From: a virus
Virus record (IMG/VR): IMGVR_UViG_3300030103_003268
Location: 30,477 to 94,476 of that record
Length of the DNA: 64,000 nt
Direction: 5' to 3' (one strand)
Shown here: positions 1 to 64,000 of the stretch, one piece after another
Layout: the number at the start of each line of letters is the position of its first letter
Position numbering within the stretch: the stretch's first letter is position 1
Notes under the pieces: generated by a model
The model's input: the letters and a program-made list of their open reading frames with translations, nothing else
What the model was told of the DNA's origin: nothing
The model's database searches: none
Position numbers and translations under genes: made by a program

Positions 1-2
1 AT

Positions 3-638
3 ATCATACGCAATTACCGTGGTCAAGTAGTATTGACTTCTATTAACCAAAAATCTGTTCCTAAAGAAATTAAGGATATGTGTAAAATAAAAAGAGCAGG
101 TTCTCATAATTTTCTTGAGGAAGAAATTAAAGAAATCGCTCCAAATAGCGAGAGTCCTTTCTCTTTAGATAGAGATACCTATTCTATTGTGAATGGTTTT
201 CTCAAGGAGAGAAATAGAGACTTGGTTGCCGAAATATTATGGTTTAACAAACCATCAGACACACAGATTTTATCATGGTTGTCTGAAAATATGCACCCTA
301 ATAGGTTAATTTTTGTTGATGGAAGAGTTAAGCGAAGATGGAGCCAAAAGTATTTTTATGAAATGCTTGCTTATTCTCATATAGGCGGTTTTGTTGGACA
401 ACTAAATATGCCAAAAAGAAGAGCCTATTCACAGATACCCAAACTAGCGAGAAGATTGGGAGTTAAAAACCAAAGGCTTCTTCCTGATTTATTGAAGGAT
501 GAAGCATTTAAGGAACAAGCAAAAAAGAAACTCAACAATGCTGAGTGTCGTTTGCTTAAAATTGGTGAAAAGAGGCGTAGAAAGAAAACTACGCCAGTAG
601 TAGCCACACAAACAGTATTGGAGGAATACTATGCCTAG
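3..638 (+). CDS. Clamp-loader large subunit (RFC-L-like), C-terminal part, truncated by window edge
   Basis: The frame is open to the left edge without a stop, so only the C-terminal ~211 residues are visible. A TTG at 33 is an internal codon rather than a convincing start. The segment DLVAEILWF...ILSWLSENMHP followed by YFYEMLAYSHIGGF resembles the C-terminal collar of RFC large subunits, where a Trp-x-x-Glu-Asn motif precedes a helix ending in a Gly. The extreme C-terminus QTVLEEYY fits a PCNA-interacting (PIP) box, Q-x-x-L-x-x-aromatic-aromatic, as found at the end of archaeal RFC-L. A small-subunit gene lies two genes downstream. The ATPase domain would lie outside the window. Identity is inferred from this weak similarity plus context. 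Confidence 0.55.
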   Translation: MIRNYRGQVVLTSINQKSVPKEIKDMCKIKRAGSHNFLEEEIKEIAPNSESPFSLDRDTYSIVNGFLKERNRDLVAEILWFNKPSDTQILSWLSENMHPNRLIFVDGRVKRRWSQKYFYEMLAYSHIGGFVGQLNMPKRRAYSQIPKLARRLGVKNQRLLPDLLKDEAFKEQAKKKLNNAECRLLKIGEKRRRKKTTPVVATQTVLEEYYA

Positions 639-861
639 AACAAGAGGAATGAAACTAGCAATAAAGGAAGCAGAAAAAATTCTAAGAGAAAAAGGGCCGA
701 TGACGGCAGATGAATTAAAGTCTACTTTAATATCTCTACCTAAATTAAAAAATACCTGTATTACTACACATAGATTGGCTCAACATCTTAAAAGAAAGCC
801 CTTTAGTGTATTTGATAGGTTAAATAATAACACTAAGATATATGCAATCGCAGAGGAATAA
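631..861 (+). CDS. Small winged-helix-like protein
   Basis: A 76-residue basic protein whose ATG overlaps the end of the clamp-loader large subunit gene by 8 bases, so translation is probably coupled. The pattern KEAEKILREKGPMTADELKSTL, then TTHRLAQHLKR and a C-terminal IYAIAEE strand, reads like helix-turn-helix followed by a wing, as in compact winged-helix domains. No catalytic residues are seen. It sits between two clamp-loader subunits and could be a DNA-binding accessory factor or a small regulator; function is unknown. Confidence 0.6.
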   Translation: MPRTRGMKLAIKEAEKILREKGPMTADELKSTLISLPKLKNTCITTHRLAQHLKRKPFSVFDRLNNNTKIYAIAEE

Positions 862-863
862 AT

Positions 864-1772
864 ATGTTATGGACAGAAAAATATAGACCAAAAAAATTAA
901 ATGAAGTAATAGGACAAGAACACTTTGTTTCTGATGCAAGAGGTTGGGTTGAAGAAAATAATATGCCCAATATCTTGTTATACGGAAATCCTGGAAATGG
1001 TAAAACAGGAGCAGGATTAACAATTGGAAGAGAAATCTTAGGTGATTCTTTTCAAGATAATTTTGTTGAAGTAAATGCTTCTGATGATAGACGATTAGAG
1101 AATGTGCGAACAACAATTAAGAATATCGCTCAAAGTGGAACAATAGGTGATGCACCATTTAGAATCGTATTATTAGATGAAATGGATGGTATGACAACTG
1201 ATGCCCAAAATGCACTAAAGCGTATCATGGAACGGTATGCAAGTAATATTCGTTTCATTATTACCTGCAACGATAGAAATAAGATTATCTTTGCATTACA
1301 AAGTAGGTGTGCAAATTATCACTTTAAGCCACTCTCTAATGAGGCTGTTTTAGAAGTATTAACTTCAATTCTCAAGGCTGAAGAAATAACCCGATTCTCT
1401 GTTGATGAATTGGACTCCTTTATATATGCTATGAATGGTGATATGCGGAGGGCGATTACAGAACTGCAAGCGGCAAAGGCCAGCAATTCTACCCTCAAAA
1501 GGCAAATTGAAGCGGGATTAAACGAATACAAAAAATTGTTAATGAAAATTGTAAATAAAGAAAAATTCGCATTAAGCACAATACACGATTTCTTACATAA
1601 CGGATTTACTATCCGTGAAATTTGTATTGGCTTGCATGATGCGGTAATTCAAACTGAATTAGAAAGTAATATCAAATTCAAAATTTTAAGAACCATAGGA
1701 GAAAGCGAATGGCGTTCAACCACTATGACTCCCAAGGTTTTAGCATCTTGGCTAATAAGCCAATTATCATAG
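864..1772 (+). CDS. rfcS: Replication factor C small subunit (clamp-loader AAA+ ATPase)
   Basis: A 302-residue AAA+ protein that would load the sliding clamp encoded at 4218 onto primed DNA. It opens with LWTEKYRPKKLNEVIGQ, the conserved RFC box. Walker A is GNPGNGKT at residues 41-48, Walker B LLDEMD near 107-112, sensor 1 IITCND, and the arginine-finger SRC motif lies near 153 (LQSRCANYHF). Length is slightly short for archaeal RFC-S (about 315-330). It starts 3 bases after the preceding stop. With the partial large subunit upstream, the virus appears to carry a two-gene clamp loader of its own. Confidence 0.95.
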   Translation: MLWTEKYRPKKLNEVIGQEHFVSDARGWVEENNMPNILLYGNPGNGKTGAGLTIGREILGDSFQDNFVEVNASDDRRLENVRTTIKNIAQSGTIGDAPFRIVLLDEMDGMTTDAQNALKRIMERYASNIRFIITCNDRNKIIFALQSRCANYHFKPLSNEAVLEVLTSILKAEEITRFSVDELDSFIYAMNGDMRRAITELQAAKASNSTLKRQIEAGLNEYKKLLMKIVNKEKFALSTIHDFLHNGFTIREICIGLHDAVIQTELESNIKFKILRTIGESEWRSTTMTPKVLASWLISQLS

Positions 1773-1809
1773 ATTTGGACAAAGAAAAATAAATATGGAA
1801 GTGAAAAAC

Positions 1810-3030
1810 ATGCAAGAAAACATGAAAGCAGAAATTGAAAAGGGCGCACAGGCTATCGGCTTGAGCGTTGAAGAAGCGAAGAACAAGTTTGAAGAGATTT
1901 GTTCCGAAAACAGCATTGAAACAACAAACCCTATCGCTAAGGGTCTTTGGCGAAACTTTGTTGCGAATGTGAAGCGAACACAGAATAACGATGGTGATGA
2001 AAAGAAAGATAATGATTCTTTCTACAAAGCAGCCTTTGGCTTCTTTGTGTCATTGGATGCACCAAGAGACATGATGGCTTGGAACAGAATGAAAGCAAAA
2101 GAGGAATTTATGCGTGATTCTGATAATGCTCTTGAGCAAGGTATTGTGGCTATTGCTTCGCAAAATGCCCTTGGTAAGTGGGTTGTTTCCCGCTATCACA
2201 ATGGAGAATACAATGAGAAGACTATTTCCACTCTTCCTTCGGGAGCAGAAGAAACAGAAGATGGTCGCTTCTTTATCCCATTGGATAATACTGCTACCTA
2301 CATGAATGGTGGTAAAAACAATAATTACGGTAAGCCTCTTCCAGCAGAACAAATGCGACGAAGCGGTATTTTCTTTGGTTCAATTGGAACAGGAGAAATG
2401 AAACCGTATTTCTTCTCCTACAAAAATCAAGGCGGGGTAGATTTTGCACCAAATACTTTTGAATGGGTGCATTTCCTTTGCGTTGCTAACGACAATGGAA
2501 CTGACATTTACGGTGCTAAAGATTTGACTTTTAACAGTCTTTCTCTTAATGCAGAAATGAATCCCGATAATGAACTTTATCGTGATATGTCCACATTTGA
2601 CTTTGAGGACTGTCTGCGAGAAAACTTTGAATCTCATCTTGTTCCTCTCGTTGATATGGATAAAGCACACATTAACCGTCAAGCACTTCCTTCAAAGGAA
2701 CGATACATTATCACAGATGGAACAGTCTGTAATATGAATATGACTCCAACAAAGAACGGAAACAGAATCATTAACTTAACTGATTTAAATGCAGAAATGG
2801 ATTATGACTCTAGCGAGTCGGGCATTACTACTTGCTGGATTCCTGAGCATTTGACTCTTGACTTTGGTATTGGTTCTTCTGTCATAGTAATTGGCCGAAC
2901 AAGCCAAAGAACCACCGATGAAGGAGTTGAACCAACAACTATCAATGTTGCTGGTCTTTACTGCACTGTTCGCCATGGTTCAGTTGTTGAGGTTTCTGTT
3001 CCTGTTGAAGAGGACTTTGACTGGTTTTGA
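1810..3030 (+). CDS. Probable single-stranded DNA-binding protein with acidic C-terminal tail
   Basis: About 406 residues. I prefer ATG 1810 over ATG 1795 because GGAAGTGAAAAAC just upstream matches the GGTGAAAA-type ribosome-binding site used by neighbouring genes. No clear homology motif is visible. The protein ends in an acidic stretch closed by aromatic residues, VEEDFDWF, like the acidic tips of bacterial SSB and T7 gp2.5 that recruit partner proteins. The beta-rich C-terminal third (SSVIVIGRT...INVAGLYCTV) could be an OB fold. It lies between clamp loader and Sak4-like ATPase genes, where an SSB/RPA analogue is expected. Function is inferred from the tail and context only. Confidence 0.45.
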   Translation: MQENMKAEIEKGAQAIGLSVEEAKNKFEEICSENSIETTNPIAKGLWRNFVANVKRTQNNDGDEKKDNDSFYKAAFGFFVSLDAPRDMMAWNRMKAKEEFMRDSDNALEQGIVAIASQNALGKWVVSRYHNGEYNEKTISTLPSGAEETEDGRFFIPLDNTATYMNGGKNNNYGKPLPAEQMRRSGIFFGSIGTGEMKPYFFSYKNQGGVDFAPNTFEWVHFLCVANDNGTDIYGAKDLTFNSLSLNAEMNPDNELYRDMSTFDFEDCLRENFESHLVPLVDMDKAHINRQALPSKERYIITDGTVCNMNMTPTKNGNRIINLTDLNAEMDYDSSESGITTCWIPEHLTLDFGIGSSVIVIGRTSQRTTDEGVEPTTINVAGLYCTVRHGSVVEVSVPVEEDFDWF

Positions 3031-3039
3031 TTAAAACCA
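3022..3039 (+). other. Hairpin overlapping the stop codon of the SSB-like gene
   Basis: TGGTTTT (3022-3028), loop GATT, AAAACCA (3033-3039) form a perfect 7-bp stem that includes the TGA stop at 3028-3030. A second hairpin follows 34 bases later. It could be an mRNA 3' stability element or a weak terminator. Confidence 0.4.
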
Positions 3040-3072
3040 ATCGTTGTGTAGTCGTTGGCGTTAATGACGGCC

Positions 3073-3093
3073 ATAGAGGTGCGAAGCCTCTAT
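3073..3093 (+). other. Hairpin in the 3031-3112 intergenic gap
   Basis: ATAGAGG (3073-3079), loop TGCGAAG, CCTCTAT (3087-3093) form a perfect 7-bp stem. It lies 20 bases before the next start codon, with an AGGTGA ribosome-binding site between. No T-tract follows, so a processing or attenuation role is as likely as termination. This is the only sizeable gap in the early operon. Confidence 0.45.
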
Positions 3094-3112
3094 CTTAAAA
3101 AGGTGAAAAAAT

Positions 3113-3409
3113 ATGGAATACATTTACATTAGTAATTTTAATTCAGCGTTTATCGCTGAAGAATTTGTTATTAAGTCTGGTAGTTGGATTATTGATTTGA
3201 AAGATGTTCAATTCATGACTTACCGACTTAATGAAAGAGACGAGACTTCTTATCTTATCAACTTCCACATTGGAAGTAAAGAAACCAAAATAATGGTTGA
3301 TGATATTGAATCTGTAAAAGCGTTATTTAACTCTTGGACAGAGGCTAAAGGATTAGAAGTGGATTTTGAAGAAGAAGATATTAAAGGAGAAGTGAAAAAA
3401 TGGGATTAA
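3113..3409 (+). CDS. Hypothetical 98-residue protein of the replication operon
   Basis: A good ribosome-binding site (AAGGTGAAAAAAT) precedes the ATG. The protein is a predicted mixed alpha/beta domain: an N-terminal strand-rich part (YIYISNFNSAFIAEEFVIKSGSWIIDLKDVQFMTYRL) and a helical part with acidic C-terminus (DFEEEDIKGEVKKWD). There are no cysteines or known motifs. It overlaps the next gene by 10 bases and is therefore part of the same translation unit as the Sak4-like ATPase. I do not recognise the family. Confidence 0.7.
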   Translation: MEYIYISNFNSAFIAEEFVIKSGSWIIDLKDVQFMTYRLNERDETSYLINFHIGSKETKIMVDDIESVKALFNSWTEAKGLEVDFEEEDIKGEVKKWD

Positions 3410-4221
3410 CTAGCAATAAAAATACGAGCGCAGTAGAAGAAGGGATGTCTCAAAATGCAAGAGTTATTGCATTTAGAGACAAACTAGCAAAACAAACGGA
3501 AGGAAGAAAAGCCCGAAGCAACCGTCTTATTTGTGGTGTTTGGGGAGAACCAAAGACAGTTAAAAGCGGTTTGGCTCTTGATTTTCCAAACAAACAAATC
3601 TATGTTTTGGATTGGGATGATGGTTGCGAACCAACTTGGAGACAAAACCATGAAATGACTGATAGGATTACTCTTTGGAATCCTGAAGTCCGAAACAAAA
3701 ATGGTGAATTGGATATTCAAAAGTCGGAAGCAAACTCAGAAGACTTTGTTTTATTTGTTAAATCAAAGATTGAAGAAGGAGAAGATTGTCTTTTTGTTTT
3801 TGACGGCGTAGATAAATGGCTTGATTGTTGCACATTAAATGTGACTGGCTCTTCAAAGATTGGAAAACCACAAAAGATGAAATTTGAATGGGGTAAAAGA
3901 AATGCACCGTTCTATTCTCTTTTGATGATGTGCAAGAATCTTAATTGCGACCAAATCTACATTACGCATTCAAAGGCTGATTATGGTGCAACTGGAGAAG
4001 TTATTGGCTCTAAACCTAACTGGCATAACTGGGGTGATTACCTGTATCAAATTATTACTACGAGAAGAACACGCAAAAAGAATGATGTTGTATATAAGGC
4101 TGAATTACTTAGCAGTAAAACCAACACCGAACTAGTGGGTAGGTCTTGGGAAACATTAACCGTTGGTAGTGGTAAAGTTTCTTGGGAAGGAATATCTGAA
4201 TTGCGTGAGGGATTAATTTGA
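3400..4221 (+). CDS. Sak4/RadA-like RecA-fold ATPase
   Basis: 273 residues. The P-loop is GEPKTVKS at residues 49-56, preceded by the strand RLICGVW. This G-x-P-K-x-x-K-S form is typical of Sak4-type single-domain RecA paralogs in viruses. A hydrophobic Walker B-like strand ends in Asp (CLFVFDGVDKW), and a later strand, DQIYITHSK, could carry the polar sensor. The family binds ssDNA and promotes annealing or recombination with an SSB. The gene lies between the putative SSB and the sliding clamp and overlaps the next start codon (TTGA). An alternative start at 3445 would remove 15 residues. Confidence 0.75.
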   Translation: MGLTSNKNTSAVEEGMSQNARVIAFRDKLAKQTEGRKARSNRLICGVWGEPKTVKSGLALDFPNKQIYVLDWDDGCEPTWRQNHEMTDRITLWNPEVRNKNGELDIQKSEANSEDFVLFVKSKIEEGEDCLFVFDGVDKWLDCCTLNVTGSSKIGKPQKMKFEWGKRNAPFYSLLMMCKNLNCDQIYITHSKADYGATGEVIGSKPNWHNWGDYLYQIITTRRTRKKNDVVYKAELLSSKTNTELVGRSWETLTVGSGKVSWEGISELREGLI

Positions 4222-4985
4222 AGTTCACAATTGATAGTGATACCCTAAAGAAAGCATTAGAAAGCGTTCAAGTAAGAGGCAAAGGAACAACCAATAGTGG
4301 TTTTGGCTCAACTAATTTTGGCACTTATGCCTATTTAGTGGCTGATACTGCTTCTATTGAAATTTGGAATGGAAATGCTACCTTTTGTGTTAAGATTAGT
4401 CTTGATGCTAATGTTGAAGAACAAGGCCGAGTTTGTTTTGATAGTGCAACCGTTATCCCTTATTTGAAAAACTTTGGCGGAGAGGACATCGTTTTCTCGG
4501 TTGGTGATTTCATTGTCATTAACTGCGGGACAAAAAAGGCTTCTATACCTTTGGTTGTTAATCACCCAAACGCTGATGCTATCTCAAGAATCCAAAACAT
4601 GTTGAATCCTGTTTCATATGAGATTCAGCCTCAGACTCTTTTTAACTTTGGTAAATCTAAGTTTGAAGGAGCATTTACGCTCACACAACGACAATTACAG
4701 GATGCAATTAAAGCCTGTGAACTGGTCAAAAGTGGAGTATATAAAATTGATTTTAATAATGGCTTGTTGAATATTTCAACACGACAAGATATTACAAATA
4801 AATACGAAGAAACAATAACTCCTGCTTTCCCTACCGGAGAACCTGCTACGATGGAGTTTAGTTCACCAATCTATGCTTTCTTTGAGAAAGACCAAATGTT
4901 GAATTTTTATGTAAAAGATGACTTTCCTCTTTTAGTAGTAGCCAATGATAGAATACTGTTGAAAGCACCACATATTTCAGGGTGA
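4218..4985 (+). CDS. pcn: Sliding clamp (PCNA-like DNA polymerase processivity factor)
   Basis: 255 residues, the size of a two-domain PCNA (a bacterial three-domain clamp is ~370). It begins MKFTIDSDTLKKALESV, the usual first strand and helix of clamps, and ends in LLVVANDRILLKAPHI, comparable with the terminal strand LKYYLAPKI of PCNA. The start codon is TTG, overlapping the upstream TGA as TTGA, which suggests translational coupling. Partners are encoded nearby: clamp loader upstream, polymerase downstream. The polymerase C-half and the partial clamp-loader large subunit both end in PIP-box peptides that would dock on this ring. Confidence 0.85.
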   Translation: MKFTIDSDTLKKALESVQVRGKGTTNSGFGSTNFGTYAYLVADTASIEIWNGNATFCVKISLDANVEEQGRVCFDSATVIPYLKNFGGEDIVFSVGDFIVINCGTKKASIPLVVNHPNADAISRIQNMLNPVSYEIQPQTLFNFGKSKFEGAFTLTQRQLQDAIKACELVKSGVYKIDFNNGLLNISTRQDITNKYEETITPAFPTGEPATMEFSSPIYAFFEKDQMLNFYVKDDFPLLVVANDRILLKAPHISG

Positions 4986-4991
4986 ATAATA

Positions 4992-6680
4992 ATGATAATT
5001 AGTAGAATGAATGATGGAAATAGAATATACAAATCGTGGAGAGAGAACGGAGAGAAGAAATATGAGATTATTCCTTTCCGGCCTTATTTTTATGTAAAGG
5101 AAGACAGCGCAGAACCATTTGAATATAAGCCGAGTAAATATATTAGTCGGGAATTTGAGTATGTTCGTGGTGATTGGGTTAATCTTAACAATGAACCTTT
5201 AAAGAAAGTAATTGTTGAGACTTCTCACGATATGCGAAAAGCAAAGGATATGTTCGGTGAAACCTATGAAGCCGATGTTCCTTTTCACTTTCGGTATTGT
5301 GTAGATGAATTACATGAAATGCCTGAATATAAAATGCGTAAGTGGTATTGGGATATGGAATGGCAACAAGGCGGTGAATATCACGACCAATTGACTACAA
5401 TTGTTGTTTATGATAACTATGATGAAGAATATCTTCAATGGAGTTGGTTTCCTAATGAATTTGAAGAGAATTTATATACGGGTGAAATGGATAAATCAAT
5501 TAGCAATTCATTACCAAAATTTAATTCTTGGGTTTTTGAAACTGAAAAAGATATGATTGAACATTTCTTTACAGAAATGATTATTTACGACCCCGATATG
5601 TTAATTGCTTGGTTTGGTCATTTTGCTGATTTACCAAAGTTGTTTGAACGGGCTTGTGCGGTGGGTCTTGACCCTCGCATTATTTCACCCACGGCGACCA
5701 TTAAGGGAGTAAAGACAGTAAAAGATGGCTATGAGTTTAAATATTCAGAGAAAGGTTTTTCTCCAATTGAACAACCTATTGGTGGGAGAATTACTCTTTC
5801 TTTGGACTTGGCATTTGAAAGACAATGGAATGATTCTCAAAGAGGAACACTACCTTCTCTTTCTCTTGATTATATCGGTGAAACTGTTCTTGATAAGAAG
5901 AAGTTAGTATCGGAAAAGTTTCCAGACACCAATGAATTTTATCGCAGGGCTTGGTTAGAAGATACAGAAACATATCTCAAGTATGCTTTGAGAGATGTTG
6001 AATTGATGGTTGAGATTGATGAAACTAACTTTTGTAGTGAAGCAATCCTTTCTCTTCAACGACTGTTGAAAGCACCATTTGATGCTTGTTTTTATGCAAG
6101 CCATATGGGTTCTATTTACTTTATGCGAAACGCTACTTGGAAAGCACCAACTGGTAGTAAAGTGGATAAAAGACAAGAATACGAAGGTGCGATGATTTAT
6201 GACCCATTAAGTGAAGAAACAAACGGATTACATTTAAATGTAGCCGCCTTTGATTTTGCTGGTCTATATCCTAGTATGATGATTGCTCGCAATATTAGTT
6301 GGGAAACTAAGTCAGTAGAACCTACTGAATTTGCGGTTAATATTCTCACCCCAAGAGACTTTAGCGAAACAAAGCATGAGCAGATACTTTATTACAAAAC
6401 AGATAAACTCGGCCTACTGCCGAGAGCCGTTCTTGAATTGAAGGAGTTGCGAAATGAATATAAACGACTGATGCGAGAGGCAAGAGAAACGGACAATGGC
6501 GAGTATGCAAAGTGGTATAACAATCAAATGGCAGTAAAGCGACTAATGGCCTCTTTTTATGGCATTGTTGCTTTTCAGGGCTTTGGTTGGGCTGATGTTG
6601 ATTTAGCGGCATCTATTACTGCAAGTGCAAGAGAAGCAATTAGATTAGCGGCCTTTGCTGCAAAGGAGATGGAAGAATGA
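4992..6680 (+). CDS. polB1: DNA polymerase B, N-terminal piece: exonuclease, motifs A and B (split gene)
   Basis: 562 residues. Proofreading exonuclease motifs are ExoI YWDMEW (D121, E123), ExoII HFADLP (D213; the usual Asn of the motif is absent) and ExoIII YALRD (Y331, D335). Polymerase motif A is DFAGLYPS (D421) and motif B is KRLMASFYG (K516). The chain stops right after the helix REAIRLAAFAAKEMEE. Motif C lies in a separate ORF at 7817. Joined end to end, the two pieces give a complete polymerase with nothing missing. Methanothermobacter thermautotrophicus has a family B polymerase split at a comparable place. The last bases are duplicated after the HNH gene. Confidence 0.93.
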   Translation: MIISRMNDGNRIYKSWRENGEKKYEIIPFRPYFYVKEDSAEPFEYKPSKYISREFEYVRGDWVNLNNEPLKKVIVETSHDMRKAKDMFGETYEADVPFHFRYCVDELHEMPEYKMRKWYWDMEWQQGGEYHDQLTTIVVYDNYDEEYLQWSWFPNEFEENLYTGEMDKSISNSLPKFNSWVFETEKDMIEHFFTEMIIYDPDMLIAWFGHFADLPKLFERACAVGLDPRIISPTATIKGVKTVKDGYEFKYSEKGFSPIEQPIGGRITLSLDLAFERQWNDSQRGTLPSLSLDYIGETVLDKKKLVSEKFPDTNEFYRRAWLEDTETYLKYALRDVELMVEIDETNFCSEAILSLQRLLKAPFDACFYASHMGSIYFMRNATWKAPTGSKVDKRQEYEGAMIYDPLSEETNGLHLNVAAFDFAGLYPSMMIARNISWETKSVEPTEFAVNILTPRDFSETKHEQILYYKTDKLGLLPRAVLELKELRNEYKRLMREARETDNGEYAKWYNNQMAVKRLMASFYGIVAFQGFGWADVDLAASITASAREAIRLAAFAAKEMEE

Positions 6681-6682
6681 AA
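6660..6682 (+). repeat. 23-bp direct repeat, left copy (end of polymerase N-piece)
   Basis: GCAAAGGAGATGGAAG (6660-6675), one variable base (A), then ATGAAA (6677-6682). It matches 7322-7344 at 22 of 23 positions. It contains the polymerase C-terminal codons, the ribosome-binding site AAGGAG and the start of the HNH gene. Confidence 0.9.
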
Positions 6683-7342
6683 GAATGTATTGTATGTAAA
6701 AAAACCTTTACTCATGGTCGTTCCGACAAAAAGGTTTGTAGCCTAGAATGCAAAAAAACTCATCTTAAAGAATATTCTGCTAAATGGAGAAAACAAAATA
6801 AAGAAACTCTTGCGATTAAAAAATCTGAATATCAAAAAAAGAATAGAAAGTATATTACAGAACGAAAGAAAAAATGGCGGGAAACGAAGAGGCCACCATT
6901 GGAAAACATTAAATGTAAGGAATGTAATAAACTCTTTACGCCAACAACGAGGGCTAAAAAAATTATTTTCTGTTCAAGAAAATGTCAGTTTAATAATTGG
7001 CAAAAACAACCTAAAAACAAACTTAATTGGGCAGTTCAAGACGCAGTAAGAAGAGGTATGAAAGGCATTATTCATAAAAGTATATACTTTGAAGGGCTAT
7101 CCTTCACTATGGAAGAACTGAGAACTCATTTAGAAAACCAATTTGATGATTGGATGAATTGGGATAATCACGGTCTTTGGCACATAGACCATATTAAACC
7201 CGTAGCCTCCTTTGATTTTACATCTATGGAGGATGAAGACTTCAAGAAGTGTTGGGCTTTAGAAAACTTACAGCCACTTAAAGACACAGAAAATATGAGA
7301 AAGAATCATTATTACTATAAAGCAAAGGAGATGGAAGTATGA
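6677..7342 (+). CDS. Free-standing HNH endonuclease inserted in the split polymerase locus
   Basis: 221 residues, highly basic. Two zinc-finger pairs lie in the N-terminal half (CIVCKK...CSLECKK and CKECNK...CSRKCQ). They are followed by a C-terminal HNH domain with WHIDHIKPVASFDF and ENLQPLKDTENMRKNH, the His-Ile-Asp-His, Asn and His ligands expected. This architecture is common among phage homing endonucleases. The ATG overlaps the polymerase stop (ATGA), and the gene ends in KAKEMEV, a near copy of the polymerase terminus AAKEMEE, because the junction DNA is duplicated. The gene therefore appears to be a recent insertion flanked by its target duplication, not an intron or intein. Confidence 0.9.
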   Translation: MKECIVCKKTFTHGRSDKKVCSLECKKTHLKEYSAKWRKQNKETLAIKKSEYQKKNRKYITERKKKWRETKRPPLENIKCKECNKLFTPTTRAKKIIFCSRKCQFNNWQKQPKNKLNWAVQDAVRRGMKGIIHKSIYFEGLSFTMEELRTHLENQFDDWMNWDNHGLWHIDHIKPVASFDFTSMEDEDFKKCWALENLQPLKDTENMRKNHYYYKAKEMEV

Positions 7343-7344
7343 AA
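7322..7344 (+). repeat. 23-bp direct repeat, right copy (end of HNH gene)
   Basis: GCAAAGGAGATGGAAG (7322-7337), T, then ATGAAA (7339-7344). It is the partner of 6660-6682 with one mismatch. It supplies the HNH C-terminus and the ribosome-binding site and start of the next ORF, restoring the junction that probably existed before insertion. Confidence 0.9.
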
Positions 7345-7512
7345 ACAAAATACATTACAGTAAAAGTGTCTTATGACACAGAAGAAACATGGGATATTAC
7401 TATGCAAGAAGTGAAAGAGATATTTCAAATGATGAACAATCTTAAACGGAATGCAATCATTACTGATATTGAACAGGGAGTGAATGAAAATGATGATGGA
7501 CAGGACGAATGA
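7339..7512 (+). CDS. Hypothetical 57-residue protein between the polymerase pieces
   Basis: Starts at the ATG within the right copy of the 23-bp repeat, with AAGGAG upstream, and overlaps the HNH stop. It begins MKTKYITVKVSYDTEETWDI and ends in the acidic NENDDGQDE. It probably followed the polymerase N-piece directly before the HNH gene arrived. I recognise no family. The clean start, overlap with both neighbours and continuous spacing support it as a gene. Confidence 0.65.
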   Translation: MKTKYITVKVSYDTEETWDITMQEVKEIFQMMNNLKRNAIITDIEQGVNENDDGQDE

Positions 7513-7621
7513 ATTGCTGGAGGAATTATTGATGATGATTAGCAGAAGCAATAAAATATTAATGATGGTTAATGTAGTTAATATCGCAACAATTATTACA
7601 TTACTGGTGGTGGTATTATGA
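7490..7621 (+). CDS. Small single-pass membrane protein (43 residues)
   Basis: Begins with three Met codons, then DRTNELLEELLMMISRSNK, and ends in a hydrophobic helix (MMVNVVNIATIITLLVVVL) that would span the membrane with almost no tail after it. It overlaps the 57-residue ORF upstream by 23 bases and the next ORF by 4 (ATGA). The exact start among the three ATGs is uncertain. Function unknown. Confidence 0.5.
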   Translation: MMMDRTNELLEELLMMISRSNKILMMVNVVNIATIITLLVVVL

Positions 7622-7812
7622 AGGATGAAGAATTTTACTTTGAAACATTGAAAGAAATAAAGAAAATGAAAGAGCACCTAGAAGAAGAATTAGAGGACTT
7701 AGAAATCAAACTGCGTTCTCTTAAATTAGTTAAAAGACAGATTATGGAACTTCAAGATGAAGTTGCTAAAATGCAAAAACAACCTGTTGGTATGCTTTTT
7801 ACTTTGAGATGA
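7618..7812 (+). CDS. Small coiled-coil protein (64 residues)
   Basis: Charged heptad-like helix KEIKKMKEHLEEELEDLEIKLRSLKLVKRQIMELQDEVAKM, predicted to be a coiled coil. It overlaps the upstream small membrane protein (ATGA), and its stop lies 4 bases before the polymerase C-piece. It may simply be a passenger of the split-polymerase locus, or it could help hold the two polymerase pieces together. That idea is speculative. Confidence 0.6.
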   Translation: MKDEEFYFETLKEIKKMKEHLEEELEDLEIKLRSLKLVKRQIMELQDEVAKMQKQPVGMLFTLR

Positions 7813-7816
7813 TAAT

Positions 7817-8710
7817 ATGAAAGTAGTTTATGGACATACAGATTCTATCTATGTGCAGATAGATTCGGTGGAACAAGCACAAAAATCAATTAAAAAGATT
7901 GAGGCAAAAGTGCGTGAGAGTTTTCCTAATGTAATGGGATTAGACAATCATCCTGTTGTTCTTGAGTTTGAGAAGTATTATTCGGCATTGGGTGTAGGAA
8001 CAACCAAAAACAGAAATGCAGGTTTAGTATCTTGGGAAGATGGAGAATGGTTAGAAAAGCCAAAGTTTAGCATGACTGGCTTTACGGCAAAGCGAGTTAG
8101 TGAAACAAAATTAGCAAAGAGAGTTCAAACTAATACTCTTAAAATGTGGGTTGAAGGTAAAACACAAGCAGAAATTGTGCAATACTTACACAGAGAATAT
8201 ACAACCGTTCTTGATGGGCAGATTAGCATAATGCCTCTTATTAAAAGAAGTCGTCTAAGGAAAAATCGTTTCACAGTAAAATGCCCTGAATGTAAAACAC
8301 AGTATCATTTGCGTGATTGTGTTCATTTAAAGCATGAAGTTTGTGAAAAGTGCGCTACTCCAACAAAACAATTTACTACTCTTGAGGGAAAGAAGCCGAC
8401 AATTGGTTCAGGTATTGCTGGCGTTTTATATGCTTGGGAAAAGAAAGATGCTAATTTTGATGACTCTTATATTTACTTAAAAGTAAAGGGTGTAAATGAT
8501 TTTTATACGCATCCTTTAACGCATGAAAGGCGAGAAGTTGAATACATATCAGGCACAACCGCTAAGGATTTAGGCAGTTGTAGAGCAGACTTAGCCTTCT
8601 ATTCGCAACAGGTTATCAAGAAGGCGGAACCCATTTTCAAGGCTATGGGATGGGACACATCGGCCATACGCACAGGAAAAATACAGTCAAGCCTTGACGA
8701 ATGGTGGTGA
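7817..8710 (+). CDS. polB2: DNA polymerase B, C-terminal piece: motif C, thumb, PIP box (split gene)
   Basis: 297 residues beginning MKVVYGHTDSIYV, so motif C is at residues 5-10. The first Asp of the usual Y-x-D-T-D-S is His, while the second, catalytic Asp (D9) is kept. The thumb follows, with a cysteine cluster near residues 155-182 (CPEC...CEKC) that looks like a small zinc ribbon. The C-terminus QSSLDEWW is a textbook PIP box for the sliding clamp. The piece must pair with the product of 4992-6680 to form an active enzyme; no intein residues are present at either edge, so assembly would be non-covalent. Confidence 0.93.
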   Translation: MKVVYGHTDSIYVQIDSVEQAQKSIKKIEAKVRESFPNVMGLDNHPVVLEFEKYYSALGVGTTKNRNAGLVSWEDGEWLEKPKFSMTGFTAKRVSETKLAKRVQTNTLKMWVEGKTQAEIVQYLHREYTTVLDGQISIMPLIKRSRLRKNRFTVKCPECKTQYHLRDCVHLKHEVCEKCATPTKQFTTLEGKKPTIGSGIAGVLYAWEKKDANFDDSYIYLKVKGVNDFYTHPLTHERREVEYISGTTAKDLGSCRADLAFYSQQVIKKAEPIFKAMGWDTSAIRTGKIQSSLDEWW

Positions 8711-8714
8711 AAAT

Positions 8715-9626
8715 ATGAACACAGATGAAAAATACGAAGCAAGAATTAACTCAATGAGGCCATTTACCTATGATTGGAAAGCAGAAGATTATGACGACCC
8801 TTCAAAACCAATTCTAAAAATTAGCAAGTCTTCTCTTGTTGGTGCGTTTGCTTGGTGCAATAAAAAATATGAATTTTCATATATTCAAAGATTGCCTCAA
8901 GACCAAACAGAAGCCATGAGAAAGGGAACAATTCTTCACAATAACCGTGAAGAATTTTTTAATGTGTTTGATATTAAGAAAGCCGAAAGTATGAATAATA
9001 CTGAAGTGCTTGAGTATTGCACATCACTTATGCCTATTGATGATTATTTTGATATTTCCTTGACTGTTGCTGCATTTGAAGCACAACGGTTTATAGAAGC
9101 AAGAAGTGAAGGAAGAGTTGATGAATACTTACCTGTTATTAACGAGCGAATGTTTGATTGTGAAATTACTGTTCCTCAAAATGTAAGTAAGAAATATCCT
9201 TTACAAAGGGATTATGTTGTGAGACTTCAAGGGATTATTGACCGTGTGTTTATTGAAAACGGCAAATTGATTCCGTTTGAATATAAAACAGGCGGTTGGA
9301 AAGACTCAAAGTATAGCAGTATGCGTCAAGAGATGGCTTTCTATCAAGTGATGATTGAAAATGCTCCCGAAGAAGTGCTTGAAAAACACGGCCTAACAAA
9401 AGACATGGAAGTATCTCATTGGGGTTGGTATTATCCAGCCGCTAATCACATCACTGTTGAACCAGTTAAAAAGCGGTCAATGACTGCACTTTGGGATAAT
9501 ATTGCTAAGTTGATTTACACTTATGAACAAGGGGAATTTCCCACTAGTTTCTGGAGACAAACCTGTTCTAATTGGTGTTCCTTTTATGGTATTTGTCCTG
9601 CGGCACAAGAGGATGCGTGGTTATAA
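8715..9626 (+). CDS. Cas4/RecB-like PD-(D/E)xK nuclease with Fe-S cysteines
   Basis: 303 residues. ATG 8715 follows GGTGGTGAAAAT and is preferred to an in-frame TTG at 8694 inside the polymerase gene. Nuclease motifs are GIIDRVF and FEYKTGG, with a later QEMAFYQVMI helix. One Cys near residue 48 (AFAWCNKKY) and three near 283-295 (CSNWCSFYGIC) give the four-cysteine arrangement of Cas4/AddB-type iron-sulphur nucleases. Such enzymes process DNA ends with 5'-3' polarity. No CRISPR locus is present, so a role in replication, recombination or end processing is more likely than adaptation. Confidence 0.85.
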   Translation: MNTDEKYEARINSMRPFTYDWKAEDYDDPSKPILKISKSSLVGAFAWCNKKYEFSYIQRLPQDQTEAMRKGTILHNNREEFFNVFDIKKAESMNNTEVLEYCTSLMPIDDYFDISLTVAAFEAQRFIEARSEGRVDEYLPVINERMFDCEITVPQNVSKKYPLQRDYVVRLQGIIDRVFIENGKLIPFEYKTGGWKDSKYSSMRQEMAFYQVMIENAPEEVLEKHGLTKDMEVSHWGWYYPAANHITVEPVKKRSMTALWDNIAKLIYTYEQGEFPTSFWRQTCSNWCSFYGICPAAQEDAWL

Positions 9627-9997
9627 TGAAAGATTTAATTGAAAAGAAAGTGCTTGGAAGAAATTGGACATTCAATGAGATTTCTAATCTCAATGATACA
9701 GTAGCCAATCTATCGCAAGATATTTATTCAGAAATGTCTATTATTGAGAAATTTAAATTGGTTCAGGACTTAAGAATCAAAGACGATTATGTAGGAGCAT
9801 ATTTTGAAGATGTGCTTAAATTAACAGTAATGACAGTCTTAAATGGCGAAATTGCTATGACAATCAAACAACTGCTCAATGGAGCAACAATTAATTTTGG
9901 AGGTAATACAAATGAAATTTCCGAGGGAAGTATGGGCGGGAAGCCACATCAAGAACGCCCCACAAATGAAAAGAAAAGTCGTCTTAGCGAGGAATGA
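9626..9997 (+). CDS. Hypothetical 123-residue protein
   Basis: ATG 9626 overlaps the nuclease stop by one base (TAATG). The protein is mostly helical (KFKLVQDLRIKDDYVGAYFEDVLKLTVMTVLNG) with a polar C-terminal tail rich in Gly, Glu and Lys. Its last 86 bases overlap the primase gene in another frame, unusually long for this compact operon. There are no motifs I recognise. Position before the primase suggests a replication accessory role; that is inference. Confidence 0.65.
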   Translation: MKDLIEKKVLGRNWTFNEISNLNDTVANLSQDIYSEMSIIEKFKLVQDLRIKDDYVGAYFEDVLKLTVMTVLNGEIAMTIKQLLNGATINFGGNTNEISEGSMGGKPHQERPTNEKKSRLSEE

Positions 9998-10952
9998 CTA
10001 TGCTAACTTTATTAATGCTCAAAATAACAGGACGAATGTATATACTACGGTCTATGATTTCCAGCATTTTTCGGAGAAAGCAAAGGTAGAATCCTCAGTA
10101 ATTATTGATAGAATCTTTCTTGATTTTGATGCACATGAAGATGAATTAGATTTGGCTTGGAGGGATGTTAAAGTGGTAATGCAATTAGTCCATCAAAAAG
10201 ATTATCTACATACGCTTTTCTTTTCAGGTCGTGGTTTTCATCTATTTTTGTTTGGTAAAAAAACAAATAATATGAGAAATGTGCAAACTCTTTTCCGGGA
10301 AATTAAAGCCTATTTATCATCAAAAGTTGGTAGCAAAAATAGCCTTGATGATAGAGTAGGACAAACAACGAGATTACGCCGTATTCCAAATACTGTGAAT
10401 ATGTCATCTTCAGATGAAAATGGTAATCCTTATTATTGCATACCCCTGACACGATTTGACCTTATGTGTGAAGTTGAAGATATTCTTGAAATTGCTAAAG
10501 AGCCACGCCTTATCCCCTTCCAAAAGGGCGGAAAAAATGAGGTCGTGTTTCCCGATGCACCCCCCATTGAGGCGGTAGAAGGCGAAGTATCGGTTCCCGA
10601 TACAGTAGGAAAACTCCCAATGTTGCCTTGTTTGCATAATGCAGTAATGACGGAGAATCCCTCGCATATGGCGAGAGCATACCTTGTTTCTTGGTATCGT
10701 GATTTGCTTTCGGGCTATCGTGATTTGTCTTCAGGACAAGAGAAAATGAAAGTGCTTGACTTAACTGTTGAAGAACTTGAAAGAGTTTTTGCTGATTCTG
10801 ATTCAGTATGGCTTGATTGGGATAAAAATGAAACGAGAAAACATGCAAGATTTACAGTATTCAATAACTACAATACGCCACATTGTGATAAATTAATCAG
10901 CGAAGGATTTTGTGTAGGTAAATGTTGGAGGTATTCAAATGCTAGTAATTGA
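9912..10952 (+). CDS. Archaeo-eukaryotic primase, PriS-like catalytic domain fused to PriL-like Fe-S domain
   Basis: 346 residues. ATG 9912 with TTGGAGGTAATACAA upstream is better than ATG 9879. The catalytic motif is IFLDFDAH (D71, D73) and the nucleotide-binding motif is SGRGFH (105-110). The C-terminal part resembles the PriL iron-sulphur domain: LPCLHNAV, an R-x-x-L-V-S-W-Y-R-D segment, then YNTPHCDKLISEGFCVGKC, giving four Cys. Single-chain PriS-PriL fusions are known from archaeal mobile elements such as the PolpTN2 group. It would prime synthesis for the split polymerase. It overlaps the next gene by 14 bases. Confidence 0.88.
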   Translation: MKFPREVWAGSHIKNAPQMKRKVVLARNDYANFINAQNNRTNVYTTVYDFQHFSEKAKVESSVIIDRIFLDFDAHEDELDLAWRDVKVVMQLVHQKDYLHTLFFSGRGFHLFLFGKKTNNMRNVQTLFREIKAYLSSKVGSKNSLDDRVGQTTRLRRIPNTVNMSSSDENGNPYYCIPLTRFDLMCEVEDILEIAKEPRLIPFQKGGKNEVVFPDAPPIEAVEGEVSVPDTVGKLPMLPCLHNAVMTENPSHMARAYLVSWYRDLLSGYRDLSSGQEKMKVLDLTVEELERVFADSDSVWLDWDKNETRKHARFTVFNNYNTPHCDKLISEGFCVGKCWRYSNASN

Positions 10953-11628
10953 TTCAAGAGAGAAGTCCAAATTGGCTAAACTAGTTATGCAAAAAGCAAA
11001 GGGCTTAAATATACAATACGAACAGCGTTGGATTGAGATAGGCGACTATATCTACGATGATGTTTGTTTTGAAGCAAAATCAACAACCGACTTTTTAGGT
11101 TCAGTAATGACAAAAAGATTATGGACTCAAATTGATAATATGGATAGGCACTATAAAACAAATGTAGTGATTATTCATGGTAGTCTTGATGAAGCAATTA
11201 TTAATGTAGTTGAAAACTCGGAAAGCAAAATGCCCATCGGAACAAGAAGCATCATGCTCAATAATAAATTTCTCGGTGCAATTGGTAGGCTAATTCTTGA
11301 TACAGATGTAAAACCAGTATGGGTTGAAACAGAAGAAGAGGCGGCTTTGATTATTACAGCAGTATGCAAAATGAAACCAATGACAAGAGATGTGATTGCA
11401 CCTCAAGTATTTAAAAGATTAACTACTGATGATTTGCGGCTAGATTTATTGTCTAGTATTAAAGGAGTATCAATTAAGAAGGCAAAAGAACTAATAAAAC
11501 AATTTGGTTCTATTATGGAAATAGGTGAGTGTTCGGAATATGAACTACAAGCCATTGAAGGAATCGGAGAAACCTTAGCCAAAAGAATACTCTCCACATT
11601 AAACTCAGAAGAGAAGGTGAAAATATGA
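10939..11628 (+). CDS. ERCC4-domain structure-specific nuclease with helix-hairpin-helix (XPF/Hef type)
   Basis: 229 residues. The N-terminal nuclease domain has IDSREKS, IGDYIYDDVCFEAKSTTDFLGSV and KRLWTQIDNM. The usual E-R-K-x-x-x-D reads EAKSTTD, so the central Arg of the motif is replaced. Two C-terminal HhH motifs (SIKGVSIKKAKELIKQFGS and AIEGIGETLAKRIL) bind branched DNA. The size matches a minimal archaeal XPF without a helicase domain. Canonical XPF needs PCNA, but no PIP box is visible here. It probably cleaves flaps or stalled forks during viral replication or recombination. Confidence 0.88.
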   Translation: MLVIDSREKSKLAKLVMQKAKGLNIQYEQRWIEIGDYIYDDVCFEAKSTTDFLGSVMTKRLWTQIDNMDRHYKTNVVIIHGSLDEAIINVVENSESKMPIGTRSIMLNNKFLGAIGRLILDTDVKPVWVETEEEAALIITAVCKMKPMTRDVIAPQVFKRLTTDDLRLDLLSSIKGVSIKKAKELIKQFGSIMEIGECSEYELQAIEGIGETLAKRILSTLNSEEKVKI

Positions 11629-13088
11629 ATGAAGAATATAATGAAGAAGAATACATGGAAATATTTGAAACAAACGCAGGTGTTTTCAGCGAAGCCTTGC
11701 CTAAAGTCGTTAGAGACTTTCAATCATCAGCAGTTGAAGTATCACACTACAATGATATTCCTGCTGGTATTAGTTTCTTTAATATCCTTGGCCAAGTAGT
11801 GAAAGATTTTATCACAATTCCTAATGGAAGAAACCATGAAGATACCCGAATCCACTTTTGTTGGGTTCAAACAAGCGGAACTGGCAAATCTACTATGTGG
11901 AACTTTGTTGGGCCAGTGGCAGAAAAAACATTTGCGATGATTAATTCTGCAAACAATCATCCTCCTTTTGTTCGTAATAATCTACCAATGAATCGTATTT
12001 TCAATACATTCGGTGTGACTGATTATACAGATTCAGTTCTTATTGGCGGATATGATAAAGAAGTAGATGATGATGGCGAAATTGAATATCAAAGAAGGCC
12101 AGGAGTTTTAGAAGGAAATGGTCTTGCTCATTGGGATGAATTTGAATATTCAGGTATCTTTAAGCAAAGCCAGCATAAAGAAAACTCAATTGTTTATCTC
12201 AATACTTTGATGAACTCATTAGCGGGCGAATCTTGGATTATTTCTAAGGCTTTGACTTCTTTTGGTGGCATGATTATGGAATGTTTTTGTGAGCGTTCAG
12301 TATTGGCTATGACTTATCCACCTAGTAATCTTAATGATGTAATGGCTGAAAAGGGTGTTCTTCAAAGAATGCTTTTGTATGTTTGGGAAGTTCCTGAGTT
12401 TATTCAACACAAGATGCGTCTTGAACAAATTGAGAAAGCAGGAACCGTTGAAGAAGTTAATCAACCAATTGATAAATATGCGAATGCTTTGTATAAGATT
12501 TATGAATTAACCCGTGAAAGATTCAATCAAGTCGGTGGCGACCCACTTAAAACTATGAAATATACTCAAGACTTTAATCAAGTTCTAAGACTTGAATACG
12601 AAAGTATGCGTATGTATCTTCAAAACACCCGACCCGATGTTGCTAAAATTGCGGGTAATTTTACCACCCGTTTGATGAAGATTCTGTATAAAATGTCTGT
12701 TCTTTGTAGTGTTGCATCTGCTCCTTCAATTAAAGATAAAGACCAACAATTCATTGTTACTGGGCATAATGTCCGTCAAGCAGCAACAATTGTCCGACAG
12801 TGTTATATGACATTGGTTGATTGGCTAGAGCGAAGCCTACGAGCGAAGCGCAAGAGCATAGCCGAAAACTCGCTTGAATCAGTCTTTATGGATATTTATA
12901 ACAAAATGAAGAAAGATGACGATGGTTTCGTCAATAAGACTACTCTCTTAACAGAAGTCCGAACAAAGGCTAAAAAATCAAGAGCGCAAGTGTATAGACA
13001 CTTTGATGTTATTAGACACAAGTTTGAAGAACAAAAAGGGCCAAGCAATAGGACTTACATTAAGTTGATAAGGAGTGATGAAGAATGA
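11625..13088 (+). CDS. P-loop ATPase, probable replicative helicase
   Basis: 487 residues. The Walker A motif is SGTGKST (84-90) after the strand IHFCWVQT, Walker B is probably GLAHWDEFEY (about 166-175), and VLAMTYPPSN may be the sensor strand. The C-terminal ~65 residues (VFMDIYNKMKKDDDGFVNKTTLLTEVRTKAKKSRAQVYRHFDVI) look like a winged helix, as in MCM or primase-helicase proteins. No other helicase is encoded in the window, and the gene lies between primase/nuclease genes and an exonuclease, so a replicative helicase role is inferred. The precise superfamily is not settled from motifs alone. Start and stop overlap both neighbours by 4 bases. Confidence 0.65.
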   Translation: MNEEYNEEEYMEIFETNAGVFSEALPKVVRDFQSSAVEVSHYNDIPAGISFFNILGQVVKDFITIPNGRNHEDTRIHFCWVQTSGTGKSTMWNFVGPVAEKTFAMINSANNHPPFVRNNLPMNRIFNTFGVTDYTDSVLIGGYDKEVDDDGEIEYQRRPGVLEGNGLAHWDEFEYSGIFKQSQHKENSIVYLNTLMNSLAGESWIISKALTSFGGMIMECFCERSVLAMTYPPSNLNDVMAEKGVLQRMLLYVWEVPEFIQHKMRLEQIEKAGTVEEVNQPIDKYANALYKIYELTRERFNQVGGDPLKTMKYTQDFNQVLRLEYESMRMYLQNTRPDVAKIAGNFTTRLMKILYKMSVLCSVASAPSIKDKDQQFIVTGHNVRQAATIVRQCYMTLVDWLERSLRAKRKSIAENSLESVFMDIYNKMKKDDDGFVNKTTLLTEVRTKAKKSRAQVYRHFDVIRHKFEEQKGPSNRTYIKLIRSDEE

Positions 13089-13312
13089 AGTGGGAAAACA
13101 CATACCTAGTGTTTCAAGTTGAAAAGGGGCCAAAAGTGATTATTGATACTCTAAACACTTATGGCGACGATGGATGGGAATGTTGTTCGCAACTAATTGT
13201 TGCGAATAAGCAAATCGTGTGCTTTTTAAAGCGACGAACCGATACTGACGAGGAACCAAAGGTGAACAAGGAAGAAGAAAAGATTAGCAAACTTTGGTCT
13301 AACGGTGAATGA
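13085..13312 (+). CDS. DUF4177-like small protein
   Basis: 75 residues. The pattern YLVFQVEKGPKVIIDTLNTYGDDGWECCSQLIVANKQIVCFLKR matches the plan of DUF4177 proteins: a strand, then L-N-x-x-G-x-x-G-W-E, then a strand ending in F-L-K-R. A charged tail follows. The start overlaps the helicase stop (ATGA). DUF4177 proteins are small and of unknown function, common in phages. The N-terminus MKWENTYLV superficially resembles the late-gene tag but belongs to the domain's first strand. Confidence 0.65.
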   Translation: MKWENTYLVFQVEKGPKVIIDTLNTYGDDGWECCSQLIVANKQIVCFLKRRTDTDEEPKVNKEEEKISKLWSNGE

Positions 13313-13313
13313 T

Positions 13314-13907
13314 ATGTCTGTATTGGCTATTGATTTGGAAACCAAAAATATGTCGTATGACATTGGTGGTTTCGGTAATACGCATATGTTTCAAGTTTCA
13401 ACCGTAGCAACATGGGATGGAAATAATGGAACGGTTTATGTTGATGAACCTGTTGAATCGTTTGCTAAGTCGGGCCATACCGTAAAGTCCCTATCCGAAC
13501 TTAAATATGATTTAGATAATCATTTTCAAAAGGGAGGACTATTGTTAGGGCACAATATTAAAGGGTTTGATTTGCCTGTTCTTAGAGATGCGATGGATAT
13601 TTATTGCATTAATAAGTATATCAAAGAAGAGCAATTTATTGATACTTCAAGAATCCTGTTAAAAGAACACGGTGAAAGATTTCAACTAAAAAATCTAGTT
13701 AAATGCACCATGAATGATGCTAAATTAATGGAAAGTGCTGATGCACCTAAATTATGGAAGATGGGTCAATATGATGATGTAGTTGAGTATTGTATGAAAG
13801 ATACTCAATTAGTCTATGACCTTTGGAAATACGGACAAGATAACGGTATTGTTAAAGCCTTTTCCTTAGAAAAGGGAGAACATAAAGAATTAGAGGTGAT
13901 GTGGTAA
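13314..13907 (+). CDS. DEDD-family 3'-5' exonuclease (PolB/RNase D-like)
   Basis: 197 residues from ATG 13314 (a GTG at 13305 overlaps the previous gene). ExoI is AIDLETKN, ExoII GHNIKGFDLPVLRD, ExoIII VVEYCMKDTQLVYDL with the Y-x-x-x-D form, so this is a DEDDy enzyme. Its motifs are more canonical than those in the polymerase N-piece, whose ExoII lacks Asn. It could back up proofreading, trim DNA ends or degrade nucleic acid. No membrane or zinc segments are present. The stop overlaps the next start by one base. Confidence 0.88.
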   Translation: MSVLAIDLETKNMSYDIGGFGNTHMFQVSTVATWDGNNGTVYVDEPVESFAKSGHTVKSLSELKYDLDNHFQKGGLLLGHNIKGFDLPVLRDAMDIYCINKYIKEEQFIDTSRILLKEHGERFQLKNLVKCTMNDAKLMESADAPKLWKMGQYDDVVEYCMKDTQLVYDLWKYGQDNGIVKAFSLEKGEHKELEVMW

Positions 13908-14053
13908 TGACGACATGGGAATGGATTGGTTTATTCTTTTTCATCAGCGTTTTAATGCTTCTATTCTTTGCCGCTTTCGGTGGAACAAATATCACCGATG
14001 AAAGCGTTGAAGAATACATGAAGCGGCTGATGGGCGAAGATAGCCAAAAGTGA
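13907..14053 (+). CDS. Small membrane protein (48 residues)
   Basis: MTTWEWIGLFFFISVLMLLFFAAFGG is one transmembrane helix starting at the N-terminus, followed by a soluble acidic/basic tail (ITDESVEEYMKRLMGEDSQK). A GAGGTGATGTG ribosome-binding site lies within the end of the exonuclease gene, and the start overlaps its stop (TAATG). No family recognised. It is one of two very small genes closing the early operon. Confidence 0.65.
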   Translation: MTTWEWIGLFFFISVLMLLFFAAFGGTNITDESVEEYMKRLMGEDSQK

Positions 14054-14057
14054 TGAT

Positions 14058-14201
14058 ATGGGATTGAAGCAAGAATGTTTCTACTGTAAAGAAAAAACAG
14101 TAGCAAGACGATTACTTGGCTTTTATGTCGGTTCTACTGAACAGACAAAGTTATGGGAATGCCGAGCCTGTAATGCCATTTGGTCGGAAAAAACAAATTG
14201 A
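14058..14201 (+). CDS. Small zinc-ribbon protein (47 residues)
   Basis: Contains CFYC near residues 7-10 and CRAC near 35-38, the paired CxxC knuckles of a zinc ribbon, with aromatic spacing typical of short viral zinc ribbons. ATG 14058 is 5 bases after the previous stop. The TGA (14199-14201) touches the stem of the operon terminator. Function unknown; nucleic-acid or protein binding is likely. Confidence 0.65.
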   Translation: MGLKQECFYCKEKTVARRLLGFYVGSTEQTKLWECRACNAIWSEKTN

Positions 14202-14232
14202 GGGGGAGCGTATGCTCCCTCTCTTTTTTTTT
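14201..14232 (+). terminator. Hairpin plus T-tract terminator of the replication operon
   Basis: AGGGGGAGC (14201-14209), loop GTAT, GCTCCCTCT (14214-14222) form a 9-bp stem with one G-T pair, followed by C and about nine T. It begins on the last base of the final early gene. The shape is that of a bacterial intrinsic terminator, although archaeal RNA polymerase also stops at T-tracts alone. It separates convergent operons. Confidence 0.8.
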
Positions 14233-14374
14233 GGTTTTTCAACTTTTGTGAATTTTTTAAAAATTCATTAATCCTATTTTTTGTTCGTCCAAATGACGAG
14301 GTTTTGCTCTGGTTCAATTGCGAACCAAGTTATAACAAACCCAAATACAAAACTTAGTAGAAATAAATAAAATA
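14233..14374. other. Convergent intergenic region
   Basis: No gene is supported here. It holds an AT-rich near-palindrome (14250-14266) and a 6-bp hairpin TGGTTC-AATTGC-GAACCA (14310-14327). On the minus strand there is a T-rich stretch just after the tail-fibre stop (14361-14374) that is a plausible archaeal terminator for the late operon. Confidence 0.5.
14361..14374 (-). terminator. T-rich terminator candidate of the late operon
   Basis: Immediately downstream of the fibre gene stop the minus strand reads GATATTTTATTTATTT, followed about 35 bases on by the 14310-14327 hairpin. Archaeal transcription commonly ends in such T-runs. Confidence 0.4.
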
Positions 14375-16231
14375 TCATGAAATTAACCCAGTAGTTGTTA
14401 AAGCCGTAATTAATGCATCTAACTTAGTTCTAAGATTAGTAATTTCTTGTTCTACATTAGCCAAATAAAGCCCTTGGTCTGAGGTAAATAACCCTGTTGC
14501 CGTAGGGTCTACGAAACCAGCCCCCGCAGTAGGATTAATAGCATTACCTCCTAAAGCACCAACAGATTGCCGAGTAGCGGGAGAAATACCATAAAAACCT
14601 ACATTGGAACCATCATGATTTAAACTACCATCTATTTCAATGTCTCCACCTGAACGAATACTTCCAACAACTAATCTTCCTTGAATATGTCTTCCATTAC
14701 CCGTTATTCCGGTAATGTCGGTTGTAGAAACAATGTTAAAGGCAGAATAATTATTACTGCTACCTACTCCTAGATTATCATGTGCTGTATTGTCTGCATC
14801 TGCCACAGCATCATTTAAAACCCAACCATCCTCTTGAAAGTTATTTTTAAGAAAAACCTCAATATTGTTTGTTGCATTTGCTATTTGTATTTGCAGAACT
14901 GCCCCATCATAAGTAGAGCCTTCTTTGATTCTTACTGCGCTAATACCTACCGTAGAGAAATGACTGGCATGTTCAACACTTATTCCATTTCCATTCCCCG
15001 CACCAAACAAATGACTGGCTGTTAAAATAATACTTTGATGTCTTGAAGAATCGGTATTTCTAATAAAAAATGTTCCTATTCCCCTTTGTTGTTGATTTGC
15101 TGATGAGCCATTACCTGCTCCATTCCACCCATCAATGTGAGCAATAGTGTGATAGCCAGTTGCTATATCGTCTGATAAATCTTGAAATTGGTTATACTGA
15201 ACCCCATCAATTTGTATATCGCCACTAGCCCTAATATTACCAGAAACAGTCAATTTTTCTGAAGGAGCATTTGTGCCAATACCCACATTTCCTGCATCAT
15301 CAATTCTCATTCTTTCTGCTATTCCTGCATTTGCGTTATTAGTTGAAAATACTAAACTTCCATCATTAACTCCATCTGCCTCATTAACTGCGCTAATTCT
15401 TGCACCGACATAAGAAGTAGGGCCGTTAGAATCATAATTTTCTAAATCAATTCTAGCGTAATCAGTTCCCGCTGCGTTTCTTGCCCCTTCTATGCTTAGC
15501 GTTCTTGTTTGTCCCGAATCAACACTTCTTGAAATTGCTGTATCACCTTTCACTTCTAATTTGGCTGTGGGTGCTGTTGCCCCAATACCTACTCTTGAAG
15601 ATGAACCATCTACTCTCATTACTTCTGTTGATGCTCCGCCATCATTTGCTTTAAAAATAATATCCTTATCTTGCTCTAAAGCCTCAATTTCAATATCTCC
15701 AGCGTTGCTTTGAATTGTTAAACCCTCAGTATAGCCAGAATTGTCTCTACCAATGCTTAAACTGTTTTCAGTTTTATTAACAGTAAGATATTGAATACCT
15801 ACATTCGCAGTTCCGTTATGGGTAATAACCGCAATAATAGTGTCTCCTGCCGTATATTCAGGAACTTTATCAGCCGCAGTAGGGTTTCTTAAAACAACCG
15901 TTGATGTATCGGGAGTTGAGCCATTACTATCTTCATCACTTTCAATTGGGGCAACTAGTAAATGATAACCATTTGTATGTGTTGAACTTAAGGTCAAATT
16001 ATTAGCCCCAAGAACAGATAACTTTCTACCATCACGAAAAACAACTCCTGCGCTTACATCAATTTGTGTTGCGCTATCAACAGTAATGTTAAAACCACTA
16101 ATTGCATAGTTTTGACCTAAACCATGTGATAGTGCTTTAACTATCCCAGTATGGGGAAAATCTACACCATCTTCAATTTGATTTGGTGTTCCATGTGTGC
16201 TTTGTCCATAAAAGTTCGGATTATTTACCAT
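14375..16231 (-). CDS. Tail fibre / receptor-binding protein
   Basis: 618 residues from the ATG at 16231, with GGAGG 9 bases upstream (an in-frame TTG at 16240 lies too close to that site). The N-terminal part carries an IDVSAGVVFRDGRKLSV segment typical of phage fibres. The middle has two copies of a module ending V-G-I-G-x-x-A-P-x-x-K-L-x-V-x-G, preceded by M-R-[VI]-D, as in fibres with intramolecular-chaperone-type tails. No terminal peptidase domain is obvious; the end is a short coiled coil (LYLANVEQEITNLRTKLDALI). It is the last gene of the late operon and probably the host-recognition fibre. Confidence 0.85.
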   Translation of the reverse strand: MVNNPNFYGQSTHGTPNQIEDGVDFPHTGIVKALSHGLGQNYAISGFNITVDSATQIDVSAGVVFRDGRKLSVLGANNLTLSSTHTNGYHLLVAPIESDEDSNGSTPDTSTVVLRNPTAADKVPEYTAGDTIIAVITHNGTANVGIQYLTVNKTENSLSIGRDNSGYTEGLTIQSNAGDIEIEALEQDKDIIFKANDGGASTEVMRVDGSSSRVGIGATAPTAKLEVKGDTAISRSVDSGQTRTLSIEGARNAAGTDYARIDLENYDSNGPTSYVGARISAVNEADGVNDGSLVFSTNNANAGIAERMRIDDAGNVGIGTNAPSEKLTVSGNIRASGDIQIDGVQYNQFQDLSDDIATGYHTIAHIDGWNGAGNGSSANQQQRGIGTFFIRNTDSSRHQSIILTASHLFGAGNGNGISVEHASHFSTVGISAVRIKEGSTYDGAVLQIQIANATNNIEVFLKNNFQEDGWVLNDAVADADNTAHDNLGVGSSNNYSAFNIVSTTDITGITGNGRHIQGRLVVGSIRSGGDIEIDGSLNHDGSNVGFYGISPATRQSVGALGGNAINPTAGAGFVDPTATGLFTSDQGLYLANVEQEITNLRTKLDALITALTTTGLIS

Positions 16232-16232
16232 A

Positions 16233-16595
16233 TTACTCAACCTCCAACAATATAAACAGTTCTAATGTTTCTGTTGTGGAAAATGGGCCAACTCCTTGAA
16301 AGTTGGTTCTATATACCATTTTTTTATCATTTGGGGCAGGATTACCTGTGTTTCTAAAAAGACCAACTTCACGAATAACTTGTCCTTGAATATTCTGCCC
16401 ATCTACTGACACTTTAACTTCAATAACATTTAATGTGGAATTTGTAATTGTTAATGTTGTAGAGGCGGATAAAGGAACATCTAAATCGGTAGCAGTTGGA
16501 CTAGTAGCATTTCCCCCAAGTCCAATTTTTGCGGTATCAAAGAGGTTATCTTTAATATGTGTGGCAATCAATGTTTTTAATTCATCTGTAATCAT
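16233..16595 (-). CDS. Small baseplate/fibre-adaptor protein
   Basis: 120 residues. The motif VIREVGLFRNTGNP followed by a turn and VYRTNF resembles the conserved ItEvGLy patch of phage fibre-attachment and fibre N-terminal proteins. It stops one base before the fibre ATG and overlaps the preceding giant tail gene (ATGA). A role in joining the fibre to the baseplate is likely from position. It has no Cys, no membrane helix and no enzymatic motif. Confidence 0.6.
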   Translation of the reverse strand: MITDELKTLIATHIKDNLFDTAKIGLGGNATSPTATDLDVPLSASTTLTITNSTLNVIEVKVSVDGQNIQGQVIREVGLFRNTGNPAPNDKKMVYRTNFQGVGPFSTTETLELFILLEVE

Positions 16596-19500
16596 GCTAA
16601 ATCTTCCTCCACTAAATCAGTAATTGTGATTGCTCCACCTGTAAATCCTAAAGCAGTAGTAAATCCTAACGCTGCTCCAAAGCCGAGAGTCCGACCTGCG
16701 CCTCCCGCACTTCTCTTCCGAACCAACAATTTAAGTTCTTTGGTGTCCACAGTATCAAGGAAATTAAAAGAGACTTCTTGCGTGTTTAAGTCGTTGCTTC
16801 TCAATGCTGCTTTTGTTTCTTTACTTGAAATCAGCAGTTCAGAGAAAACATCGGAAAGGTCTTTACTGTATCGGCCAAGTTGTAGTTTGATAAAGCCTGT
16901 TAATTGGTGTTCCATTTCCAATACAATAAATTCATTCATTTCAATGTTCTCTCTTGGGATAAACACATTTACAATATCACCGACTCGCAGTTGGCTTATT
17001 CCTTTGTTTTGCATAGTAAAGGATAATTTTTGATTAAGACGAGAATGAATCTGTAAAAGGTTAGTAGCCTTTTTATCTACTTCTTCTTGAGTTAGTAAAG
17101 TGTTATCTACCACTTCTAATGTCTTTCGCCCTCTTTTTTGTATTGAGCGCAAGTCTTTGCGAATGGCTTTATGTGCATTTCCATATACATTAATTTCGTT
17201 AAAGAAATCAAAGAGAGTTGAAACTTTATCAAATTCAGAAATTAAAAATTCTCCACTATCATCAATGGTGATATTCGTTCTTAAAGAATTTTCGCTTTCA
17301 GGGAAAATCTTAAACACATTGTTTTCCTCAACAAGTTTCATATTCTTTCTATCAAGAATATATCGTATTGCAGAATATAAATCTACACCTTGATAGTTGG
17401 GTGCTAAATACATCGGTGTGTCCGTTGAAGTAGTTGTAAATTCAATTCCTTCTTGCTCAAGTAATTCGTTGATAAGGTCTTCACCTTCAAGACCAATACT
17501 TACTGTTGAACCAATACAGGCTCTTGTTGGGTCAATTTTTAATTGCTCATTTGATGAAGCAGTAAAGGTTTCCGAAACAGAAACAACTCCTTTAGCATTA
17601 AACATTTCATTTAAAACTATGGAATGTAATGTGCTTCTTATTGTTTTTGAAGAAGTTTGTATTCTTTTGGAATTTTTTCCATCAGAATAATACAGAGAAT
17701 AATCTCCTGTTGGTAAAATATTAGTAAATTGCTCAGAGTCTTCAATTACAATTCCGTCATCTGTTGATTGTTTATCTAAATCAATGGCGACAAACATTGA
17801 AAGAACGCCTTCATCCCGATAAGAGTTATCTCCCGATTTATCATTTCCATCTTTATAGAAATAACTTTCTTTTTCGTCTATATACACTTCATTTTTATTT
17901 GCTTTTTTAGTGTATTCAGATTTTAATGTATTAAGGTGTAATTCTTTAGGCATGAAATCATAAAAGCAAGTTTCGTTAGGTTGAAGTATTCTATATGCTC
18001 CTGCGGCTAAAGCCCTATCTGTAATTAAGTGATGCTCGTCAATATCGCCATTATTGACTTCATGCGAGACTACATGAATCAATTGAGAAACTCTTACCTC
18101 TTGCATACTCTTTGCTAAATCTTTTGTTCCAGTTGAAACAGAAGTTCCGACAATATCTCGGCCCGCTTCAGGAACAAGATAACATCCCGTCAAATCAATA
18201 AACTTTAAGAAACAATTATGTTTATCACTAGTTGCTACATCAATAGCATTTTTGTGTAAATTGCCATTAGAAGAATTAATTGTTCCTGTCGTGAAATTGG
18301 CTGGAGTAGATGTTTGTAAAAATAATCTTGGCTTAAAGACCATCATCGCCCCATCAGCAGTATATGGTCTTGAGGTGGTGTATGAAGTGCTAGTATCGCC
18401 TACATATTCAAAGCCCTTAAAATGAGCATCGCTTTGTAGAATAAGGTGTTCATCAGCATTAACTGTTATTTCCCCGACTCCTTTCAAAATCTGAGTAGTA
18501 TTACCTTCTGCCAATTTAAATGCGCCCGCATCCTCAATTCCAAATCTATCTAAGACAACACCAATTAGACCATTATATGGCTTACCATGAATATTTGAAA
18601 AATAGTGTCCTAATGGTCTTATTGGAAATGTATCTGCACTAGAAGATAGTGTTGAATAGTTTCCAGATTCAAATGCAATAGGCAAAACAATTTCTGTATC
18701 TACTGGAATAGAAAGAACAGTTGCCCCTGAACCAGTATCATTTGCTACTGCGGCGGCATCTGCTGGATTAGAAACAGCAGTAGCATCGCTCCCATATCCG
18801 CTTGTTTCAGGAATAACGCAACATTTAAGTGGATGGAACTTAAATCTATCCAATTGATGAAAAGAATCTTTTTCATTTCTTCCTTTCAAAAATGTTCCTG
18901 TTAATCCAGTTATTACAATAGCCTTTGAAGCCGCAGAACCATTATTAGTCAATATTCCAGCAGAAGTAAGTGTGTGGGCAGTTCCAGTAGATGTTCCTGA
19001 TTTTGCTCCTATAAATTGTCCCTTTTCATCAAAAATATTAGTAGTATCATTAATTGTGACTGAGGTTGTAAAGTTAATGGTTGTTCCACTAATGCTAGCA
19101 ATATTTCCTATTACCGTAATTGAAGAACCTGTCAAACTTACAACGCTAGCAAGGCTTTCAGGAATTCTCTTAGGAATTTCTTTTTCAGGATTTACTGGAT
19201 TAAAAAGAAAATCTACACATAGTTCTGTAAGTCTCATCAATCCAAATCTCTTGAGTTTAGATAAATCAGTTTCGCTAGAAAATGACAGCGTTTGGAATTT
19301 TTCATCTTTTAATAATTGTCTTTTTCCAGACTCTAATGTAGAGTCTCCTACATTTTTATTATCAATTAAAAATAAATTATAGTTATTTAAAGTTTTAGAC
19401 ATACTTCCGCCTATTGAGTGCATTAAACTATCTTTTCTTAGACTACTATAAGGTAAAATATCACTATTTACATATAAAAATAACCTAGCGACTGATTCAT

Positions 19501-22500
19501 CTATATGAATATATCTAGCATATTTTTCTAAAGTCCCAAATGCACCACCAATAACAGTATAGTAATAATTTACTGATTCATTAGCACTAGTAAATATTCT
19601 TGTGTTGTTTAAATTAGAACCAAAGGGGCTATGATAGCCTCTTTCATCGGGAGGTAAAACCCTATAAGAACTATCTGTCTTATTAGCATTGTTGATATTA
19701 GATGAACCAGTGTTGGGTTTAAATCTATAAGAACTGGCATAAGTGTTTAGTTGAGATTTTCTAGGATAAAAACTAGGAAAACGAGAGTTAGACTTTTTAA
19801 TAAGAGGATTGTTTAATGTAAAATTACCAAAACCGATTTCTCTAGTTTTATAGTATGGTTGTCCAAAACGACTAGTGTTATCTCCTGCAACAGTTGTGCT
19901 TTCTACATTTAGTGGAACTGAGCCGCTAGCCCTTACTGTGGGATGAGGACGAGTTAAAATTTTACCTCCCCATAAGTGGGAGCCATTGACTAAAAGTAAA
20001 TCACTAACTGGTTTGTCAATTTTATGTATGGTTTCACTAACAGAAAAATTATGTATAGTTCTATCTAAATAGATTCTAACTAGCACAGAAGAGGTTGTCT
20101 TAACTAATTTATCAAAAACTAAACCAACGAATGTTTTATTTGCACCAACAAACAAAGCATCTCCTATTTCTAAAGTGTAGGCATTTGCATTAGCAATATC
20201 AAAAAAGTTATCATTTGTAGAACTATCAACAGCACTTACTGTTCCTACTTCTGTAAATGTAAAATCACTAGTATCTGTAAAATAATTTGTTTTTCTACCC
20301 AAAGTGATAGGAATATACGGGGCTAATTCAATTTCTGTAATATTGTCTTTCTTTGAAGTAGAAACAACTTCAAAATCAATTAAAGTATTTACAGTATCAA
20401 AGGATGATTCTCCTGCACTACCATGTTCGTCCTTTAATTTTGATTGAAAAGCAAAGTCATTTGAAATAGATGATGGCTTATGAATTGCATATCCAATTGC
20501 GCCAGCACTTGCATTTGCACTACTTGAAACCAAAGAGTCGCTTTCAACACCGCTTGACATTGTGATTTTGTTTCCTGATGTAAAAATTAATCCTTTATTA
20601 GCGGCTCCTGTAAGAGAAGAGGGTTTGCTTGTAGCAAGATGGGATGAACCAAGTGCCTTTGAGAGAATGTAATTCTTTTCTGACTCTTTGTAAATTTTAT
20701 CTCCTGCTGAAACGCTAGTAAGTAGTCCCGTTGATATATTTATTTGTTGTAATACACTAGAGCCTCCACCAGAATAATCACTAAAAGAAGTTATTTCTCC
20801 TAAAAAGCCATTTTCTACAAATATTTTATCACCTGCAACTAAAGGTGAATCAAAACCCTCGGCAATCATTTCTGTTTTTATAAAGGTTGAACCAACAGAA
20901 CTTGCTAAAACCGAACCTGCGGGAACAGCAGATTGTAATTTATTATATGGACTATTACTAGAATAAATAATATCTTCACTAAACAAAGTATTTAGATTTA
21001 CAATAGGAGAAAGTAATTTGCTAAACTTGTCTCTACCCTGAATTTCCATAATAGTCTGCCCATTCTCCTTTCTATTTTCAATATTTTCAACTTCGCCGTT
21101 AAATCTTTCAATAAAGATTTGATATTGTCCTTTAGTAAAACTTAACGGGTTAGTATGATATGAGTCTGTATCAAATGATAAAGTAATCATTCCTTTTGTG
21201 GCATCACAAGCAGTAATAGTAGCAAATCTTTCATTATGATTTAATGATGTAAAAGAGACATACATCTTGCTAAACCTACCATTTAGTAGTGAAATATCAA
21301 GCATAAGTGTCCCGTCAGTTGCGTTATATGCTCGCCTGTTAAGCACATCTCCGCTTGTTGGGGTCGTGGACTGTGCGGCGAAAACCCCGTCGTTCTCCGT
21401 TCTTACATAGGGGTGTGTGGATGATTGGAAGGTTATCTCTTGGGTTGTTCCCGACAAGCCAGCAATAGACTGAACAATTAAAATATTATCTCCTAACTTG
21501 ACCTCATCTCCTGCATTTAGAACATCATCTAAATTATATTGAGTATTGAAAGAAAATACTGCATTAGAAGTCTTTGAACTATATGTTGCGGCTAAAGGAA
21601 AAAATTCGTTCATATCACCACGATGAATATTATGTCGCACACGGTATGCGTCAAATTCTTTCACCTTTCTCGGCATAATTCTGCCGTTATCAATAATAGA
21701 TGTCTCTGCAAACCCACCCTTTCCATCAATTGATTCTGTATTTGTGTGGTCATAAATATTGTAAAGAAGATTAGATTTAGTCGGTGAAAAATCATAACTT
21801 AGGTATCGTAGGGGGCCGGTGAATGTAGGAGTAGAAATAACATCGTCTGCGATTCTTCTTGCATTAATGTGGCTTTGCTGATAATTTGTTGTATCCTCCA
21901 CAATTGTTCCTCCTTCATTATAGGTGCAATTTATGGATTGTGCCGCATCCAAATCTCTTAGTTTATCAGTCAATTTTATCTTGTATGAGAATCTGCTGTA
22001 ATCTACAACAGACTTACCAAAGTCTTGCATCGTAGTAAAAACTTTACAATTATCTGCATTTGATAGTGTATAACTGTTGGCTGTGCCGCTTTCCCTCATA
22101 GCGTAAAACTTGCGATTATGGTTCAACTCATTGGGCTTATCCAAACTATCATTATAGAAATAAAATAGCGGTCTTGCCACTGCCATTCTTCTCCACAATT
22201 CTCCTTCAAAATCATTTGATGAAGAACCTAAACTATCATCTTGGAGCATGCCCATTGAGACAGCAACAATGCTTCCATTCTTGGTCATTTGGAAAATAAT
22301 GAACTTGGTATCTTTTGGGATTTCATTTCCTAACTTCGGTTCAAATTCAAAAGCATCACCATATTCGTCTTCTGTTAAAACCTCAGTAATTTTAGCAAAG
22401 TGATGTTGGTATGGAGTGTCCGAATAAAGCAAAACAAAATAATCATTATCTGTTAAGTTAGTAGCAGTAGGGTTAAATCTAATCCCTGTCGTGGTCAATG

Positions 22501-22699
22501 AATCATAGCATTTGATTCTAAATCCCTTCGTTGTATTTAGATTAGAATTTTCTGTAATGGTTCCTCCCCAACCAGTAATCGCAACAGAAGTGTCTTCTGT
22601 TGTAATTGCAGTATATATTCTATGCCCGTCTGTTGGGCTACTGTCCTTCAAATAAGGATTTGTTGGGGCATTAAAAATGTCATCTAATGTCAAAGCCAT
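16592..22699 (-). CDS. Giant tail tip / baseplate hub protein (2035 residues)
   Basis: The largest gene in the window. It is rich in beta segments and in Asn, Ser and Thr, as expected of baseplate or central-fibre proteins. Near the C-terminus, LRVGDIVNVFIPRENIEMNEFIVLEMEHQLTGFIKLQLGRYSKDLSD resembles the end of gpD/gp27-type hub domains. The chain closes with a Gly-Ala-Phe repeat (TLGFGAALGFTTALGFTGG). Position between the LamG-like protein and the fibre genes suits a tail tip. I see no peptidase or lysozyme motif. Domain limits cannot be set by eye. Confidence 0.75.
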   Translation of the reverse strand: MALTLDDIFNAPTNPYLKDSSPTDGHRIYTAITTEDTSVAITGWGGTITENSNLNTTKGFRIKCYDSLTTTGIRFNPTATNLTDNDYFVLLYSDTPYQHHFAKITEVLTEDEYGDAFEFEPKLGNEIPKDTKFIIFQMTKNGSIVAVSMGMLQDDSLGSSSNDFEGELWRRMAVARPLFYFYNDSLDKPNELNHNRKFYAMRESGTANSYTLSNADNCKVFTTMQDFGKSVVDYSRFSYKIKLTDKLRDLDAAQSINCTYNEGGTIVEDTTNYQQSHINARRIADDVISTPTFTGPLRYLSYDFSPTKSNLLYNIYDHTNTESIDGKGGFAETSIIDNGRIMPRKVKEFDAYRVRHNIHRGDMNEFFPLAATYSSKTSNAVFSFNTQYNLDDVLNAGDEVKLGDNILIVQSIAGLSGTTQEITFQSSTHPYVRTENDGVFAAQSTTPTSGDVLNRRAYNATDGTLMLDISLLNGRFSKMYVSFTSLNHNERFATITACDATKGMITLSFDTDSYHTNPLSFTKGQYQIFIERFNGEVENIENRKENGQTIMEIQGRDKFSKLLSPIVNLNTLFSEDIIYSSNSPYNKLQSAVPAGSVLASSVGSTFIKTEMIAEGFDSPLVAGDKIFVENGFLGEITSFSDYSGGGSSVLQQINISTGLLTSVSAGDKIYKESEKNYILSKALGSSHLATSKPSSLTGAANKGLIFTSGNKITMSSGVESDSLVSSSANASAGAIGYAIHKPSSISNDFAFQSKLKDEHGSAGESSFDTVNTLIDFEVVSTSKKDNITEIELAPYIPITLGRKTNYFTDTSDFTFTEVGTVSAVDSSTNDNFFDIANANAYTLEIGDALFVGANKTFVGLVFDKLVKTTSSVLVRIYLDRTIHNFSVSETIHKIDKPVSDLLLVNGSHLWGGKILTRPHPTVRASGSVPLNVESTTVAGDNTSRFGQPYYKTREIGFGNFTLNNPLIKKSNSRFPSFYPRKSQLNTYASSYRFKPNTGSSNINNANKTDSSYRVLPPDERGYHSPFGSNLNNTRIFTSANESVNYYYTVIGGAFGTLEKYARYIHIDESVARLFLYVNSDILPYSSLRKDSLMHSIGGSMSKTLNNYNLFLIDNKNVGDSTLESGKRQLLKDEKFQTLSFSSETDLSKLKRFGLMRLTELCVDFLFNPVNPEKEIPKRIPESLASVVSLTGSSITVIGNIASISGTTINFTTSVTINDTTNIFDEKGQFIGAKSGTSTGTAHTLTSAGILTNNGSAASKAIVITGLTGTFLKGRNEKDSFHQLDRFKFHPLKCCVIPETSGYGSDATAVSNPADAAAVANDTGSGATVLSIPVDTEIVLPIAFESGNYSTLSSSADTFPIRPLGHYFSNIHGKPYNGLIGVVLDRFGIEDAGAFKLAEGNTTQILKGVGEITVNADEHLILQSDAHFKGFEYVGDTSTSYTTSRPYTADGAMMVFKPRLFLQTSTPANFTTGTINSSNGNLHKNAIDVATSDKHNCFLKFIDLTGCYLVPEAGRDIVGTSVSTGTKDLAKSMQEVRVSQLIHVVSHEVNNGDIDEHHLITDRALAAGAYRILQPNETCFYDFMPKELHLNTLKSEYTKKANKNEVYIDEKESYFYKDGNDKSGDNSYRDEGVLSMFVAIDLDKQSTDDGIVIEDSEQFTNILPTGDYSLYYSDGKNSKRIQTSSKTIRSTLHSIVLNEMFNAKGVVSVSETFTASSNEQLKIDPTRACIGSTVSIGLEGEDLINELLEQEGIEFTTTSTDTPMYLAPNYQGVDLYSAIRYILDRKNMKLVEENNVFKIFPESENSLRTNITIDDSGEFLISEFDKVSTLFDFFNEINVYGNAHKAIRKDLRSIQKRGRKTLEVVDNTLLTQEEVDKKATNLLQIHSRLNQKLSFTMQNKGISQLRVGDIVNVFIPRENIEMNEFIVLEMEHQLTGFIKLQLGRYSKDLSDVFSELLISSKETKAALRSNDLNTQEVSFNFLDTVDTKELKLLVRKRSAGGAGRTLGFGAALGFTTALGFTGGAITITDLVEEDLA

Positions 22700-23862
22700 T
22701 AATCATCCACCTCCTCAAATCGTAAATATAAAACAGTATTATTTAAATTAGGCATCAAGTTATTAATTGCACTAAATTCAGTTTTTTTAATATTCATGAT
22801 ACTTAACTCATGTAATTCTCCCATGAATTGATTATTTGTAGTGGCCGAATTAGCCCCTGTTGCACCTCCACCATTCGCACCAATATAGAAATCTTCTCCT
22901 TCCATTGTAAAAGAATCCGTTTGAGTATGCGTTCCTGTTTTAACTATTCTTCCGTTAAAAAAGACTAGTGCCTCTTTATTTTCATTATCCCAAGAACAAG
23001 CAATATGATAAGTATTGTTTATGTAAGAAGGCTCAAAGAAATCATTATGTATAAATATTTCACTACCTGAAGGAACAGAAATAGAAGGGTCAGCCTTCAA
23101 TGTTAGGCTAGTCCCATTTGCTGAATGCACAAGACCAAAAGAAGTAAAATTAAATCCATCTCTAATAAATACTTCTTTACCATCAAAAACATATGTATTC
23201 GCATTTGATAGATTAGCGACCTTACTAGAAAAGGCACTTGTAGTAGAACCAATTGATTTATATTTTACCTTTCCGTCTTCTTCAAAGCCCTTTTCTACAA
23301 AAGAATCATATTGGTTTCCAAGATTAGGAATAATCACCGCATCGCTCGTAAAGTATTCCATTGAAGCAGTTCCTAATTTAATTCCTACTTTAATTTTGTA
23401 TCTTGCTGGATTATTCTCATTGTGTAAAGTATCATTTACTAAACTCACTTGAAAGTTGGTGCTATGAAAAATTCTCATTTCATGTGTAATTCTACTGGCT
23501 CTTGGTAAATATAATTCACTTTGAAAATTATTTTCTTCCGTAGCAGTAAAAACTGCTTGACTTAATCCAGGCATTATTTTCTTATTATGTGCATCAAAAG
23601 AATGACCACTACCAATAGGGGCCTGATTAATATTTGATGGCTTACTGATAGAACCTGCTGTTCTGTAAGTCCCGTAGCCGTTAATTTCATATGGTGTTAA
23701 AACACACTCAAAGGTAAAATTATTATCTAAATTCCAAAGACCATAGGGAATACCTGTTCCAGTTGAAGCAATATTATCTGTATAATCTAAGGTCAAAAAA
23801 CCATTACACATAATTGGAAAAACAAGAGAGCGTTGTTTTCCTGTAAAAATAGCATATGACAT
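22699..23862 (-). CDS. LamG/concanavalin-like lectin domain tail protein
   Basis: 387 residues. The C-terminal ~200 residues show the LamG plan: YHIACSWDNENKEALVFFNGRIVKTGTHT, then DFYIGANGGG and FMGELHELSIMN. An N-terminal strand-rich portion (NLDNNFTFECVLTPYEIN) may be the first half of the same sandwich. Such domains bind sugars or surface proteins and are common in tail tips. The stop overlaps the start of the giant tail protein by one base, so the two probably work together. It may contribute to host adhesion. Confidence 0.75.
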   Translation of the reverse strand: MSYAIFTGKQRSLVFPIMCNGFLTLDYTDNIASTGTGIPYGLWNLDNNFTFECVLTPYEINGYGTYRTAGSISKPSNINQAPIGSGHSFDAHNKKIMPGLSQAVFTATEENNFQSELYLPRASRITHEMRIFHSTNFQVSLVNDTLHNENNPARYKIKVGIKLGTASMEYFTSDAVIIPNLGNQYDSFVEKGFEEDGKVKYKSIGSTTSAFSSKVANLSNANTYVFDGKEVFIRDGFNFTSFGLVHSANGTSLTLKADPSISVPSGSEIFIHNDFFEPSYINNTYHIACSWDNENKEALVFFNGRIVKTGTHTQTDSFTMEGEDFYIGANGGGATGANSATTNNQFMGELHELSIMNIKKTEFSAINNLMPNLNNTVLYLRFEEVDD

Positions 23863-23871
23863 AATAAAACC

Positions 23872-24486
23872 TCAAGGAAGAACATTGGCTACGACAAATT
23901 CTAAAGAAAACGAAACATCAATACTTTCACCTGTCATCTCATAAGAAAAACTTTGAATAAACCCGCTTAGTCCCTTTGATGTGGAAGAGGTAGGAAATGA
24001 AAATGAACCAACTACATTTGTATTATCCTTTTCTAAAGCATTTCCTCTTGCTCTAAAGGTTAAAGGAATTTGGACTGTGCTTGCTCTTGCTGCATAATTT
24101 TCATCAACCTTTGAATCTATTAAAACAACTAATTGATTAATTGCTTGATAAGAAGCCAGACCTGTTGAATCAACACCAGATGCAATCATTTGAGCCACTT
24201 CTTGCGCTGTAAAAGTTAGGTTAGTCGCACTTCCGCCTGATTTAGTGTGGCTTCTTCTTATTTCTGTATCAACAATAATTCCATTTAATGAAATTCTTTT
24301 ATTAGACATTCCTAAATCTAAAGCAACGGTAGTAGATTCTCCTGTTGCTAAACCGCTTAAAGGAACAGGAATAGCAGGAATCGTTTTATCAACCGAAACA
24401 CTTACGCTATTTACCTTCAATGGAATAGTATCAATTGTTGCACTACTACCGCTATGCTTTTGTAATTTTAGATATACATAACTCAT
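23872..24486 (-). CDS. Putative distal tail protein
   Basis: 204 residues from ATG 24486, which has AGGTGAT upstream; GTG 24495 is an alternative. Beta-rich with KVNSVSVSVDKTIPAIPVPLSG and NKRISLNGIIVDTEIRR, a pattern seen in tail proteins that join tube and baseplate. It lies just after the tape measure gene, where distal tail (Dit) proteins are normally encoded. No direct motif proves this, so the assignment rests on synteny. Confidence 0.55.
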   Translation of the reverse strand: MSYVYLKLQKHSGSSATIDTIPLKVNSVSVSVDKTIPAIPVPLSGLATGESTTVALDLGMSNKRISLNGIIVDTEIRRSHTKSGGSATNLTFTAQEVAQMIASGVDSTGLASYQAINQLVVLIDSKVDENYAARASTVQIPLTFRARGNALEKDNTNVVGSFSFPTSSTSKGLSGFIQSFSYEMTGESIDVSFSLEFVVANVLP

Positions 24487-24491
24487 TTTAA

Positions 24492-26162
24492 TCACCTAAA
24501 TGTGCTTGAAGAAGTGCTTCTGTTAATTTTGGAATTAATCATGCGACCAATTTCATCTGCCATTCTACGCATTTCTGCCTTTGAAGAATCTTTTGCATTA
24601 ACAGTAATGTTGAAGTTATTTACAACAGATTTTCCTCCAACCATCTTTTTGCTATCTCGGTTGGAATGAACTCTTGCTCCTCTCGGCAAATTTACCAATT
24701 CTGGGCCTTTTTCGCCAACAACAGTTAATCCTCCTTGAGCGATACCTCCGTTAGCCATAAAGGGTATTTTATCTGTAATTGTTCTCATAAATCTATACAT
24801 TATAACTCCAAGCAGACCCGCTAACCAAACAGGCGCACCCATAATGAAAGCACCCACTAGAACAATAAAACCAGCAACTCCCGCAATATATCCTATTTTT
24901 TCCGAAAAATTACTTCCTACACCTCTAAGGTAGTCTGTAAATCTTATCCATCCTTGTTTAAAGAATTCTACAAATATCCCACCTATGAATAATAGACCTG
25001 CTCCAATAATTCCAACTGCTACACCGATAATACCAACAGCAATTTTAATCATACCATCTATAACATCAGATAGGTTTCCATCACCGAAAAAGCCATTCCA
25101 TATATCAGTAATCCCTGACCAAATCATAGAAATTGAACCCATTATTACTTGACCTGCTAATTTTATTGCTGGTAATGCTTCTTTAAATGCCGCTATCAAT
25201 GTTTTTCCAATTGTCTTGTATAAGATATAAAAGACGGTTAGGGTCAGAGTCATATATATTGTAGCCTTTAAGAAAAATTGAAGAGCCTTCAAAAAGAAAC
25301 GAGCAATATTTTTTGGCTGTAATGCTGTGAATACATTATTCATCGCTAAAATCGCCCTGCCTATTTTGGTTTTTTCTAATATTTTATTTCTTCTTCTTTC
25401 CATGTCATAGGTTCTTTTTTGCTGCTTTTTAAGTAGGGTTTTTAAGTAGTCAGGTTGTTTGCCTTTCGCTTCTAATTTTCTAATTGATACTAGTAGGTCT
25501 TTTTCATCTTTTTTTGATTGTTTTATTTTTCTTGTTCTTTCAAAATCTTTACCTACTACTTTTGTTATTCCGCCCAACCCTTTCTTAAAATCACCTAAAG
25601 TCATTTTAGGTAATTTGGCAAGACCGACCATTCCAGCCGCAAGAGTAGAAAATAGGCTACTGCTCTCTTTATTTGCGCCCGAAGCACTATCTCTAACGGC
25701 TCTTACTGCACTTCCCATACCATTGAAAGCAGTTGCCACTTTATTGACTAATCTAAACATTCCAGGCGGTAAAAACCCATACATAAATCTTCTAGCAGAA
25801 GCGGCCTCAAAACCAAGTAATCTAACCTCTTCTTTTGTTGAAGTCATAAAAGTAGCAAGGTATTCTAAGGTTGTTCCTCCCGCTTTTCTATAATCTCTAA
25901 GGCTTTTTATGCCAAAAGTTAGCATATCATTATTTAGTTTTAAAGTTGTATTAAGAATTTTAGTTCTCTTTTTTAACCCTTCTTCGTCCTGAACTGTTTC
26001 TCTTAATTCTTGTTTATTTAATTTCTTAAGTTTTAATGCTTCCTCTTGAGTTTTATTTAAATTATCATAATATTTTTTCATAGACGCTAACGCCTTATTC
26101 ATTTCATTTAATGAATCTGTTAAGGTATTAGTTTCTTGAGTCAAAACGGTGACATTACTCAT
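24492..26162 (-). CDS. Tail tape measure protein
   Basis: 556 residues from ATG 26162 (GTG 26171 possible). The N-terminus is a long coiled coil (LNEMNKALASMKKYYDNLNKTQEEALKLKKLNKQEL). Hydrophobic helices follow near residues 290-330, 380-415 and 430-465. The C-terminus holds the hallmark GGIAQGGLTVVGEKGPELVNLPRGARV of tape measure proteins. By the lambda ratio (about 0.15 nm per residue) this would specify a tail near 80-85 nm. It directly follows the tail chaperone frameshift pair, the classical order. Confidence 0.9.
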   Translation of the reverse strand: MSNVTVLTQETNTLTDSLNEMNKALASMKKYYDNLNKTQEEALKLKKLNKQELRETVQDEEGLKKRTKILNTTLKLNNDMLTFGIKSLRDYRKAGGTTLEYLATFMTSTKEEVRLLGFEAASARRFMYGFLPPGMFRLVNKVATAFNGMGSAVRAVRDSASGANKESSSLFSTLAAGMVGLAKLPKMTLGDFKKGLGGITKVVGKDFERTRKIKQSKKDEKDLLVSIRKLEAKGKQPDYLKTLLKKQQKRTYDMERRRNKILEKTKIGRAILAMNNVFTALQPKNIARFFLKALQFFLKATIYMTLTLTVFYILYKTIGKTLIAAFKEALPAIKLAGQVIMGSISMIWSGITDIWNGFFGDGNLSDVIDGMIKIAVGIIGVAVGIIGAGLLFIGGIFVEFFKQGWIRFTDYLRGVGSNFSEKIGYIAGVAGFIVLVGAFIMGAPVWLAGLLGVIMYRFMRTITDKIPFMANGGIAQGGLTVVGEKGPELVNLPRGARVHSNRDSKKMVGGKSVVNNFNITVNAKDSSKAEMRRMADEIGRMINSKINRSTSSSTFR

Positions 26163-26167
26163 ATCTA

Positions 26168-26766
26168 TCACATTCCTTTCATATTAGATTTAGATTGTTT
26201 TTCTATCTTATCCATCTCTTCTTTTTCTAATTCCATCATAACTTTATGAACTGACAATAAATCTATAACAAGAGAACTCGGCATTTTATAGATTTCTAAC
26301 GGGCTTATTGCTAATGCTTTCGCTAAAGTATAAACGATAATCAAGGAAATATCTTCAGGGGAACCTTGTCTTCCCTTGAATACCCCCTTTAGTCTTCGTT
26401 TTTTTCTTCATCCTCCTCTAACGCCGAAAACGGGTTTGGGAGAATTTCTTTCAACTGATTGCCGATATACGGCGTGAGTCGTAAAATGTCAATCGCAGAA
26501 AGACTTGGTTCAGTCTTTACTACGAAATTTTCAACCATGAATCTAAACATAGCGTTTAGGTCTAACTCCATGTCTTGACGCTTTGCATCAATCTTCATCA
26601 TGGCGTTCATGGCCTTATCAACCTCAAGCCATGTGGGTTCTTTTACCCAGACTTTGAGGTATTCTTCTTTCTCAGGTGCTACACGAATATAGTGTAGTTT
26701 TGGCTCGGTTAGTGCAAATAGCACACTCTTATCTGATACAATTTTTTTGTTCAACATTTTATCCAC
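26168..26766 (-). CDS. Tail assembly chaperone frameshift product (gpG-T-like)
   Basis: After the slippery site at 26398-26404, shifting to the -1 frame continues for 76 codons to a TGA at 26168-26170, which overlaps the tape measure start region. The extension (RRLKGVFKGRQGSPEDIS... MKGM) has no start codon of its own, so it is only expressed as a fusion of about 199 residues. It is helical with a charged end (KVMMELEKEEMDKIEKQSK). In lambda and many siphoviruses a minor G-T fusion binds the tape measure and recruits tail tube protein; the same role is inferred here. Confidence 0.85.
26389..26766 (-). CDS. Tail assembly chaperone, zero-frame product (gpG-like)
   Basis: 125 residues, acidic at the C-terminus (SALEEDEEKNED). 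It sits between the tail tube and tape measure genes and ends just after the slippery heptamer, so it is the major product of the frameshift pair. The sequence WVKEPTWLEVDKAMNAMMKID and LRLTPYIGNQLKEILPNP fits the small helical chaperones of this class. Start ATG 26766 has AAAGGTGG upstream. Confidence 0.85.
   Translation of the reverse strand: MDKMLNKKIVSDKSVLFALTEPKLHYIRVAPEKEEYLKVWVKEPTWLEVDKAMNAMMKIDAKRQDMELDLNAMFRFMVENFVVKTEPSLSAIDILRLTPYIGNQLKEILPNPFSALEEDEEKNED
26398..26404 (-). promoter_or_regulatory. -1 ribosomal frameshift slippery heptamer A_AAA_AAC
   Basis: On the minus strand codons GAA-GAA-AAA-AAC contain A_AAA_AAC in the correct phase. A Shine-Dalgarno-like GAGGAGG ends 7 bases upstream, reminiscent of the stimulator in dnaX. 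G-rich sequence about 10 bases downstream can pair with a CCCC tract (26366-26390 region). The -1 frame then stays open for 76 codons. Confidence 0.85.
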
Positions 26767-26773
26767 CTTTTAT

Positions 26774-26800
26774 ACCAACAAACAAACAAACGGTGTTGGT
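26774..26800 (-). other. Hairpin between the basic mini-protein and the tail chaperone gene
   Basis: ACCAACA (26774-26780) and TGTTGGT (26794-26800) form a perfect 7-bp stem around a 13-base loop containing AAAC repeats. It lies 8 bases before the chaperone start and could modulate its translation or mark an mRNA processing point. Confidence 0.4.
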
Positions 26801-26806
26801 GGAATA

Positions 26807-26905
26807 TTATTCTGCTAACTTAGATTTTTTAGTAGTCTCTTTCTTAACCTTCTTTTTCTTAGATGCTTCTCTAATCAAGCGACCTTTTTCTGCTTTGGAA
26901 ACCAT
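26807..26905 (-). CDS. Basic 32-residue mini-protein
   Basis: MVSKAEKGRLIREASKKKKVKKETTKKSKLAE, about 40 percent Lys/Arg. ATG 26905 has GGGGTGATTAA upstream, overlapping the end region of the tail tube gene. It is the only ORF between the tube and chaperone genes on this strand. The high charge suggests nucleic acid or acidic-partner binding. It is short enough to need experimental support. Confidence 0.5.
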   Translation of the reverse strand: MVSKAEKGRLIREASKKKKVKKETTKKSKLAE

Positions 26906-26909
26906 TTAA

Positions 26910-28550
26910 TCACCCCTGCAAAACCCAATGAGTCTTAACTGTGCATGAGTTTAATGTTCTCGGCATAACTGTTCCTTCAACGGTAATTGGGCCTTTATCA
27001 TCAGGAATAGTAAAGTTTGCAGAACTAAGGAAATAGTCTTGGAACTTCATCAAAATCTGTTCTCCATTTGCTTTATCAAATTGTAGAGTTAAGAGAGTAT
27101 CTGTTGCACTACCTACTTCTGTTTGATTTAACAATTCTTCAAACAATTTATCATCAGTCACCATAGCAGTAAAAGAAACTTCATAGGTTCTTTGTGCTGG
27201 AATAGCGTCTTTGATTGATTTATTACCAATACCCACAAATCTCTTGTCTTGAAGATTATTGTTGATGGTCAAAGTAAGGTTTGTAATTTTCAAGAACTGT
27301 TGTCCAAATACGCTGAACAATCCACTTGAAAAGAAGAAAGGCTCTAAAAATTCAGCATCTTTATCAGTTGTGCTTGAGTCATTGGCTTGCTCAAAATTAA
27401 ATAATTGACGATTATCAGTAATTCCGCCTCTTGCTTCATAATTTTCATCTTGCTCTAATTTGTGAACTGCTCTTGCATTTAAGTCAAGAGTCATTTTAAT
27501 TTCTTCATTTTCGTTAGCCGTCATTGTTAAGGTATTGACTCGGTTTCCTCTAGCAATACGAACAAAAGTAGTATCTTCTGAACCGGATGCAGTATTCGTA
27601 GTTAATGTGCTAGTCTTAGCCAAAGTTTGTTCTAAAGCAAAAGAAGGTAGTTTTTCACCATTTGCTTCTTCAAATTTGTAAGTAATTGGGTTTGTTAAAG
27701 CAGTTGCAGTAGTAGTTGTTCTATTGACTAATTCTGTAGTTGCCGCAGTATCAAATCCGTTAAGAAGAGGTGGGAGTAAAGTATCTGATGCTCTCGCTGT
27801 TTTGTAAAAGATTGGGCCTTGTTCTAAAAATGTAGTAATTGTGTGTTCTCCAGTAGCATTAGATGATTCAAGATAAACATGCCGTCTATCATCAACAGTA
27901 GGAGTTCCATGAGCATTTAATACATCAGCAGGAGAATGACCCGAAGGGTTCCCAAATGTAGCAGTAATTTCTGTGCATCGTCCCAAAGCATAATATAGAA
28001 AAGCACCATGATTTGCGACAAGATTAAGATTTGCTGCACCTGCGGTTTCAATGCCTTTATATTGATAAGTATAGTTTCTTGAACCACCGAGAGACAAATT
28101 TAATTGTTTCATCTCTACCTCAACATCAGGGAAGGTAGCACTTTCAAGAATACCTAACCAATTATCAGCATTAAGCCTCTTTGTGTTAGTAGACTTTTCA
28201 CCAACGCAAGGTGCGCCATATCCTCTAATATGAATAAAATCCCCAGAAATAATTGTTCTTGGGTCAGGGCTTAAAGTAATATCATTGTCAGTATTACTAG
28301 TAATGGTATGGGTAGAAATAACAGTTGTCTGTGCGGCATTTGCATATAATTCAACAATGCAACCCACATATAAGTTATTAACCATCAAGAAATGAGTTGC
28401 CCAACTACTATGGACTTTTACTGTATTTGTATTTGCGGCGTTATCTCCGCTTCCTGTGCTGTTTGAATGGTCAAGTGGAATATACAAATCCACTTCGGGA
28501 ACCATTGTTAAACTTGCTTGACTTCCTAAAAATATATCTTCTGCGCTCAT
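26910..28550 (-). CDS. Major tail tube protein with insertions
   Basis: 546 residues from ATG 28550, which follows AGGGGGAGAAATAAC (the earlier codon at 28574 lacks a site). Position just before the tail chaperone pair, and alternating beta patterns such as RTYEVSFTAMVTDDKLFEELL, QFDKANGEQILMKFQDYFLSSANFTIPDDKGPITVEGTV, match the C-terminal core of tail tube proteins. It is far longer than typical tube proteins (200-250), so the first ~350 residues probably contain surface domains. Function is from synteny and this core pattern. Confidence 0.7.
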   Translation of the reverse strand: MSAEDIFLGSQASLTMVPEVDLYIPLDHSNSTGSGDNAANTNTVKVHSSWATHFLMVNNLYVGCIVELYANAAQTTVISTHTITSNTDNDITLSPDPRTIISGDFIHIRGYGAPCVGEKSTNTKRLNADNWLGILESATFPDVEVEMKQLNLSLGGSRNYTYQYKGIETAGAANLNLVANHGAFLYYALGRCTEITATFGNPSGHSPADVLNAHGTPTVDDRRHVYLESSNATGEHTITTFLEQGPIFYKTARASDTLLPPLLNGFDTAATTELVNRTTTTATALTNPITYKFEEANGEKLPSFALEQTLAKTSTLTTNTASGSEDTTFVRIARGNRVNTLTMTANENEEIKMTLDLNARAVHKLEQDENYEARGGITDNRQLFNFEQANDSSTTDKDAEFLEPFFFSSGLFSVFGQQFLKITNLTLTINNNLQDKRFVGIGNKSIKDAIPAQRTYEVSFTAMVTDDKLFEELLNQTEVGSATDTLLTLQFDKANGEQILMKFQDYFLSSANFTIPDDKGPITVEGTVMPRTLNSCTVKTHWVLQG

Positions 28551-28579
28551 GTTATTTCTCCCCCTTCCTAACAAACTTA

Positions 28580-29092
28580 CTAGGGAATAGATAATGCGAA
28601 TCTTTTTGCTTCTAAATTGACTTTATATCCGAATAAACGCTTGGCTCTATCATTTGATTCGCTTCTTGAACCAACAAACAACTGATTGAACTTTGAGCCA
28701 TCACTTGCTGTATAGCCCTTGCGCTTACCCTCAAGAACCCTACGAAGAATCAAGTATATAGCCCTTAGCCTGTCTTTTCCGTGTGAGGCATCAGCACCGC
28801 CTCGCTCATCGTGGAGAACCCGAATATGAAGGGTAAAGGAATAAGTTTCATTTCTTACATCATAATGAATTGTTGGGTATGTAATTGACTGTGAATCTTC
28901 AAAAACAACAATTGTTGCAGGTGTTCTACTTAAATCAACACGAACACCTTTATTGGCAGACAATGTTCTAATATCAATAAAATCTGGCGTAACGGCGTGG
29001 TCTGAACTAATTTCTCCTGCACTTACAAGAGCAGTGGCATTAGACGACCAATTGTTTGATAACAAATCTAAGAGAAGAGAGACTTCATCCAA
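28580..29092 (-). CDS. Putative tail terminator / head-tail joining protein
   Basis: 170 residues upstream of the tail tube gene. The segment PATIVVFEDSQSITYPTIHYDVRNETYSFTLHIRVLHDE and the later GYKVNLEAKRFAL have the strand-helix plan of gpU-type tail terminators, which cap the tail and dock to the head. It overlaps the preceding small gene by 25 bases. There is no sequence proof; the call rests on position and general form. Confidence 0.55.
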   Translation of the reverse strand: MDEVSLLLDLLSNNWSSNATALVSAGEISSDHAVTPDFIDIRTLSANKGVRVDLSRTPATIVVFEDSQSITYPTIHYDVRNETYSFTLHIRVLHDERGGADASHGKDRLRAIYLILRRVLEGKRKGYTASDGSKFNQLFVGSRSESNDRAKRLFGYKVNLEAKRFALSIP

Positions 29093-29283
29093 TTTTCCAC
29101 CTCCGCATTAATTTGTTTTTCAATTGATTTTTGATATTCTTCTAAAGCAAACTTCATTACTTCATCATCACTAAAACCAATATCAATTCCTAATGATTCC
29201 GAAACGGCTTGCATGGCTAACTGTCTTTCTTTTTGAATAGTCAATAACTGGTCAAATGCAGAGAGGTCAATCTTAATTGCCAC
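29068..29283 (-). CDS. Hypothetical 71-residue helical protein
   Basis: Mostly helical (FDQLLTIQKERQLAMQAVSESLGIDIGFSDDEVMKFALEEYQKSIEKQINAEVENWMKSLFS). It lies 2 bases downstream of the tagged zinc protein and overlaps the terminator-like gene. Its place among connector genes suggests a small head-tail component. Family not recognised. Confidence 0.6.
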   Translation of the reverse strand: MAIKIDLSAFDQLLTIQKERQLAMQAVSESLGIDIGFSDDEVMKFALEEYQKSIEKQINAEVENWMKSLFS

Positions 29284-29285
29284 AA

Positions 29286-29489
29286 TTAATACCCCTCATG
29301 ATAATAATCTCCATATGCTCTTGCATCTGCCGAATCATTTAATAAGTCTAATTTACAATCTTCACAAAGATTTTCAGGTTCGTAGCCCATTTCTCTAGCC
29401 ATTTTATTACCCATTTCATCATATTGGCTATATGTAGCAGGTTGTTTCTTACAGCGAACACACATATTTTTAATTATATTTTTCCACAT
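29286..29489 (-). CDS. Tagged small zinc-ribbon protein
   Basis: About 67 residues from ATG 29489 (a TTG at 29498 overlaps the upstream TGA and would add MII). It starts MWKNIIKN, the late-operon W-tag, followed at once by CVRC and later CEDC, a zinc ribbon. The tail is acidic and Tyr-rich (DARAYGDYYHEGY). It is the only tagged protein found downstream of the capsid gene; all others lie between 42.5 and 63.9 kb. Function unknown; probable virion or assembly protein. Confidence 0.65.
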   Translation of the reverse strand: MWKNIIKNMCVRCKKQPATYSQYDEMGNKMAREMGYEPENLCEDCKLDLLNDSADARAYGDYYHEGY

Positions 29490-29494
29490 AATAA

Positions 29495-30799
29495 TCAATC
29501 CAAGAAATAAACTAAATCTCCCTTGCCTTTCAAAATATCCATAGCCTCTTTACGAAGTATATCATACTTTTCTTTTGTTGAAATATTACCACCCGATTCG
29601 GTAATTAGAATACTTTGGTCGTCATGCCGGATAATTTCAGAAGCAACTAACTTAGTCGTTGCTTCGTGAATTGCAGACGGCACTCTATTATCACCGGCAA
29701 TATATGAAACAATAACTGAATTATTTCTATGATAGGGATAGTCCTTCAAAAAGAAAATACGCCCCTCTTCATTAATTGTCCAGAAATCACCAAGCCTTCT
29801 TAAGTCTTCTTTATCTGTAAATACTTCTATTGTGCAAACTGTCGGTATTTCATTTTCTGTGGTAAATGTTAATGGTGTTGAAAATGCTCCGCCCGTTGAG
29901 GAATGACTCAAAGTAATAGTTGTTGAATCTACAATAGCAGCAATTGTGGTTGAAGTCACTATATTAACTGCTCCGCTAACCACCATACCTACTGCTAATT
30001 TGCTAGAATCAGCAACAGTAAGGTTTGTTGAGTTATTGCCCGAACATGACTGTTTTATGGTGGCCTTGATGACACAATCTGCCCCATCATCCCCCGAAAG
30101 TAGGGATGAGATGAGAATTTGTTTCCCGTTTGACTTGGCCTTCGCACCATAGAAAAAGTCAGAAATGGCTAGATTAGAAGAAATAAGACTTTTTGGTGCA
30201 GTTGCTTTAGTAAATTGAGACATTGAAGGAAAAGACTCGTTTATTAAAGAAACAATATCATTAGCGGTAGTTTTTATTCCAAAGGTTGTATTGAATTCAT
30301 CATTTCCTAAACTACTAACATCAACTTCGCTTTTCATTTCAAAAGATACGCCACTATTAGGCAACTGAAGAATAATAGAATGCAAGTCTCTATAATTGTC
30401 TTGTAGAGTAATTTTTGCTTGAGCCGAAGCAATTTCAATATATTGACTTCCTTGCCACAATTGAAGAGAAACAATCTTTCTTACCTTCATCTTTGATAAT
30501 TGCACAAAACCGACATGACCTCCATAATACGCCTTATGCGGGAGGCGAGAAAATTCAAAGTTATGGTGTTCATCCTTTGTGATAATTGGTCGGTATGAAC
30601 GCTTCACCTTGTCATCAACAATACCCTCCACCCTTTTGATGATTGACCCGACTTGAGCCAATGTGGGGAAGGTAGATGCTGAAAAAGCGGGAACTTGTAA
30701 GAGATTCGCAACCTCAGTAGCGTTGGTATAATGTCCTCTTCCATCCGAATATAGCGGATTAATTTCCGTAAAATCGCTAGGCGAGATTGTTTGTCCCAT
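29495..30799 (-). CDS. Head-tail connector (adaptor) protein with inserted domain
   Basis: 434 residues from ATG 30799. The first ~100 residues (TNATEVANLLQVPAFSASTFPTLAQVGSIIKRVEGIVDDKVKRSYRP) and the last ~70 (VIVSYIAGDNRVPSAIHEATTKLVASEIIRHDD...) match the two halves of gp6/gp15-type helical adaptors that sit below the portal. Between them lies a long beta-rich insert that may be a surface domain. Location just after the capsid block and before tail genes agrees. It overlaps the tagged zinc gene at its stop. Confidence 0.65.
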   Translation of the reverse strand: MGQTISPSDFTEINPLYSDGRGHYTNATEVANLLQVPAFSASTFPTLAQVGSIIKRVEGIVDDKVKRSYRPIITKDEHHNFEFSRLPHKAYYGGHVGFVQLSKMKVRKIVSLQLWQGSQYIEIASAQAKITLQDNYRDLHSIILQLPNSGVSFEMKSEVDVSSLGNDEFNTTFGIKTTANDIVSLINESFPSMSQFTKATAPKSLISSNLAISDFFYGAKAKSNGKQILISSLLSGDDGADCVIKATIKQSCSGNNSTNLTVADSSKLAVGMVVSGAVNIVTSTTIAAIVDSTTITLSHSSTGGAFSTPLTFTTENEIPTVCTIEVFTDKEDLRRLGDFWTINEEGRIFFLKDYPYHRNNSVIVSYIAGDNRVPSAIHEATTKLVASEIIRHDDQSILITESGGNISTKEKYDILRKEAMDILKGKGDLVYFLD

Positions 30800-30800
30800 T

Positions 30801-32507
30801 TCAAGCACCAATCATTTTCTTTAAAGCCCGAATGTTTTTCTTTAGTTTATTAACATAATTAGCCATGGGCTTATTTTGACTTCTTCTTGCTCCACTTAAA
30901 TTAAATTCACCATGATTAGTCACTTCAAATTCTACTACAACAATAGAGTTTTTAAAGGCATCAATTAACCCATCTTTAGGAATAGGAACCATTGAAAACT
31001 TTTCTTTTCCAAAATCTGCGGCACTTCTTGTTTGAAAGGTTCTTTTAACTTTACCTTCCGAGTCTTCGGATTCATTAAACTGAAATACCGAAATTTCAGA
31101 TTTATAGTTATTCTTTTCTTCTTTGCTAAGATTCTTATATTCTTCTTCGGAAATAAAAATCTTACTTCCATCTTTATTTTTCTTAGTTTTATGACTGAAT
31201 GCCTTTTTAGATTGTTCTTCAATTTGTTCAGGAGTTAAACCCTTACCACTAAAATCTTCAATATTTTTCATTGCGTCAAGAGCCATATCTTTATAAGTCT
31301 GTTCGGTCTTTTTTGAGTTTTTAATAGTAGCATAACATTTTACAGAAAAGACAGCATCGGGAACAACTAAAAATTTGTTAAGTATTCTCATAATGGCTTC
31401 TTCATTATCAATAAAGAATCCTTCGGGTGTTCCTGAACTGCCGTCAAATGGAAACTTAACTCTTACTTCTCTTGTTGATTCTGCAAAAGTATAAAAATAA
31501 TATTTATCACCTATCTGGACAATATCTTCTTCTCTCATTAAATCTGTCCTATTTAAATCCATTCGTGCGGCTGAAATAACTACAATGTTTAAATCCTCAG
31601 TAAGTCCGGTGGGCATAGGCATTTTTTCTCCTACCTGCTCAAACATTTTATTACCATCTTCATCTTCTACTAATTTCATTTCAGTAATAGTGTTTTTACT
31701 TTCAAATTCGCCTGAAATTTGTTCAATGTGTTTTTCGGGTAAATCAAAAGCATAATCAAAGGTTTCTTTTCCTATTTTTGACTTGGTATTTCTTTCTCTA
31801 AAAGCGGCCTCTTGTCCTGTCTCTTCTAGGATAAAATCAGTTTTTGCAGCAATTAAAGCCCCTTCATCGAAAAAAGGAAATCTGGCTTCCATATGTGCTT
31901 TTAATCCGCTTATATCTGAATCAAAACCATAAGTATATTTTCCTTCTTGGCCTACTCCTTTATGTTGGCGAATAGTAATATCATAAGAAACATCAAAGTC
32001 ATCTACTTCTAGTTTCTTACCTTCTTCTGTTTGTTCTATTTTCTTTAGTTTATTTTTAGCATACCAAGATTCAAAGTCAAAATCTGGCAATTTAGTAATT
32101 CCGCTTTGAATAAAAGAAACATCTGTCCCTCTAAGCCTACCCAAAACTCTATTATTAGACAAGTCTTTTAATTTTTTATTTTTAATAAACTCTACATTTG
32201 CAGTATTTGGTTTAGGTTCTTGTCCTTGCTTTCTTCTCAATTGAGAAAATCGGTTCCAACCACTAGGCTCTTTCTTTAATTCTTCTTCTAAAGAATCATC
32301 TAAAACTGTTTCTAATATAGACTTTAGTTCTTCATCTAATTTTTCTAAATTAACTTCGCTTTCTTCTACGCTTTCCCTAGCAATCCTTAGTTTATTACGA
32401 AAAGATTTTTGTCCTTCTGTAATATAATCTCTCATTTGAGTTTGAACATAATCTTTAGATTTGGGTAGAGAAAGAGTTTGATTACCCCATCTAAAACTAA
32501 CAGACAT
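30801..32507 (-). CDS. Large uncharacterised structural protein (568 residues)
   Basis: Begins MSVSFRWGNQTLSL and ends in a basic helix (NYVNKLKKNIRALKKMIGA). The C-terminal segment SIVVVEFEVTNHGEFNLSGARR could be the end of a neck-type protein. The central part is charged and mixed in structure, with several Lys-Glu-rich linkers. No Cys-rich or catalytic motif is visible. It sits between the helical 32518-33168 gene and the adaptor. A neck or head-completion role is plausible but unproven. Confidence 0.6.
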   Translation of the reverse strand: MSVSFRWGNQTLSLPKSKDYVQTQMRDYITEGQKSFRNKLRIARESVEESEVNLEKLDEELKSILETVLDDSLEEELKKEPSGWNRFSQLRRKQGQEPKPNTANVEFIKNKKLKDLSNNRVLGRLRGTDVSFIQSGITKLPDFDFESWYAKNKLKKIEQTEEGKKLEVDDFDVSYDITIRQHKGVGQEGKYTYGFDSDISGLKAHMEARFPFFDEGALIAAKTDFILEETGQEAAFRERNTKSKIGKETFDYAFDLPEKHIEQISGEFESKNTITEMKLVEDEDGNKMFEQVGEKMPMPTGLTEDLNIVVISAARMDLNRTDLMREEDIVQIGDKYYFYTFAESTREVRVKFPFDGSSGTPEGFFIDNEEAIMRILNKFLVVPDAVFSVKCYATIKNSKKTEQTYKDMALDAMKNIEDFSGKGLTPEQIEEQSKKAFSHKTKKNKDGSKIFISEEEYKNLSKEEKNNYKSEISVFQFNESEDSEGKVKRTFQTRSAADFGKEKFSMVPIPKDGLIDAFKNSIVVVEFEVTNHGEFNLSGARRSQNKPMANYVNKLKKNIRALKKMIGA

Positions 32508-32517
32508 TCATTTCACC

Positions 32518-33168
32518 TCACATTAACCATTTAGCCCAAGCCGCACCCTTTTGGATTGCTGCACTTAAATGAAGCCCGCTTGAAGGAGGCTCATAACTCA
32601 TTTGTCCTTGAGCATCAATCCAATAAGGACGACCATATCCATCTGTTCCGTTTGGAGGAATAGGGTAGCCTGTTCCATTGTTCATGGCTCCTTGCATTTG
32701 CTGATACTGTTGAGTATTTCCAGTAACATTGGCTAAAGCCATCCCTGCTGATGGCTGTTGCATACCTCCGCCATTAAATCCTTGTGATTCAAGATATTGC
32801 TGTTTAGCCATCTTTCTCTGCATAACAACTTCAGTATTGATTGCTGACTGTAATAACTTTTGAATATCTAAGTCAATATTTTCTTGAGTAATTCTTTCAT
32901 ATTCACGGAGAGCATCTCTATTTATTGTAAGGCTGCTCCCATTAGAATCAAAACTTAACTTAGCCAACATTTGAGAAACAACTCTTTCAACAACATCTTC
33001 CATCAACTTTTCAAGAGCAATTAAGAATTGTTCTCCATGATATTGAAAAAATTCTTCAACATGATTTTCTTGTAATGAAAGTAAATTGTTCACTGTTTTA
33101 AACTGTGTATCGCTTTGTGCTTGAACTGCACCCAACACGGTGCTATTGCTTGTCCCTAGTATTCCCAC
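32518..33168 (-). CDS. Helical protein with Gln/Gly/Pro-rich tail
   Basis: 216 residues. The N-terminal two thirds are helical (SLQENHVEEFFQYHGEQFLIALEKLMEDVVERVVSQMLAKL, then REYERITQENIDLDIQKLLQSA). The remainder is low-complexity with Met, Gln and Gly (GNTQQYQQMQGAMNNGTGYPIPPNGTDGYGRPYW) and a final amphipathic helix. It follows the GTPase and zinc-protein genes. Probably a virion or assembly component; no family recognised. Confidence 0.6.
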   Translation of the reverse strand: MGILGTSNSTVLGAVQAQSDTQFKTVNNLLSLQENHVEEFFQYHGEQFLIALEKLMEDVVERVVSQMLAKLSFDSNGSSLTINRDALREYERITQENIDLDIQKLLQSAINTEVVMQRKMAKQQYLESQGFNGGGMQQPSAGMALANVTGNTQQYQQMQGAMNNGTGYPIPPNGTDGYGRPYWIDAQGQMSYEPPSSGLHLSAAIQKGAAWAKWLM

Positions 33169-33170
33169 TT

Positions 33171-33839
33171 CTATTCCTCCTTAATTTTCTGTTCTTCTGG
33201 TAATTCGTTTTGTGCTTGAACACCGTTCTTTAGCATCAAATGGTTTAGCCTCTCTGTCATAATGTTCATTTCTGCAATTAAGCGAATGACTTCATCGGTG
33301 GCCGTCTTTGTGTCTGCTAAGGCGGGTGGGGTTATAAACCAACCTGCCGCCGTAAGGGACATAACATCTTCCTTTGTTAGTGTTTTAATTGGGCCACCTT
33401 TAAGCATTTTAGGCATTCTTGGTTTAAAGGCACTAAATTCAAGCCCATGTTTATCTGCTAAAATCTGTTGTTGTAGCATTTCTAGTTGCATATAAATTGA
33501 AGCATGTTTAGGGCAATAAGTTCCCATTAATGGCCTTCCTTTAACCACTCCATCTAAAGGCATAGGTGGCCGCATATAATCTCCTTGTTCCCAAATGTGA
33601 TGGAAACCACAAACAACACATCTATCCTTAAGGTTAAATTTCTTTCCATACTTGATACCTAGAAACTTTTTTGGTTCTGCCTTTAAAACCAATTTGAGTT
33701 CTTTTAGTTGAGTCTTAGGTTTATATGAAATAAACTTGTATTCTTGCACAACACCGCTTGCTCTTGCCTGTTGAAGTGGCGAAAGCGAAGGATTAAATTG
33801 CTGTGGAGCGTTTTGTCCTATAATATTGTTTTGATACAT
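33171..33839 (-). CDS. Zinc-binding protein next to the GTPase
   Basis: 222 residues. A Cys/His cluster, CVVCGFHHIWEQGDYM...GTYCPKH, suggests a single zinc site in a treble-clef or ribbon. The N-terminus is polar, and the C-terminal half helical (DEVIRLIAEMNIMTERLNHLMLKN). It starts 5 bases after the GTPase stop, so the two are probably co-translated and may interact. No enzyme motif seen. Confidence 0.6.
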   Translation of the reverse strand: MYQNNIIGQNAPQQFNPSLSPLQQARASGVVQEYKFISYKPKTQLKELKLVLKAEPKKFLGIKYGKKFNLKDRCVVCGFHHIWEQGDYMRPPMPLDGVVKGRPLMGTYCPKHASIYMQLEMLQQQILADKHGLEFSAFKPRMPKMLKGGPIKTLTKEDVMSLTAAGWFITPPALADTKTATDEVIRLIAEMNIMTERLNHLMLKNGVQAQNELPEEQKIKEE

Positions 33840-33844
33840 AATAA

Positions 33845-34513
33845 TCAGTAGTCCTTTATCATTGTAGTAATTCCTCTATAAACCATTTCAGGGTCAGATT
33901 TTGCAGATACAATATATTTGAAACAAGGTATTCCTTTATCGTTTAACTTTCTCATACCGTATTTAAATGGTTCAAAAATTTCGTGTTTATCTATTTCTTG
34001 ATTTTCGGCTAATGGATATTTTTTTCCCCAAATATCATATTTATTTGCCCAAATTCCAACTGCCATAGGAAAATCAGAGTCTCTTTTCTTTTTACCGTTT
34101 GACCAATTATTTGAAATTATTGAATCTACTAAAAATTTCCATGCTAGTTGATGGTCTAAGTTTGAGTTGCTATCCAAATGCCTATGGTCAATCATAAATA
34201 TAACATACTTAACTTTTCTATTTTGCATGTCTTTTTCCCATTCTTTCCAGTAAATTGCTTCTCCACCAATATCTGCGCTTCTTACTGTATGCGAATCTCC
34301 GTCTATTTTGACATTTTTTCTCGTTGCTCTATGTCTTCCAACGGTTCTTTCTTGTATTTGTGGGACTTCTCCTCTTGTTCTTAATTGATGACTAAGAGTT
34401 GTTTTACCGACCATTGTTGCTCCATAAACCCCAAAATTAATAGCATGAATCTTTTTGTAAAATCCTATGATTGCTTCACCTACAAGAATAGCAAAACCTG
34501 TCATTAAAGACAT
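33845..34513 (-). CDS. Membrane-anchored small GTPase (Arf/SR-beta-like)
   Basis: 222 residues from ATG 34513. A hydrophobic N-terminal segment (LMTGFAILVGEAIIGFY) would anchor it in a membrane. The G domain follows: G1 GVYGATMVGKTTL, G3 SADIGGEAIYW, G4 ANKYD and G5 VSAKSD. The DxGG form of G3 recalls Arf and signal-recognition-particle receptor beta; the catalytic Gln position is Glu here. It lies in a run of two small membrane proteins, itself and a zinc protein, within the head operon. A viral small GTPase in this setting is very unusual. It may steer membrane-associated assembly or exit, or disturb host membrane GTPases; both are inference. Confidence 0.85.
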   Translation of the reverse strand: MSLMTGFAILVGEAIIGFYKKIHAINFGVYGATMVGKTTLSHQLRTRGEVPQIQERTVGRHRATRKNVKIDGDSHTVRSADIGGEAIYWKEWEKDMQNRKVKYVIFMIDHRHLDSNSNLDHQLAWKFLVDSIISNNWSNGKKKRDSDFPMAVGIWANKYDIWGKKYPLAENQEIDKHEIFEPFKYGMRKLNDKGIPCFKYIVSAKSDPEMVYRGITTMIKDY

Positions 34514-34713
34514 TAATGCCCCCACCCGTTTAACAAAGTGTCAAACAGAAAACCCATGATATTTATATCAAAAACACCAAGAATGTTTCCAACAAGGAAG
34601 CCTGAAAGACAAACGCATGAACCCCAAAAAAGCATCCTCATTTTCAAAAAGAAAATGTCAGCAGAATGCGCTCTTTGTTGATTATAAGCGTAGTCCGAAT
34701 CGGAAAAGCCCAT
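34513..34713 (-). CDS. Small membrane protein upstream of the GTPase
   Basis: 66 residues from ATG 34713 with GGAG 6 bases upstream (GTG 34731 possible). The N-terminus is soluble and His/Asp/Tyr-containing, followed by two hydrophobic segments (MLFWGSCVCLSGFLVGNILGVF and IMGFLFDTLL). Its stop overlaps the GTPase start (TAATG), so tight coupling and direct partnership with the GTPase are likely. Confidence 0.65.
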   Translation of the reverse strand: MGFSDSDYAYNQQRAHSADIFFLKMRMLFWGSCVCLSGFLVGNILGVFDINIMGFLFDTLLNGWGH

Positions 34714-34742
34714 TATGTCTCCAAAGACCACTTCTTCACCGC

Positions 34743-35126
34743 CTATTGTAGTGCGGCTAAGAACTCGTTTCCTACGCTATTTTCTTCTTCCTGTTGAATA
34801 GGTTGATAGAAAGTAGTGTTGTATTGCTTTGCGCTTTCACGCATTTTAACTCTTTGTTGTTCGTCCCTAGCCTTTCTTTCCCAGTATGCCGCAATTTTAC
34901 GGTCTAAGAGCCAAAGTTCAATTCTATCATTAAGAGATAAGTCAAAAATAGCCTTCATTACCATTATTGCCCCAATGGTGCCTAGACCGAATAGAACAGA
35001 ATGAGCCAATGGGCCATAAGGAAAATTCATTCCAAATGCCGCATATGCCCAAACATTTGTTCCGCTTAAAGCACCAACAAACAGAATTGTCATAATTAGA
35101 CGAGTATCTTGACTTAATGCTGCCAT
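34743..35126 (-). CDS. Membrane protein with two transmembrane segments
   Basis: 127 residues. Hydrophobic spans are IMTILFVGALSGTNVWAYAAF and LAHSVLFGLGTIGAIMVMKAIF, followed by a charged cytoplasmic-like helix (RKIAAYWERKARDEQQRVKMRESAKQY) and an acidic tail. It is the first gene of the membrane/GTPase cluster, right after the decoration-like gene. No holin motif is certain, but two-span small proteins in virion operons may act as holins or membrane adaptors. Function unknown. Confidence 0.65.
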   Translation of the reverse strand: MAALSQDTRLIMTILFVGALSGTNVWAYAAFGMNFPYGPLAHSVLFGLGTIGAIMVMKAIFDLSLNDRIELWLLDRKIAAYWERKARDEQQRVKMRESAKQYNTTFYQPIQQEEENSVGNEFLAALQ

Positions 35127-35135
35127 TTTAACACC

Positions 35136-35417
35136 TCAAGCAAAATGAATGAAAGTATTGGCGTTGCCTGATGTTTCTTCATAAAATAGTCCAGAAGAAC
35201 AAATAACACCATGCATATCATATTCAACTTGTGTAATAGCCGCACCATCCAGATTTAAACGGGCTAATTCTTTACCCGTATTATCGGTTCCATCAAATAC
35301 CTTAATTTGACACGGTGCGCCACTATCGTTATTAACATGAATAGAAATTAATTTACATTTTCCTGTAAATACTTGCTTATTTGCTGTTAAAAGACCACTA
35401 CTTCTGCAACTCGGCAT
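35136..35417 (-). CDS. Decoration-like beta protein (93 residues)
   Basis: Beta-rich with four Cys (CRSSG, GKCK, PCQIK, VICSS). The segment LISIHVNNDSGAPCQIKVFDGTDNTGKELARLNL reads like a compact jelly-roll or beta-sandwich as in capsid decoration proteins. GGAAGTGA precedes the ATG. Position two genes after the capsid protein supports a capsid-surface role. Disulphide or zinc use cannot be decided. Confidence 0.5.
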   Translation of the reverse strand: MPSCRSSGLLTANKQVFTGKCKLISIHVNNDSGAPCQIKVFDGTDNTGKELARLNLDGAAITQVEYDMHGVICSSGLFYEETSGNANTFIHFA

Positions 35418-35478
35418 GATTCATCACTTCCGTTCAAACTATCTATGAGGCATCACCCTCTTAACCCTATCGCTAGGA

Positions 35479-35799
35479 TTATTCAGTCAAAGTAGACTTT
35501 TTGCTCTTAGCGGGCGTTTTCTTTGCCTTTGCTTTAGCGGGGAGTAGATATGCACACAATTTGTCATGTGTGTCAAAATCCTCACCCAAAGCCCTACTCA
35601 ACCGAGTTAAGAGAGAAGGTTCTAATTGCTTTAATTGTTTCCTATCGCTTTCAGCAAAGGAAATATCAAGGCATAAATCACCTAAATACCGCAAAGCGTC
35701 TTGAGCAGGAACATCTAATGTAATATCCCTACTCAAGACTTCGCCATTAACCCAGAGATTTTTTGACCTAGAACCCCTAGCAAGTTTAATTGTTGCCAA
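35479..35799 (-). CDS. Small protein with basic Lys/Ala tail
   Basis: 106 residues. The first half has a beta hairpin (IKLARGSRSKNLWVNGEVLSRDITLDVP) and a helical part. The C-terminus is a Lys/Ala-rich tail (PAKAKAKKTPAKSKKSTLTE) like histone-type tails, suggesting contact with DNA or an acidic surface. It lies between the two decoration-like proteins. Function unknown. The 61-bp gap that follows (35418-35478) contains no recognised element. Confidence 0.6.
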   Translation of the reverse strand: MATIKLARGSRSKNLWVNGEVLSRDITLDVPAQDALRYLGDLCLDISFAESDRKQLKQLEPSLLTRLSRALGEDFDTHDKLCAYLLPAKAKAKKTPAKSKKSTLTE

Positions 35800-35809
35800 T
35801 TAACTCACC

Positions 35810-36175
35810 TCAGAGTTGCCCAAAGACTCTCAATCTAAATTGCATTCCGCTATGAGTTCCACCATCTGCAACTTCAGCAGGAGTGGCCTGTAAAGCATCA
35901 ACAATCAGTAATGTAAATGAGGTTGCGCTGGTATAACTTCCATTTGCTCCAGAAATCACAAAGGTTGGATAAAACTTTACATTACTAGTTCCAGTATGGG
36001 AAACAGCAGTAATTGTCTTTAATCCAAAATTACTAGCACTAAGAACAACTCCAGAAGCATCATAGGTTGAAACATCAAGTAGAGCATCAACCATATATTC
36101 ATCGCCATTTGCTCTTGGTTTGGTAAAACCCTTGTGGTCTGCTAACAGACTAACCGTAAAAATTTCTTCTGTCAT
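35810..36175 (-). CDS. Putative capsid decoration or minor head protein
   Basis: 121 residues, next after the major capsid gene in transcription order. Alternating strands (NFGLKTITAVSHTGTSNVKFYPTFVISGANGSYTSATSFTLLIVDAL) suggest a beta-sandwich. AGGTGATTAA precedes the ATG. Proteins at this position are often head decoration proteins or head fibres. No specific motif is present. Confidence 0.55.
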   Translation of the reverse strand: MTEEIFTVSLLADHKGFTKPRANGDEYMVDALLDVSTYDASGVVLSASNFGLKTITAVSHTGTSNVKFYPTFVISGANGSYTSATSFTLLIVDALQATPAEVADGGTHSGMQFRLRVFGQL

Positions 36176-36184
36176 TTAATCACC

Positions 36185-37546
36185 TCAAAGCAAGTTGGTA
36201 ATCTTTCCTTGACCCTTGAAGTAAGAACAACCAGTTTCAGCCATTGTGCGGTAAAGAGCCTTGTTTCCAAGGTTGCCGACACCGAATGGGTTTCCGTTGC
36301 TGATACCGTCTTCAAAGTATTGAGTTGGCTTCATCACAGATAGCCACAAATGGTCAGTATCAAGGAACAACATATCGCTAATTAGGCTTGTATTTCTTCC
36401 AGTAGAAGGCATAGCCGCAACAGGAATCAAAGGAATGTCGTAGTAAGTAGAAACGCGGAATCCGACTTCTTGACCCTTAACACCACGAACACCGTTCACA
36501 GTTGGAACGATTTCCTTTCTATCCATAAATCGCTCTTGAGCCTGAAGCAAGTCAGAAAGCGTTTGAAGCGTATCATATCCCGTAAGAATGACCTTTGGCG
36601 AACCACCAGCAACACGAAGTCTGCGAACCATGTCGTTAATCACAGTTAGCGTCAATTGTCGTGCTTCTGTTGAAAGGTAGCCATCTCCGAAAGAAACTTC
36701 TGCATCCAAATACTCGTTTCCTGAATCACTTCGTTGTTTTCCGTAAAGATGGTCAATTGCTTGGTCAGTAGCAGTATCAACAAGGTTTCCACCAGAATCG
36801 TCAGCCAATTCGGTAATTTCAGCCGAGTTGCTTACAATCTTGTAAAGAGAAGTATATCCTCTATCAATAGCGTTTGTTGTGGCGTATGATGTAGTTGGGG
36901 AATAGTTCTCCAAAGGCATAACAAGCATTTGATTCTGGACTTCCGCGTGATGCTTACCCATATCCTCTCTCAATTGAGCACGAATATCACCGATACCATC
37001 GTCAATTTGAGCCATTTCCATAGCCAACTCACTGAAAGCGAATTGATGAGCAATGATTTTTGGGCTGGTAAAGAGCGTATCATACTCAGGAGCAATTGAA
37101 ATCAAACCATCTGTGTTTGAATCAAGACTGGCGTTTTCGGGAACACCACCGATACGGTCAGCACGAAGGGCATCAAGACCATACAAACCATCAGAAAGAG
37201 CCGTATTGGAAGCGGCGGTAATATCAAGGAAATTACCAGCACCGCCAGCAGGTCGCTTCTTTAGGATTCTCCAACCACTTGAAGAATAAGGTCGCTTTGC
37301 GATAACAGACAATGCGTTGCATTCTCGGTTTAGCATAGACCAGACTTTTTGACCATAAATCTTATTGTAAAGATTACCAGCAATACCCGTCGTTACGCCA
37401 GCGGCGTTTATTGCGCCATCGTGAGCGACATGAATACCGCTAACGGTTCCTGCCGCTTTGAGCAATTGGTTGCTAATATGACCAGTTGCGCCCGTTCCGT
37501 ATGTTGCTGCTTCTAAATCTGCAATAGTGTTAATATATCCTACCAT
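36185..37546 (-). CDS. Major capsid protein (HK97 fold)
   Basis: 453 residues encoded just after the protease-scaffold gene, the classical order. Features typical of HK97-like capsid proteins are the helical N-terminal part, HQFAFSELAMEMAQIDDGIGDIRAQLREDM in the spine-helix region, and the A-domain and late strands (GFRVSTYYDIPLIPVAAMP, DMLFLDTDHLWLSVMKPTQYFED). The C-terminus ends FKGQGKITNLL. The protein contains GWRILKKRP near residue 91, which resembles the tag by chance or by mimicry. It is the presumed dock for the scaffold C-terminus. A strong GAGGTGATTTAAC site precedes the ATG. Confidence 0.88.
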   Translation of the reverse strand: MVGYINTIADLEAATYGTGATGHISNQLLKAAGTVSGIHVAHDGAINAAGVTTGIAGNLYNKIYGQKVWSMLNRECNALSVIAKRPYSSSGWRILKKRPAGGAGNFLDITAASNTALSDGLYGLDALRADRIGGVPENASLDSNTDGLISIAPEYDTLFTSPKIIAHQFAFSELAMEMAQIDDGIGDIRAQLREDMGKHHAEVQNQMLVMPLENYSPTTSYATTNAIDRGYTSLYKIVSNSAEITELADDSGGNLVDTATDQAIDHLYGKQRSDSGNEYLDAEVSFGDGYLSTEARQLTLTVINDMVRRLRVAGGSPKVILTGYDTLQTLSDLLQAQERFMDRKEIVPTVNGVRGVKGQEVGFRVSTYYDIPLIPVAAMPSTGRNTSLISDMLFLDTDHLWLSVMKPTQYFEDGISNGNPFGVGNLGNKALYRTMAETGCSYFKGQGKITNLL

Positions 37547-37557
37547 GTTAAATCACC

Positions 37558-38793
37558 TCAAAGGTTTCCTCCAACCATTTTATGAATATCAGCCCAATCC
37601 ATTTCGGCTAATTCTTCCATTGTGGGGAGTTTGACGGCGGCTTCCTCTTGAGCCTTAATGATGTTATCTCTCTCAGTCGTCAAAGACTTTCGGAGAGAAG
37701 CAAATTCATTCTTAAGAGAAGCGATTTCGCTTTGAGCATCATATTGAGCCTTAGCAAGAACATTTTCTCTTGAAGAGGTTTCAGCCTTGAAGCGAGCCTC
37801 AAATTGCTTTTGGAGGTTGTCGTAGGCTAACTTTTCAAGTTGTTCTTGACGGAAAGCATCGTAAGCCTTCTCAATGTTGCCAACGCTCAAATCAAGAGTT
37901 TCTAACTCTTCATTGTTGAATGCCTTAACAACTGGCAAATCAGAAGCCTTTGGTCGGCCTCCCTCAATGACGATTCTATCAGCAGGTTCGCCAATTTCTA
38001 CACCTGCTCCATCAAGAGTAGAGACATAGGCTTTGGCTTCATCATCCATAAATTCGCCCTTCTCATTCATCATCTTGTCTTTCTCAGACATCATTTTGTC
38101 CTTCTCAGACATCATGTTTTCGTCTTCCATCAACTTTTCCGACATCATTTTTTCGTCTTCCATGTCCATGTTTTCTTCTTCTTCTTCCTTTCTTAGCATA
38201 TTGACTTCTTCCATAAGAGCGTCAAGTTCCGCTAATGCTTTTTCAATTTTGGTCATATTTTTCACCTTTTTTGTTTTTTCTTGTTTTAAAATATCAAATT
38301 TTGCTTCTGGGTTAATTCCTTTCTCACAAATTGTGACTTCATGTAATTCTAACTTTGAAATTTCGTTGTATTGTCCAAATTCATCATTGGTTTTCTTTAC
38401 TTTTTCTAAAGCCTGTCCTCCAATACTAAAACTTCTTAATGAACCTTTTCTAATGCCTCTGTTAATTTCTTTGGCCTTTTCAATATCATCTCTTAATTTG
38501 ATTACTACAAAAAATCCTACATCATCAACTTCTGTTTTGAATAATCTTCCTGATTTATCTCGGTATGATTCAACTACTTCTCCGACTTGAACATTTGAAT
38601 GATTGGTCATTACATTTCTAAACTTTGGGTTCTCCATGTATTTATTTACCGCTTCTTTAAGGGCTTTGAGTGTGATTAAATCATTTTGCTTATCAACGAT
38701 TTCAATGCTTGCATATCCTCCAATCATCAAGTCGTCTTGGCTTTTTAGAATCCTGAAATCGTGAGCGTTGTTCCTCATCACCGCAGAAGTCAT
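37558..38793 (-). CDS. Prohead protease (XkdF/S78-like) fused to scaffold, ending in a W-tag helix
   Basis: 411 residues from ATG 38793 (TTG 38802 possible). The N-terminal ~175 residues are the protease: GGYASIEIVDKQNDLITLKAL, the putative catalytic His in VMTNHSNVQVGEV and Ser in LRSFSIGGQAL. A Met/Glu/Lys-rich linker with repeated MMSEKDK and EDE units follows, then a long coiled coil (EQLEKLAYDNLQKQFEARFKAETSS...) typical of a scaffold. The last residues are AEMDWADIHKMVGGNL. This end is shared with the small protein at 42304 and is related to the N-terminal tags. The scaffold C-terminus is the usual coat-binding site. Autoproteolysis probably removes it during maturation. Confidence 0.85.
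   Translation of the reverse strand: MTSAVMRNNAHDFRILKSQDDLMIGGYASIEIVDKQNDLITLKALKEAVNKYMENPKFRNVMTNHSNVQVGEVVESYRDKSGRLFKTEVDDVGFFVVIKLRDDIEKAKEINRGIRKGSLRSFSIGGQALEKVKKTNDEFGQYNEISKLELHEVTICEKGINPEAKFDILKQEKTKKVKNMTKIEKALAELDALMEEVNMLRKEEEEENMDMEDEKMMSEKLMEDENMMSEKDKMMSEKDKMMNEKGEFMDDEAKAYVSTLDGAGVEIGEPADRIVIEGGRPKASDLPVVKAFNNEELETLDLSVGNIEKAYDAFRQEQLEKLAYDNLQKQFEARFKAETSSRENVLAKAQYDAQSEIASLKNEFASLRKSLTTERDNIIKAQEEAAVKLPTMEELAEMDWADIHKMVGGNL
38048..38170 (-). repeat. Imperfect tandem repeat encoding a Met/Glu/Lys linker
   Basis: Within the protease-scaffold gene, units encoding M-M-S-E-K-D-K and M-E-D-E-[KN] recur about six times, including near-identical 18-24 base units. Such repeats change length by slippage and mark the flexible link between protease and scaffold. 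Confidence 0.7.
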
Positions 38794-38823
38794 TCTTCTC
38801 AACCCTAACTACCTGTTATCCAG

Positions 38824-38831
38824 TATATAAA
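38824..38831 (-). promoter_or_regulatory. Archaeal TATA box candidate for the capsid operon
   Basis: The minus strand reads TTTATATA in a short gap between the ligase stop and the protease-scaffold start. Transcription would begin about 25 bases downstream, near 38800, only a few bases before ATG 38793, giving an almost leaderless mRNA. No clear BRE is visible upstream. Confidence 0.45.
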
Positions 38832-38837
38832 GAACAC

Positions 38838-41765
38838 CTATTCTTCGGTGGGAAGGGGCAATTTGTTATACCTATCTTCATAGATATTCCACTTTCCTTC
38901 ATCCCCTTCCTTATCCGCAGGTGTTTGTTTGTAGCCAGTCCAAGCAAGCCACATTTTTTCTCCATCCACATCTAACACTCTATAATGCATTTTTGTTTCA
39001 AACTTACTGCCTTTCAAGAAATATTCATGGTAGCCATCCCTTTGAATACCTAAACTAATTTTGCCTGAATCTACTAATTTACCCTTAGTTACCGTTTTTG
39101 CTACTTCTGCTGGATATTTACCTGCCGCACCAAATAAGTCAAACATTTCTTCTTCGTTTTCAATATTGATAGTCCAAAACATATTTTCTGTTTTTAAGCC
39201 AATAGCGAAAGTTAAATTATCATCCTCTCTTGCGTAGATTTTAAATTCACCCTCTCTTAATTCTTTAGGAGTTTTATATTCCCCTTCAACTGCTTTAATA
39301 TCTTCTTTTAGCATAGCATATTTATCATCAAATCCACTCCCATATCGGCAGTTTTTATATTCTTCCGCTATCTCTTCAGTAGTCTTAATTTCTGTTGCTT
39401 CTTCATATAAAACATCACAATCCTTAATTGCAAAAATATCATCTCTAAAATCTTTTATTTCTTCTTCAACGCTATTTGTGCTTACTCTAAGTTTTTGTTT
39501 AACTGCTTCCCAACCGTCTTCTTCAACCTTTGCTTTCAATTGTTTTTCATATTGAGAAATAAGATTTTCCCTAAGTCTTTTACAACAATCTCCGTCAGTA
39601 TCTACATCAATTTGAATTACATCTTCTTTTTCTGCTTCATCAGCAATTTCTTTCATTCCTATTAACTCAGCCATTTTAGTAAAACTCTTTTTGATTTCTT
39701 CTTCTTGCATGATTTTGTCATCATCAGCAGAGAGTTTATCTTCTCTCTCACTGATACCATCTCTAAGAATAGCCCATTTTTTTAACTTCTTTTCATCAGA
39801 ATCAAGAACCTGTTCATATAAATCATTATGTTTTTCTTTTAAGAAATTATGTAATTGTCTTGGAGTTTGTTCTCCATTCATTTTTAAGTGTTGAAAAATA
39901 GCGACAGTTAATTCACTTTGTTTAGTTTTCATAATATCAATGGCTTGTTGTTTCCACATATCTAAGTCCATTGTAGCATTCTTAGACATTAGATTATCTT
40001 CTTCATAACCATAAATAGTAAAACCGTCTAAATCATATTTAATGATAACATTTGCTTCTCCGTGAATGTGGTCTGTAATCTTAACTCCTTTTGTAAATGC
40101 TTCAACATTATAGTTAAGAGACTTTTTAGTGTCTTGAGAAAGTAATTCTAAAGTAATTAACTTATCAGGATATTCAACTTCAGGAATTTCAATTGGTTTA
40201 GCAGAAAACAAACTAAACCCATCTCCTTTCTTTTTGACTTCATCAACCTTAACTCGGATAATTTCCCCAACATCAACAGCCATTTTTGTATTTAAAGCCT
40301 TACCCACATTCAAGTATTGCTTCTTATCAACTTCAACTGTTCCTTCCATTTCACCTGTGATTGGCCCAACTCCAACAGTATAAGAATATAAATTGCTTTT
40401 TGTCTTTTTCTTTTCTAATACAATAACATCTAGGTCAACAAACTTCTTTAATTTAATCCACTTAGGATTTTTCTTTGTTCCTATGTAATAAGTTGAAGTA
40501 GCGTCTTTAATAACAACTCCTTCCGATGCAGGATTTTTCATAATTTCATCAGCATACTTTTCTATGTCTTTTAAATTATCCGCTTGTCGTGTATCCTTTT
40601 TTGAAGGATAAGCGATTGCCTCACTAGTCTTTGAAGAATAATTGTTGAATAAAATTGTCATTCTACTTTCTAACTCTTCATCAGCAAGAGTCTGGGACTC
40701 ATGGCGAATAATATCAAAAACATGACATCTTAGTTTAGCATCTTTATATTTTCCTTTAAATACATGAGCGATTGTATCTGCTCTATGAAGGGGGTCATCG
40801 CCGTCAAAAAGAACTAATTCTGCATCAAAGATACAGTCTCCATATTCTTTTTTCTTTAATTCCTCAACTTGTGCTTTACATTTATCAGTAATATCTTTCT
40901 CATTATAAGAATAAACTTTTACTTTATCGTCAATTTTGTGTAGTTGAACTCTCATTCCATCAAATTTTTCTTGAACATACCAATTGCCACTAAATCCTTT
41001 TAATTCTTTAATATCATCCACTTCAAAAATTCTATACATTGGTTTATTAGGAACAATAAATTGGGAAATAGATTTTTTCTCATCACTTGGGATAGATTTT
41101 TTAACGCCCTCAATATCAGTGATGGTTGCCCATTCTTCTTTATTATTCTTAGATAAGAAAATTAATTCCAACATATCCATAGCAGCCCTTACTTTAGATT
41201 CAACTTTCTTTGAGTCTTTTCCATCCCCATAATGCTCAATAATATACAGGGCTATGTCGTCCACTTCTAGGTCAAGCCCCATAAGACCCTCCGTAATTGT
41301 GTCGGGAGTCATGTCTTTAACCCTGTAAATGTCATCAGATAGTGCTTTATTGTCGTCCCTTATAGCATAATGCACAAATTTAACCATGCTTTCGGGATTA
41401 TCTAGCAATTCTTCAAGGACACTATCCTTGAACATGGCGGCGAAGGGGTCGGCTACGATGGACGAAGAATACCTTAAAAGTTTAATATTTTCATAAAGTT
41501 CTTTGGCTTGGCGTGAAGAAGGGTCTTTGACATCTTTATCGTCTAAATCCTTTTCATCAATAAAGTTTTTCATTTCTTTGCCAGCCGCATCTGCCTCATT
41601 ATATGATTCAACAATGTTATCAACTGCTTTACGCCAGCGACCCGAATATTCTGTTGGGTCTTGCCTTGCAGATAAATAGGCTACCCGTGTCTTTTCAAAG
41701 AGACGAAGAATTTCTTGAGAAGGTTGTTTATCCTTCTCAATAGAAGCCAATTTCATACGAATCAT
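38838..41765 (-). CDS. lig: ATP-dependent DNA ligase with long N- and C-terminal extensions
   Basis: 975 residues. The nucleotidyltransferase core starts near 260: motif I VQEKFDGMRVQL with catalytic Lys267, motif III GDCIFDAELVLFDG, IIIa CHVFDII, IV EGVVIKD and V WIKLKKF; an OB-type domain follows (VGVGPITGEMEGTVEV). About 250 helical residues precede the core, and about 450 follow, including a winged-helix-like piece (HLKMNGEQTPRQLHNFLKEK) and a final strand-rich domain (GYHEYFLKGSKFETKMHYRVL...WLAWTGYK). Unusually it is a late gene, between coiled-coil head proteins and the protease, so it may seal nicks during packaging or be packaged itself. The start overlaps the upstream stop. Confidence 0.9.
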   Translation of the reverse strand: MIRMKLASIEKDKQPSQEILRLFEKTRVAYLSARQDPTEYSGRWRKAVDNIVESYNEADAAGKEMKNFIDEKDLDDKDVKDPSSRQAKELYENIKLLRYSSSIVADPFAAMFKDSVLEELLDNPESMVKFVHYAIRDDNKALSDDIYRVKDMTPDTITEGLMGLDLEVDDIALYIIEHYGDGKDSKKVESKVRAAMDMLELIFLSKNNKEEWATITDIEGVKKSIPSDEKKSISQFIVPNKPMYRIFEVDDIKELKGFSGNWYVQEKFDGMRVQLHKIDDKVKVYSYNEKDITDKCKAQVEELKKKEYGDCIFDAELVLFDGDDPLHRADTIAHVFKGKYKDAKLRCHVFDIIRHESQTLADEELESRMTILFNNYSSKTSEAIAYPSKKDTRQADNLKDIEKYADEIMKNPASEGVVIKDATSTYYIGTKKNPKWIKLKKFVDLDVIVLEKKKTKSNLYSYTVGVGPITGEMEGTVEVDKKQYLNVGKALNTKMAVDVGEIIRVKVDEVKKKGDGFSLFSAKPIEIPEVEYPDKLITLELLSQDTKKSLNYNVEAFTKGVKITDHIHGEANVIIKYDLDGFTIYGYEEDNLMSKNATMDLDMWKQQAIDIMKTKQSELTVAIFQHLKMNGEQTPRQLHNFLKEKHNDLYEQVLDSDEKKLKKWAILRDGISEREDKLSADDDKIMQEEEIKKSFTKMAELIGMKEIADEAEKEDVIQIDVDTDGDCCKRLRENLISQYEKQLKAKVEEDGWEAVKQKLRVSTNSVEEEIKDFRDDIFAIKDCDVLYEEATEIKTTEEIAEEYKNCRYGSGFDDKYAMLKEDIKAVEGEYKTPKELREGEFKIYAREDDNLTFAIGLKTENMFWTINIENEEEMFDLFGAAGKYPAEVAKTVTKGKLVDSGKISLGIQRDGYHEYFLKGSKFETKMHYRVLDVDGEKMWLAWTGYKQTPADKEGDEGKWNIYEDRYNKLPLPTEE

Positions 41766-42298
41766 CTATTTCTTTCGTATTCAGAATCTAAAGTTTCTCC
41801 TGAATAGTCAGAATCATATGCAATAGTTTGTTCAGGGACTTTAGATAACTCTTCCTCTAAGTCTTTTAATTTAGAAGTGATACGAGTCATTTCTTGCATC
41901 ATTCTACTTTGTTCTTCTGGTTTAGCGTCTTTAATTTGTTTAGATAAACCAGTAAGCATAGCAGAAAGACCATCAATTTGACCAATAAGTTTCATTCTTT
42001 GTTCATGGTCTAGCATAGGATTAGTTTCATAATCTTCAGGTAAAATATTCTTTAGAATACTAACCATTTTTGTAATTTCGCCAGCATAAGCATGAAGAGT
42101 AGTTGGCCCATCATTTGATTCTGCCTTGTAGTTGTAATTTTCAGCCTTTGGTCGCTTCAATTTAACTGCTTCCGAATCATCATCCATAGGATTTCTATTG
42201 TTATCCATTAAGGATTGATAAAGCATTTCTTTTGCTTCTCTTGCTTTTTGAATCATAATGCTAATTTGTCGTTCTTCTCTTGTTACTCTTTCAGGCAT
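41762..42298 (-). CDS. Coiled-coil head-region protein
   Basis: 178 residues: a basic N-terminal helix (TREERQISIMIQKAREAKEMLYQSL), a polar middle and long helices (MKLIGQIDGLSAMLTGLSKQIKDAKPEEQSRMMQEMTRITSKLKDLEEELSKV). The tail is acidic and Tyr-containing. It has no W-tag. Position between portal and protease genes suggests an internal head or scaffold-associated protein. Family not recognised. Confidence 0.6.
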   Translation of the reverse strand: MPERVTREERQISIMIQKAREAKEMLYQSLMDNNRNPMDDDSEAVKLKRPKAENYNYKAESNDGPTTLHAYAGEITKMVSILKNILPEDYETNPMLDHEQRMKLIGQIDGLSAMLTGLSKQIKDAKPEEQSRMMQEMTRITSKLKDLEEELSKVPEQTIAYDSDYSGETLDSEYERNR

Positions 42299-42303
42299 TT
42301 AAA

Positions 42304-42549
42304 TCACTCCATCTTTGAAACCATTTTATGAATATCTGACCAATCCATGCTAGAAACATCAGTAGTGGGTAATGAGTCAAAACCACCAACGGTATTATCC
42401 ATAGCAGGAGTAGGGCTATTAGAAACAACTAAACCAGCCTTAGTCAAAAGACTGTCCTTTGCATAGATTGTCTTTTCTAATGCTTCAACCTTTGCGGTCA
42501 AAGCCTTAATAATTTCTAAAACATCTTTGTTAATACTTTCTTCTGTCAT
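42304..42549 (-). CDS. Mini scaffold-like protein sharing the scaffold C-terminus
   Basis: 81 residues. An N-terminal coiled coil (DVLEIIKALTAKVEALEKTIYAKDSLL) and a flexible linker lead to LPTTDVSSMDWSDIHKMVSKME. The protease-scaffold ends LPTMEELAEMDWADIHKMV. The shared LPT...MDW-x-DIHKMV end, four genes and over 3.7 kb away, points to a common docking partner, most simply the major capsid protein. It may be an accessory scaffold or regulator of scaffold assembly. This is one of the best clues to the tag's function. Confidence 0.8.
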   Translation of the reverse strand: MTEESINKDVLEIIKALTAKVEALEKTIYAKDSLLTKAGLVVSNSPTPAMDNTVGGFDSLPTTDVSSMDWSDIHKMVSKME

Positions 42550-42554
42550 TTAAA

Positions 42555-42806
42555 TCACATTCCAAACTTTTCTTTGCATCTTTCTCTTGCTTTAGCATAA
42601 TCTTCTTCAGACATTCCGCCTCTTCCAAATTGTTGGTTTAAACGGTCAATACAAGCAAGATAACTTGAAGCATCTAAACTACTTCCCCTCATGGGCTTTC
42701 TTCTGCTTCCGCCCTTGAATCCTCTTGCGCTCATTCCTCTTGCTTTATTCAAATCACCCGAACAACCGCAACCGCATCCTGCTTTTAAAATTTCTTTCCA
42801 ACTCAT
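42555..42806 (-). CDS. Tagged Cys/Gly/Arg-rich small protein
   Basis: 83 residues starting MSWKEILKAG, the tag, followed by CGCGCSGDLNKARGMSARGFKGGSRRKPMRGS, a basic Gly-rich stretch, and a helical end with two more Cys (LACIDRLNQQF...YAKARERCKEKFGM). It overlaps the upstream gene by 4 bases. The composition suits a DNA-binding internal protein that could be packed with the genome. Function unknown. Confidence 0.7.
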   Translation of the reverse strand: MSWKEILKAGCGCGCSGDLNKARGMSARGFKGGSRRKPMRGSSLDASSYLACIDRLNQQFGRGGMSEEDYAKARERCKEKFGM

Positions 42807-43171
42807 TTCTTATCCTCTCCTTTTCCTCTTGGATGAACTAAATCTCGCAATTGGCGATAGAGTAATTCATACTCCTTACGCAACTTCGTAGCGGTGGCTA
42901 CAATATCAATGTTGCGCTCATCCATTGATTTCATTTTCTTATTTAACTTCTTATCTGATTTAATCAGTTCTAATTCTCTAAGAGTAGAAATAAGTTCGCC
43001 TAATTTAGTAAAATCTTGACCAAAAAATTCTGTTGGTTCTGCGGCTTGAAGAGTTTTCTTTAATCTCTTTCTTCCTTTAGCATCTAAAGAATCAAGAAGT
43101 TTTTTAGGCTCTTGTTTCTTCTCCTTTAGAATAAAGTTATCACCTTCACCGTAGTAGTCCCAAGTCATCAT
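42803..43171 (-). CDS. Hypothetical charged helical protein (122 residues)
   Basis: ATG 43171 lies right after GGAGGAAGA in the end of the upstream gene. It begins MMTWDYYGEGDNFILKEKK, where a Trp and an ILK occur but too far apart to count as the tag. The rest is helical and charged (LDAKGRKRLKKTLQAAEP... KLRKEYELLYRQLRDLVHPRG). Probably an internal head or assembly protein. Confidence 0.6.
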   Translation of the reverse strand: MMTWDYYGEGDNFILKEKKQEPKKLLDSLDAKGRKRLKKTLQAAEPTEFFGQDFTKLGELISTLRELELIKSDKKLNKKMKSMDERNIDIVATATKLRKEYELLYRQLRDLVHPRGKGEDKK

Positions 43172-44829
43172 TCTTCCTCCTTTGGCGGTTCTTGGAAAAT
43201 ATTCTTAGATTCCTTTGTTGGTAAATTCTTAGGCATTTTATCCTTAATTTTACTTTCAATGAAATTAACAACTTCTTGCAGTTCTTCTGCCTTTTCTTCA
43301 TACTTCTTGGCTAAGTCATCAATCTTTTTTGCGGCATCTACATCAAGTGTTGGTGCGCCTTCAAAGAATCCTCCATCTGCTTCAAGAACTAACTTAGCAT
43401 CAGGATTACTCATCAAATACCCCGTCAGCCCTTCTTCAATGTTGTCCTCGGCTTTAGAACTAAGTTCTCCCATTTGTTTAGCGTATCTACTTAAATCAAA
43501 AGCAATATTTGCTCCTTTAGTTAATTGTTCTTTAATTTCCGGCAAGGGGTCGCCTTCTTTAAATATATTCAAAATAGTGCTAAACTCTTTTAAAGTAGGC
43601 TTTAATCTATCAAAGGTATCTAAATCAACTTGAAGTCTCTCTAATTTTCTTTCCTCCGCCTTGAGTTCCTTTTGCAGTTCTTCCTTAGCATCTTCAATGT
43701 GCTTTTCTTTATTATTATCAATGTCCTTAATCATAGAACTGATTTCTTTAATTGAAATTATTTTTTCTTCACGATTCCCCTTAGCCCCTGTAGCCATGAT
43801 TCTTCGCAAAGCAGCATTTAATTTACCAACTTGTCTAGCAACTAAATCATCAGGGTTTTGTAAAGTCTCTTTAATCACTTCTATTTTTTCTTCAATAAAT
43901 ACTTTAGTATTCAAAATCCCAGTAGTGTATTTCTGTGTAGCCTTAATTCTTCGTAATGCTCTGTCATATTCTCTATTGATACCGACCTTAGCAGTGCTCT
44001 TTTTTGCTCGTTGAAGCATACGAAGTCTCTCATCCTTTACCTTTTTTCTAGGGACTAGAGTTCTAGGTTCTCTCTTCCATCTTTGTTTATGAATAGTTCT
44101 AAAAACTTCTAGAAAGTCAATTGTTTCTCCATCAACATCAAATTCGGTATTTACAACATCATTAAGTAATCCTTGTAAATTGTCTACATCAATGTCTGGG
44201 CCTTTCTTAACTTCTTCTCGGCCTCCCTTTGTATATTTATACATCTTGCCTGAAAGAACCCCATCAACTAAAATATTTTCATATTTTTCTATCAAAAAGT
44301 TATTATCCTTTTTTAATTGTGTTAGAACACCCAATAGACTACTAGAATTAGTAGAGGTAGCACCTAATCTTGAATAACTCTGCATAATTCCTCTAACAGA
44401 GAGTTTTCCATCTTTTCTTGATACTTTCGCATCAGAGGCAATCTCCATCAAAATATCTGCCTGAAATCTTAAATTTGATAAAATTTTATAGGCTGATGCT
44501 TCTTCAACAGACCTATTAAACTCTTGACCATATCTGTTTTCTGCTATTCTAGCATCTATTTGTGCTTGTTCATCAGCACTATCAACAGGAGCAGAATAAT
44601 CTTCTTCTTCACTTGCTCTTGAAGAACCGGCTTCATCTTCTTCTTGTTTAGCAATAGAAATATACTTACGATAAGAAATCATATTTTGAGCATTCATATT
44701 TTCAATCAGCGATTCTTTAATTAAAGAAGCACTAGCCTTTTCTTTAACCAAAATAGATGTATTATCATCTAATTCCGCTTTACTTAAAACATTAAGCAAA
44801 GATTTATCTTTGGCTAATTCTAAAAACAT
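43168..44829 (-). CDS. Large helical/coiled-coil head protein (553 residues)
   Basis: Almost entirely helical, with long charged stretches (KEKHIEDAKEELQKELKAEERKLERLQVDLDTFDRLKPTLKEF and KKIDDLAKKYEEKAEELQEVVNFIESKI). No Cys, no membrane segment and no tag. It lies two genes after the portal. Internal core, scaffold or ejected proteins in tailed viruses often look like this. The exact role is unknown. Confidence 0.65.
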   Translation of the reverse strand: MFLELAKDKSLLNVLSKAELDDNTSILVKEKASASLIKESLIENMNAQNMISYRKYISIAKQEEDEAGSSRASEEEDYSAPVDSADEQAQIDARIAENRYGQEFNRSVEEASAYKILSNLRFQADILMEIASDAKVSRKDGKLSVRGIMQSYSRLGATSTNSSSLLGVLTQLKKDNNFLIEKYENILVDGVLSGKMYKYTKGGREEVKKGPDIDVDNLQGLLNDVVNTEFDVDGETIDFLEVFRTIHKQRWKREPRTLVPRKKVKDERLRMLQRAKKSTAKVGINREYDRALRRIKATQKYTTGILNTKVFIEEKIEVIKETLQNPDDLVARQVGKLNAALRRIMATGAKGNREEKIISIKEISSMIKDIDNNKEKHIEDAKEELQKELKAEERKLERLQVDLDTFDRLKPTLKEFSTILNIFKEGDPLPEIKEQLTKGANIAFDLSRYAKQMGELSSKAEDNIEEGLTGYLMSNPDAKLVLEADGGFFEGAPTLDVDAAKKIDDLAKKYEEKAEELQEVVNFIESKIKDKMPKNLPTKESKNIFQEPPKEEE

Positions 44830-44838
44830 TTAAAAACC

Positions 44839-45063
44839 TCAAAAAGGAATATTTTCTTTCTTTCCCCTTTTCTTTGGTGGTAGAAGAATAACATCAGGAT
44901 TATCAGAAGATGTCGGTAAAGCCTTATGTGTAGTATCTTCTGGTAATCCAACAGACATATCACGATTCTTTTTTACCTTATTATTTTCTTGTGCTGTTAA
45001 AGCCTTAATTTGGGCTAACTCCTTAGTCAATCTTCTTTGCTTTTGGTGCAAGTCTTCGCTCAT
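44839..45063 (-). CDS. Small charged protein after the tagged 45060 gene
   Basis: 74 residues: an N-terminal helix (LHQKQRRLTKELAQIKALTAQENNKVKKNRD) and a Pro/Ser tail ending KKRGKKENIPF. The start overlaps the preceding stop by 4 bases. No family recognised. It lies between portal and the large helical protein. Confidence 0.55.
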   Translation of the reverse strand: MSEDLHQKQRRLTKELAQIKALTAQENNKVKKNRDMSVGLPEDTTHKALPTSSDNPDVILLPPKKRGKKENIPF

Positions 45064-45365
45064 ATTTTTTCCTCCAATGTTCCTTGTGTTCTTTCTAAGA
45101 TAGAAATTAAATCTTCTTTAGACATTTGACCGATTCTGTCCATAACCATATCTACTAAATCAGTTCTTGTCATTTCTGCTAATTGAGACATTTCTTCATC
45201 AAACATTGAATCCATATCATCTGTTCTTCCCATAGAAGAAGCAGGTTTTCCACCAGCCATTCTAACCGGAGGCTTTCTTCTTTCAGGACTTCTGCTTCTT
45301 CTATTAGGGTCTAATTCCCTAATAGGTCTAGTTCTCGCTTTGATAATATTTTCCCAATTATTCAT
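45060..45365 (-). CDS. Tagged Arg-rich protein following the portal
   Basis: 101 residues from ATG 45365 (TTG 45374 possible). It begins MNNWENIIKARTRPIRE, the tag in its shifted form, then a basic Arg/Pro stretch (LDPNRRSRSPERRKPPVRM) and an acidic helical end (MFDEEMSQLAEMTRTDLVDMVMDRIGQMSKEDLISILERTQ). It starts 1 base after the portal stop. The bipolar charge suggests bridging between DNA and protein partners. Confidence 0.65.
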   Translation of the reverse strand: MNNWENIIKARTRPIRELDPNRRSRSPERRKPPVRMAGGKPASSMGRTDDMDSMFDEEMSQLAEMTRTDLVDMVMDRIGQMSKEDLISILERTQGTLEEKI

Positions 45366-45366
45366 T

Positions 45367-47007
45367 TTAACCAACTCTTCTCTCAGTTCTTGTATCAGTA
45401 TTTTGATTTCCAGCCTCTAAGGGCAGACCTGCCATTCTCTTATCTGGCCCTACGCTCATTCTGCTTTTATTTCTTGTGGCCGGTGGGTTCTCTTGAGGCT
45501 TCCCTCCACCCTGCATAGCCTGTTCTTGCATCTGTCCCATCTGTGAGGCATCTATGTTTGTTCCTGCATAGGGGTCAGTTTGAGCCTGTTCCCCTTCACC
45601 TTCTGTCGGGGGTTTTCCTTCGGGTTCAGGCTTCTTGAAAGTGAATTGTCCATCTTCATCCATATCAACTTCAAATCCTAAATTTTTAGTTGATGCAGCA
45701 ATATTGACTTCAATTTCACGCTTACGAAGAATAGCAATTTCGTCTTCTTCTTCGCTCGGCGGTAGTTTTAAATCCCAATCAGTAATACCAAATTGCTTCA
45801 CAAGGAATGGAAAAACATAGTTATTGTAGACAGTCTGTGCTTTTTGAACTGCTCTATTTGTTACGAGGATTTGCATGCCTTCATTGTTTAATCCACCACT
45901 AGTAGTATTATCAGCCATGAATACTTTACTCACGCCATAAAAAGCAGAAATCCTATCTCTTAAATCATCCTTAACTGAAACATAATCCATTTCCTTAAGA
46001 CTATCCATGAACTTAATCCACTCAACTGCCCCTTTTCCGCCTTCTGCTTCAATACCCATGACTGGAATGAAGTGCGGGTCGGCTTCCATCTTTTCTTTAA
46101 CCGACCTCCAAAATGACCGCATAGAGTCCATGTTTCTTGTTTGAACTGCAAGTAAGCCCCTTGGCATTCGGCTCTTTGTGTAAGACTGATTGACATAATT
46201 TTCCATAGCAATAAGAGTCATAATATTGTTAAATAGCGTAATAACAGGAGACATACCATAAAGACGAGAAGGGCTGTATTTACTGAAGTGCAACACTTCA
46301 CCCTTTAAGAAATGCTGGTCTTCTCCATTTACTCTATTAACATAATGAACAGGGAATAGACTGCTACCACAAACTTCACATTTTTCATGCGGGTCTTGAT
46401 GAATAACACGGCGATGATTTACACAGGTAAAACCCTTTGTTCCTCTTTGTCCATTTTCATCTGAATAAATAAACATTGTCACAGGGTCGCCACGATAAAC
46501 TTCTTTAATACGATGCATTCTAATTTTACCATTACCGTCAATAAAATATTCTTTGACAAGAACAATGTAAGCATCGTCCATAATGTTTAAATCATCTTCA
46601 AGTTCCTGTAAGACATCAATAAATAACTGCTCAGACTTATTGACATATCCTTCAATAAATTTTTCTGCATATTCTAGTTGCTTAACATCGGGAATCTTAA
46701 GGTCTGGGCTTTTACAACGAGAACATTCTTGAACAGGTCTTTTGTGTTCTTTACCACAACTATTACATCGTGCTTCGTATGCTTTCTCCCAAACATACCC
46801 TCTTCTAAATACTTCCTGCTTTAATTGAGTAATACAGGTTCTCGCAATAACAGATTGATTAACGATATTATAGATGATTGGGCCAGTCATCATGTGATTT
46901 GTTTCTCTTTCCTGAATACCCATATTGTAGACTTTTCTATCAGCAGGTTTAGGTGTTTGTCTCCTAAAGAGATTAGTTATGCTAAATCTTCTTTTTTCTT
47001 CAACCAT
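45367..47007 (-). CDS. Portal protein with two inserted zinc ribbons
   Basis: 546 residues. Portal features include LKGEVLHFSKYSPSRLYGMSPVITLFNNIMTLIAMENYVNQSY, SAFYGVSKVFMADNTTSGGLNNEGMQILVTNRAVQKAQTVYNNYVFPFLVKQFG and a Pro/Gln-rich C-terminal tail. Two zinc-ribbon pairs interrupt the N-terminal half: CNSC...CSRC and C...CEVC. Zinc knuckles are not part of standard portals and may stabilise the wing domain or bind partners. The portal forms the dodecameric DNA channel at one capsid vertex and binds the terminase encoded at 52173. Confidence 0.9.
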   Translation of the reverse strand: MVEEKRRFSITNLFRRQTPKPADRKVYNMGIQERETNHMMTGPIIYNIVNQSVIARTCITQLKQEVFRRGYVWEKAYEARCNSCGKEHKRPVQECSRCKSPDLKIPDVKQLEYAEKFIEGYVNKSEQLFIDVLQELEDDLNIMDDAYIVLVKEYFIDGNGKIRMHRIKEVYRGDPVTMFIYSDENGQRGTKGFTCVNHRRVIHQDPHEKCEVCGSSLFPVHYVNRVNGEDQHFLKGEVLHFSKYSPSRLYGMSPVITLFNNIMTLIAMENYVNQSYTKSRMPRGLLAVQTRNMDSMRSFWRSVKEKMEADPHFIPVMGIEAEGGKGAVEWIKFMDSLKEMDYVSVKDDLRDRISAFYGVSKVFMADNTTSGGLNNEGMQILVTNRAVQKAQTVYNNYVFPFLVKQFGITDWDLKLPPSEEEDEIAILRKREIEVNIAASTKNLGFEVDMDEDGQFTFKKPEPEGKPPTEGEGEQAQTDPYAGTNIDASQMGQMQEQAMQGGGKPQENPPATRNKSRMSVGPDKRMAGLPLEAGNQNTDTRTERRVG

Positions 47008-47060
47008 GAATCACACCCCCTGTTTTAATGCTACGCTATCCTCGCCTATGAACGCTTCGG

Positions 47061-47294
47061 TTATGGCCTTCCGCTATCCTCAATATCATACCTTTCATTA
47101 CTTGAACGCAGCATTTCTTCTAAAATACCTTTCAAATAAGAGGCTCTATTTTGGGGCCGCTTGAATCCTAGTTTTAAGTAATAAATAACCATTCTTTTAT
47201 TAATGTCTGCTAAGTTAGAAAACTTAACATATTTCTTTCTATCTCTAGGTAATTCATCATTTAGAATACCCTCTTTTAGTTGTTTCCAAGACAT
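47061..47294 (-). CDS. Tagged basic helical protein (77 residues)
   Basis: ATG 47294 gives MSWKQLKEGILNDELPRDRKKYVKF, a variant tag with the ILN displaced. Two earlier ATGs (47327 and 47306) in frame would add residues, but overlap the upstream zinc gene. The rest is basic and helical (INKRMVIYYLKLGFKRPQNRASYLKGILEEML). It sits just before the portal. Start choice rests on the tag rule and is uncertain. Function unknown. Confidence 0.6.
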   Translation of the reverse strand: MSWKQLKEGILNDELPRDRKKYVKFSNLADINKRMVIYYLKLGFKRPQNRASYLKGILEEMLRSSNERYDIEDSGRP

Positions 47295-47308
47295 TTTAGC
47301 CTTCATAA

Positions 47309-47473
47309 TTAATAGGGTTTCGTCCATAACATCGCCTCATCTATTTTACAAGTTAAACATCTATTTGAAATAATCTCAGTCTTACATCTTCTACAAACGG
47401 TTGCATATCTAATTTTCTTTGGTAGTTTTGTTCTTACCTTATGTTTAAAAATATCATAGTGTTTGCGGGGCAT
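47309..47473 (-). CDS. Small zinc-ribbon protein (54 residues)
   Basis: MPRKHYDIFKHKVRTKLPKK, then CRRC near residues 27-30 and C...C near 39-42 form a zinc ribbon. The ATG overlaps the stop of the upstream basic gene by one base. It carries no tag. Similar short zinc proteins recur across this genome. Function unknown. Confidence 0.6.
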   Translation of the reverse strand: MPRKHYDIFKHKVRTKLPKKIRYATVCRRCKTEIISNRCLTCKIDEAMLWTKPY

Positions 47474-47763
47474 TAACAATTCCACCTTCTTCTGGCGGCT
47501 CTTGCTTTTTCGCTGTAAGTTCCATCTGCTCGCTTAAATCCTCTTGACCTAGCACAAAAAGATTTACGCCTCTTTGCTGCTTTACCGCCAGGTTTTAATT
47601 TACTTGGTTTTTTGGTGACTGGACGCTTTAAATTAGCACCCGTTTCTCTTTTGAATTTAGCACGACCCTTAGCACTTAATCCACCCGTTCTTGCGTGAAT
47701 CTTTTTATTGTAGCCTTTAAAGGGCTTCTTTTTCTTTTTAAGAATATTCTGCCATTCCTCCAT
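47473..47763 (-). CDS. Tagged, highly basic protein with SFCARSRG/SEKARAARRRW signature
   Basis: 96 residues. The tag is MEEWQNILKKKK, followed by HARTGGLSAKGRAKFKRETGANLKRPVT and KSFCARSRGFKRADGTYSEKARAARRRWNC. From memory, this SFCAR...SEKARAARRRW pattern is a small conserved protein found in many marine phages next to packaging genes; no function is known. About a third of residues are Lys or Arg, so DNA binding inside the capsid is plausible. GAGGTGATATA precedes the ATG. Confidence 0.75.
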   Translation of the reverse strand: MEEWQNILKKKKKPFKGYNKKIHARTGGLSAKGRAKFKRETGANLKRPVTKKPSKLKPGGKAAKRRKSFCARSRGFKRADGTYSEKARAARRRWNC

Positions 47764-47772
47764 TATATCACC

Positions 47773-48132
47773 TCAATATGCGGGTCTTCGGAAATCGCTA
47801 TCAGTCGGCATTCTTGGACTTAGGCTTGTTTTCATTCCTTGTCTTGCCTGTTGTGCTTGTTGTTGTCCTTTTTGTTGTTGCCTTTGTGCTTGAGAAATCC
47901 CCCGTTGAATAGTTTGAAGGCCAACAAAGACATTTCCTTGATTTTTAAGATAATTAGTTAGAACCGAAGAATATACGCCTAAAGAACCTTTTGCTTGATT
48001 ATACGCATTTAAATCATTTTGATTTTGAAACTTAATCCCATCAGCAGTAAATTGGGCTTGTTGTTGTCTCCTGCCAAAAAATTTCTCAATATCTTCTGGT
48101 TTCGCTTTTAAAATTTCTTTCCAATCATTCAT
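47773..48132 (-). CDS. Tagged Gln-rich protein (119 residues)
   Basis: ATG 48132 gives MNDWKEILKAKPEDIEKFFGRRQQQ, the tag; GTG 48141 would add MKS. The middle is helical, and the C-terminal third is Gln-rich (QRGISQAQRQQQKGQQQAQQARQGMKTSL). The start lies inside the end of the phosphatase gene (overlap 8 bases). No known family. Confidence 0.65.
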   Translation of the reverse strand: MNDWKEILKAKPEDIEKFFGRRQQQAQFTADGIKFQNQNDLNAYNQAKGSLGVYSSVLTNYLKNQGNVFVGLQTIQRGISQAQRQQQKGQQQAQQARQGMKTSLSPRMPTDSDFRRPAY

Positions 48133-48700
48133 ACTTTTCACCTATCATATAGCCTAATTTTTTTCCTGCTTCAATATCGCTTGGATAATGACTTCCCATT
48201 TGCATTCTTGATAAAGAAATTCTGTCAGCCATTTCTTTAAGTTCTTTCTTCTTATCTGGATATTCCTTTCCTAATACTTTCTCTAAGCCATGGGCAAGCA
48301 TTGAATGTCCACTTGGGAATGCAGGAGTGTCGTCTGTTTTTGTTTTTGTTGTTTGAATCTTGTCTGAAATTTCGTGAGGTCTTGGTCTTTGATATTTCAT
48401 TTTTAAGGAGATAGCATAGTAGTTTATATCCTTCATAAAATCATCATAATCCTTTTTATTAGCATCAACTATTTTAAACATTTCTATTTCTGGTTTCAAA
48501 TCAGAATCTTTCATTTGTTTCGGTGTAAGTTTTTTCTTTTCCATAACACTTAATATAGCAGGTATTTCTGTTTCCTCTTTTGGATAACTCATTTTTGGAA
48601 TATCTAATTTTATTTTTGGACTTCGTTGTAAAATTTTAGTTTTATCCTTTGATAATTTTCCTTGCCAAGTTCTTTTCTTAAGGATAGAAAACCAATTCAT
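48125..48700 (-). CDS. Tagged PAP2-superfamily phosphatase
   Basis: 191 residues. All three PAP2 motifs are present: K100-x6-R107-P108 (KMKYQRPRP), PSGH at 129-132, and SR-x5-H-x3-D at 164-175 (SRMQMGSHYPSD). Catalytic His171 with Asp175 and the phosphate-binding Lys, Arg and His132 are all conserved. There is no membrane segment, so it resembles soluble acid phosphatases rather than membrane lipid phosphatases. The N-terminus MNWFSILKKR is the late-operon tag, suggesting packaging into the virion. It might act on host or viral phospho-compounds upon entry; substrate unknown. Confidence 0.9.
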   Translation of the reverse strand: MNWFSILKKRTWQGKLSKDKTKILQRSPKIKLDIPKMSYPKEETEIPAILSVMEKKKLTPKQMKDSDLKPEIEMFKIVDANKKDYDDFMKDINYYAISLKMKYQRPRPHEISDKIQTTKTKTDDTPAFPSGHSMLAHGLEKVLGKEYPDKKKELKEMADRISLSRMQMGSHYPSDIEAGKKLGYMIGEKYE

Positions 48701-48704
48701 TTTC

Positions 48705-49127
48705 TCACCTATTTTCTTCTTTAAATCTTGAACTAGTTTCAGGAACGGGGTTCTTTCCTTCTAATTTTCTTCTTGTTGCTTCGGCACTATTCATATCATG
48801 AATTTGATAAGAGTTTTTATTGTCATCAGGTTCTTCATCTTCTTCAACAATTTGGTATTGATAACTTGGTGCGCCTAATACTTCAAATATTCCTCTATCT
48901 AATACAACACATCTTCCTATGTATTGGTCGCCCATAACAGTCCAAGGTTGAGGATTTCCCCTAGTTCTCATAACATATCTTAAATTTTGAAGTGCGTCTT
49001 CCCTTGTTGGAAAAATAGTTTCTCCATCATCATCTGAAACAGCATTCCAATTACGCATTCTGCTAGTAGCCTCACCCTTTATCATGGCCTTGAAACCATT
49101 CTGCTTGATAACGGATTTCCATGTCAT
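48705..49127 (-). CDS. Tagged hypothetical protein (140 residues)
   Basis: Begins MTWKSVIKQNGFKAMIKGE, a tag with VIK in place of ILK. A compact alpha/beta domain follows (DDGETIFPTREDALQNLRYVMRTRGNPQPWTVMGDQYIGRCVVLDRGIFEVLG), then an acidic, disordered tail. The ATG follows the upstream stop directly (TAAATG). No family recognised; packaged cargo by the tag hypothesis. Confidence 0.65.
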   Translation of the reverse strand: MTWKSVIKQNGFKAMIKGEATSRMRNWNAVSDDDGETIFPTREDALQNLRYVMRTRGNPQPWTVMGDQYIGRCVVLDRGIFEVLGAPSYQYQIVEEDEEPDDNKNSYQIHDMNSAEATRRKLEGKNPVPETSSRFKEENR

Positions 49128-49268
49128 TTACTCGCTTCCTTTTACTTTCTTAACATATTCACGAATTCTTTTGGCCTGACTAGTGTGCATAGCAATTGCT
49201 TTATCTAATTCTTTAGCAATCTTTTCCAATTCGCTTACATCTTGTTTTAGTATTTCTTCCCACTTCAT
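49128..49268 (-). CDS. Tagged mini-protein (46 residues)
   Basis: MKWEEILKQDVSELEKIAKE and a helical, basic remainder (LDKAIAMHTSQAKRIREYVKKVKGSE). The tag makes up one fifth of the protein. The start overlaps the upstream stop (ATGA), and the stop touches the next start. Short but well framed on both sides. A single helix carrying the tag may act as an assembly peptide. Confidence 0.7.
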   Translation of the reverse strand: MKWEEILKQDVSELEKIAKELDKAIAMHTSQAKRIREYVKKVKGSE

Positions 49269-49606
49269 TTTTTCATCCTCTCCGTTTTTCTTTTACTTGA
49301 TTCTTTTCTTGCTAAGGCTACTTTATGTGCCGCATTTAATCTTTTCTTTGCTTCTGGGTCTTTTGCTCTTTTTGCTGCTACCCTTGCTCTTTGTTCAACT
49401 AAATTAATAATTTGTGATTGTCTCTTATGTGGCTTTGATTTAAATGATGAACTTGAAAATGTTTCTCTTACATCTTTTGCAGTTTTGAATTTTACAGAAA
49501 CAGTATCTTTTGGATTTTCATCTGTATATAATCTTCTTGCTGAACCCTTTGGTTTTTTTCCTGTTCCTTTCTTCGGGTCTTTCTTTAAAACATTAATCCA
49601 ATTCAA
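49265..49606 (-). CDS. Tagged basic protein with RLYTDENPKDTVSVKF motif
   Basis: 113 residues from TTG 49606, which overlaps the upstream TGA as TTGA. The tag is MNWINVLKKDPKKG. The rest is basic: GSARRLYTDENPKDTVSVKFKTAKDVRETFSSSSFKSKPHKRQSQIINLVEQR, then a Lys/Arg/Ala helix. I recall the same RLYTDENPKDTV pattern in small proteins of marine phages, function unknown. Likely DNA-associated. Confidence 0.7.
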   Translation of the reverse strand: MNWINVLKKDPKKGTGKKPKGSARRLYTDENPKDTVSVKFKTAKDVRETFSSSSFKSKPHKRQSQIINLVEQRARVAAKRAKDPEAKKRLNAAHKVALARKESSKRKTERMKK

Positions 49607-50130
49607 GGTGAACCCTTCCTTCTTTTATATGTTTTACAAGCAGAACAAGTTGGCCTACATCTTCTTTTGGTTCCTTTAGAAGCGTCCTTTCTTCCACAGG
49701 GCTTTGGCCCACCCTTTGAACCACATGAACCGCAATCAATCCATCCGCCTTGAGTTTTACCACCCTTTGATTCTTTTCCGCCTCTTCTTGAGAACCAACC
49801 ATGAAGTCCTTCGCTTTTTTCTCTTTTGAAATTGTCTCCGCCCTTAAACATTTGGTCATAAAACTTTTGATTTTCTTTTTCACAGTCATCTCTTGTTTGA
49901 AGGATTTCCATAAAGGCTTTACTTTGTTCAGGGTCAAATTCTCCATATTTCATATGAGTGTCAATATAATTATCTAGTTGCTCACAAGATAACCCACTAA
50001 TTCTATTTAATCCGAAGGTAGGCATTTTTCTTTCATCTTCTAAGAAATCTAAGAGTTTTCTTCTAACAACCTCACAACACAATTCATTAGGATTTATCCT
50101 AACATTTTTGAGGATGTTTTTCCAAGACAT
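49603..50130 (-). CDS. Tagged Cys-rich protein
   Basis: 175 residues from ATG 50130 (GTG 50139 possible). Tag MSWKNILKNVRINP, then a helical domain with Cys (ELCCEVVRRKLLDFLEDE, SGLSCEQLDNYIDTHMKYGEFDPEQSKAFMEIL). A C-terminal Gly/Cys/Lys-rich part follows (GGWIDCGSCGSKGGPKPCGRKDASKG...CRPTCSACKTYKRR), probably binding zinc. The GWIDC...GGPKPCGR pattern recurs in marine phage proteins of unknown function. It starts within the end of the next upstream gene. Confidence 0.7.
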   Translation of the reverse strand: MSWKNILKNVRINPNELCCEVVRRKLLDFLEDERKMPTFGLNRISGLSCEQLDNYIDTHMKYGEFDPEQSKAFMEILQTRDDCEKENQKFYDQMFKGGDNFKREKSEGLHGWFSRRGGKESKGGKTQGGWIDCGSCGSKGGPKPCGRKDASKGTKRRCRPTCSACKTYKRRKGSP

Positions 50131-50135
50131 CAGTA

Positions 50136-50309
50136 TCACTTCTTTTTGGATTTATTTCCCCAGTTTGCTGCACCGACTTTACGGCAACGAACAAGTGCGC
50201 CTGAAGCGTATGCAGAAGGCCATTTCTTATAACGGCTTCGCACCTTATGATAACAGGCATCTTTTTCTTTTTTTAGCATTTCAAACCATAGGGTCGTCGT
50301 ATCTTGCAT
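50136..50309 (-). CDS. Small basic protein with KWPSAYASGALVRCRKVGAANWG motif
   Basis: 57 residues preceded by a strong AAGGAGGAAACAAAG site. It begins MQDTTTLWFEMLKKEKDACYHK, where LWFEMLKK resembles a tag displaced by six residues. The remainder has the RYKKWPSAYASGALVRC pattern seen in many small phage proteins (a DUF5872-like motif by memory). Function unknown. Confidence 0.7.
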   Translation of the reverse strand: MQDTTTLWFEMLKKEKDACYHKVRSRYKKWPSAYASGALVRCRKVGAANWGNKSKKK

Positions 50310-50339
50310 CTTTGTTTCCTCCTTGATATAAATTAGAAA

Positions 50340-52163
50340 TCATAAACCTATGTTTCCATACTTTTCAATATAAAGTTTAATATATTTTTGCATTCTTCCA
50401 ATTGCATAACTATAATTTTGCTGAGAACGAAGCATTATATCTGCAAGTTTTAACTCTTTGAATATTTTTATTCCTTCATCGTCTAAATCTTCTGGTTTAT
50501 TTTCTAAGAGTTTTTTAGTGGTTGAAATAATATGTTCCACTTCTTTATCGCCTAAACCTTTTTTATCTCTTAAGTAAGGTGTTGAACTTTTAACAATATT
50601 ATAATCAAAATTAAAAATTAAACTCTTATATTTTTTTTCTAAATATTCCTGAATTACATCGTAATTCTGTGACCAAGAGTTTTGTTCTATATCAATAGGA
50701 AGCCCTTGGCTGTGTAGGCTTGCTAAAGATACAGTAAAATCTTCTTTCATAGTTTCTTCATCATCATCAAGACGAATATTCCTAATTTCAACTTTTTCAG
50801 ATTTGATAATCGTCCCAATGTTTTCTAATGAATCCATCACCGACATTTTACAATTATCAGTGTATTTTTGAATGTCTTCAAGATTGATGTTTTCCTTAGA
50901 CCAATCAAATCCTACATGGTCTTTATGATTCTCCCACTTCATAAGTTTAAAAATTTCATCACAGCGACCTTTATACCATTCAGCCTTTTTGTAAGATTTC
51001 TTCATACGAATAAGTTCTAACAACAACTTAGCATTACCTTTCTTTAATCTAAAATGAGGTAAGCATTTAACTAATAATTTAGAAACATCATCTTGAGAAT
51101 AAAAGTTTAATCTATTAATTAAACGAGTTGCCTGTGGAGATTTTTGGTCTAGGTGCATACGACCAAAACCAAGAGACTTGTGCATTTCTTGCATAAAAGC
51201 CTTACCTCTTTCCCCTGTTGCGACTAATCCCACTCTTGGATTCATATTACGGTCAAGAGTAATATAACCATCCGAATCAATAAATGCGGCAGTATAAGCC
51301 CAAATATTTTTCTTAATCATAGAAGGCACTTTGTAATAAGAACCTTTTATTGAAGTAATATCTAGTTTCTTAATAGCCTTTGAAATGGAATTAGGGCTTG
51401 ATGATTTATGTAAATCAGTAGGCATTCTTTCGTGTATAGCAGAAGCATTAATTCCTGGATTTTCACAAACAGTTTTAAGTATGAAATCTTGCTTTCTTTC
51501 TCTTTTTGATTTTGTAAGAGACTGGTCAGTAATTTTAGAAATAGTATTTCTAAAATCCCTTTTAGCAGAAGACATGGTTTTATGAAGTTCACTATACTTT
51601 TGATTATATGGCATTCCAGTTTGCTCTAATTCTGCTTCCCAGTATTTACAAAGAGCATCAATTGTCTCTCTTCTTAAATCAGAACTCTTCATCTTATGAA
51701 GTTTAGATAAATCTTTTTCATTATATCTCATCTTTCTTAATGGAGTTTCATAATCGTTTAACCAAGTAATAGAACTAATACACTTATTCAAATGGTCTGT
51801 ATAAGCATCAATCATTGTATCAATTGCTTTAGACATTCGTGTTCGGTGTTCTCCCTTTAATGCACGACGAGACTTTCTCATCTTTCTAACTAAGTCTGGA
51901 ATAGTATGGTCTTGAACAATGTATTCATTTGGAAAAGAGGCTAATTTTTTTCTTGCATCACTAGCATTGATGTTAAGACTTGAAGACAATTTAGTTATTT
52001 CCTCATGTTCAGACATTATATAAGAATCACTGAAGATACTCTTTAATTCAGTGTCTAATTGTTCCTCTATGGTATCTTTCACCTCTTCCTCTTCTTCATC
52101 TAAATCGGCTAAACGGTTCATTTGTTCAGCCGCTTGACGGTATTTATCTGCTTGTTCTGTCAT
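50340..52163 (-). CDS. Multidomain protein with LAGLIDADG homing-endonuclease domain
   Basis: 607 residues. An acidic, helical N-terminal region (residues 1-220) is followed by a winged-helix-like segment (about 225-280, ENPGINASAIHERMPTDLHKSSSPNSISKAIKKLDI). A single LAGLIDADG-type domain comes next (287-400): WAYTAAFIDSDGYITLDRN, LGFGRMHLDQKS, SKLLVKCLPHFRLKKGNAKLLLELIRMKK. A C-terminal helical region of ~180 residues closes it. It lies 9 bases after the terminase stop. It may be a homing enzyme fused into, or captured by, a structural gene, or a DNA-binding protein that reuses the fold. No intein splice residues were seen. Confidence 0.7.
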   Translation of the reverse strand: MTEQADKYRQAAEQMNRLADLDEEEEEVKDTIEEQLDTELKSIFSDSYIMSEHEEITKLSSSLNINASDARKKLASFPNEYIVQDHTIPDLVRKMRKSRRALKGEHRTRMSKAIDTMIDAYTDHLNKCISSITWLNDYETPLRKMRYNEKDLSKLHKMKSSDLRRETIDALCKYWEAELEQTGMPYNQKYSELHKTMSSAKRDFRNTISKITDQSLTKSKRERKQDFILKTVCENPGINASAIHERMPTDLHKSSSPNSISKAIKKLDITSIKGSYYKVPSMIKKNIWAYTAAFIDSDGYITLDRNMNPRVGLVATGERGKAFMQEMHKSLGFGRMHLDQKSPQATRLINRLNFYSQDDVSKLLVKCLPHFRLKKGNAKLLLELIRMKKSYKKAEWYKGRCDEIFKLMKWENHKDHVGFDWSKENINLEDIQKYTDNCKMSVMDSLENIGTIIKSEKVEIRNIRLDDDEETMKEDFTVSLASLHSQGLPIDIEQNSWSQNYDVIQEYLEKKYKSLIFNFDYNIVKSSTPYLRDKKGLGDKEVEHIISTTKKLLENKPEDLDDEGIKIFKELKLADIMLRSQQNYSYAIGRMQKYIKLYIEKYGNIGL

Positions 52164-52172
52164 ATAAATACC

Positions 52173-53609
52173 TCAAAAGTTCAAGCCTATGGTGGACGAA
52201 AAGCCCTGTTGTGGTCGTTGTGGCTCATCTCCAAACAGCCCTAAATCGTCAAGGAGTATGAAGTTATCCGAGGCTTGGTATGTGGCCGCATTTGCTAAGG
52301 CGAGGCTCATCACCATGTCGTCGTGCGCCCCAATTCCTTCAAACTTCCCTCGTTCAGTAATCGCAAACATTGACAATTCCTCAATCAATAAAGAAGAAAC
52401 CTTTCTACTTTCTTCATTGCCGTATGGGAAGTTAATCTTGCCATTTTCAAGAGACATTTGTAAATTGAGAATAATCTCCTGTTTCTTTCTTCGGGTTGTG
52501 TCAAAGTCATGGACATTCACATCAGCAACTTGACGAAGTTCTTGAGTAAATGATTTAGCGAATGTGTTTGTTTCAAAAAGAATAACTTCGGGCCTAAACA
52601 CTTGATTTAGTAATTTTACCTTTTGGATGTTTTCTCGGAACTGAACATTTTTTGCTCGGTCAATATACACAATAGATTTATTTTCGTTCTCGTCCATTTC
52701 AAGAACAGTAATGACATTGTAATCTCCATCAGTAGAAATAGCAGGGTCTACACCTATGAAGTATTTATATCCTTCACGCTTCAATGGCTTCAAAACCAAA
52801 TCTTTATTCTTTGCATTATCTAAATGTTCGGGATTAAATAGAGATGTTCCAGTTGAAATCGGAACGCACATATATTCCCGTGTGAACATTAATGAACCAA
52901 CTTCTGCCTTACGAGCCATCAATGCTTCGTAGTTCCATCGGTCAGGCCACAACGGTTCGTTTAGTGCATTTAGACAGGGATAAGTATTTACCGTATAAGC
53001 AGGATTTTCTGCTAATTGTTGATAAATATCTGTATAACTAAAAGGCGTTCCAATAACACGCAAAGAAGCGGTGTGGTGAAGTGTTGGAATCATATCACCA
53101 TAAAACCAATCAGTCACTTTTTGAATACCTGTCATACTAAACTCTTTCAAAGGGTCGTCAATAACAATTTCTTGAGGGTGAAGTCCACGAATCTGTGAAC
53201 CAACCGACCTTTCAAGGATTTGGTTTCCATTGGTTAATGTAATGTTTCCAATAGCCCAACCTCTTGCGGGTTTAAATTTCTTAAGCATCGGGTGGGTGAA
53301 CATTTTATCAATGTCTCTCATGTGAACGAGGGTCTGCTTTTGGTTAGAAGAAATGTAAAGCATTTGATATGGTGGCTCTTCAAAAATTAATTTCCATACG
53401 ACCCAACTGTGCATAAATACAGATTTACCGTGGTCGCGTGAACAGATGATAACTGTTCTTTGGGTAGAGTTCATTAATTCGTGCCATTCTTGGATGTAGG
53501 AAGGAAAATCAAAACCTAACACATTTTGAAAGAAATAGGGAAATGAATTGCGGGACAATTGCATATCCATCTCATGTTCAAAATTGAAGGCTTCTAACTC
53601 CATTGTCAT
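52173..53609 (-). CDS. terL: Terminase large subunit
   Basis: 478 residues. The ATPase has a deviant Walker A, CSRDHGKS after RTVII, and Walker B QEIVIDDP, with the coupling motif near VIGTPFSYTD. The RNase H-like nuclease has FIGVDPAIS, VILFETNTF and the late GAHDDMVMSLALAN with paired Asp. Both domains look intact, so it should cut and translocate DNA into the prohead through the portal. The start overlaps the preceding stop by 4 bases. The presence of a full nuclease supports headful or site-specific packaging of concatemers. Confidence 0.95.
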   Translation of the reverse strand: MTMELEAFNFEHEMDMQLSRNSFPYFFQNVLGFDFPSYIQEWHELMNSTQRTVIICSRDHGKSVFMHSWVVWKLIFEEPPYQMLYISSNQKQTLVHMRDIDKMFTHPMLKKFKPARGWAIGNITLTNGNQILERSVGSQIRGLHPQEIVIDDPLKEFSMTGIQKVTDWFYGDMIPTLHHTASLRVIGTPFSYTDIYQQLAENPAYTVNTYPCLNALNEPLWPDRWNYEALMARKAEVGSLMFTREYMCVPISTGTSLFNPEHLDNAKNKDLVLKPLKREGYKYFIGVDPAISTDGDYNVITVLEMDENENKSIVYIDRAKNVQFRENIQKVKLLNQVFRPEVILFETNTFAKSFTQELRQVADVNVHDFDTTRRKKQEIILNLQMSLENGKINFPYGNEESRKVSSLLIEELSMFAITERGKFEGIGAHDDMVMSLALANAATYQASDNFILLDDLGLFGDEPQRPQQGFSSTIGLNF

Positions 53610-55189
53610 TCCTCTTCTTTCTTATTTTGTTCACTTTCTTTTAAGTCTCTCAGTCGTGCCTGTTCCCTATCATCGGCTTCCTTCAAGTTCATTAAGAATT
53701 TTTTGTATTCAACCACAACTGCTTCAATTCTAGCAGCCATTCTTATCTTTTTCTTTTCTTTGAATCCCTTATTTGCTGTTCTTGCATTAATCATATTCTT
53801 TGCGAATTTATCTATTCCAAGAGTTTGCATTTGTTCTAAGTTCTTTAAATGTTCTTTTCTGGTTAATCTAAAGGATTCTCTATCTCCTCGTTCTGTCTTT
53901 ATATCAGCAATTCTAATGCTATTTATCCAGTTTTGATACTCAACTTGTGCTTCTTGGTAGTCTGTTCTTCTCGCAGAAGCCTCAGAAAATCGTGCTTCGG
54001 CCTCTTCTATTCTTTTTTGCCTTGCCTTATCATCCTTTATATGTTCAGAATGGCCCGCATAATCTCCGCCTTCATGTCCCCTTTTAATCCCAGTTCCCCA
54101 AATATCATAAAATGTATTGAAAGAAGACAATGGATAACTCTGAGTAGTTGGTCTTACGCTGTCTAAAAATATTAAAACCTTTTTTAAGGGATTTCTCCAC
54201 ATAGACTTTCTATCAAATTTATTTTTATCTTTGCCTACAATTGGTGAAGAACTACTCAACATATCAGTTCCTTCATTATAATTTTGTGGAAAAGGAGCAA
54301 ATGTAATATAAGCAAAATCTTCGGGATTGTCTGTCAAATAAGCCCAACCCGCAGTTCTAGGACTTGATTCTCTTATTTTATCAGCCAACTCAGGTAAAAG
54401 GTCTGTTCTTTTTGCAGCAGGATGGTCTGCAATTCTTTTACTTTTTGCTCTTACAAGATAATGTGGTCTATAAGCAATATTATGTTCTTTGCTATATTTG
54501 TGAGGATTGTCATTGTCTTTTCTAGCGGTGCTGAGTATTTCAGTTTCATTGTCAGTGTCATCTAACATTGTATTGAATGTGCTATCTGGTAAAATCTTTA
54601 AAATATTTTTCCAAGACTTTTCAAGGGTTTCTTGTTTAAAAAGATTAAACCATGAGGGCGCAGGGTCGTCAAGATAAACACACTTCGCAAACTCACCCTT
54701 TCCACGAATATTACGAATAGCCCAATTACCATTAGGGTATGCACTATTCCATTCATTTACTACTGATTCAGGGAGCAATTGCTTCATTTGTTCCCAATTT
54801 TCACTATCTGGAAAAGCCCATCCATTCTGTTTTGCAGTAGCAATCCAACGAGCATTATCTCCATCCCTGTGTCCAAAAGCAGCAACTAAGGGCTTAGATT
54901 GGTTTAACTGTGGCTCTCTCGCATCTTGTAATGCACGATTATTTCCACCAATCTGCCTTCCTTCGGCAGAAGCATACATTCCACCAACAACAGTATGAGA
55001 AGGATGTTCTTTAAAACCAACTGTTGATATTGCCTTATCTTCATCATTTACACGAATAAGCCAATTGTCTAAAGCATAAAGACCAGTTTCTAAATCCTTT
55101 CTGCGAGTATATGGGTCGTCAGGATTATCCTGAGCAAACCTTCTTTTCATATCTTCATATGAAAAAATCGCAGGAAGAACCTTAACCAT
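53606..55189 (-). CDS. Fusion protein: GNAT-like N-domain, two internal W-tags, helical C-domain
   Basis: 527 residues from ATG 55189. Residues ~30-165 (NWLIRVNDEDKAISTVGFKEHPSHTVVGGMY... LVAAFGHRDGDNARWIATAKQNGW) look like a divergent acetyltransferase-type fold. Then SWFNLFKQ (179-186) and SWKNILKI (192-199) appear in tandem, matching the N-terminal tags of other late proteins. A second domain follows (AYRPHYLVRAKSKRIADHP..., WAYLTDNPEDFAYITFAPFP) and the end is basic coiled coil. The internal tags suggest that tag-bearing genes fused, or that the tag works internally. No catalytic assignment is secure. Confidence 0.65.
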   Translation of the reverse strand: MVKVLPAIFSYEDMKRRFAQDNPDDPYTRRKDLETGLYALDNWLIRVNDEDKAISTVGFKEHPSHTVVGGMYASAEGRQIGGNNRALQDAREPQLNQSKPLVAAFGHRDGDNARWIATAKQNGWAFPDSENWEQMKQLLPESVVNEWNSAYPNGNWAIRNIRGKGEFAKCVYLDDPAPSWFNLFKQETLEKSWKNILKILPDSTFNTMLDDTDNETEILSTARKDNDNPHKYSKEHNIAYRPHYLVRAKSKRIADHPAAKRTDLLPELADKIRESSPRTAGWAYLTDNPEDFAYITFAPFPQNYNEGTDMLSSSSPIVGKDKNKFDRKSMWRNPLKKVLIFLDSVRPTTQSYPLSSFNTFYDIWGTGIKRGHEGGDYAGHSEHIKDDKARQKRIEEAEARFSEASARRTDYQEAQVEYQNWINSIRIADIKTERGDRESFRLTRKEHLKNLEQMQTLGIDKFAKNMINARTANKGFKEKKKIRMAARIEAVVVEYKKFLMNLKEADDREQARLRDLKESEQNKKEEE

Positions 55190-55195
55190 CAAACA

Positions 55196-57691
55196 TCACC
55201 TAAAAGATGCTTTGATTAGATAAACTTGTTCACTACTGATACCATATTCTCTTGAGATATTCTCATGAGAATCAATAGCCTTAACGATTTGTTCAACTTC
55301 AAACGAAGTCAAGTCAATATTATCTTCAACCTGCATCTGAGTAATCATCTTATTAACTCCATAATCGTTCATAGGAATTTGGTTATAAATTACTTTCTTC
55401 CCTAATTCTTCTCTAATGGCATCATGGGCCTTCAATAACTTGTGAAGAAGAACAGGCAAGTCCACTTGAGCAGATTCAAAGATAGCCTTTAATCTATTAT
55501 ATGCTGCCTTTTTAGCAGGACTTCCTTTTGTTAAAATACCTTGGTTCATATCTAACCAATGAGGCAAGGCAAATACAGCGAAGGGTTTTCTAGCATAAAA
55601 ATCTTTAAAGAAGTCTTCACTTCTTTCAACAATGGTTTTGCCCGCAAATTTATTGTTCGCTCTCTTCATATCGCCAGTTTCTTGCATATAATGATAAAGT
55701 AGTGCTGCCGCATAGTTGTCATTCTTTTCTTCTGTTTTGCTTCCGAAAATATTAGTTAATGCATCAGCAAACTCTTCTGCATCACTAATAATTTCAGTTC
55801 CAATCTTAACTTCAGGCATAAAAATACTATCTAAGAAATCAGCAACTGCGTTCATATCACCGACATCAATTTCTTCTCTTGAGCCAGCAAATAAAGTGTC
55901 ATAAGCACCAGACATAACAGTATCTAACCCTAAATCAAGACTTAATGTTTGTATTACCTTTGAACCGATGCCTGATGCAAAAGAGGGCATTTCAATGGGT
56001 AGCATACCACTATAAATAGGGTCAAAATAATATTTAATAGCAGAATCCATCATTTTCTGAAGTTCTTCTTTAAATCCTTGTAGTTCTCCTCTCATAGTTC
56101 CCTTTTGATTTAAAGACAACGGAACAGCCCCACCACTAATTTGACCGACAGTTGAACCTTTACCTTCATAATAATCAAATTGGCTTCCCCTTCCTCTTCC
56201 TTTAGAACTTCTTGCATCAACTTCAGCAATAAAGTCTTCATCTGATAAAATATCATATAAGTCATTAAAAAATTCTCTAATCGCAGGAATATTTTCCGAG
56301 CCTATCATTTCTCCTTCGCCAACAGAACGGAACTTATCTTTATTACCATACATTTTAGCAAATTTAGTGTTATCTAAAACAGAAACAGGTAAAGCCTGAA
56401 CAGGAGCATCTCCTTCACTAAGAATGTGAGTATCAACCGTTTGTTCTAACCATTCTTCAATGTCCACTTGAGTTTCTAAAGAAACCCCCTCTCCCTCGTC
56501 CAAATACTCAATCATATCTTCAAGCATCTCTTTAATTTCCGATTCCATTCTTGAGTTAATGGCTATTAATTTTTCTCCTCTAACATATTCGTAAATTAAT
56601 AGTGGGTCTGCCTGAGAAATAAGTGCATCGTATTCTTCTTCCCAAGTTGTTTTCTGTTGTAATTCTTCTTCCCATTCAGAAACATCAAGGTCAATTGCTC
56701 CGCCTTGGGTGCTACTTCCAGACGCTAAGGAAGATTCAAGATATCTAAGCATTTGAGCATTTACATCTCCTTCCATACCCGATTCATCAGCATATCCAGT
56801 TTGAGAGGTGTCTTTATCCATCATTCGGTCAATAGCCAACTTGTGAACAACAATGTTAAAGAACCTATGATAGCCGGATTCAAATGGGCGAGTGATGTCT
56901 TCAAACTCAGCAATATATTCTAAATTTATACGGCCATCAAGAATTTGTTTATATAGTTTATTAAATTTATTTTGAATTTCTTCAGGGAAGTCAATATTTT
57001 CAACTTCAATAAAGAAATTAGCCATATCTTCTTCAAACTGTTCATAAAGTTTCCCAATTCCTGCCCAATAATTATATACTTTTTTACGGACAGATTTTTT
57101 AGACACATCAGTTGCTCCTAAAAAGTCGTTCATATTAATTTTAAACTCTTTATATTCAGCAACATCTAAAGTATCTTCAAGGGCTTCTTGAATTAATTCT
57201 AAATTGTGTCTAAAGTTTTCAGGCAACTTAACAGCCTTATTTGATACGATTGCATTTATTTCTTGTAGCACATCTTTTCTAGGATTTCTAATATCAATTC
57301 TTCCTTTGATTTTATTACTAGTCAATTGAACAGAAGTAATCCTTGCACCTTGATTATACATATTTAAACGCAAAAATGGCTTAACTACCTCTTCCATGCT
57401 ACTTGAAGCAAGTTCGGTTTTCTTTGCCTTTTTTCCTTTCATTTGTTCTCTAATGTGCTTTCTTGCTCCTTTGGCTTTTCCAGCAATTTTACTAAAAGCA
57501 AGTTTTCTTGCACCCTCTTCTTCAATTAAACGAGCCTTATCCTTTAAGGCATTAGTAAATCTAGTAACAATACTTGCGATTTCTGTTCTTTGTTCTGACT
57601 TATCGGAAAGAGCCAAACCTTCAACTCTTTCGGGAGATAAATTAAGCATTTCCTTTTCTTCTGGAGTTAAAAGTATCGTTTCCTCTGTCAT
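55196..57691 (-). CDS. Large uncharacterised head-region protein (831 residues)
   Basis: Mostly helical with acidic stretches, no Cys pairs, no tag and no membrane segment. It begins MTEETILLTPEEKEMLNLSPERVEGL and ends EYGISSEQVYLIKASFR. Basic patch KGARKHIREQMKGKKAKKTE lies near residues 75-95. It overlaps the upstream gene (ATGA). Its size and position before the terminase suggest an internal core or ejected protein, but I recognise no domain. Confidence 0.6.
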   Translation of the reverse strand: MTEETILLTPEEKEMLNLSPERVEGLALSDKSEQRTEIASIVTRFTNALKDKARLIEEEGARKLAFSKIAGKAKGARKHIREQMKGKKAKKTELASSSMEEVVKPFLRLNMYNQGARITSVQLTSNKIKGRIDIRNPRKDVLQEINAIVSNKAVKLPENFRHNLELIQEALEDTLDVAEYKEFKINMNDFLGATDVSKKSVRKKVYNYWAGIGKLYEQFEEDMANFFIEVENIDFPEEIQNKFNKLYKQILDGRINLEYIAEFEDITRPFESGYHRFFNIVVHKLAIDRMMDKDTSQTGYADESGMEGDVNAQMLRYLESSLASGSSTQGGAIDLDVSEWEEELQQKTTWEEEYDALISQADPLLIYEYVRGEKLIAINSRMESEIKEMLEDMIEYLDEGEGVSLETQVDIEEWLEQTVDTHILSEGDAPVQALPVSVLDNTKFAKMYGNKDKFRSVGEGEMIGSENIPAIREFFNDLYDILSDEDFIAEVDARSSKGRGRGSQFDYYEGKGSTVGQISGGAVPLSLNQKGTMRGELQGFKEELQKMMDSAIKYYFDPIYSGMLPIEMPSFASGIGSKVIQTLSLDLGLDTVMSGAYDTLFAGSREEIDVGDMNAVADFLDSIFMPEVKIGTEIISDAEEFADALTNIFGSKTEEKNDNYAAALLYHYMQETGDMKRANNKFAGKTIVERSEDFFKDFYARKPFAVFALPHWLDMNQGILTKGSPAKKAAYNRLKAIFESAQVDLPVLLHKLLKAHDAIREELGKKVIYNQIPMNDYGVNKMITQMQVEDNIDLTSFEVEQIVKAIDSHENISREYGISSEQVYLIKASFR

Positions 57692-59976
57692 TCTTCCTCA
57701 TCTCCTGTGTCTTTAATGATTCCAAGCCTTTGAAATTGAGTGTTTGCTACGATTACTTTATTGTCTGGGAAATTTTGTGGCTTATTTACAAACTCTTCCA
57801 GACGGGCTTTAAACGCAACAATGATGCTTTCTTTGATATTAGATATAATGCTTGGCATTTTCTTATTTAATTCTCTTGCGGCATCCTTGGCCTCTTGCGA
57901 ATCGGGGTTATCGTCTATGGTCTTAAACGCTTCCCTGACTTCTTCATTTCCAGCCAGTTCATCTACTTGAGCAAAGAAACTAAGGCTTCTTTCGGGAGTA
58001 ATTGATTCTAAAGCGGTGGCTTTGTTTGCCATTTCATCCGCAAGCCCTAAAAGTCCTCCCTGAGAAGACAATTTTTTACCAGTAGATAATAAATATTGTT
58101 CAAAATTGTCCATATTTAATAATTCTTCACGAAGAGCGTCAAGTTGTTGAGTCATATCAATTTGTTCTTTACCTTGTGCTCTTTTTTCTGCTTGTTGAAG
58201 CCGTTGCTCAAGATTCTTAATCTTTTCATCGGCTCGCCGCTTAGATTCTTCTTTTGTTGCTCCTGCTCTTTGTTTTCTAGCAGTAATCAATTTTTCCTTT
58301 AATCCAGCAACCGTTGTTTCTGTTGCTTGTCTTTGATTATCTGAAGTTTCAGCAGTTCTGCCCTTAATGTCTGCCTTGTATGCTTCTTCGGGAGAAATAA
58401 TGTCTCCTTCAACATTAAATACTGCATAATTAGCAAACTGTTTTCCATCTCCTTCAACCGTTAGCATTTGCCCCGACTCATCATATTGTTTATTTCCCTT
58501 TTCATCAAGGTCAGGTGCGATAAACTTTGCTTTTCGCCCATCTTTAAAATACTCCACAGAATATTCATCTTCTTCAGGTTCGGGATTGCCTTCACCTGCT
58601 GGAACTCTTGTTAAACCTGCCGATTTTAAATATTTTTCATAAGCAGTGGCCTCTTTAATTGTAAAATTACCTTCAAGGAATTGTAAAGACTCTCTTTGTT
58701 TCTCTAATGCGGCTTCGCTGATAGAAGTTTCTAATCTATCGCTTTCTTTAATGGTGTTTCTAATTTCAGCAGTAATCTTTTTTCTTGATTTTGTATTAAC
58801 ATCATCAATTCTAAATGGACGGACTCTAATCCCGTCTTTTGTAGTTGTTTCTCCATCAACTAATGCTTGATAAATCCCATCAATGATTTGTTCTGTGGCT
58901 TGTTCTTCTGTAAGGTTCTGTTGGATTCTTAAGGCATCAAAGAAAGGTTTTTCCCATTCATTGGGAAACTCATTTGTCAAAATAATTTGAACAAATGGGT
59001 TCACATTCATTGATTTTGTGCTAGATTTTGCTAAAAATATGACATTTGCGAAGGAAGCACCGTTCTCAAAGTTTTTTGGCTTAAATGCTTCAATACTTCC
59101 AGGAATTTTATTAACTGCTCTAATATATTTTATAACAGACGCGCCAGTAAAGGGTTCAACTATGGCTTTTCTTTCTTGTGAAGCAACAAAAATCTTTTTT
59201 CTGCGAACCATATCATCAACTTCAACAGTTTCGCTACCCGAAACGAACAACATTTTAGTATTTGTCTTACTTCCATCAGGATTTCTCATAATTTTATTGT
59301 AAGTTTTCTTAACTTTGTCTTTTTGCTTAATGGTAGCGTCATCGTCAATGATTTCTTTTGTCTTTTTATTTCTCTTTGGAACCATTAGAGCGACAAGTTC
59401 GCCATTATTCTTTAAATCTGTTAAAATAGAGCCTTCTTTCAGTTCCCCTTCAATTGCTTCGGCAAAATCGGCCAAAAGTTTTTCATTTTGTGGGGGATTT
59501 TCAAACATAATTACAGATTGTCCTGATTTTTCACGCAAAATGTCTAGGGCATCTCTAATATCTCGGTTTCTTTTAAGTGTTCTTGTTGATAAATCAGCAT
59601 TTTGCTCAATATTTTCTAAAATTTCATTGACTTTTTGCTCATCATCGTTTCTTTTGGCTTCCATAGCCTCACGAAGAAGTTTTCTTACATCATCAATTGT
59701 CATAAAACTAGCGGCTTCTTTCAGTTTTTGAACATTTTCTTTCATTTGGTCAAGAGTTTGGTCGCCCATTGGTGGTTTTGAGTAAAGTCTATGAAGTTCT
59801 TCTATATTTAATTGACCTGTTTCTACACTTCTTAACAATTCTTTGAGTTTTTGTGGGGGAGTTTTGAGATTTTGAATGTCCTGAATGGCTTTTTCCATTT
59901 GTTTTGAACTAGCAATAACTAATCCCAGCATCGGTTTATTGACTGGAATCATTTTCAGTTGCTCAAACCAACTCAT
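57688..59976 (-). CDS. Tagged large uncharacterised protein (762 residues)
   Basis: ATG 59976 follows the repeated GGGGAGATTACA leader and gives MSWFEQLKMIPVNKPM, a tag. Earlier in-frame codons up to 60084 overlap the neighbour and lack a ribosome-binding site. The protein has helical N- and C-terminal parts (KEKLITARKQRAGATKEESKRRADEKIKNLEQRLQQAEKRA) around a mixed alpha/beta middle (FVSGSETVEVDDMVRRKKIFVASQERKAIVEPFTGASVIKYI). No enzyme motif recognised. If the tag targets the capsid, this is the largest cargo protein. Confidence 0.65.
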   Translation of the reverse strand: MSWFEQLKMIPVNKPMLGLVIASSKQMEKAIQDIQNLKTPPQKLKELLRSVETGQLNIEELHRLYSKPPMGDQTLDQMKENVQKLKEAASFMTIDDVRKLLREAMEAKRNDDEQKVNEILENIEQNADLSTRTLKRNRDIRDALDILREKSGQSVIMFENPPQNEKLLADFAEAIEGELKEGSILTDLKNNGELVALMVPKRNKKTKEIIDDDATIKQKDKVKKTYNKIMRNPDGSKTNTKMLFVSGSETVEVDDMVRRKKIFVASQERKAIVEPFTGASVIKYIRAVNKIPGSIEAFKPKNFENGASFANVIFLAKSSTKSMNVNPFVQIILTNEFPNEWEKPFFDALRIQQNLTEEQATEQIIDGIYQALVDGETTTKDGIRVRPFRIDDVNTKSRKKITAEIRNTIKESDRLETSISEAALEKQRESLQFLEGNFTIKEATAYEKYLKSAGLTRVPAGEGNPEPEEDEYSVEYFKDGRKAKFIAPDLDEKGNKQYDESGQMLTVEGDGKQFANYAVFNVEGDIISPEEAYKADIKGRTAETSDNQRQATETTVAGLKEKLITARKQRAGATKEESKRRADEKIKNLEQRLQQAEKRAQGKEQIDMTQQLDALREELLNMDNFEQYLLSTGKKLSSQGGLLGLADEMANKATALESITPERSLSFFAQVDELAGNEEVREAFKTIDDNPDSQEAKDAARELNKKMPSIISNIKESIIVAFKARLEEFVNKPQNFPDNKVIVANTQFQRLGIIKDTGDEEE

Positions 59977-59993
59977 TGTAATCTCCCCTGTTT
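59973..59993 (-). repeat. Leader-plus-tag repeat, copy 4
   Basis: Minus strand: AACAGGGGAGATTACAATGAG, a diverged copy of the GCAGGAGAGATTACAATG module found three more times within 1 kb. It contains the ribosome-binding site and start codon of the 762-residue gene. Confidence 0.75.
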
Positions 59994-60304
59994 CACATAC
60001 CCATCCTACTATAATAAGAGGTATCAAGATGGAAATGTCCACCACCAAAATCGACGATATACCCAAATTGCTTAACTCTATCAATGTCGGAATTAAATTT
60101 CGCTCTCGTATCTAAAAGTTTTTTATAGAGTTCAATAAACTTATCAGAAGAAATGTTGTTTTCCATATCCTTAATCAAATTCATAAATCCTTTGCGGTCT
60201 TGGGGTGCAAGTTTATATGCCATTTTTTCAAAGGACTTTTCTAACTTAGCAACAAGTGTGTTTCTTTTGGCTCTTTCGTTTTTTAAGATAATTTCCCAAC
60301 TCAT
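59993..60304 (-). CDS. Tagged helical protein (103 residues)
   Basis: MSWEIILKNERAKRNTLVAK, then basic helices (EKSFEKMAYKLAPQDRKGFMNLIKDMENNISSDKFIELYKKLLDTRAKFNSDIDRVKQFG) and a His-containing end (IVDFGGGHFHLDTSYYSRMGM). It lies between copies 3 and 4 of the repeat module. No family recognised; short cargo candidate. Confidence 0.65.
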   Translation of the reverse strand: MSWEIILKNERAKRNTLVAKLEKSFEKMAYKLAPQDRKGFMNLIKDMENNISSDKFIELYKKLLDTRAKFNSDIDRVKQFGYIVDFGGGHFHLDTSYYSRMGM

Positions 60305-60321
60305 TGTAATTTCTCCTGCAT
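60301..60321 (-). repeat. Leader-plus-tag repeat, copy 3
   Basis: Minus strand reads ATGCAGGAGAAATTACAATG plus A, one mismatch from copies 1 and 2. It carries the start of the 103-residue gene, with further similarity into the tag codons (AGTTGGGAA...). Confidence 0.85.
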
Positions 60322-60512
60322 CAATCTAAACTTTGGTCTGTTGCATCAATTGTTATTGTTTTACCAACCAATTTCTTAATTTTTCCATCCAATACTAAGG
60401 CGACCATTTCTCCCGTATCAGCAATTGTTAAACTACCCGAAACACCTTTTTGGGAAGAACCATCGTCGTAATTTAGAACTAATTTATTTTTTAATATATC
60501 TTCCCAACTCAT
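60321..60512 (-). CDS. Tagged small beta protein (63 residues)
   Basis: MSWEDILKNKLVLNYDDGSS, then alternating strands (GVSGSLTIADTGEMVALVLDGKIKKLVGKTITIDA). The tag is a helical tail on a small beta domain. It is flanked by repeat copies 2 and 3 and is therefore a neat cassette. Function unknown. Confidence 0.65.
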   Translation of the reverse strand: MSWEDILKNKLVLNYDDGSSQKGVSGSLTIADTGEMVALVLDGKIKKLVGKTITIDATDQSLD

Positions 60513-60529
60513 TGTAATCTCTCCTGCAT
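60509..60529 (-). repeat. Leader-plus-tag repeat, copy 2
   Basis: Identical to copy 1 over 21 bases (GCAGGAGAGATTACAATG core). Here it is a non-coding leader before the 63-residue gene; in copy 1 the same bases encode the end of the upstream protein. Confidence 0.9.
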
Positions 60530-60952
60530 TTATGGCAATTTTATCTGATTGATGGTTTCCACAATTTTTCTTTGAAGTTCTTCAGTTATTTCATCCACCC
60601 AATCGTATTTATTCCGATACATCCAACCGGAATCCCAATTTCCATTTCTCCTACTAACAGTAAATGTTGGCTTAAGCCCCCACCTTCTATTGGACTCTGC
60701 TGGTAATTTAGTGAATCTAACATATGCCTTAATATGTTCATCTTCTTTTTCTTCTTCTGGATAAAATGTAAGTTTAATGTCAATTAGCATATTGCCTCGT
60801 TTTGTCCTTTTATTAACTTCTAGTTCCCCATAAGGGTTTAAACGGGGCTTATTGGGAGTGTTACGATATTCTTCAATAAGAGAGTTGATTTTATTTTTTA
60901 TTGGTTCAATAAGTAAAGTAAGTTCTTGTTTCAATATATTTTTCCAAGTCAT
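60530..60952 (-). CDS. Tagged hypothetical protein (140 residues)
   Basis: MTWKNILKQELTLLIEPIKN, then an alpha/beta domain (GNMLIDIKLTFYPEEEKEDEHIKAYVRFTKLP, TFTVSRRNGNWDSGWMYRNKYDWVDEITEELQRKIVETI). Its start overlaps the stop of the small-terminase candidate (ATGA). It is flanked by repeat copies 1 and 2. No family recognised. Confidence 0.65.
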   Translation of the reverse strand: MTWKNILKQELTLLIEPIKNKINSLIEEYRNTPNKPRLNPYGELEVNKRTKRGNMLIDIKLTFYPEEEKEDEHIKAYVRFTKLPAESNRRWGLKPTFTVSRRNGNWDSGWMYRNKYDWVDEITEELQRKIVETINQIKLP

Positions 60953-60969
60953 TGTAATCTCTCCTGCAT
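60949..60969 (-). repeat. Leader-plus-tag repeat, copy 1 (coding end of small-terminase candidate)
   Basis: The same 21 bases here encode the last residues MQERLQ and stop of the 60949-61614 protein, while also serving as ribosome-binding site and start of the next gene. This is probably the original junction from which the other copies were duplicated. Confidence 0.9.
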
Positions 60970-61614
60970 TTTACTTTTTATGTCCAGCCAAATCTCAGGA
61001 TTGTTCTGTGCTAATACTTCTTGAACAATTTGCATCTGTGCGATAACGATAGTATCTTGTCTCTTATGAATCAATTTACCCTTGAACTCCATAAGATACT
61101 TCAAAGATTCTCTAATCTCTCTTGCTAACTTAGTTAGGGCATCAATCATCCTTGGGTCAAGGTCATTACCCAAATCATTGAACACTTGCTCTAAACGCAT
61201 ATCTAACTTCTGCACATTGTTTGAAAGCAAATCAACTTCATTTACTTCCTTTTTTGCTATCATCATGGCCGCAGATTCTTGGACGATTGGTGCCAAGTGG
61301 TGCTTCATGTGGCGTTGCACCTGTGTTTTTGTGGTGCCTAGCGCAGAAGAAACAGCCTCACTTGAGATATTACCTTCTTTTAGTGCTTGTTCGTAGTGTT
61401 TCCTCATTGGGTCTGTGCATAGAACACATTGAGGATTTGACGACATTTTGTATTCGCCCATGTGGTTTCTTTGATGTTGTGCCGCAGTTCCACTTCTCCA
61501 GTTATGAATAGTGTCTAATTCATCGCAAGTCGCCTGTCCTGTTTCAAGGGCAGATTCAAGTTCTTCCCTGTTCGGTGCTTGACAAAGACCACAACGCTTA
61601 CGATTAACTGTCAT
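60949..61614 (-). CDS. Zinc-finger/HTH protein, candidate small terminase subunit
   Basis: 221 residues from ATG 61614 with AAAGG 9 bases upstream. Two tandem units each combine CxxC with a later H-x(3)-H in a helix: CGLC...AAQHQRNHMG and CVLC...VQRHMKHHLAP, suggesting two zinc-stabilised helix-turn-helix units. A coiled-coil half (KLDMRLEQVFNDLGNDLDPRMIDALTKLAREIRESLKYLMEF) and the end IWLDIKSKMQERLQ follow. DNA binding plus oligomerisation upstream of the large terminase suits a small terminase. No direct homology can be claimed. Confidence 0.55.
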   Translation of the reverse strand: MTVNRKRCGLCQAPNREELESALETGQATCDELDTIHNWRSGTAAQHQRNHMGEYKMSSNPQCVLCTDPMRKHYEQALKEGNISSEAVSSALGTTKTQVQRHMKHHLAPIVQESAAMMIAKKEVNEVDLLSNNVQKLDMRLEQVFNDLGNDLDPRMIDALTKLAREIRESLKYLMEFKGKLIHKRQDTIVIAQMQIVQEVLAQNNPEIWLDIKSKMQERLQ

Positions 61615-61615
61615 A

Positions 61616-61864
61616 TCAATCATCCTTTAATTGGTCTAAATATTTTTGATATTGAGCAATTTTCTTTTTACAATGTTCTTTAATGTATTTAATGTCTTTT
61701 TGAACTTCTACATCGCTTCTTTGTTCATCATTCATACCCATAATATGCTCAACATAATTGTTAAATTCATTAGGGGTGTCGCCCATTGAACCCCAAAATT
61801 TACTTTTAGAATAAATAGGGTGATAATTTTTTTTACTAAATTTCTTTATTTCATCTTTCCACAT
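61616..61864 (-). CDS. Tagged small protein (82 residues)
   Basis: MWKDEIKKFSKKNYHPIYSK is a shortened tag (Trp at position 2, as in 29489). The rest is helical and basic (VEVQKDIKYIKEHCKKKIAQYQKYLDQL). GGAGAGAGTAAA precedes the ATG. The stop overlaps the region before the zinc-finger gene. Function unknown. Confidence 0.6.
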   Translation of the reverse strand: MWKDEIKKFSKKNYHPIYSKSKFWGSMGDTPNEFNNYVEHIMGMNDEQRSDVEVQKDIKYIKEHCKKKIAQYQKYLDQLKDD

Positions 61865-61865
61865 T

Positions 61866-63029
61866 TTACTCTCTCCATAAAAGTTGTTGCCACATTTTAG
61901 AAATAACCTTTTGATTAGGATTCAATTTAAAATCATCATCTTGATATGTTTTTGGATATTTTTCTCTTGCTGTTTTTCTATAATCAAAACCAGTCTTTCT
62001 ATCATTTTGCCATGCTCGGAAACCATTCGGTGCTTTGTTGGTATTTTTTCGCTTTAGGGCTCTATCAACTAAATTTATGATAGGTAAAGCAGTAAGTGTA
62101 ATTCCAGTAACTGTTCCAGTTAAAGAATCCTTTTTTCCTTCTTCGCCCAAGTTGCTTACCCTTCTTGCTAGTGATTGTTCTTTAGCATTAGGCTTAATTT
62201 GAAAGTTTGTGGCTTTTAATTCAGAACGAACCTTATTTGTGAGTAGCCTTCCTCCAGCATTCCAGTAGGTATTACTACGAACAATTTTATTAAAAAATTC
62301 TTCAACAGACCGAATACCATCAACTTCACCATCAAATTGTGGAGGGATTCTCTCAACCTCAACTTCAATTTCCATATCATCAAGGTCTTCTACTGCTTGC
62401 TTCATAATCCACAAAAGACCTCTAGGATTCGCAAACTTTGTTTTAACTTTTGAGAATAATGCTTGATGGGGAGGATTTCCTCCCTCAAAACCATCAATGT
62501 TAATAACATGGGCTAACCATTCATCGGGAACTTTTGTTACGCCTTTATTTCTTTTAGCATACCATTCTGTCGCATAATGTCCTTGAACTTTACGGGGTCT
62601 TTTCTTTTGACCTGTTTTGGTTTTATCAACCTCAGTAAAAAGAATAAATGCGGGGTCACGCGCTGGCCCTTTTCCACCAGCATCGTCACCTTCACGGTAA
62701 TAACTTTCTAATGTTTTTGCTTGTTCTTTAATAATTTCCTCATGCTCACCATCAAACAAATCATTATCAACAATTGCTTCAATAAATTCAATAAACTCAA
62801 TAGCGCCTTCACCATCACGGCCCTTGTTTCTACTTCCGGCACGAATGTTGTTCATCATGTGGGTTTTAAGAAACATATACAAATTAGGAACATTCTTAAC
62901 CTGCATGGCTGCGCCTGAAATACCTTGACAGGTCTGCCTCCAAGTGTTAAATTCGTTCACAAACTTAAACTCAGTTTGATTAACTTTATTTCCTTTATGG
63001 GGCTGAAAGTTCTTTTTCTTCTTACTCAT
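61866..63029 (-). CDS. Hypothetical protein (387 residues)
   Basis: Basic start MSKKKKNFQPHKGNKVNQTEF, a central alpha/beta part (GAIEFIEFIEAIVDNDLFDGEHEEIIKEQAKTLESYYREG, WYAKRNKGVTKVPDEWLAHVINIDGFEGGNPPHQALFSKVK), a short hydrophobic stretch (TGTVTGITLTALPIINLVDRAL) and the end VISKMWQQLLWRE, which might be a C-terminal variant of the tag. It overlaps the metallopeptidase gene by 8 bases. Family not recognised. Confidence 0.6.
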   Translation of the reverse strand: MSKKKKNFQPHKGNKVNQTEFKFVNEFNTWRQTCQGISGAAMQVKNVPNLYMFLKTHMMNNIRAGSRNKGRDGEGAIEFIEFIEAIVDNDLFDGEHEEIIKEQAKTLESYYREGDDAGGKGPARDPAFILFTEVDKTKTGQKKRPRKVQGHYATEWYAKRNKGVTKVPDEWLAHVINIDGFEGGNPPHQALFSKVKTKFANPRGLLWIMKQAVEDLDDMEIEVEVERIPPQFDGEVDGIRSVEEFFNKIVRSNTYWNAGGRLLTNKVRSELKATNFQIKPNAKEQSLARRVSNLGEEGKKDSLTGTVTGITLTALPIINLVDRALKRKNTNKAPNGFRAWQNDRKTGFDYRKTAREKYPKTYQDDDFKLNPNQKVISKMWQQLLWRE

Positions 63030-63867
63030 CCTTCTTCCTCCGCTTCTTTCTACCCCTTACCACCTTATTAAACATAGCGGGGGCTGATGTCGTGCTAACT
63101 GCACCAGTCATTTTAAGTTCACTATCATTGAAAGTAATACTGCTGTTAGGAAATTTATCAGCCGCCTTTAGTTTCTCAAAGAAATTTTTGTGCTCTTTAC
63201 CATATCTCTTAAGCCAAGTATTGATGTTATCAGGCTCTATTACTGCACTAAAGGTTTCTCTTGGTTTCTGTGTTCTGGCTGTCACTTCAAGTTTTGCTAA
63301 TTTATTCTTAATTTTATCCTTAATAACGGCATTAACATTTAACGAATCTGTCAAGACTTCCGCCCATGCCACAAACTTGGTTAAATCATCAATAGATTCT
63401 TTTTCTGCTGTGCCTTTAATATTGAGTATATTTGCTAACATGGGAGGAATAACTCTCGTTCTTACGGCGGGGTGTTCTAAATATGACCTTATTCTATAAA
63501 AAATATTATCAGGGAATTGCCCAGTAAAAGCACCATATTCCTTTGCTGCGTCATCCATTGGTAATTGGTCTAATCCCATGGCCGCATGTGTCGCTTCGTG
63601 CATAATTGCTCTAACAACAAATTCTTGGATTTCTCTCTCAGTTGGTTCTCTTTCTAGTTTTTCCTTAAGATAATCATATATTTTTACATGATTGATTCTT
63701 ATTTCCTCTTCCATCAAATCTTTCAAAGCAGGAGCCTTTCCTGCCAAAATAGAATTAAATATTTCCTTAGAGTCTATTGGCGCGCCCGAAATGCCATAAT
63801 GCCCAAAACCCCGAATATCTTTATCAAAGTCAATATCCTCAACTTTAAGAATACTAAACCAAGACAT
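63022..63867 (-). CDS. Tagged zinc metallopeptidase-like protein
   Basis: 281 residues from ATG 63867, which follows GGAGGAATAATC (earlier codons up to 63894 overlap the neighbour). Tag MSWFSILKVED. The zinc motif H90-E91-x-x-H94 (IMHEATHAAMG) with a downstream Glu110 (AAKEYGAF) fits a gluzincin-type peptidase. The remaining sequence is helical, ending in Arg/Lys (RGRKKRRKKDE). If packaged, it could act on host envelope proteins or virion proteins. Peptidase activity is inferred from the motif only. Confidence 0.7.
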   Translation of the reverse strand: MSWFSILKVEDIDFDKDIRGFGHYGISGAPIDSKEIFNSILAGKAPALKDLMEEEIRINHVKIYDYLKEKLEREPTEREIQEFVVRAIMHEATHAAMGLDQLPMDDAAKEYGAFTGQFPDNIFYRIRSYLEHPAVRTRVIPPMLANILNIKGTAEKESIDDLTKFVAWAEVLTDSLNVNAVIKDKIKNKLAKLEVTARTQKPRETFSAVIEPDNINTWLKRYGKEHKNFFEKLKAADKFPNSSITFNDSELKMTGAVSTTSAPAMFNKVVRGRKKRRKKDE

Positions 63868-63869
63868 GA

Positions 63870-64000
63870 TTATTCCTCCACTCTCATGGGGCAACTTGGG
63901 CTAAATGGCGGAGCAGGTAAATTTAGCGGGCATTTTTGGTATTTAACGACCATTTGCTGACAGCGACGACAATACCCAGTTTTTTGAACACGGCTTGCGG
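63870..64000 (-). CDS. C-terminal end of a zinc-ribbon protein, truncated by window edge
   Basis: An open frame enters from the right edge (first complete codon at 63998) and ends at TAA 63870-63872, just before the peptidase start. The visible residues include GYCRRCQQMVVKYQKCPLN and a Pro-rich end, with Cys pairs as in a zinc ribbon. The start lies outside the window. Confidence 0.6.
   Translation of the reverse strand, partial: ASRVQKTGYCRRCQQMVVKYQKCPLNLPAPPFSPSCPMRVEE

Follow-up and report, generated by a model that had tools for sequence, protein, structure and literature searches.

A Short Tryptophan Helix on Unrelated Late Proteins and a Protease/Scaffold Tail: A Candidate Cargo-Loading Tag in an Uncultured Virus

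Encapsulin cargo-loading peptides are short, terminal and bind inside an HK97-fold shell, which encloses a non-viral compartment. The internal proteins of T4 are a highly diverse set in which the capsid-targeting sequence (CTS) is the sole common part (PMC3012670). The CTS packages foreign proteins (PMC10229621), and a further account of this precedent is available (PMC5694885). Cargo fused to the coat-binding element derived from the P22 scaffold is built into the procapsid (PMC9962691), and the C-terminus of the herpesvirus scaffold binds to the major capsid protein (MCP) (PMC12474303). In phage P1, a reporter that bears the N-terminal 30 residues of DarB enters the capsid, and the same study found no consensus in the Dar proteins (PMC9024508).

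A 64,000-nucleotide stretch of DNA (the window), which corresponds to positions 30477-94476 of a 94,476-base IMG/VR virus record, was analysed in the present work. Many of its late proteins begin with the same eight residues, roughly M-S-W-K-D-I-L-K. No prior description of this tag was found in the open literature, subscription journals being outside the search. The preferred reading, with a probability of about 0.75, is that the tag is a portable helix that recruits cargo into the assembling prohead by copying the tail of the scaffold.

The Tag and Its Distribution among Late Genes

Comparison of the tagged starts gave the consensus [M]-[S/N/T/K/D]-W-[K/E/Q/F]-[D/N/E/S]-[I/V]-[L/I]-K. The initial annotation had listed 17 tagged late proteins, and all 17 N-termini were found where it had placed them. 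Fifteen of these tags were genuine (starts at 63867, 60952, 60512, 60304, 59976, 50130, 49606 with a TTG start, 49268, 49127, 48700, 48132, 47763, 45365, 42806 and 29489). The start at 61864 (MWKDEIKK) was shifted in register by one residue and is therefore ambiguous, its homologues being uninformative. The start at 47294 (MSWKQLKEGIL) was rejected because its Trp is part of a domain, W-x-x-L-K-x-x-I-L-N-D-E-[L/V]-P, that recurs elsewhere, away from starts. The earlier list lacked a tag close to the N-terminus of the 50309 protein (MQDTTTLWFEMLKK), a pair of copies within 53606-55192 (SWFNLFK and KSWKNILK) and the C-terminal versions that end the protease/scaffold and its 81-aa neighbour at 42304-42549. 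An extra tagged gene lies beyond the window (G000:1260). Three other candidates were discarded: a TTG match at 36349, which falls within the MCP; a supposed TTG start at 50291, where the actual codon is CTA; and a ribonucleotide reductase (L151), the apparent tag of which was judged to be internal sequence of that enzyme. The features are collected in Table 1.

Table 1. Coordinates of tagged proteins and of related head-module features in the window.
Feature	Coordinates	Strand	Evidence
Tagged protein, 281 aa, MSWFSILK	63022..63867	-	Tag kept in 3/3 body-found homologues
MWKDEIKK, ambiguous tag	61616..61864	-	N-terminus read
Tagged protein, 140 aa, MTWKNILK	60530..60952	-	N-terminus read
Tagged protein, 63 aa, MSWEDILK	60321..60512	-	N-terminus read
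Tagged protein, 103 aa, MSWEIILK	59993..60304	-	N-terminus read
Tagged 762-aa protein, MSWFEQLK	57688..59976	-	W3, K8 invariant in family
GNAT-like domain, two internal tags, fused C-terminal part	53606..55192	-	Profile scan, fold search
Internal tags of 53606..55192: PSWFNLFK; KSWKNILK	54635-54658; 54596-54619	-	
57-aa protein, tag at residues 7-13 (MQDTTTLWFEMLKK)	50136..50309	-	L353 homologue start: MWFEELKK
Tagged protein, 175 aa, MSWKNILK	49603..50130	-	2/2 homologues tagged
Tagged protein, 113 aa, TTG start, LNWINVLK	49265..49606	-	13/19 homologues tagged
Tagged peptide, 46 aa, MKWEEILK	49128..49268	-	N-terminus read
Tagged protein, 140 aa, MTWKSVIK	48705..49127	-	N-terminus read
Tagged PAP2-family phosphatase, 191 aa, MNWFSILK	48125..48700	-	PAP2 E 5e-12; 21/23 homologues tagged
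Tagged protein, 119 aa, MNDWKEILK	47773..48132	-	N-terminus read
Tagged basic protein, 96 aa, MEEWQNILK, DUF6321	47473..47763	-	E 3e-14; 22/27 homologues tagged
Tagged protein, 101 aa, MNNWENIIK, adjoins portal gene end	45060..45365	-	24/30 homologues tagged
Tagged Cys-rich basic protein, 83 aa, MSWKEILK	42555..42806	-	8/8 homologues tagged
81-aa coiled-coil-like head-module protein, tail DWSDIHKMV (42319-42345)	42304..42549	-	C-terminal motif form
S78 prohead protease/scaffold fusion, tail DWADIHKMV (37573-37599)	37558..38793	-	Pfam S78, W400 invariant, model
Predicted nested scaffold, 232 aa, internal RBS + ATG, motif at end	37558..38256	-	SD in 75/76 homologues
Major capsid protein (SU10-like), candidate receptor	36185..37546	-	
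Tagged zinc-ribbon-like peptide, 67 aa, MWKNIIK	29286..29489	-	N-terminus read

The importance of the tryptophan was evaluated by residue swaps in the search pattern. In the window, Trp gave 13 matches, whereas any other residue gave two or fewer. In the relatives, Trp gave 703 distinct proteins in 238 body families and any other residue 10 families or fewer (only 7 for Phe and 3 for Tyr), where families were formed by BLAST single linkage and merging of remote homologies would lower the counts. The bodies behind the tag had been described as unrelated. The 908 distinct tagged proteins fell into 282 BLAST clusters with hyper-diverse bodies, most of which were rare or family-singletons. Although the window cargo is mostly basic, a pI above 8 was found in only 39% of the tagged families; hence, charge is not diagnostic of internal proteins that bind DNA. 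A profile search of the 762-aa family against PDB sequences returned nothing significant.

The enrichment expected at the starts of late genes in related genomes was also present. The tagged ORFs in 80 TerL-bearing relatives lay on the late strand in 604 cases and on the opposite strand in 5. With a looser DNA pattern applied to 23 near-complete relatives, there were 309 late-strand matches, 6 on the opposite strand and 2 for the reversed-pattern control. Moreover, of the Trp residues that lie within the first 12 positions of late proteins, 64% scored as tags, compared with 2.2% of internal ones; some of these internal hits were mis-called starts. No plus-strand (early) ORF of the window carried the tag, in agreement with the earlier statement that early-operon proteins are without it. 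The genomes held about 10-26 tagged genes each, and these genes surrounded TerL and the portal in the late region. Between TerL and the tagged cluster, the protein encoded on the minus strand at 50340-52163 has a LAGLIDADG-like segment, FIDSDGYI, and its length differs from relative to relative, which suggests a homing-endonuclease-like part. On the plus strand, the protein at 4992-8710, which we take to be PolB-like, is split into ORFs 4992-6680 and 7817-8710 with a small ORF between them, and its matches are likewise split in G003, G018 and G019.

The tag is demonstrably conserved at the level of protein. The Leu position was encoded by all six Leu codons as well as by Ile and Val codons, Ser by AGT, TCT and TCA, and Lys by both of its codons; the use of all six Leu codons indicates that selection acts on the protein. 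In the 762-aa family (24 members with 21-85% identity), W3 and K8 were among only 9 invariant columns. Homologues found through their bodies usually retained the tag, as given for 45365, the PAP2 phosphatase, 47763 and 42806 in Table 1. It is hardly credible, then, that the common start acts as DNA or RNA, for instance as a translation enhancer or a recombination site: synonymous codons vary freely while the residues do not, the codon variety contradicts an explanation at the DNA level, and some copies of the motif lie at C-termini or inside proteins, not near a start codon. What speaks for such a feature is a CAGGAGAGATTACA block upstream of many tagged genes, which could aid cassette recombination. 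This block precedes many tagged ATGs (e.g., 60952 and 60512 in the window) and, together with the tag, may help gene cassettes to recombine. At another locus (L209, G018:82734-87180), neighbouring tagged genes have a common extended start, ILKNIQIS[S/G], which suggests recent copying of the tag plus a linker.

The position of some tagged genes allows for a structural role. Some tagged families, those of 45365 and 42806 among them, recur as conserved genes in the interval from portal to MCP, as would be expected if the tag marked external or structural parts of the head and tail (decoration, neck) and not internal cargo. This is very unlikely, since most tagged bodies are rare or family-singletons and the recognised structural proteins are never N-terminally tagged; the number of N-terminal tags among homologues of TerL, portal, MCP, ligase and protease was 0.

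The Scaffold Tail and the Portable Copies of the Motif

A version of the motif was found at the end of two untagged head-module proteins. The S78 prohead protease, assigned via Pfam, ends in EMDWADIHKMVGGNL, and its 81-aa neighbour at 42304-42549 ends in SMDWSDIHKMVSKME, so that both proteins have a common conserved terminal helix motif, M-[D/S]-W-x-[D/E]-[I/V]. Nearly all proteases of the relatives terminated in a variant of this tail (such as EMSWDEINEMV, EMSWGDIHNFI or ELSWEEVNALV), and W400 was invariant in 50 aligned proteases. A profile was built from the N-terminal tags and used to scan the untagged proteins of the window (17,531 positions). KSWKNILK, a perfect copy inside 53606-55192, ranked first, and the protease and 81-aa tails ranked second and third, which demonstrates the match of the tag to both tails. 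In the protease model, the overall confidence of which was low (pLDDT 60), the S78 domain was accompanied by long helices at 180-207 and 304-384, and a linker led to a terminal helix at 400-407 that started at W400; the helix that precedes this linker had 81 residues. A 975-aa ATP-dependent DNA ligase at 38838-41765 on the minus strand adjoins the protease gene within the head-gene module.

W-x-[D/E]-[I/V], together with the residues ahead of it, is common to the N-terminal tag and the tail of the scaffold. The +4 position of the tail is His or Asn instead of Leu or Ile, and the +5 position often differs, which means that the receptors of tag and tail may differ. An in-frame ATG at the protease/scaffold boundary was preceded by a Shine-Dalgarno-like sequence in 75 of 76 homologues, compared with 25% of internal Met codons; the scaffold half of the protease is probably also made alone from this internal start. 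In the N-arm of the MCP (36185-37546), an [LI]LK element at 37457-37471 was conserved in nearly all relatives, with length-variable linkers on either side, and could be a cleavage or docking site.

The partner of the tag and tail may be other than the MCP. The outcome would again be packaging if both bound the portal or another core protein, as the conserved tagged genes adjoining the portal (45365) and the T4 precedent, in which proteins join the scaffold core by means of the CTS, would allow. We regard this as unlikely: the terminal scaffold helices of herpesviruses and P22 bind to the coat protein, and the tail here is the very end of a long helix in the protease model. Furthermore, an amphipathic helix also fits binding to a membrane or a hub, and a PAP2 phosphatase is among the tagged proteins, so the tag might send proteins to a membrane, a replication site or an assembly site within infected cells and not into virions. 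Such a destination is quite unlikely, considering that both the prohead protease/scaffold and a second protein of the head module terminate in a close version of the helix and that the tag is essentially limited to late-strand genes. Recruitment into the prohead remains the preferred reading.

The motif was demonstrated to be portable. It had been presented as an N-terminal tag; this is its usual position, but C-terminal and internal copies exist, and the tag is not strictly N-terminal. The N-terminal domain of 53606-55192 occurs in some relatives as a stand-alone protein of 168-190 aa with the tag at its end (DWFNMLKRRN, GDWFNLIKIR and EKSWHLILKRY), and other relatives have varied domains in frame after the tag. 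In the model of this domain (pLDDT 86.5), the tag formed a separate, low-confidence C-terminal helix at residues 181-188. The fold search assigned the domain to the GNAT acetyltransferases (probability 1.00, TM about 0.5), whereas its profile search against PDB sequences gave nothing significant. Further C-terminal copies were KKSWFDILRV and LKSWMDILRN. In a count with a loose C-terminal pattern, Trp was not set apart from other residues; hence, the evidence for C-terminal copies is the profile scan together with the conserved families.

Range among Relatives and the Proposed Mechanism

The observed phylogenetic range of the tag is bounded. Both tag and tail were present in a 71% relative. A 57% relative (L444) had the tail, with no tag within its 15.9 kb of sequence. 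Some portal-bearing fragments had no tag nearby. Neither tag nor tail was found in L448, a distant virus in the Poseidoniales assembly AG-422-I20 (portal 43%). No tags were found at 20 loci of Druskaviridae portal relatives, including HVTV-1 and HCTV-5, nor in the isolate or named relatives searched (HVTV-1, HCTV-5 and vir335), and the HVTV-1 protease was without the tail. As far as fragments allow, this range is consistent with a tail that came first and was later copied onto cargo. The AG-422-I20 assembly supports a Poseidoniales host for the wider virus group.

According to the proposed mechanism, the docking helix would be [S/T/N/D cap]-Trp-[K/E/Q/F]-[D/N/E]-[I/V]-[L/I]-Lys, usually on a free end. 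The scaffold would be the C-terminal half of the S78 protease, which ends in the variant helix M-[D/S]-W-x-[D/E]-[I/V]-[H/N], as does the 81-aa coiled-coil-like neighbour. If herpesvirus and P22 are a guide, the scaffold tail would most likely dock on the inner face of the MCP. Cargo that carries the helix, usually at the N-terminus and otherwise at the C-terminus or between domains, would join the core beside the scaffold and stay in the head. From this arrangement, we infer a receptor shared by tag and tail, the MCP as that receptor, packaging of the tagged proteins and their delivery into the next host. The wider proposal, in which a docking code common to scaffold and cargo loads an exchangeable payload of more than 200 families that is probably delivered to Poseidoniales, is favoured with some reserve.

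If this reading is true, the payload that such uncultured viruses bring to abundant marine archaea could be listed from sequence, as a W-helix at either end of a protein would predict its packaging. For Poseidoniales, a host group without genetics, this would yield candidate effectors or counter-defence proteins by the hundred. Moreover, the tag would provide a natural loading tag of eight residues for protein cages.

Comparison with Described Loading Systems

The protease/scaffold resembles herpesvirus UL26/UL26.5 in that a protease is fused to a helical scaffold with an internal in-frame start and a conserved C-terminal tail; lambda C/Nu3 is a further protease-scaffold system with this arrangement. 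The protease here is of the S78 type, unlike UL26, and the tail motif is also carried by hundreds of cargo proteins. The short terminal peptide on the cargo recalls the encapsulin systems, with an SU10-like MCP in the present case. Loading is engineered in P22, whereas here it would be natural and would use a helix of eight residues that is mostly N-terminal. Compared with P1 DarB, the consensus is sharp here, and none was found among the P1 Dar proteins.

The tag also resembles the T4 CTS, in which about 10 N-terminal residues are common to unrelated, fast-evolving accessory proteins (IPI, IPII and IPIII). The order of N-cap, aromatic, polar, acidic and hydrophobic residues is the same in IPII/IPIII (MKTYQEFIAEA) and IPI (MKTFKEF). 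The aromatic residue is Tyr or Phe in T4, whereas the Trp here is essentially irreplaceable and is followed further on by an invariant Lys. No conserved residue or cleavage site was found after the tag in the tagged families, unlike T4, which has a Glu at its cleavage site; the invariant Lys of the tag could itself be part of a protease site. In addition, C-terminal and internal copies exist here, and each genome has about 10-26 tagged genes, compared with a few in T4. The initial annotation had taken the motif for a capsid-targeting tag by parallel with T4. The targeting part has good indirect support in the tail match at the protease/scaffold and 81-aa ends, in the late-gene setting, in the diversity of the bodies and in the CTS-like residue pattern. 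Homology to the CTS does not follow, since the aromatic residue and the Lys differ and no conserved cleavage site was found, so that the tag would be CTS-like in its working and descent from the CTS is not supported. The N-terminus of the T4 scaffold gp22 (MLKEQLIAEAQ; L220, AF158101) resembles IPII/IPIII MKTYQEFIAEA (L222), a likeness due in part to the E-type cleavage site that lies in each. A further difference from the T4 CTS is that a version of the motif is shared with the scaffold tail here, which, if the present reading is true, suggests that capsid-targeting sequences could arise by copying the terminal docking helix of the scaffold, a route to which T4 gp22 is relevant.
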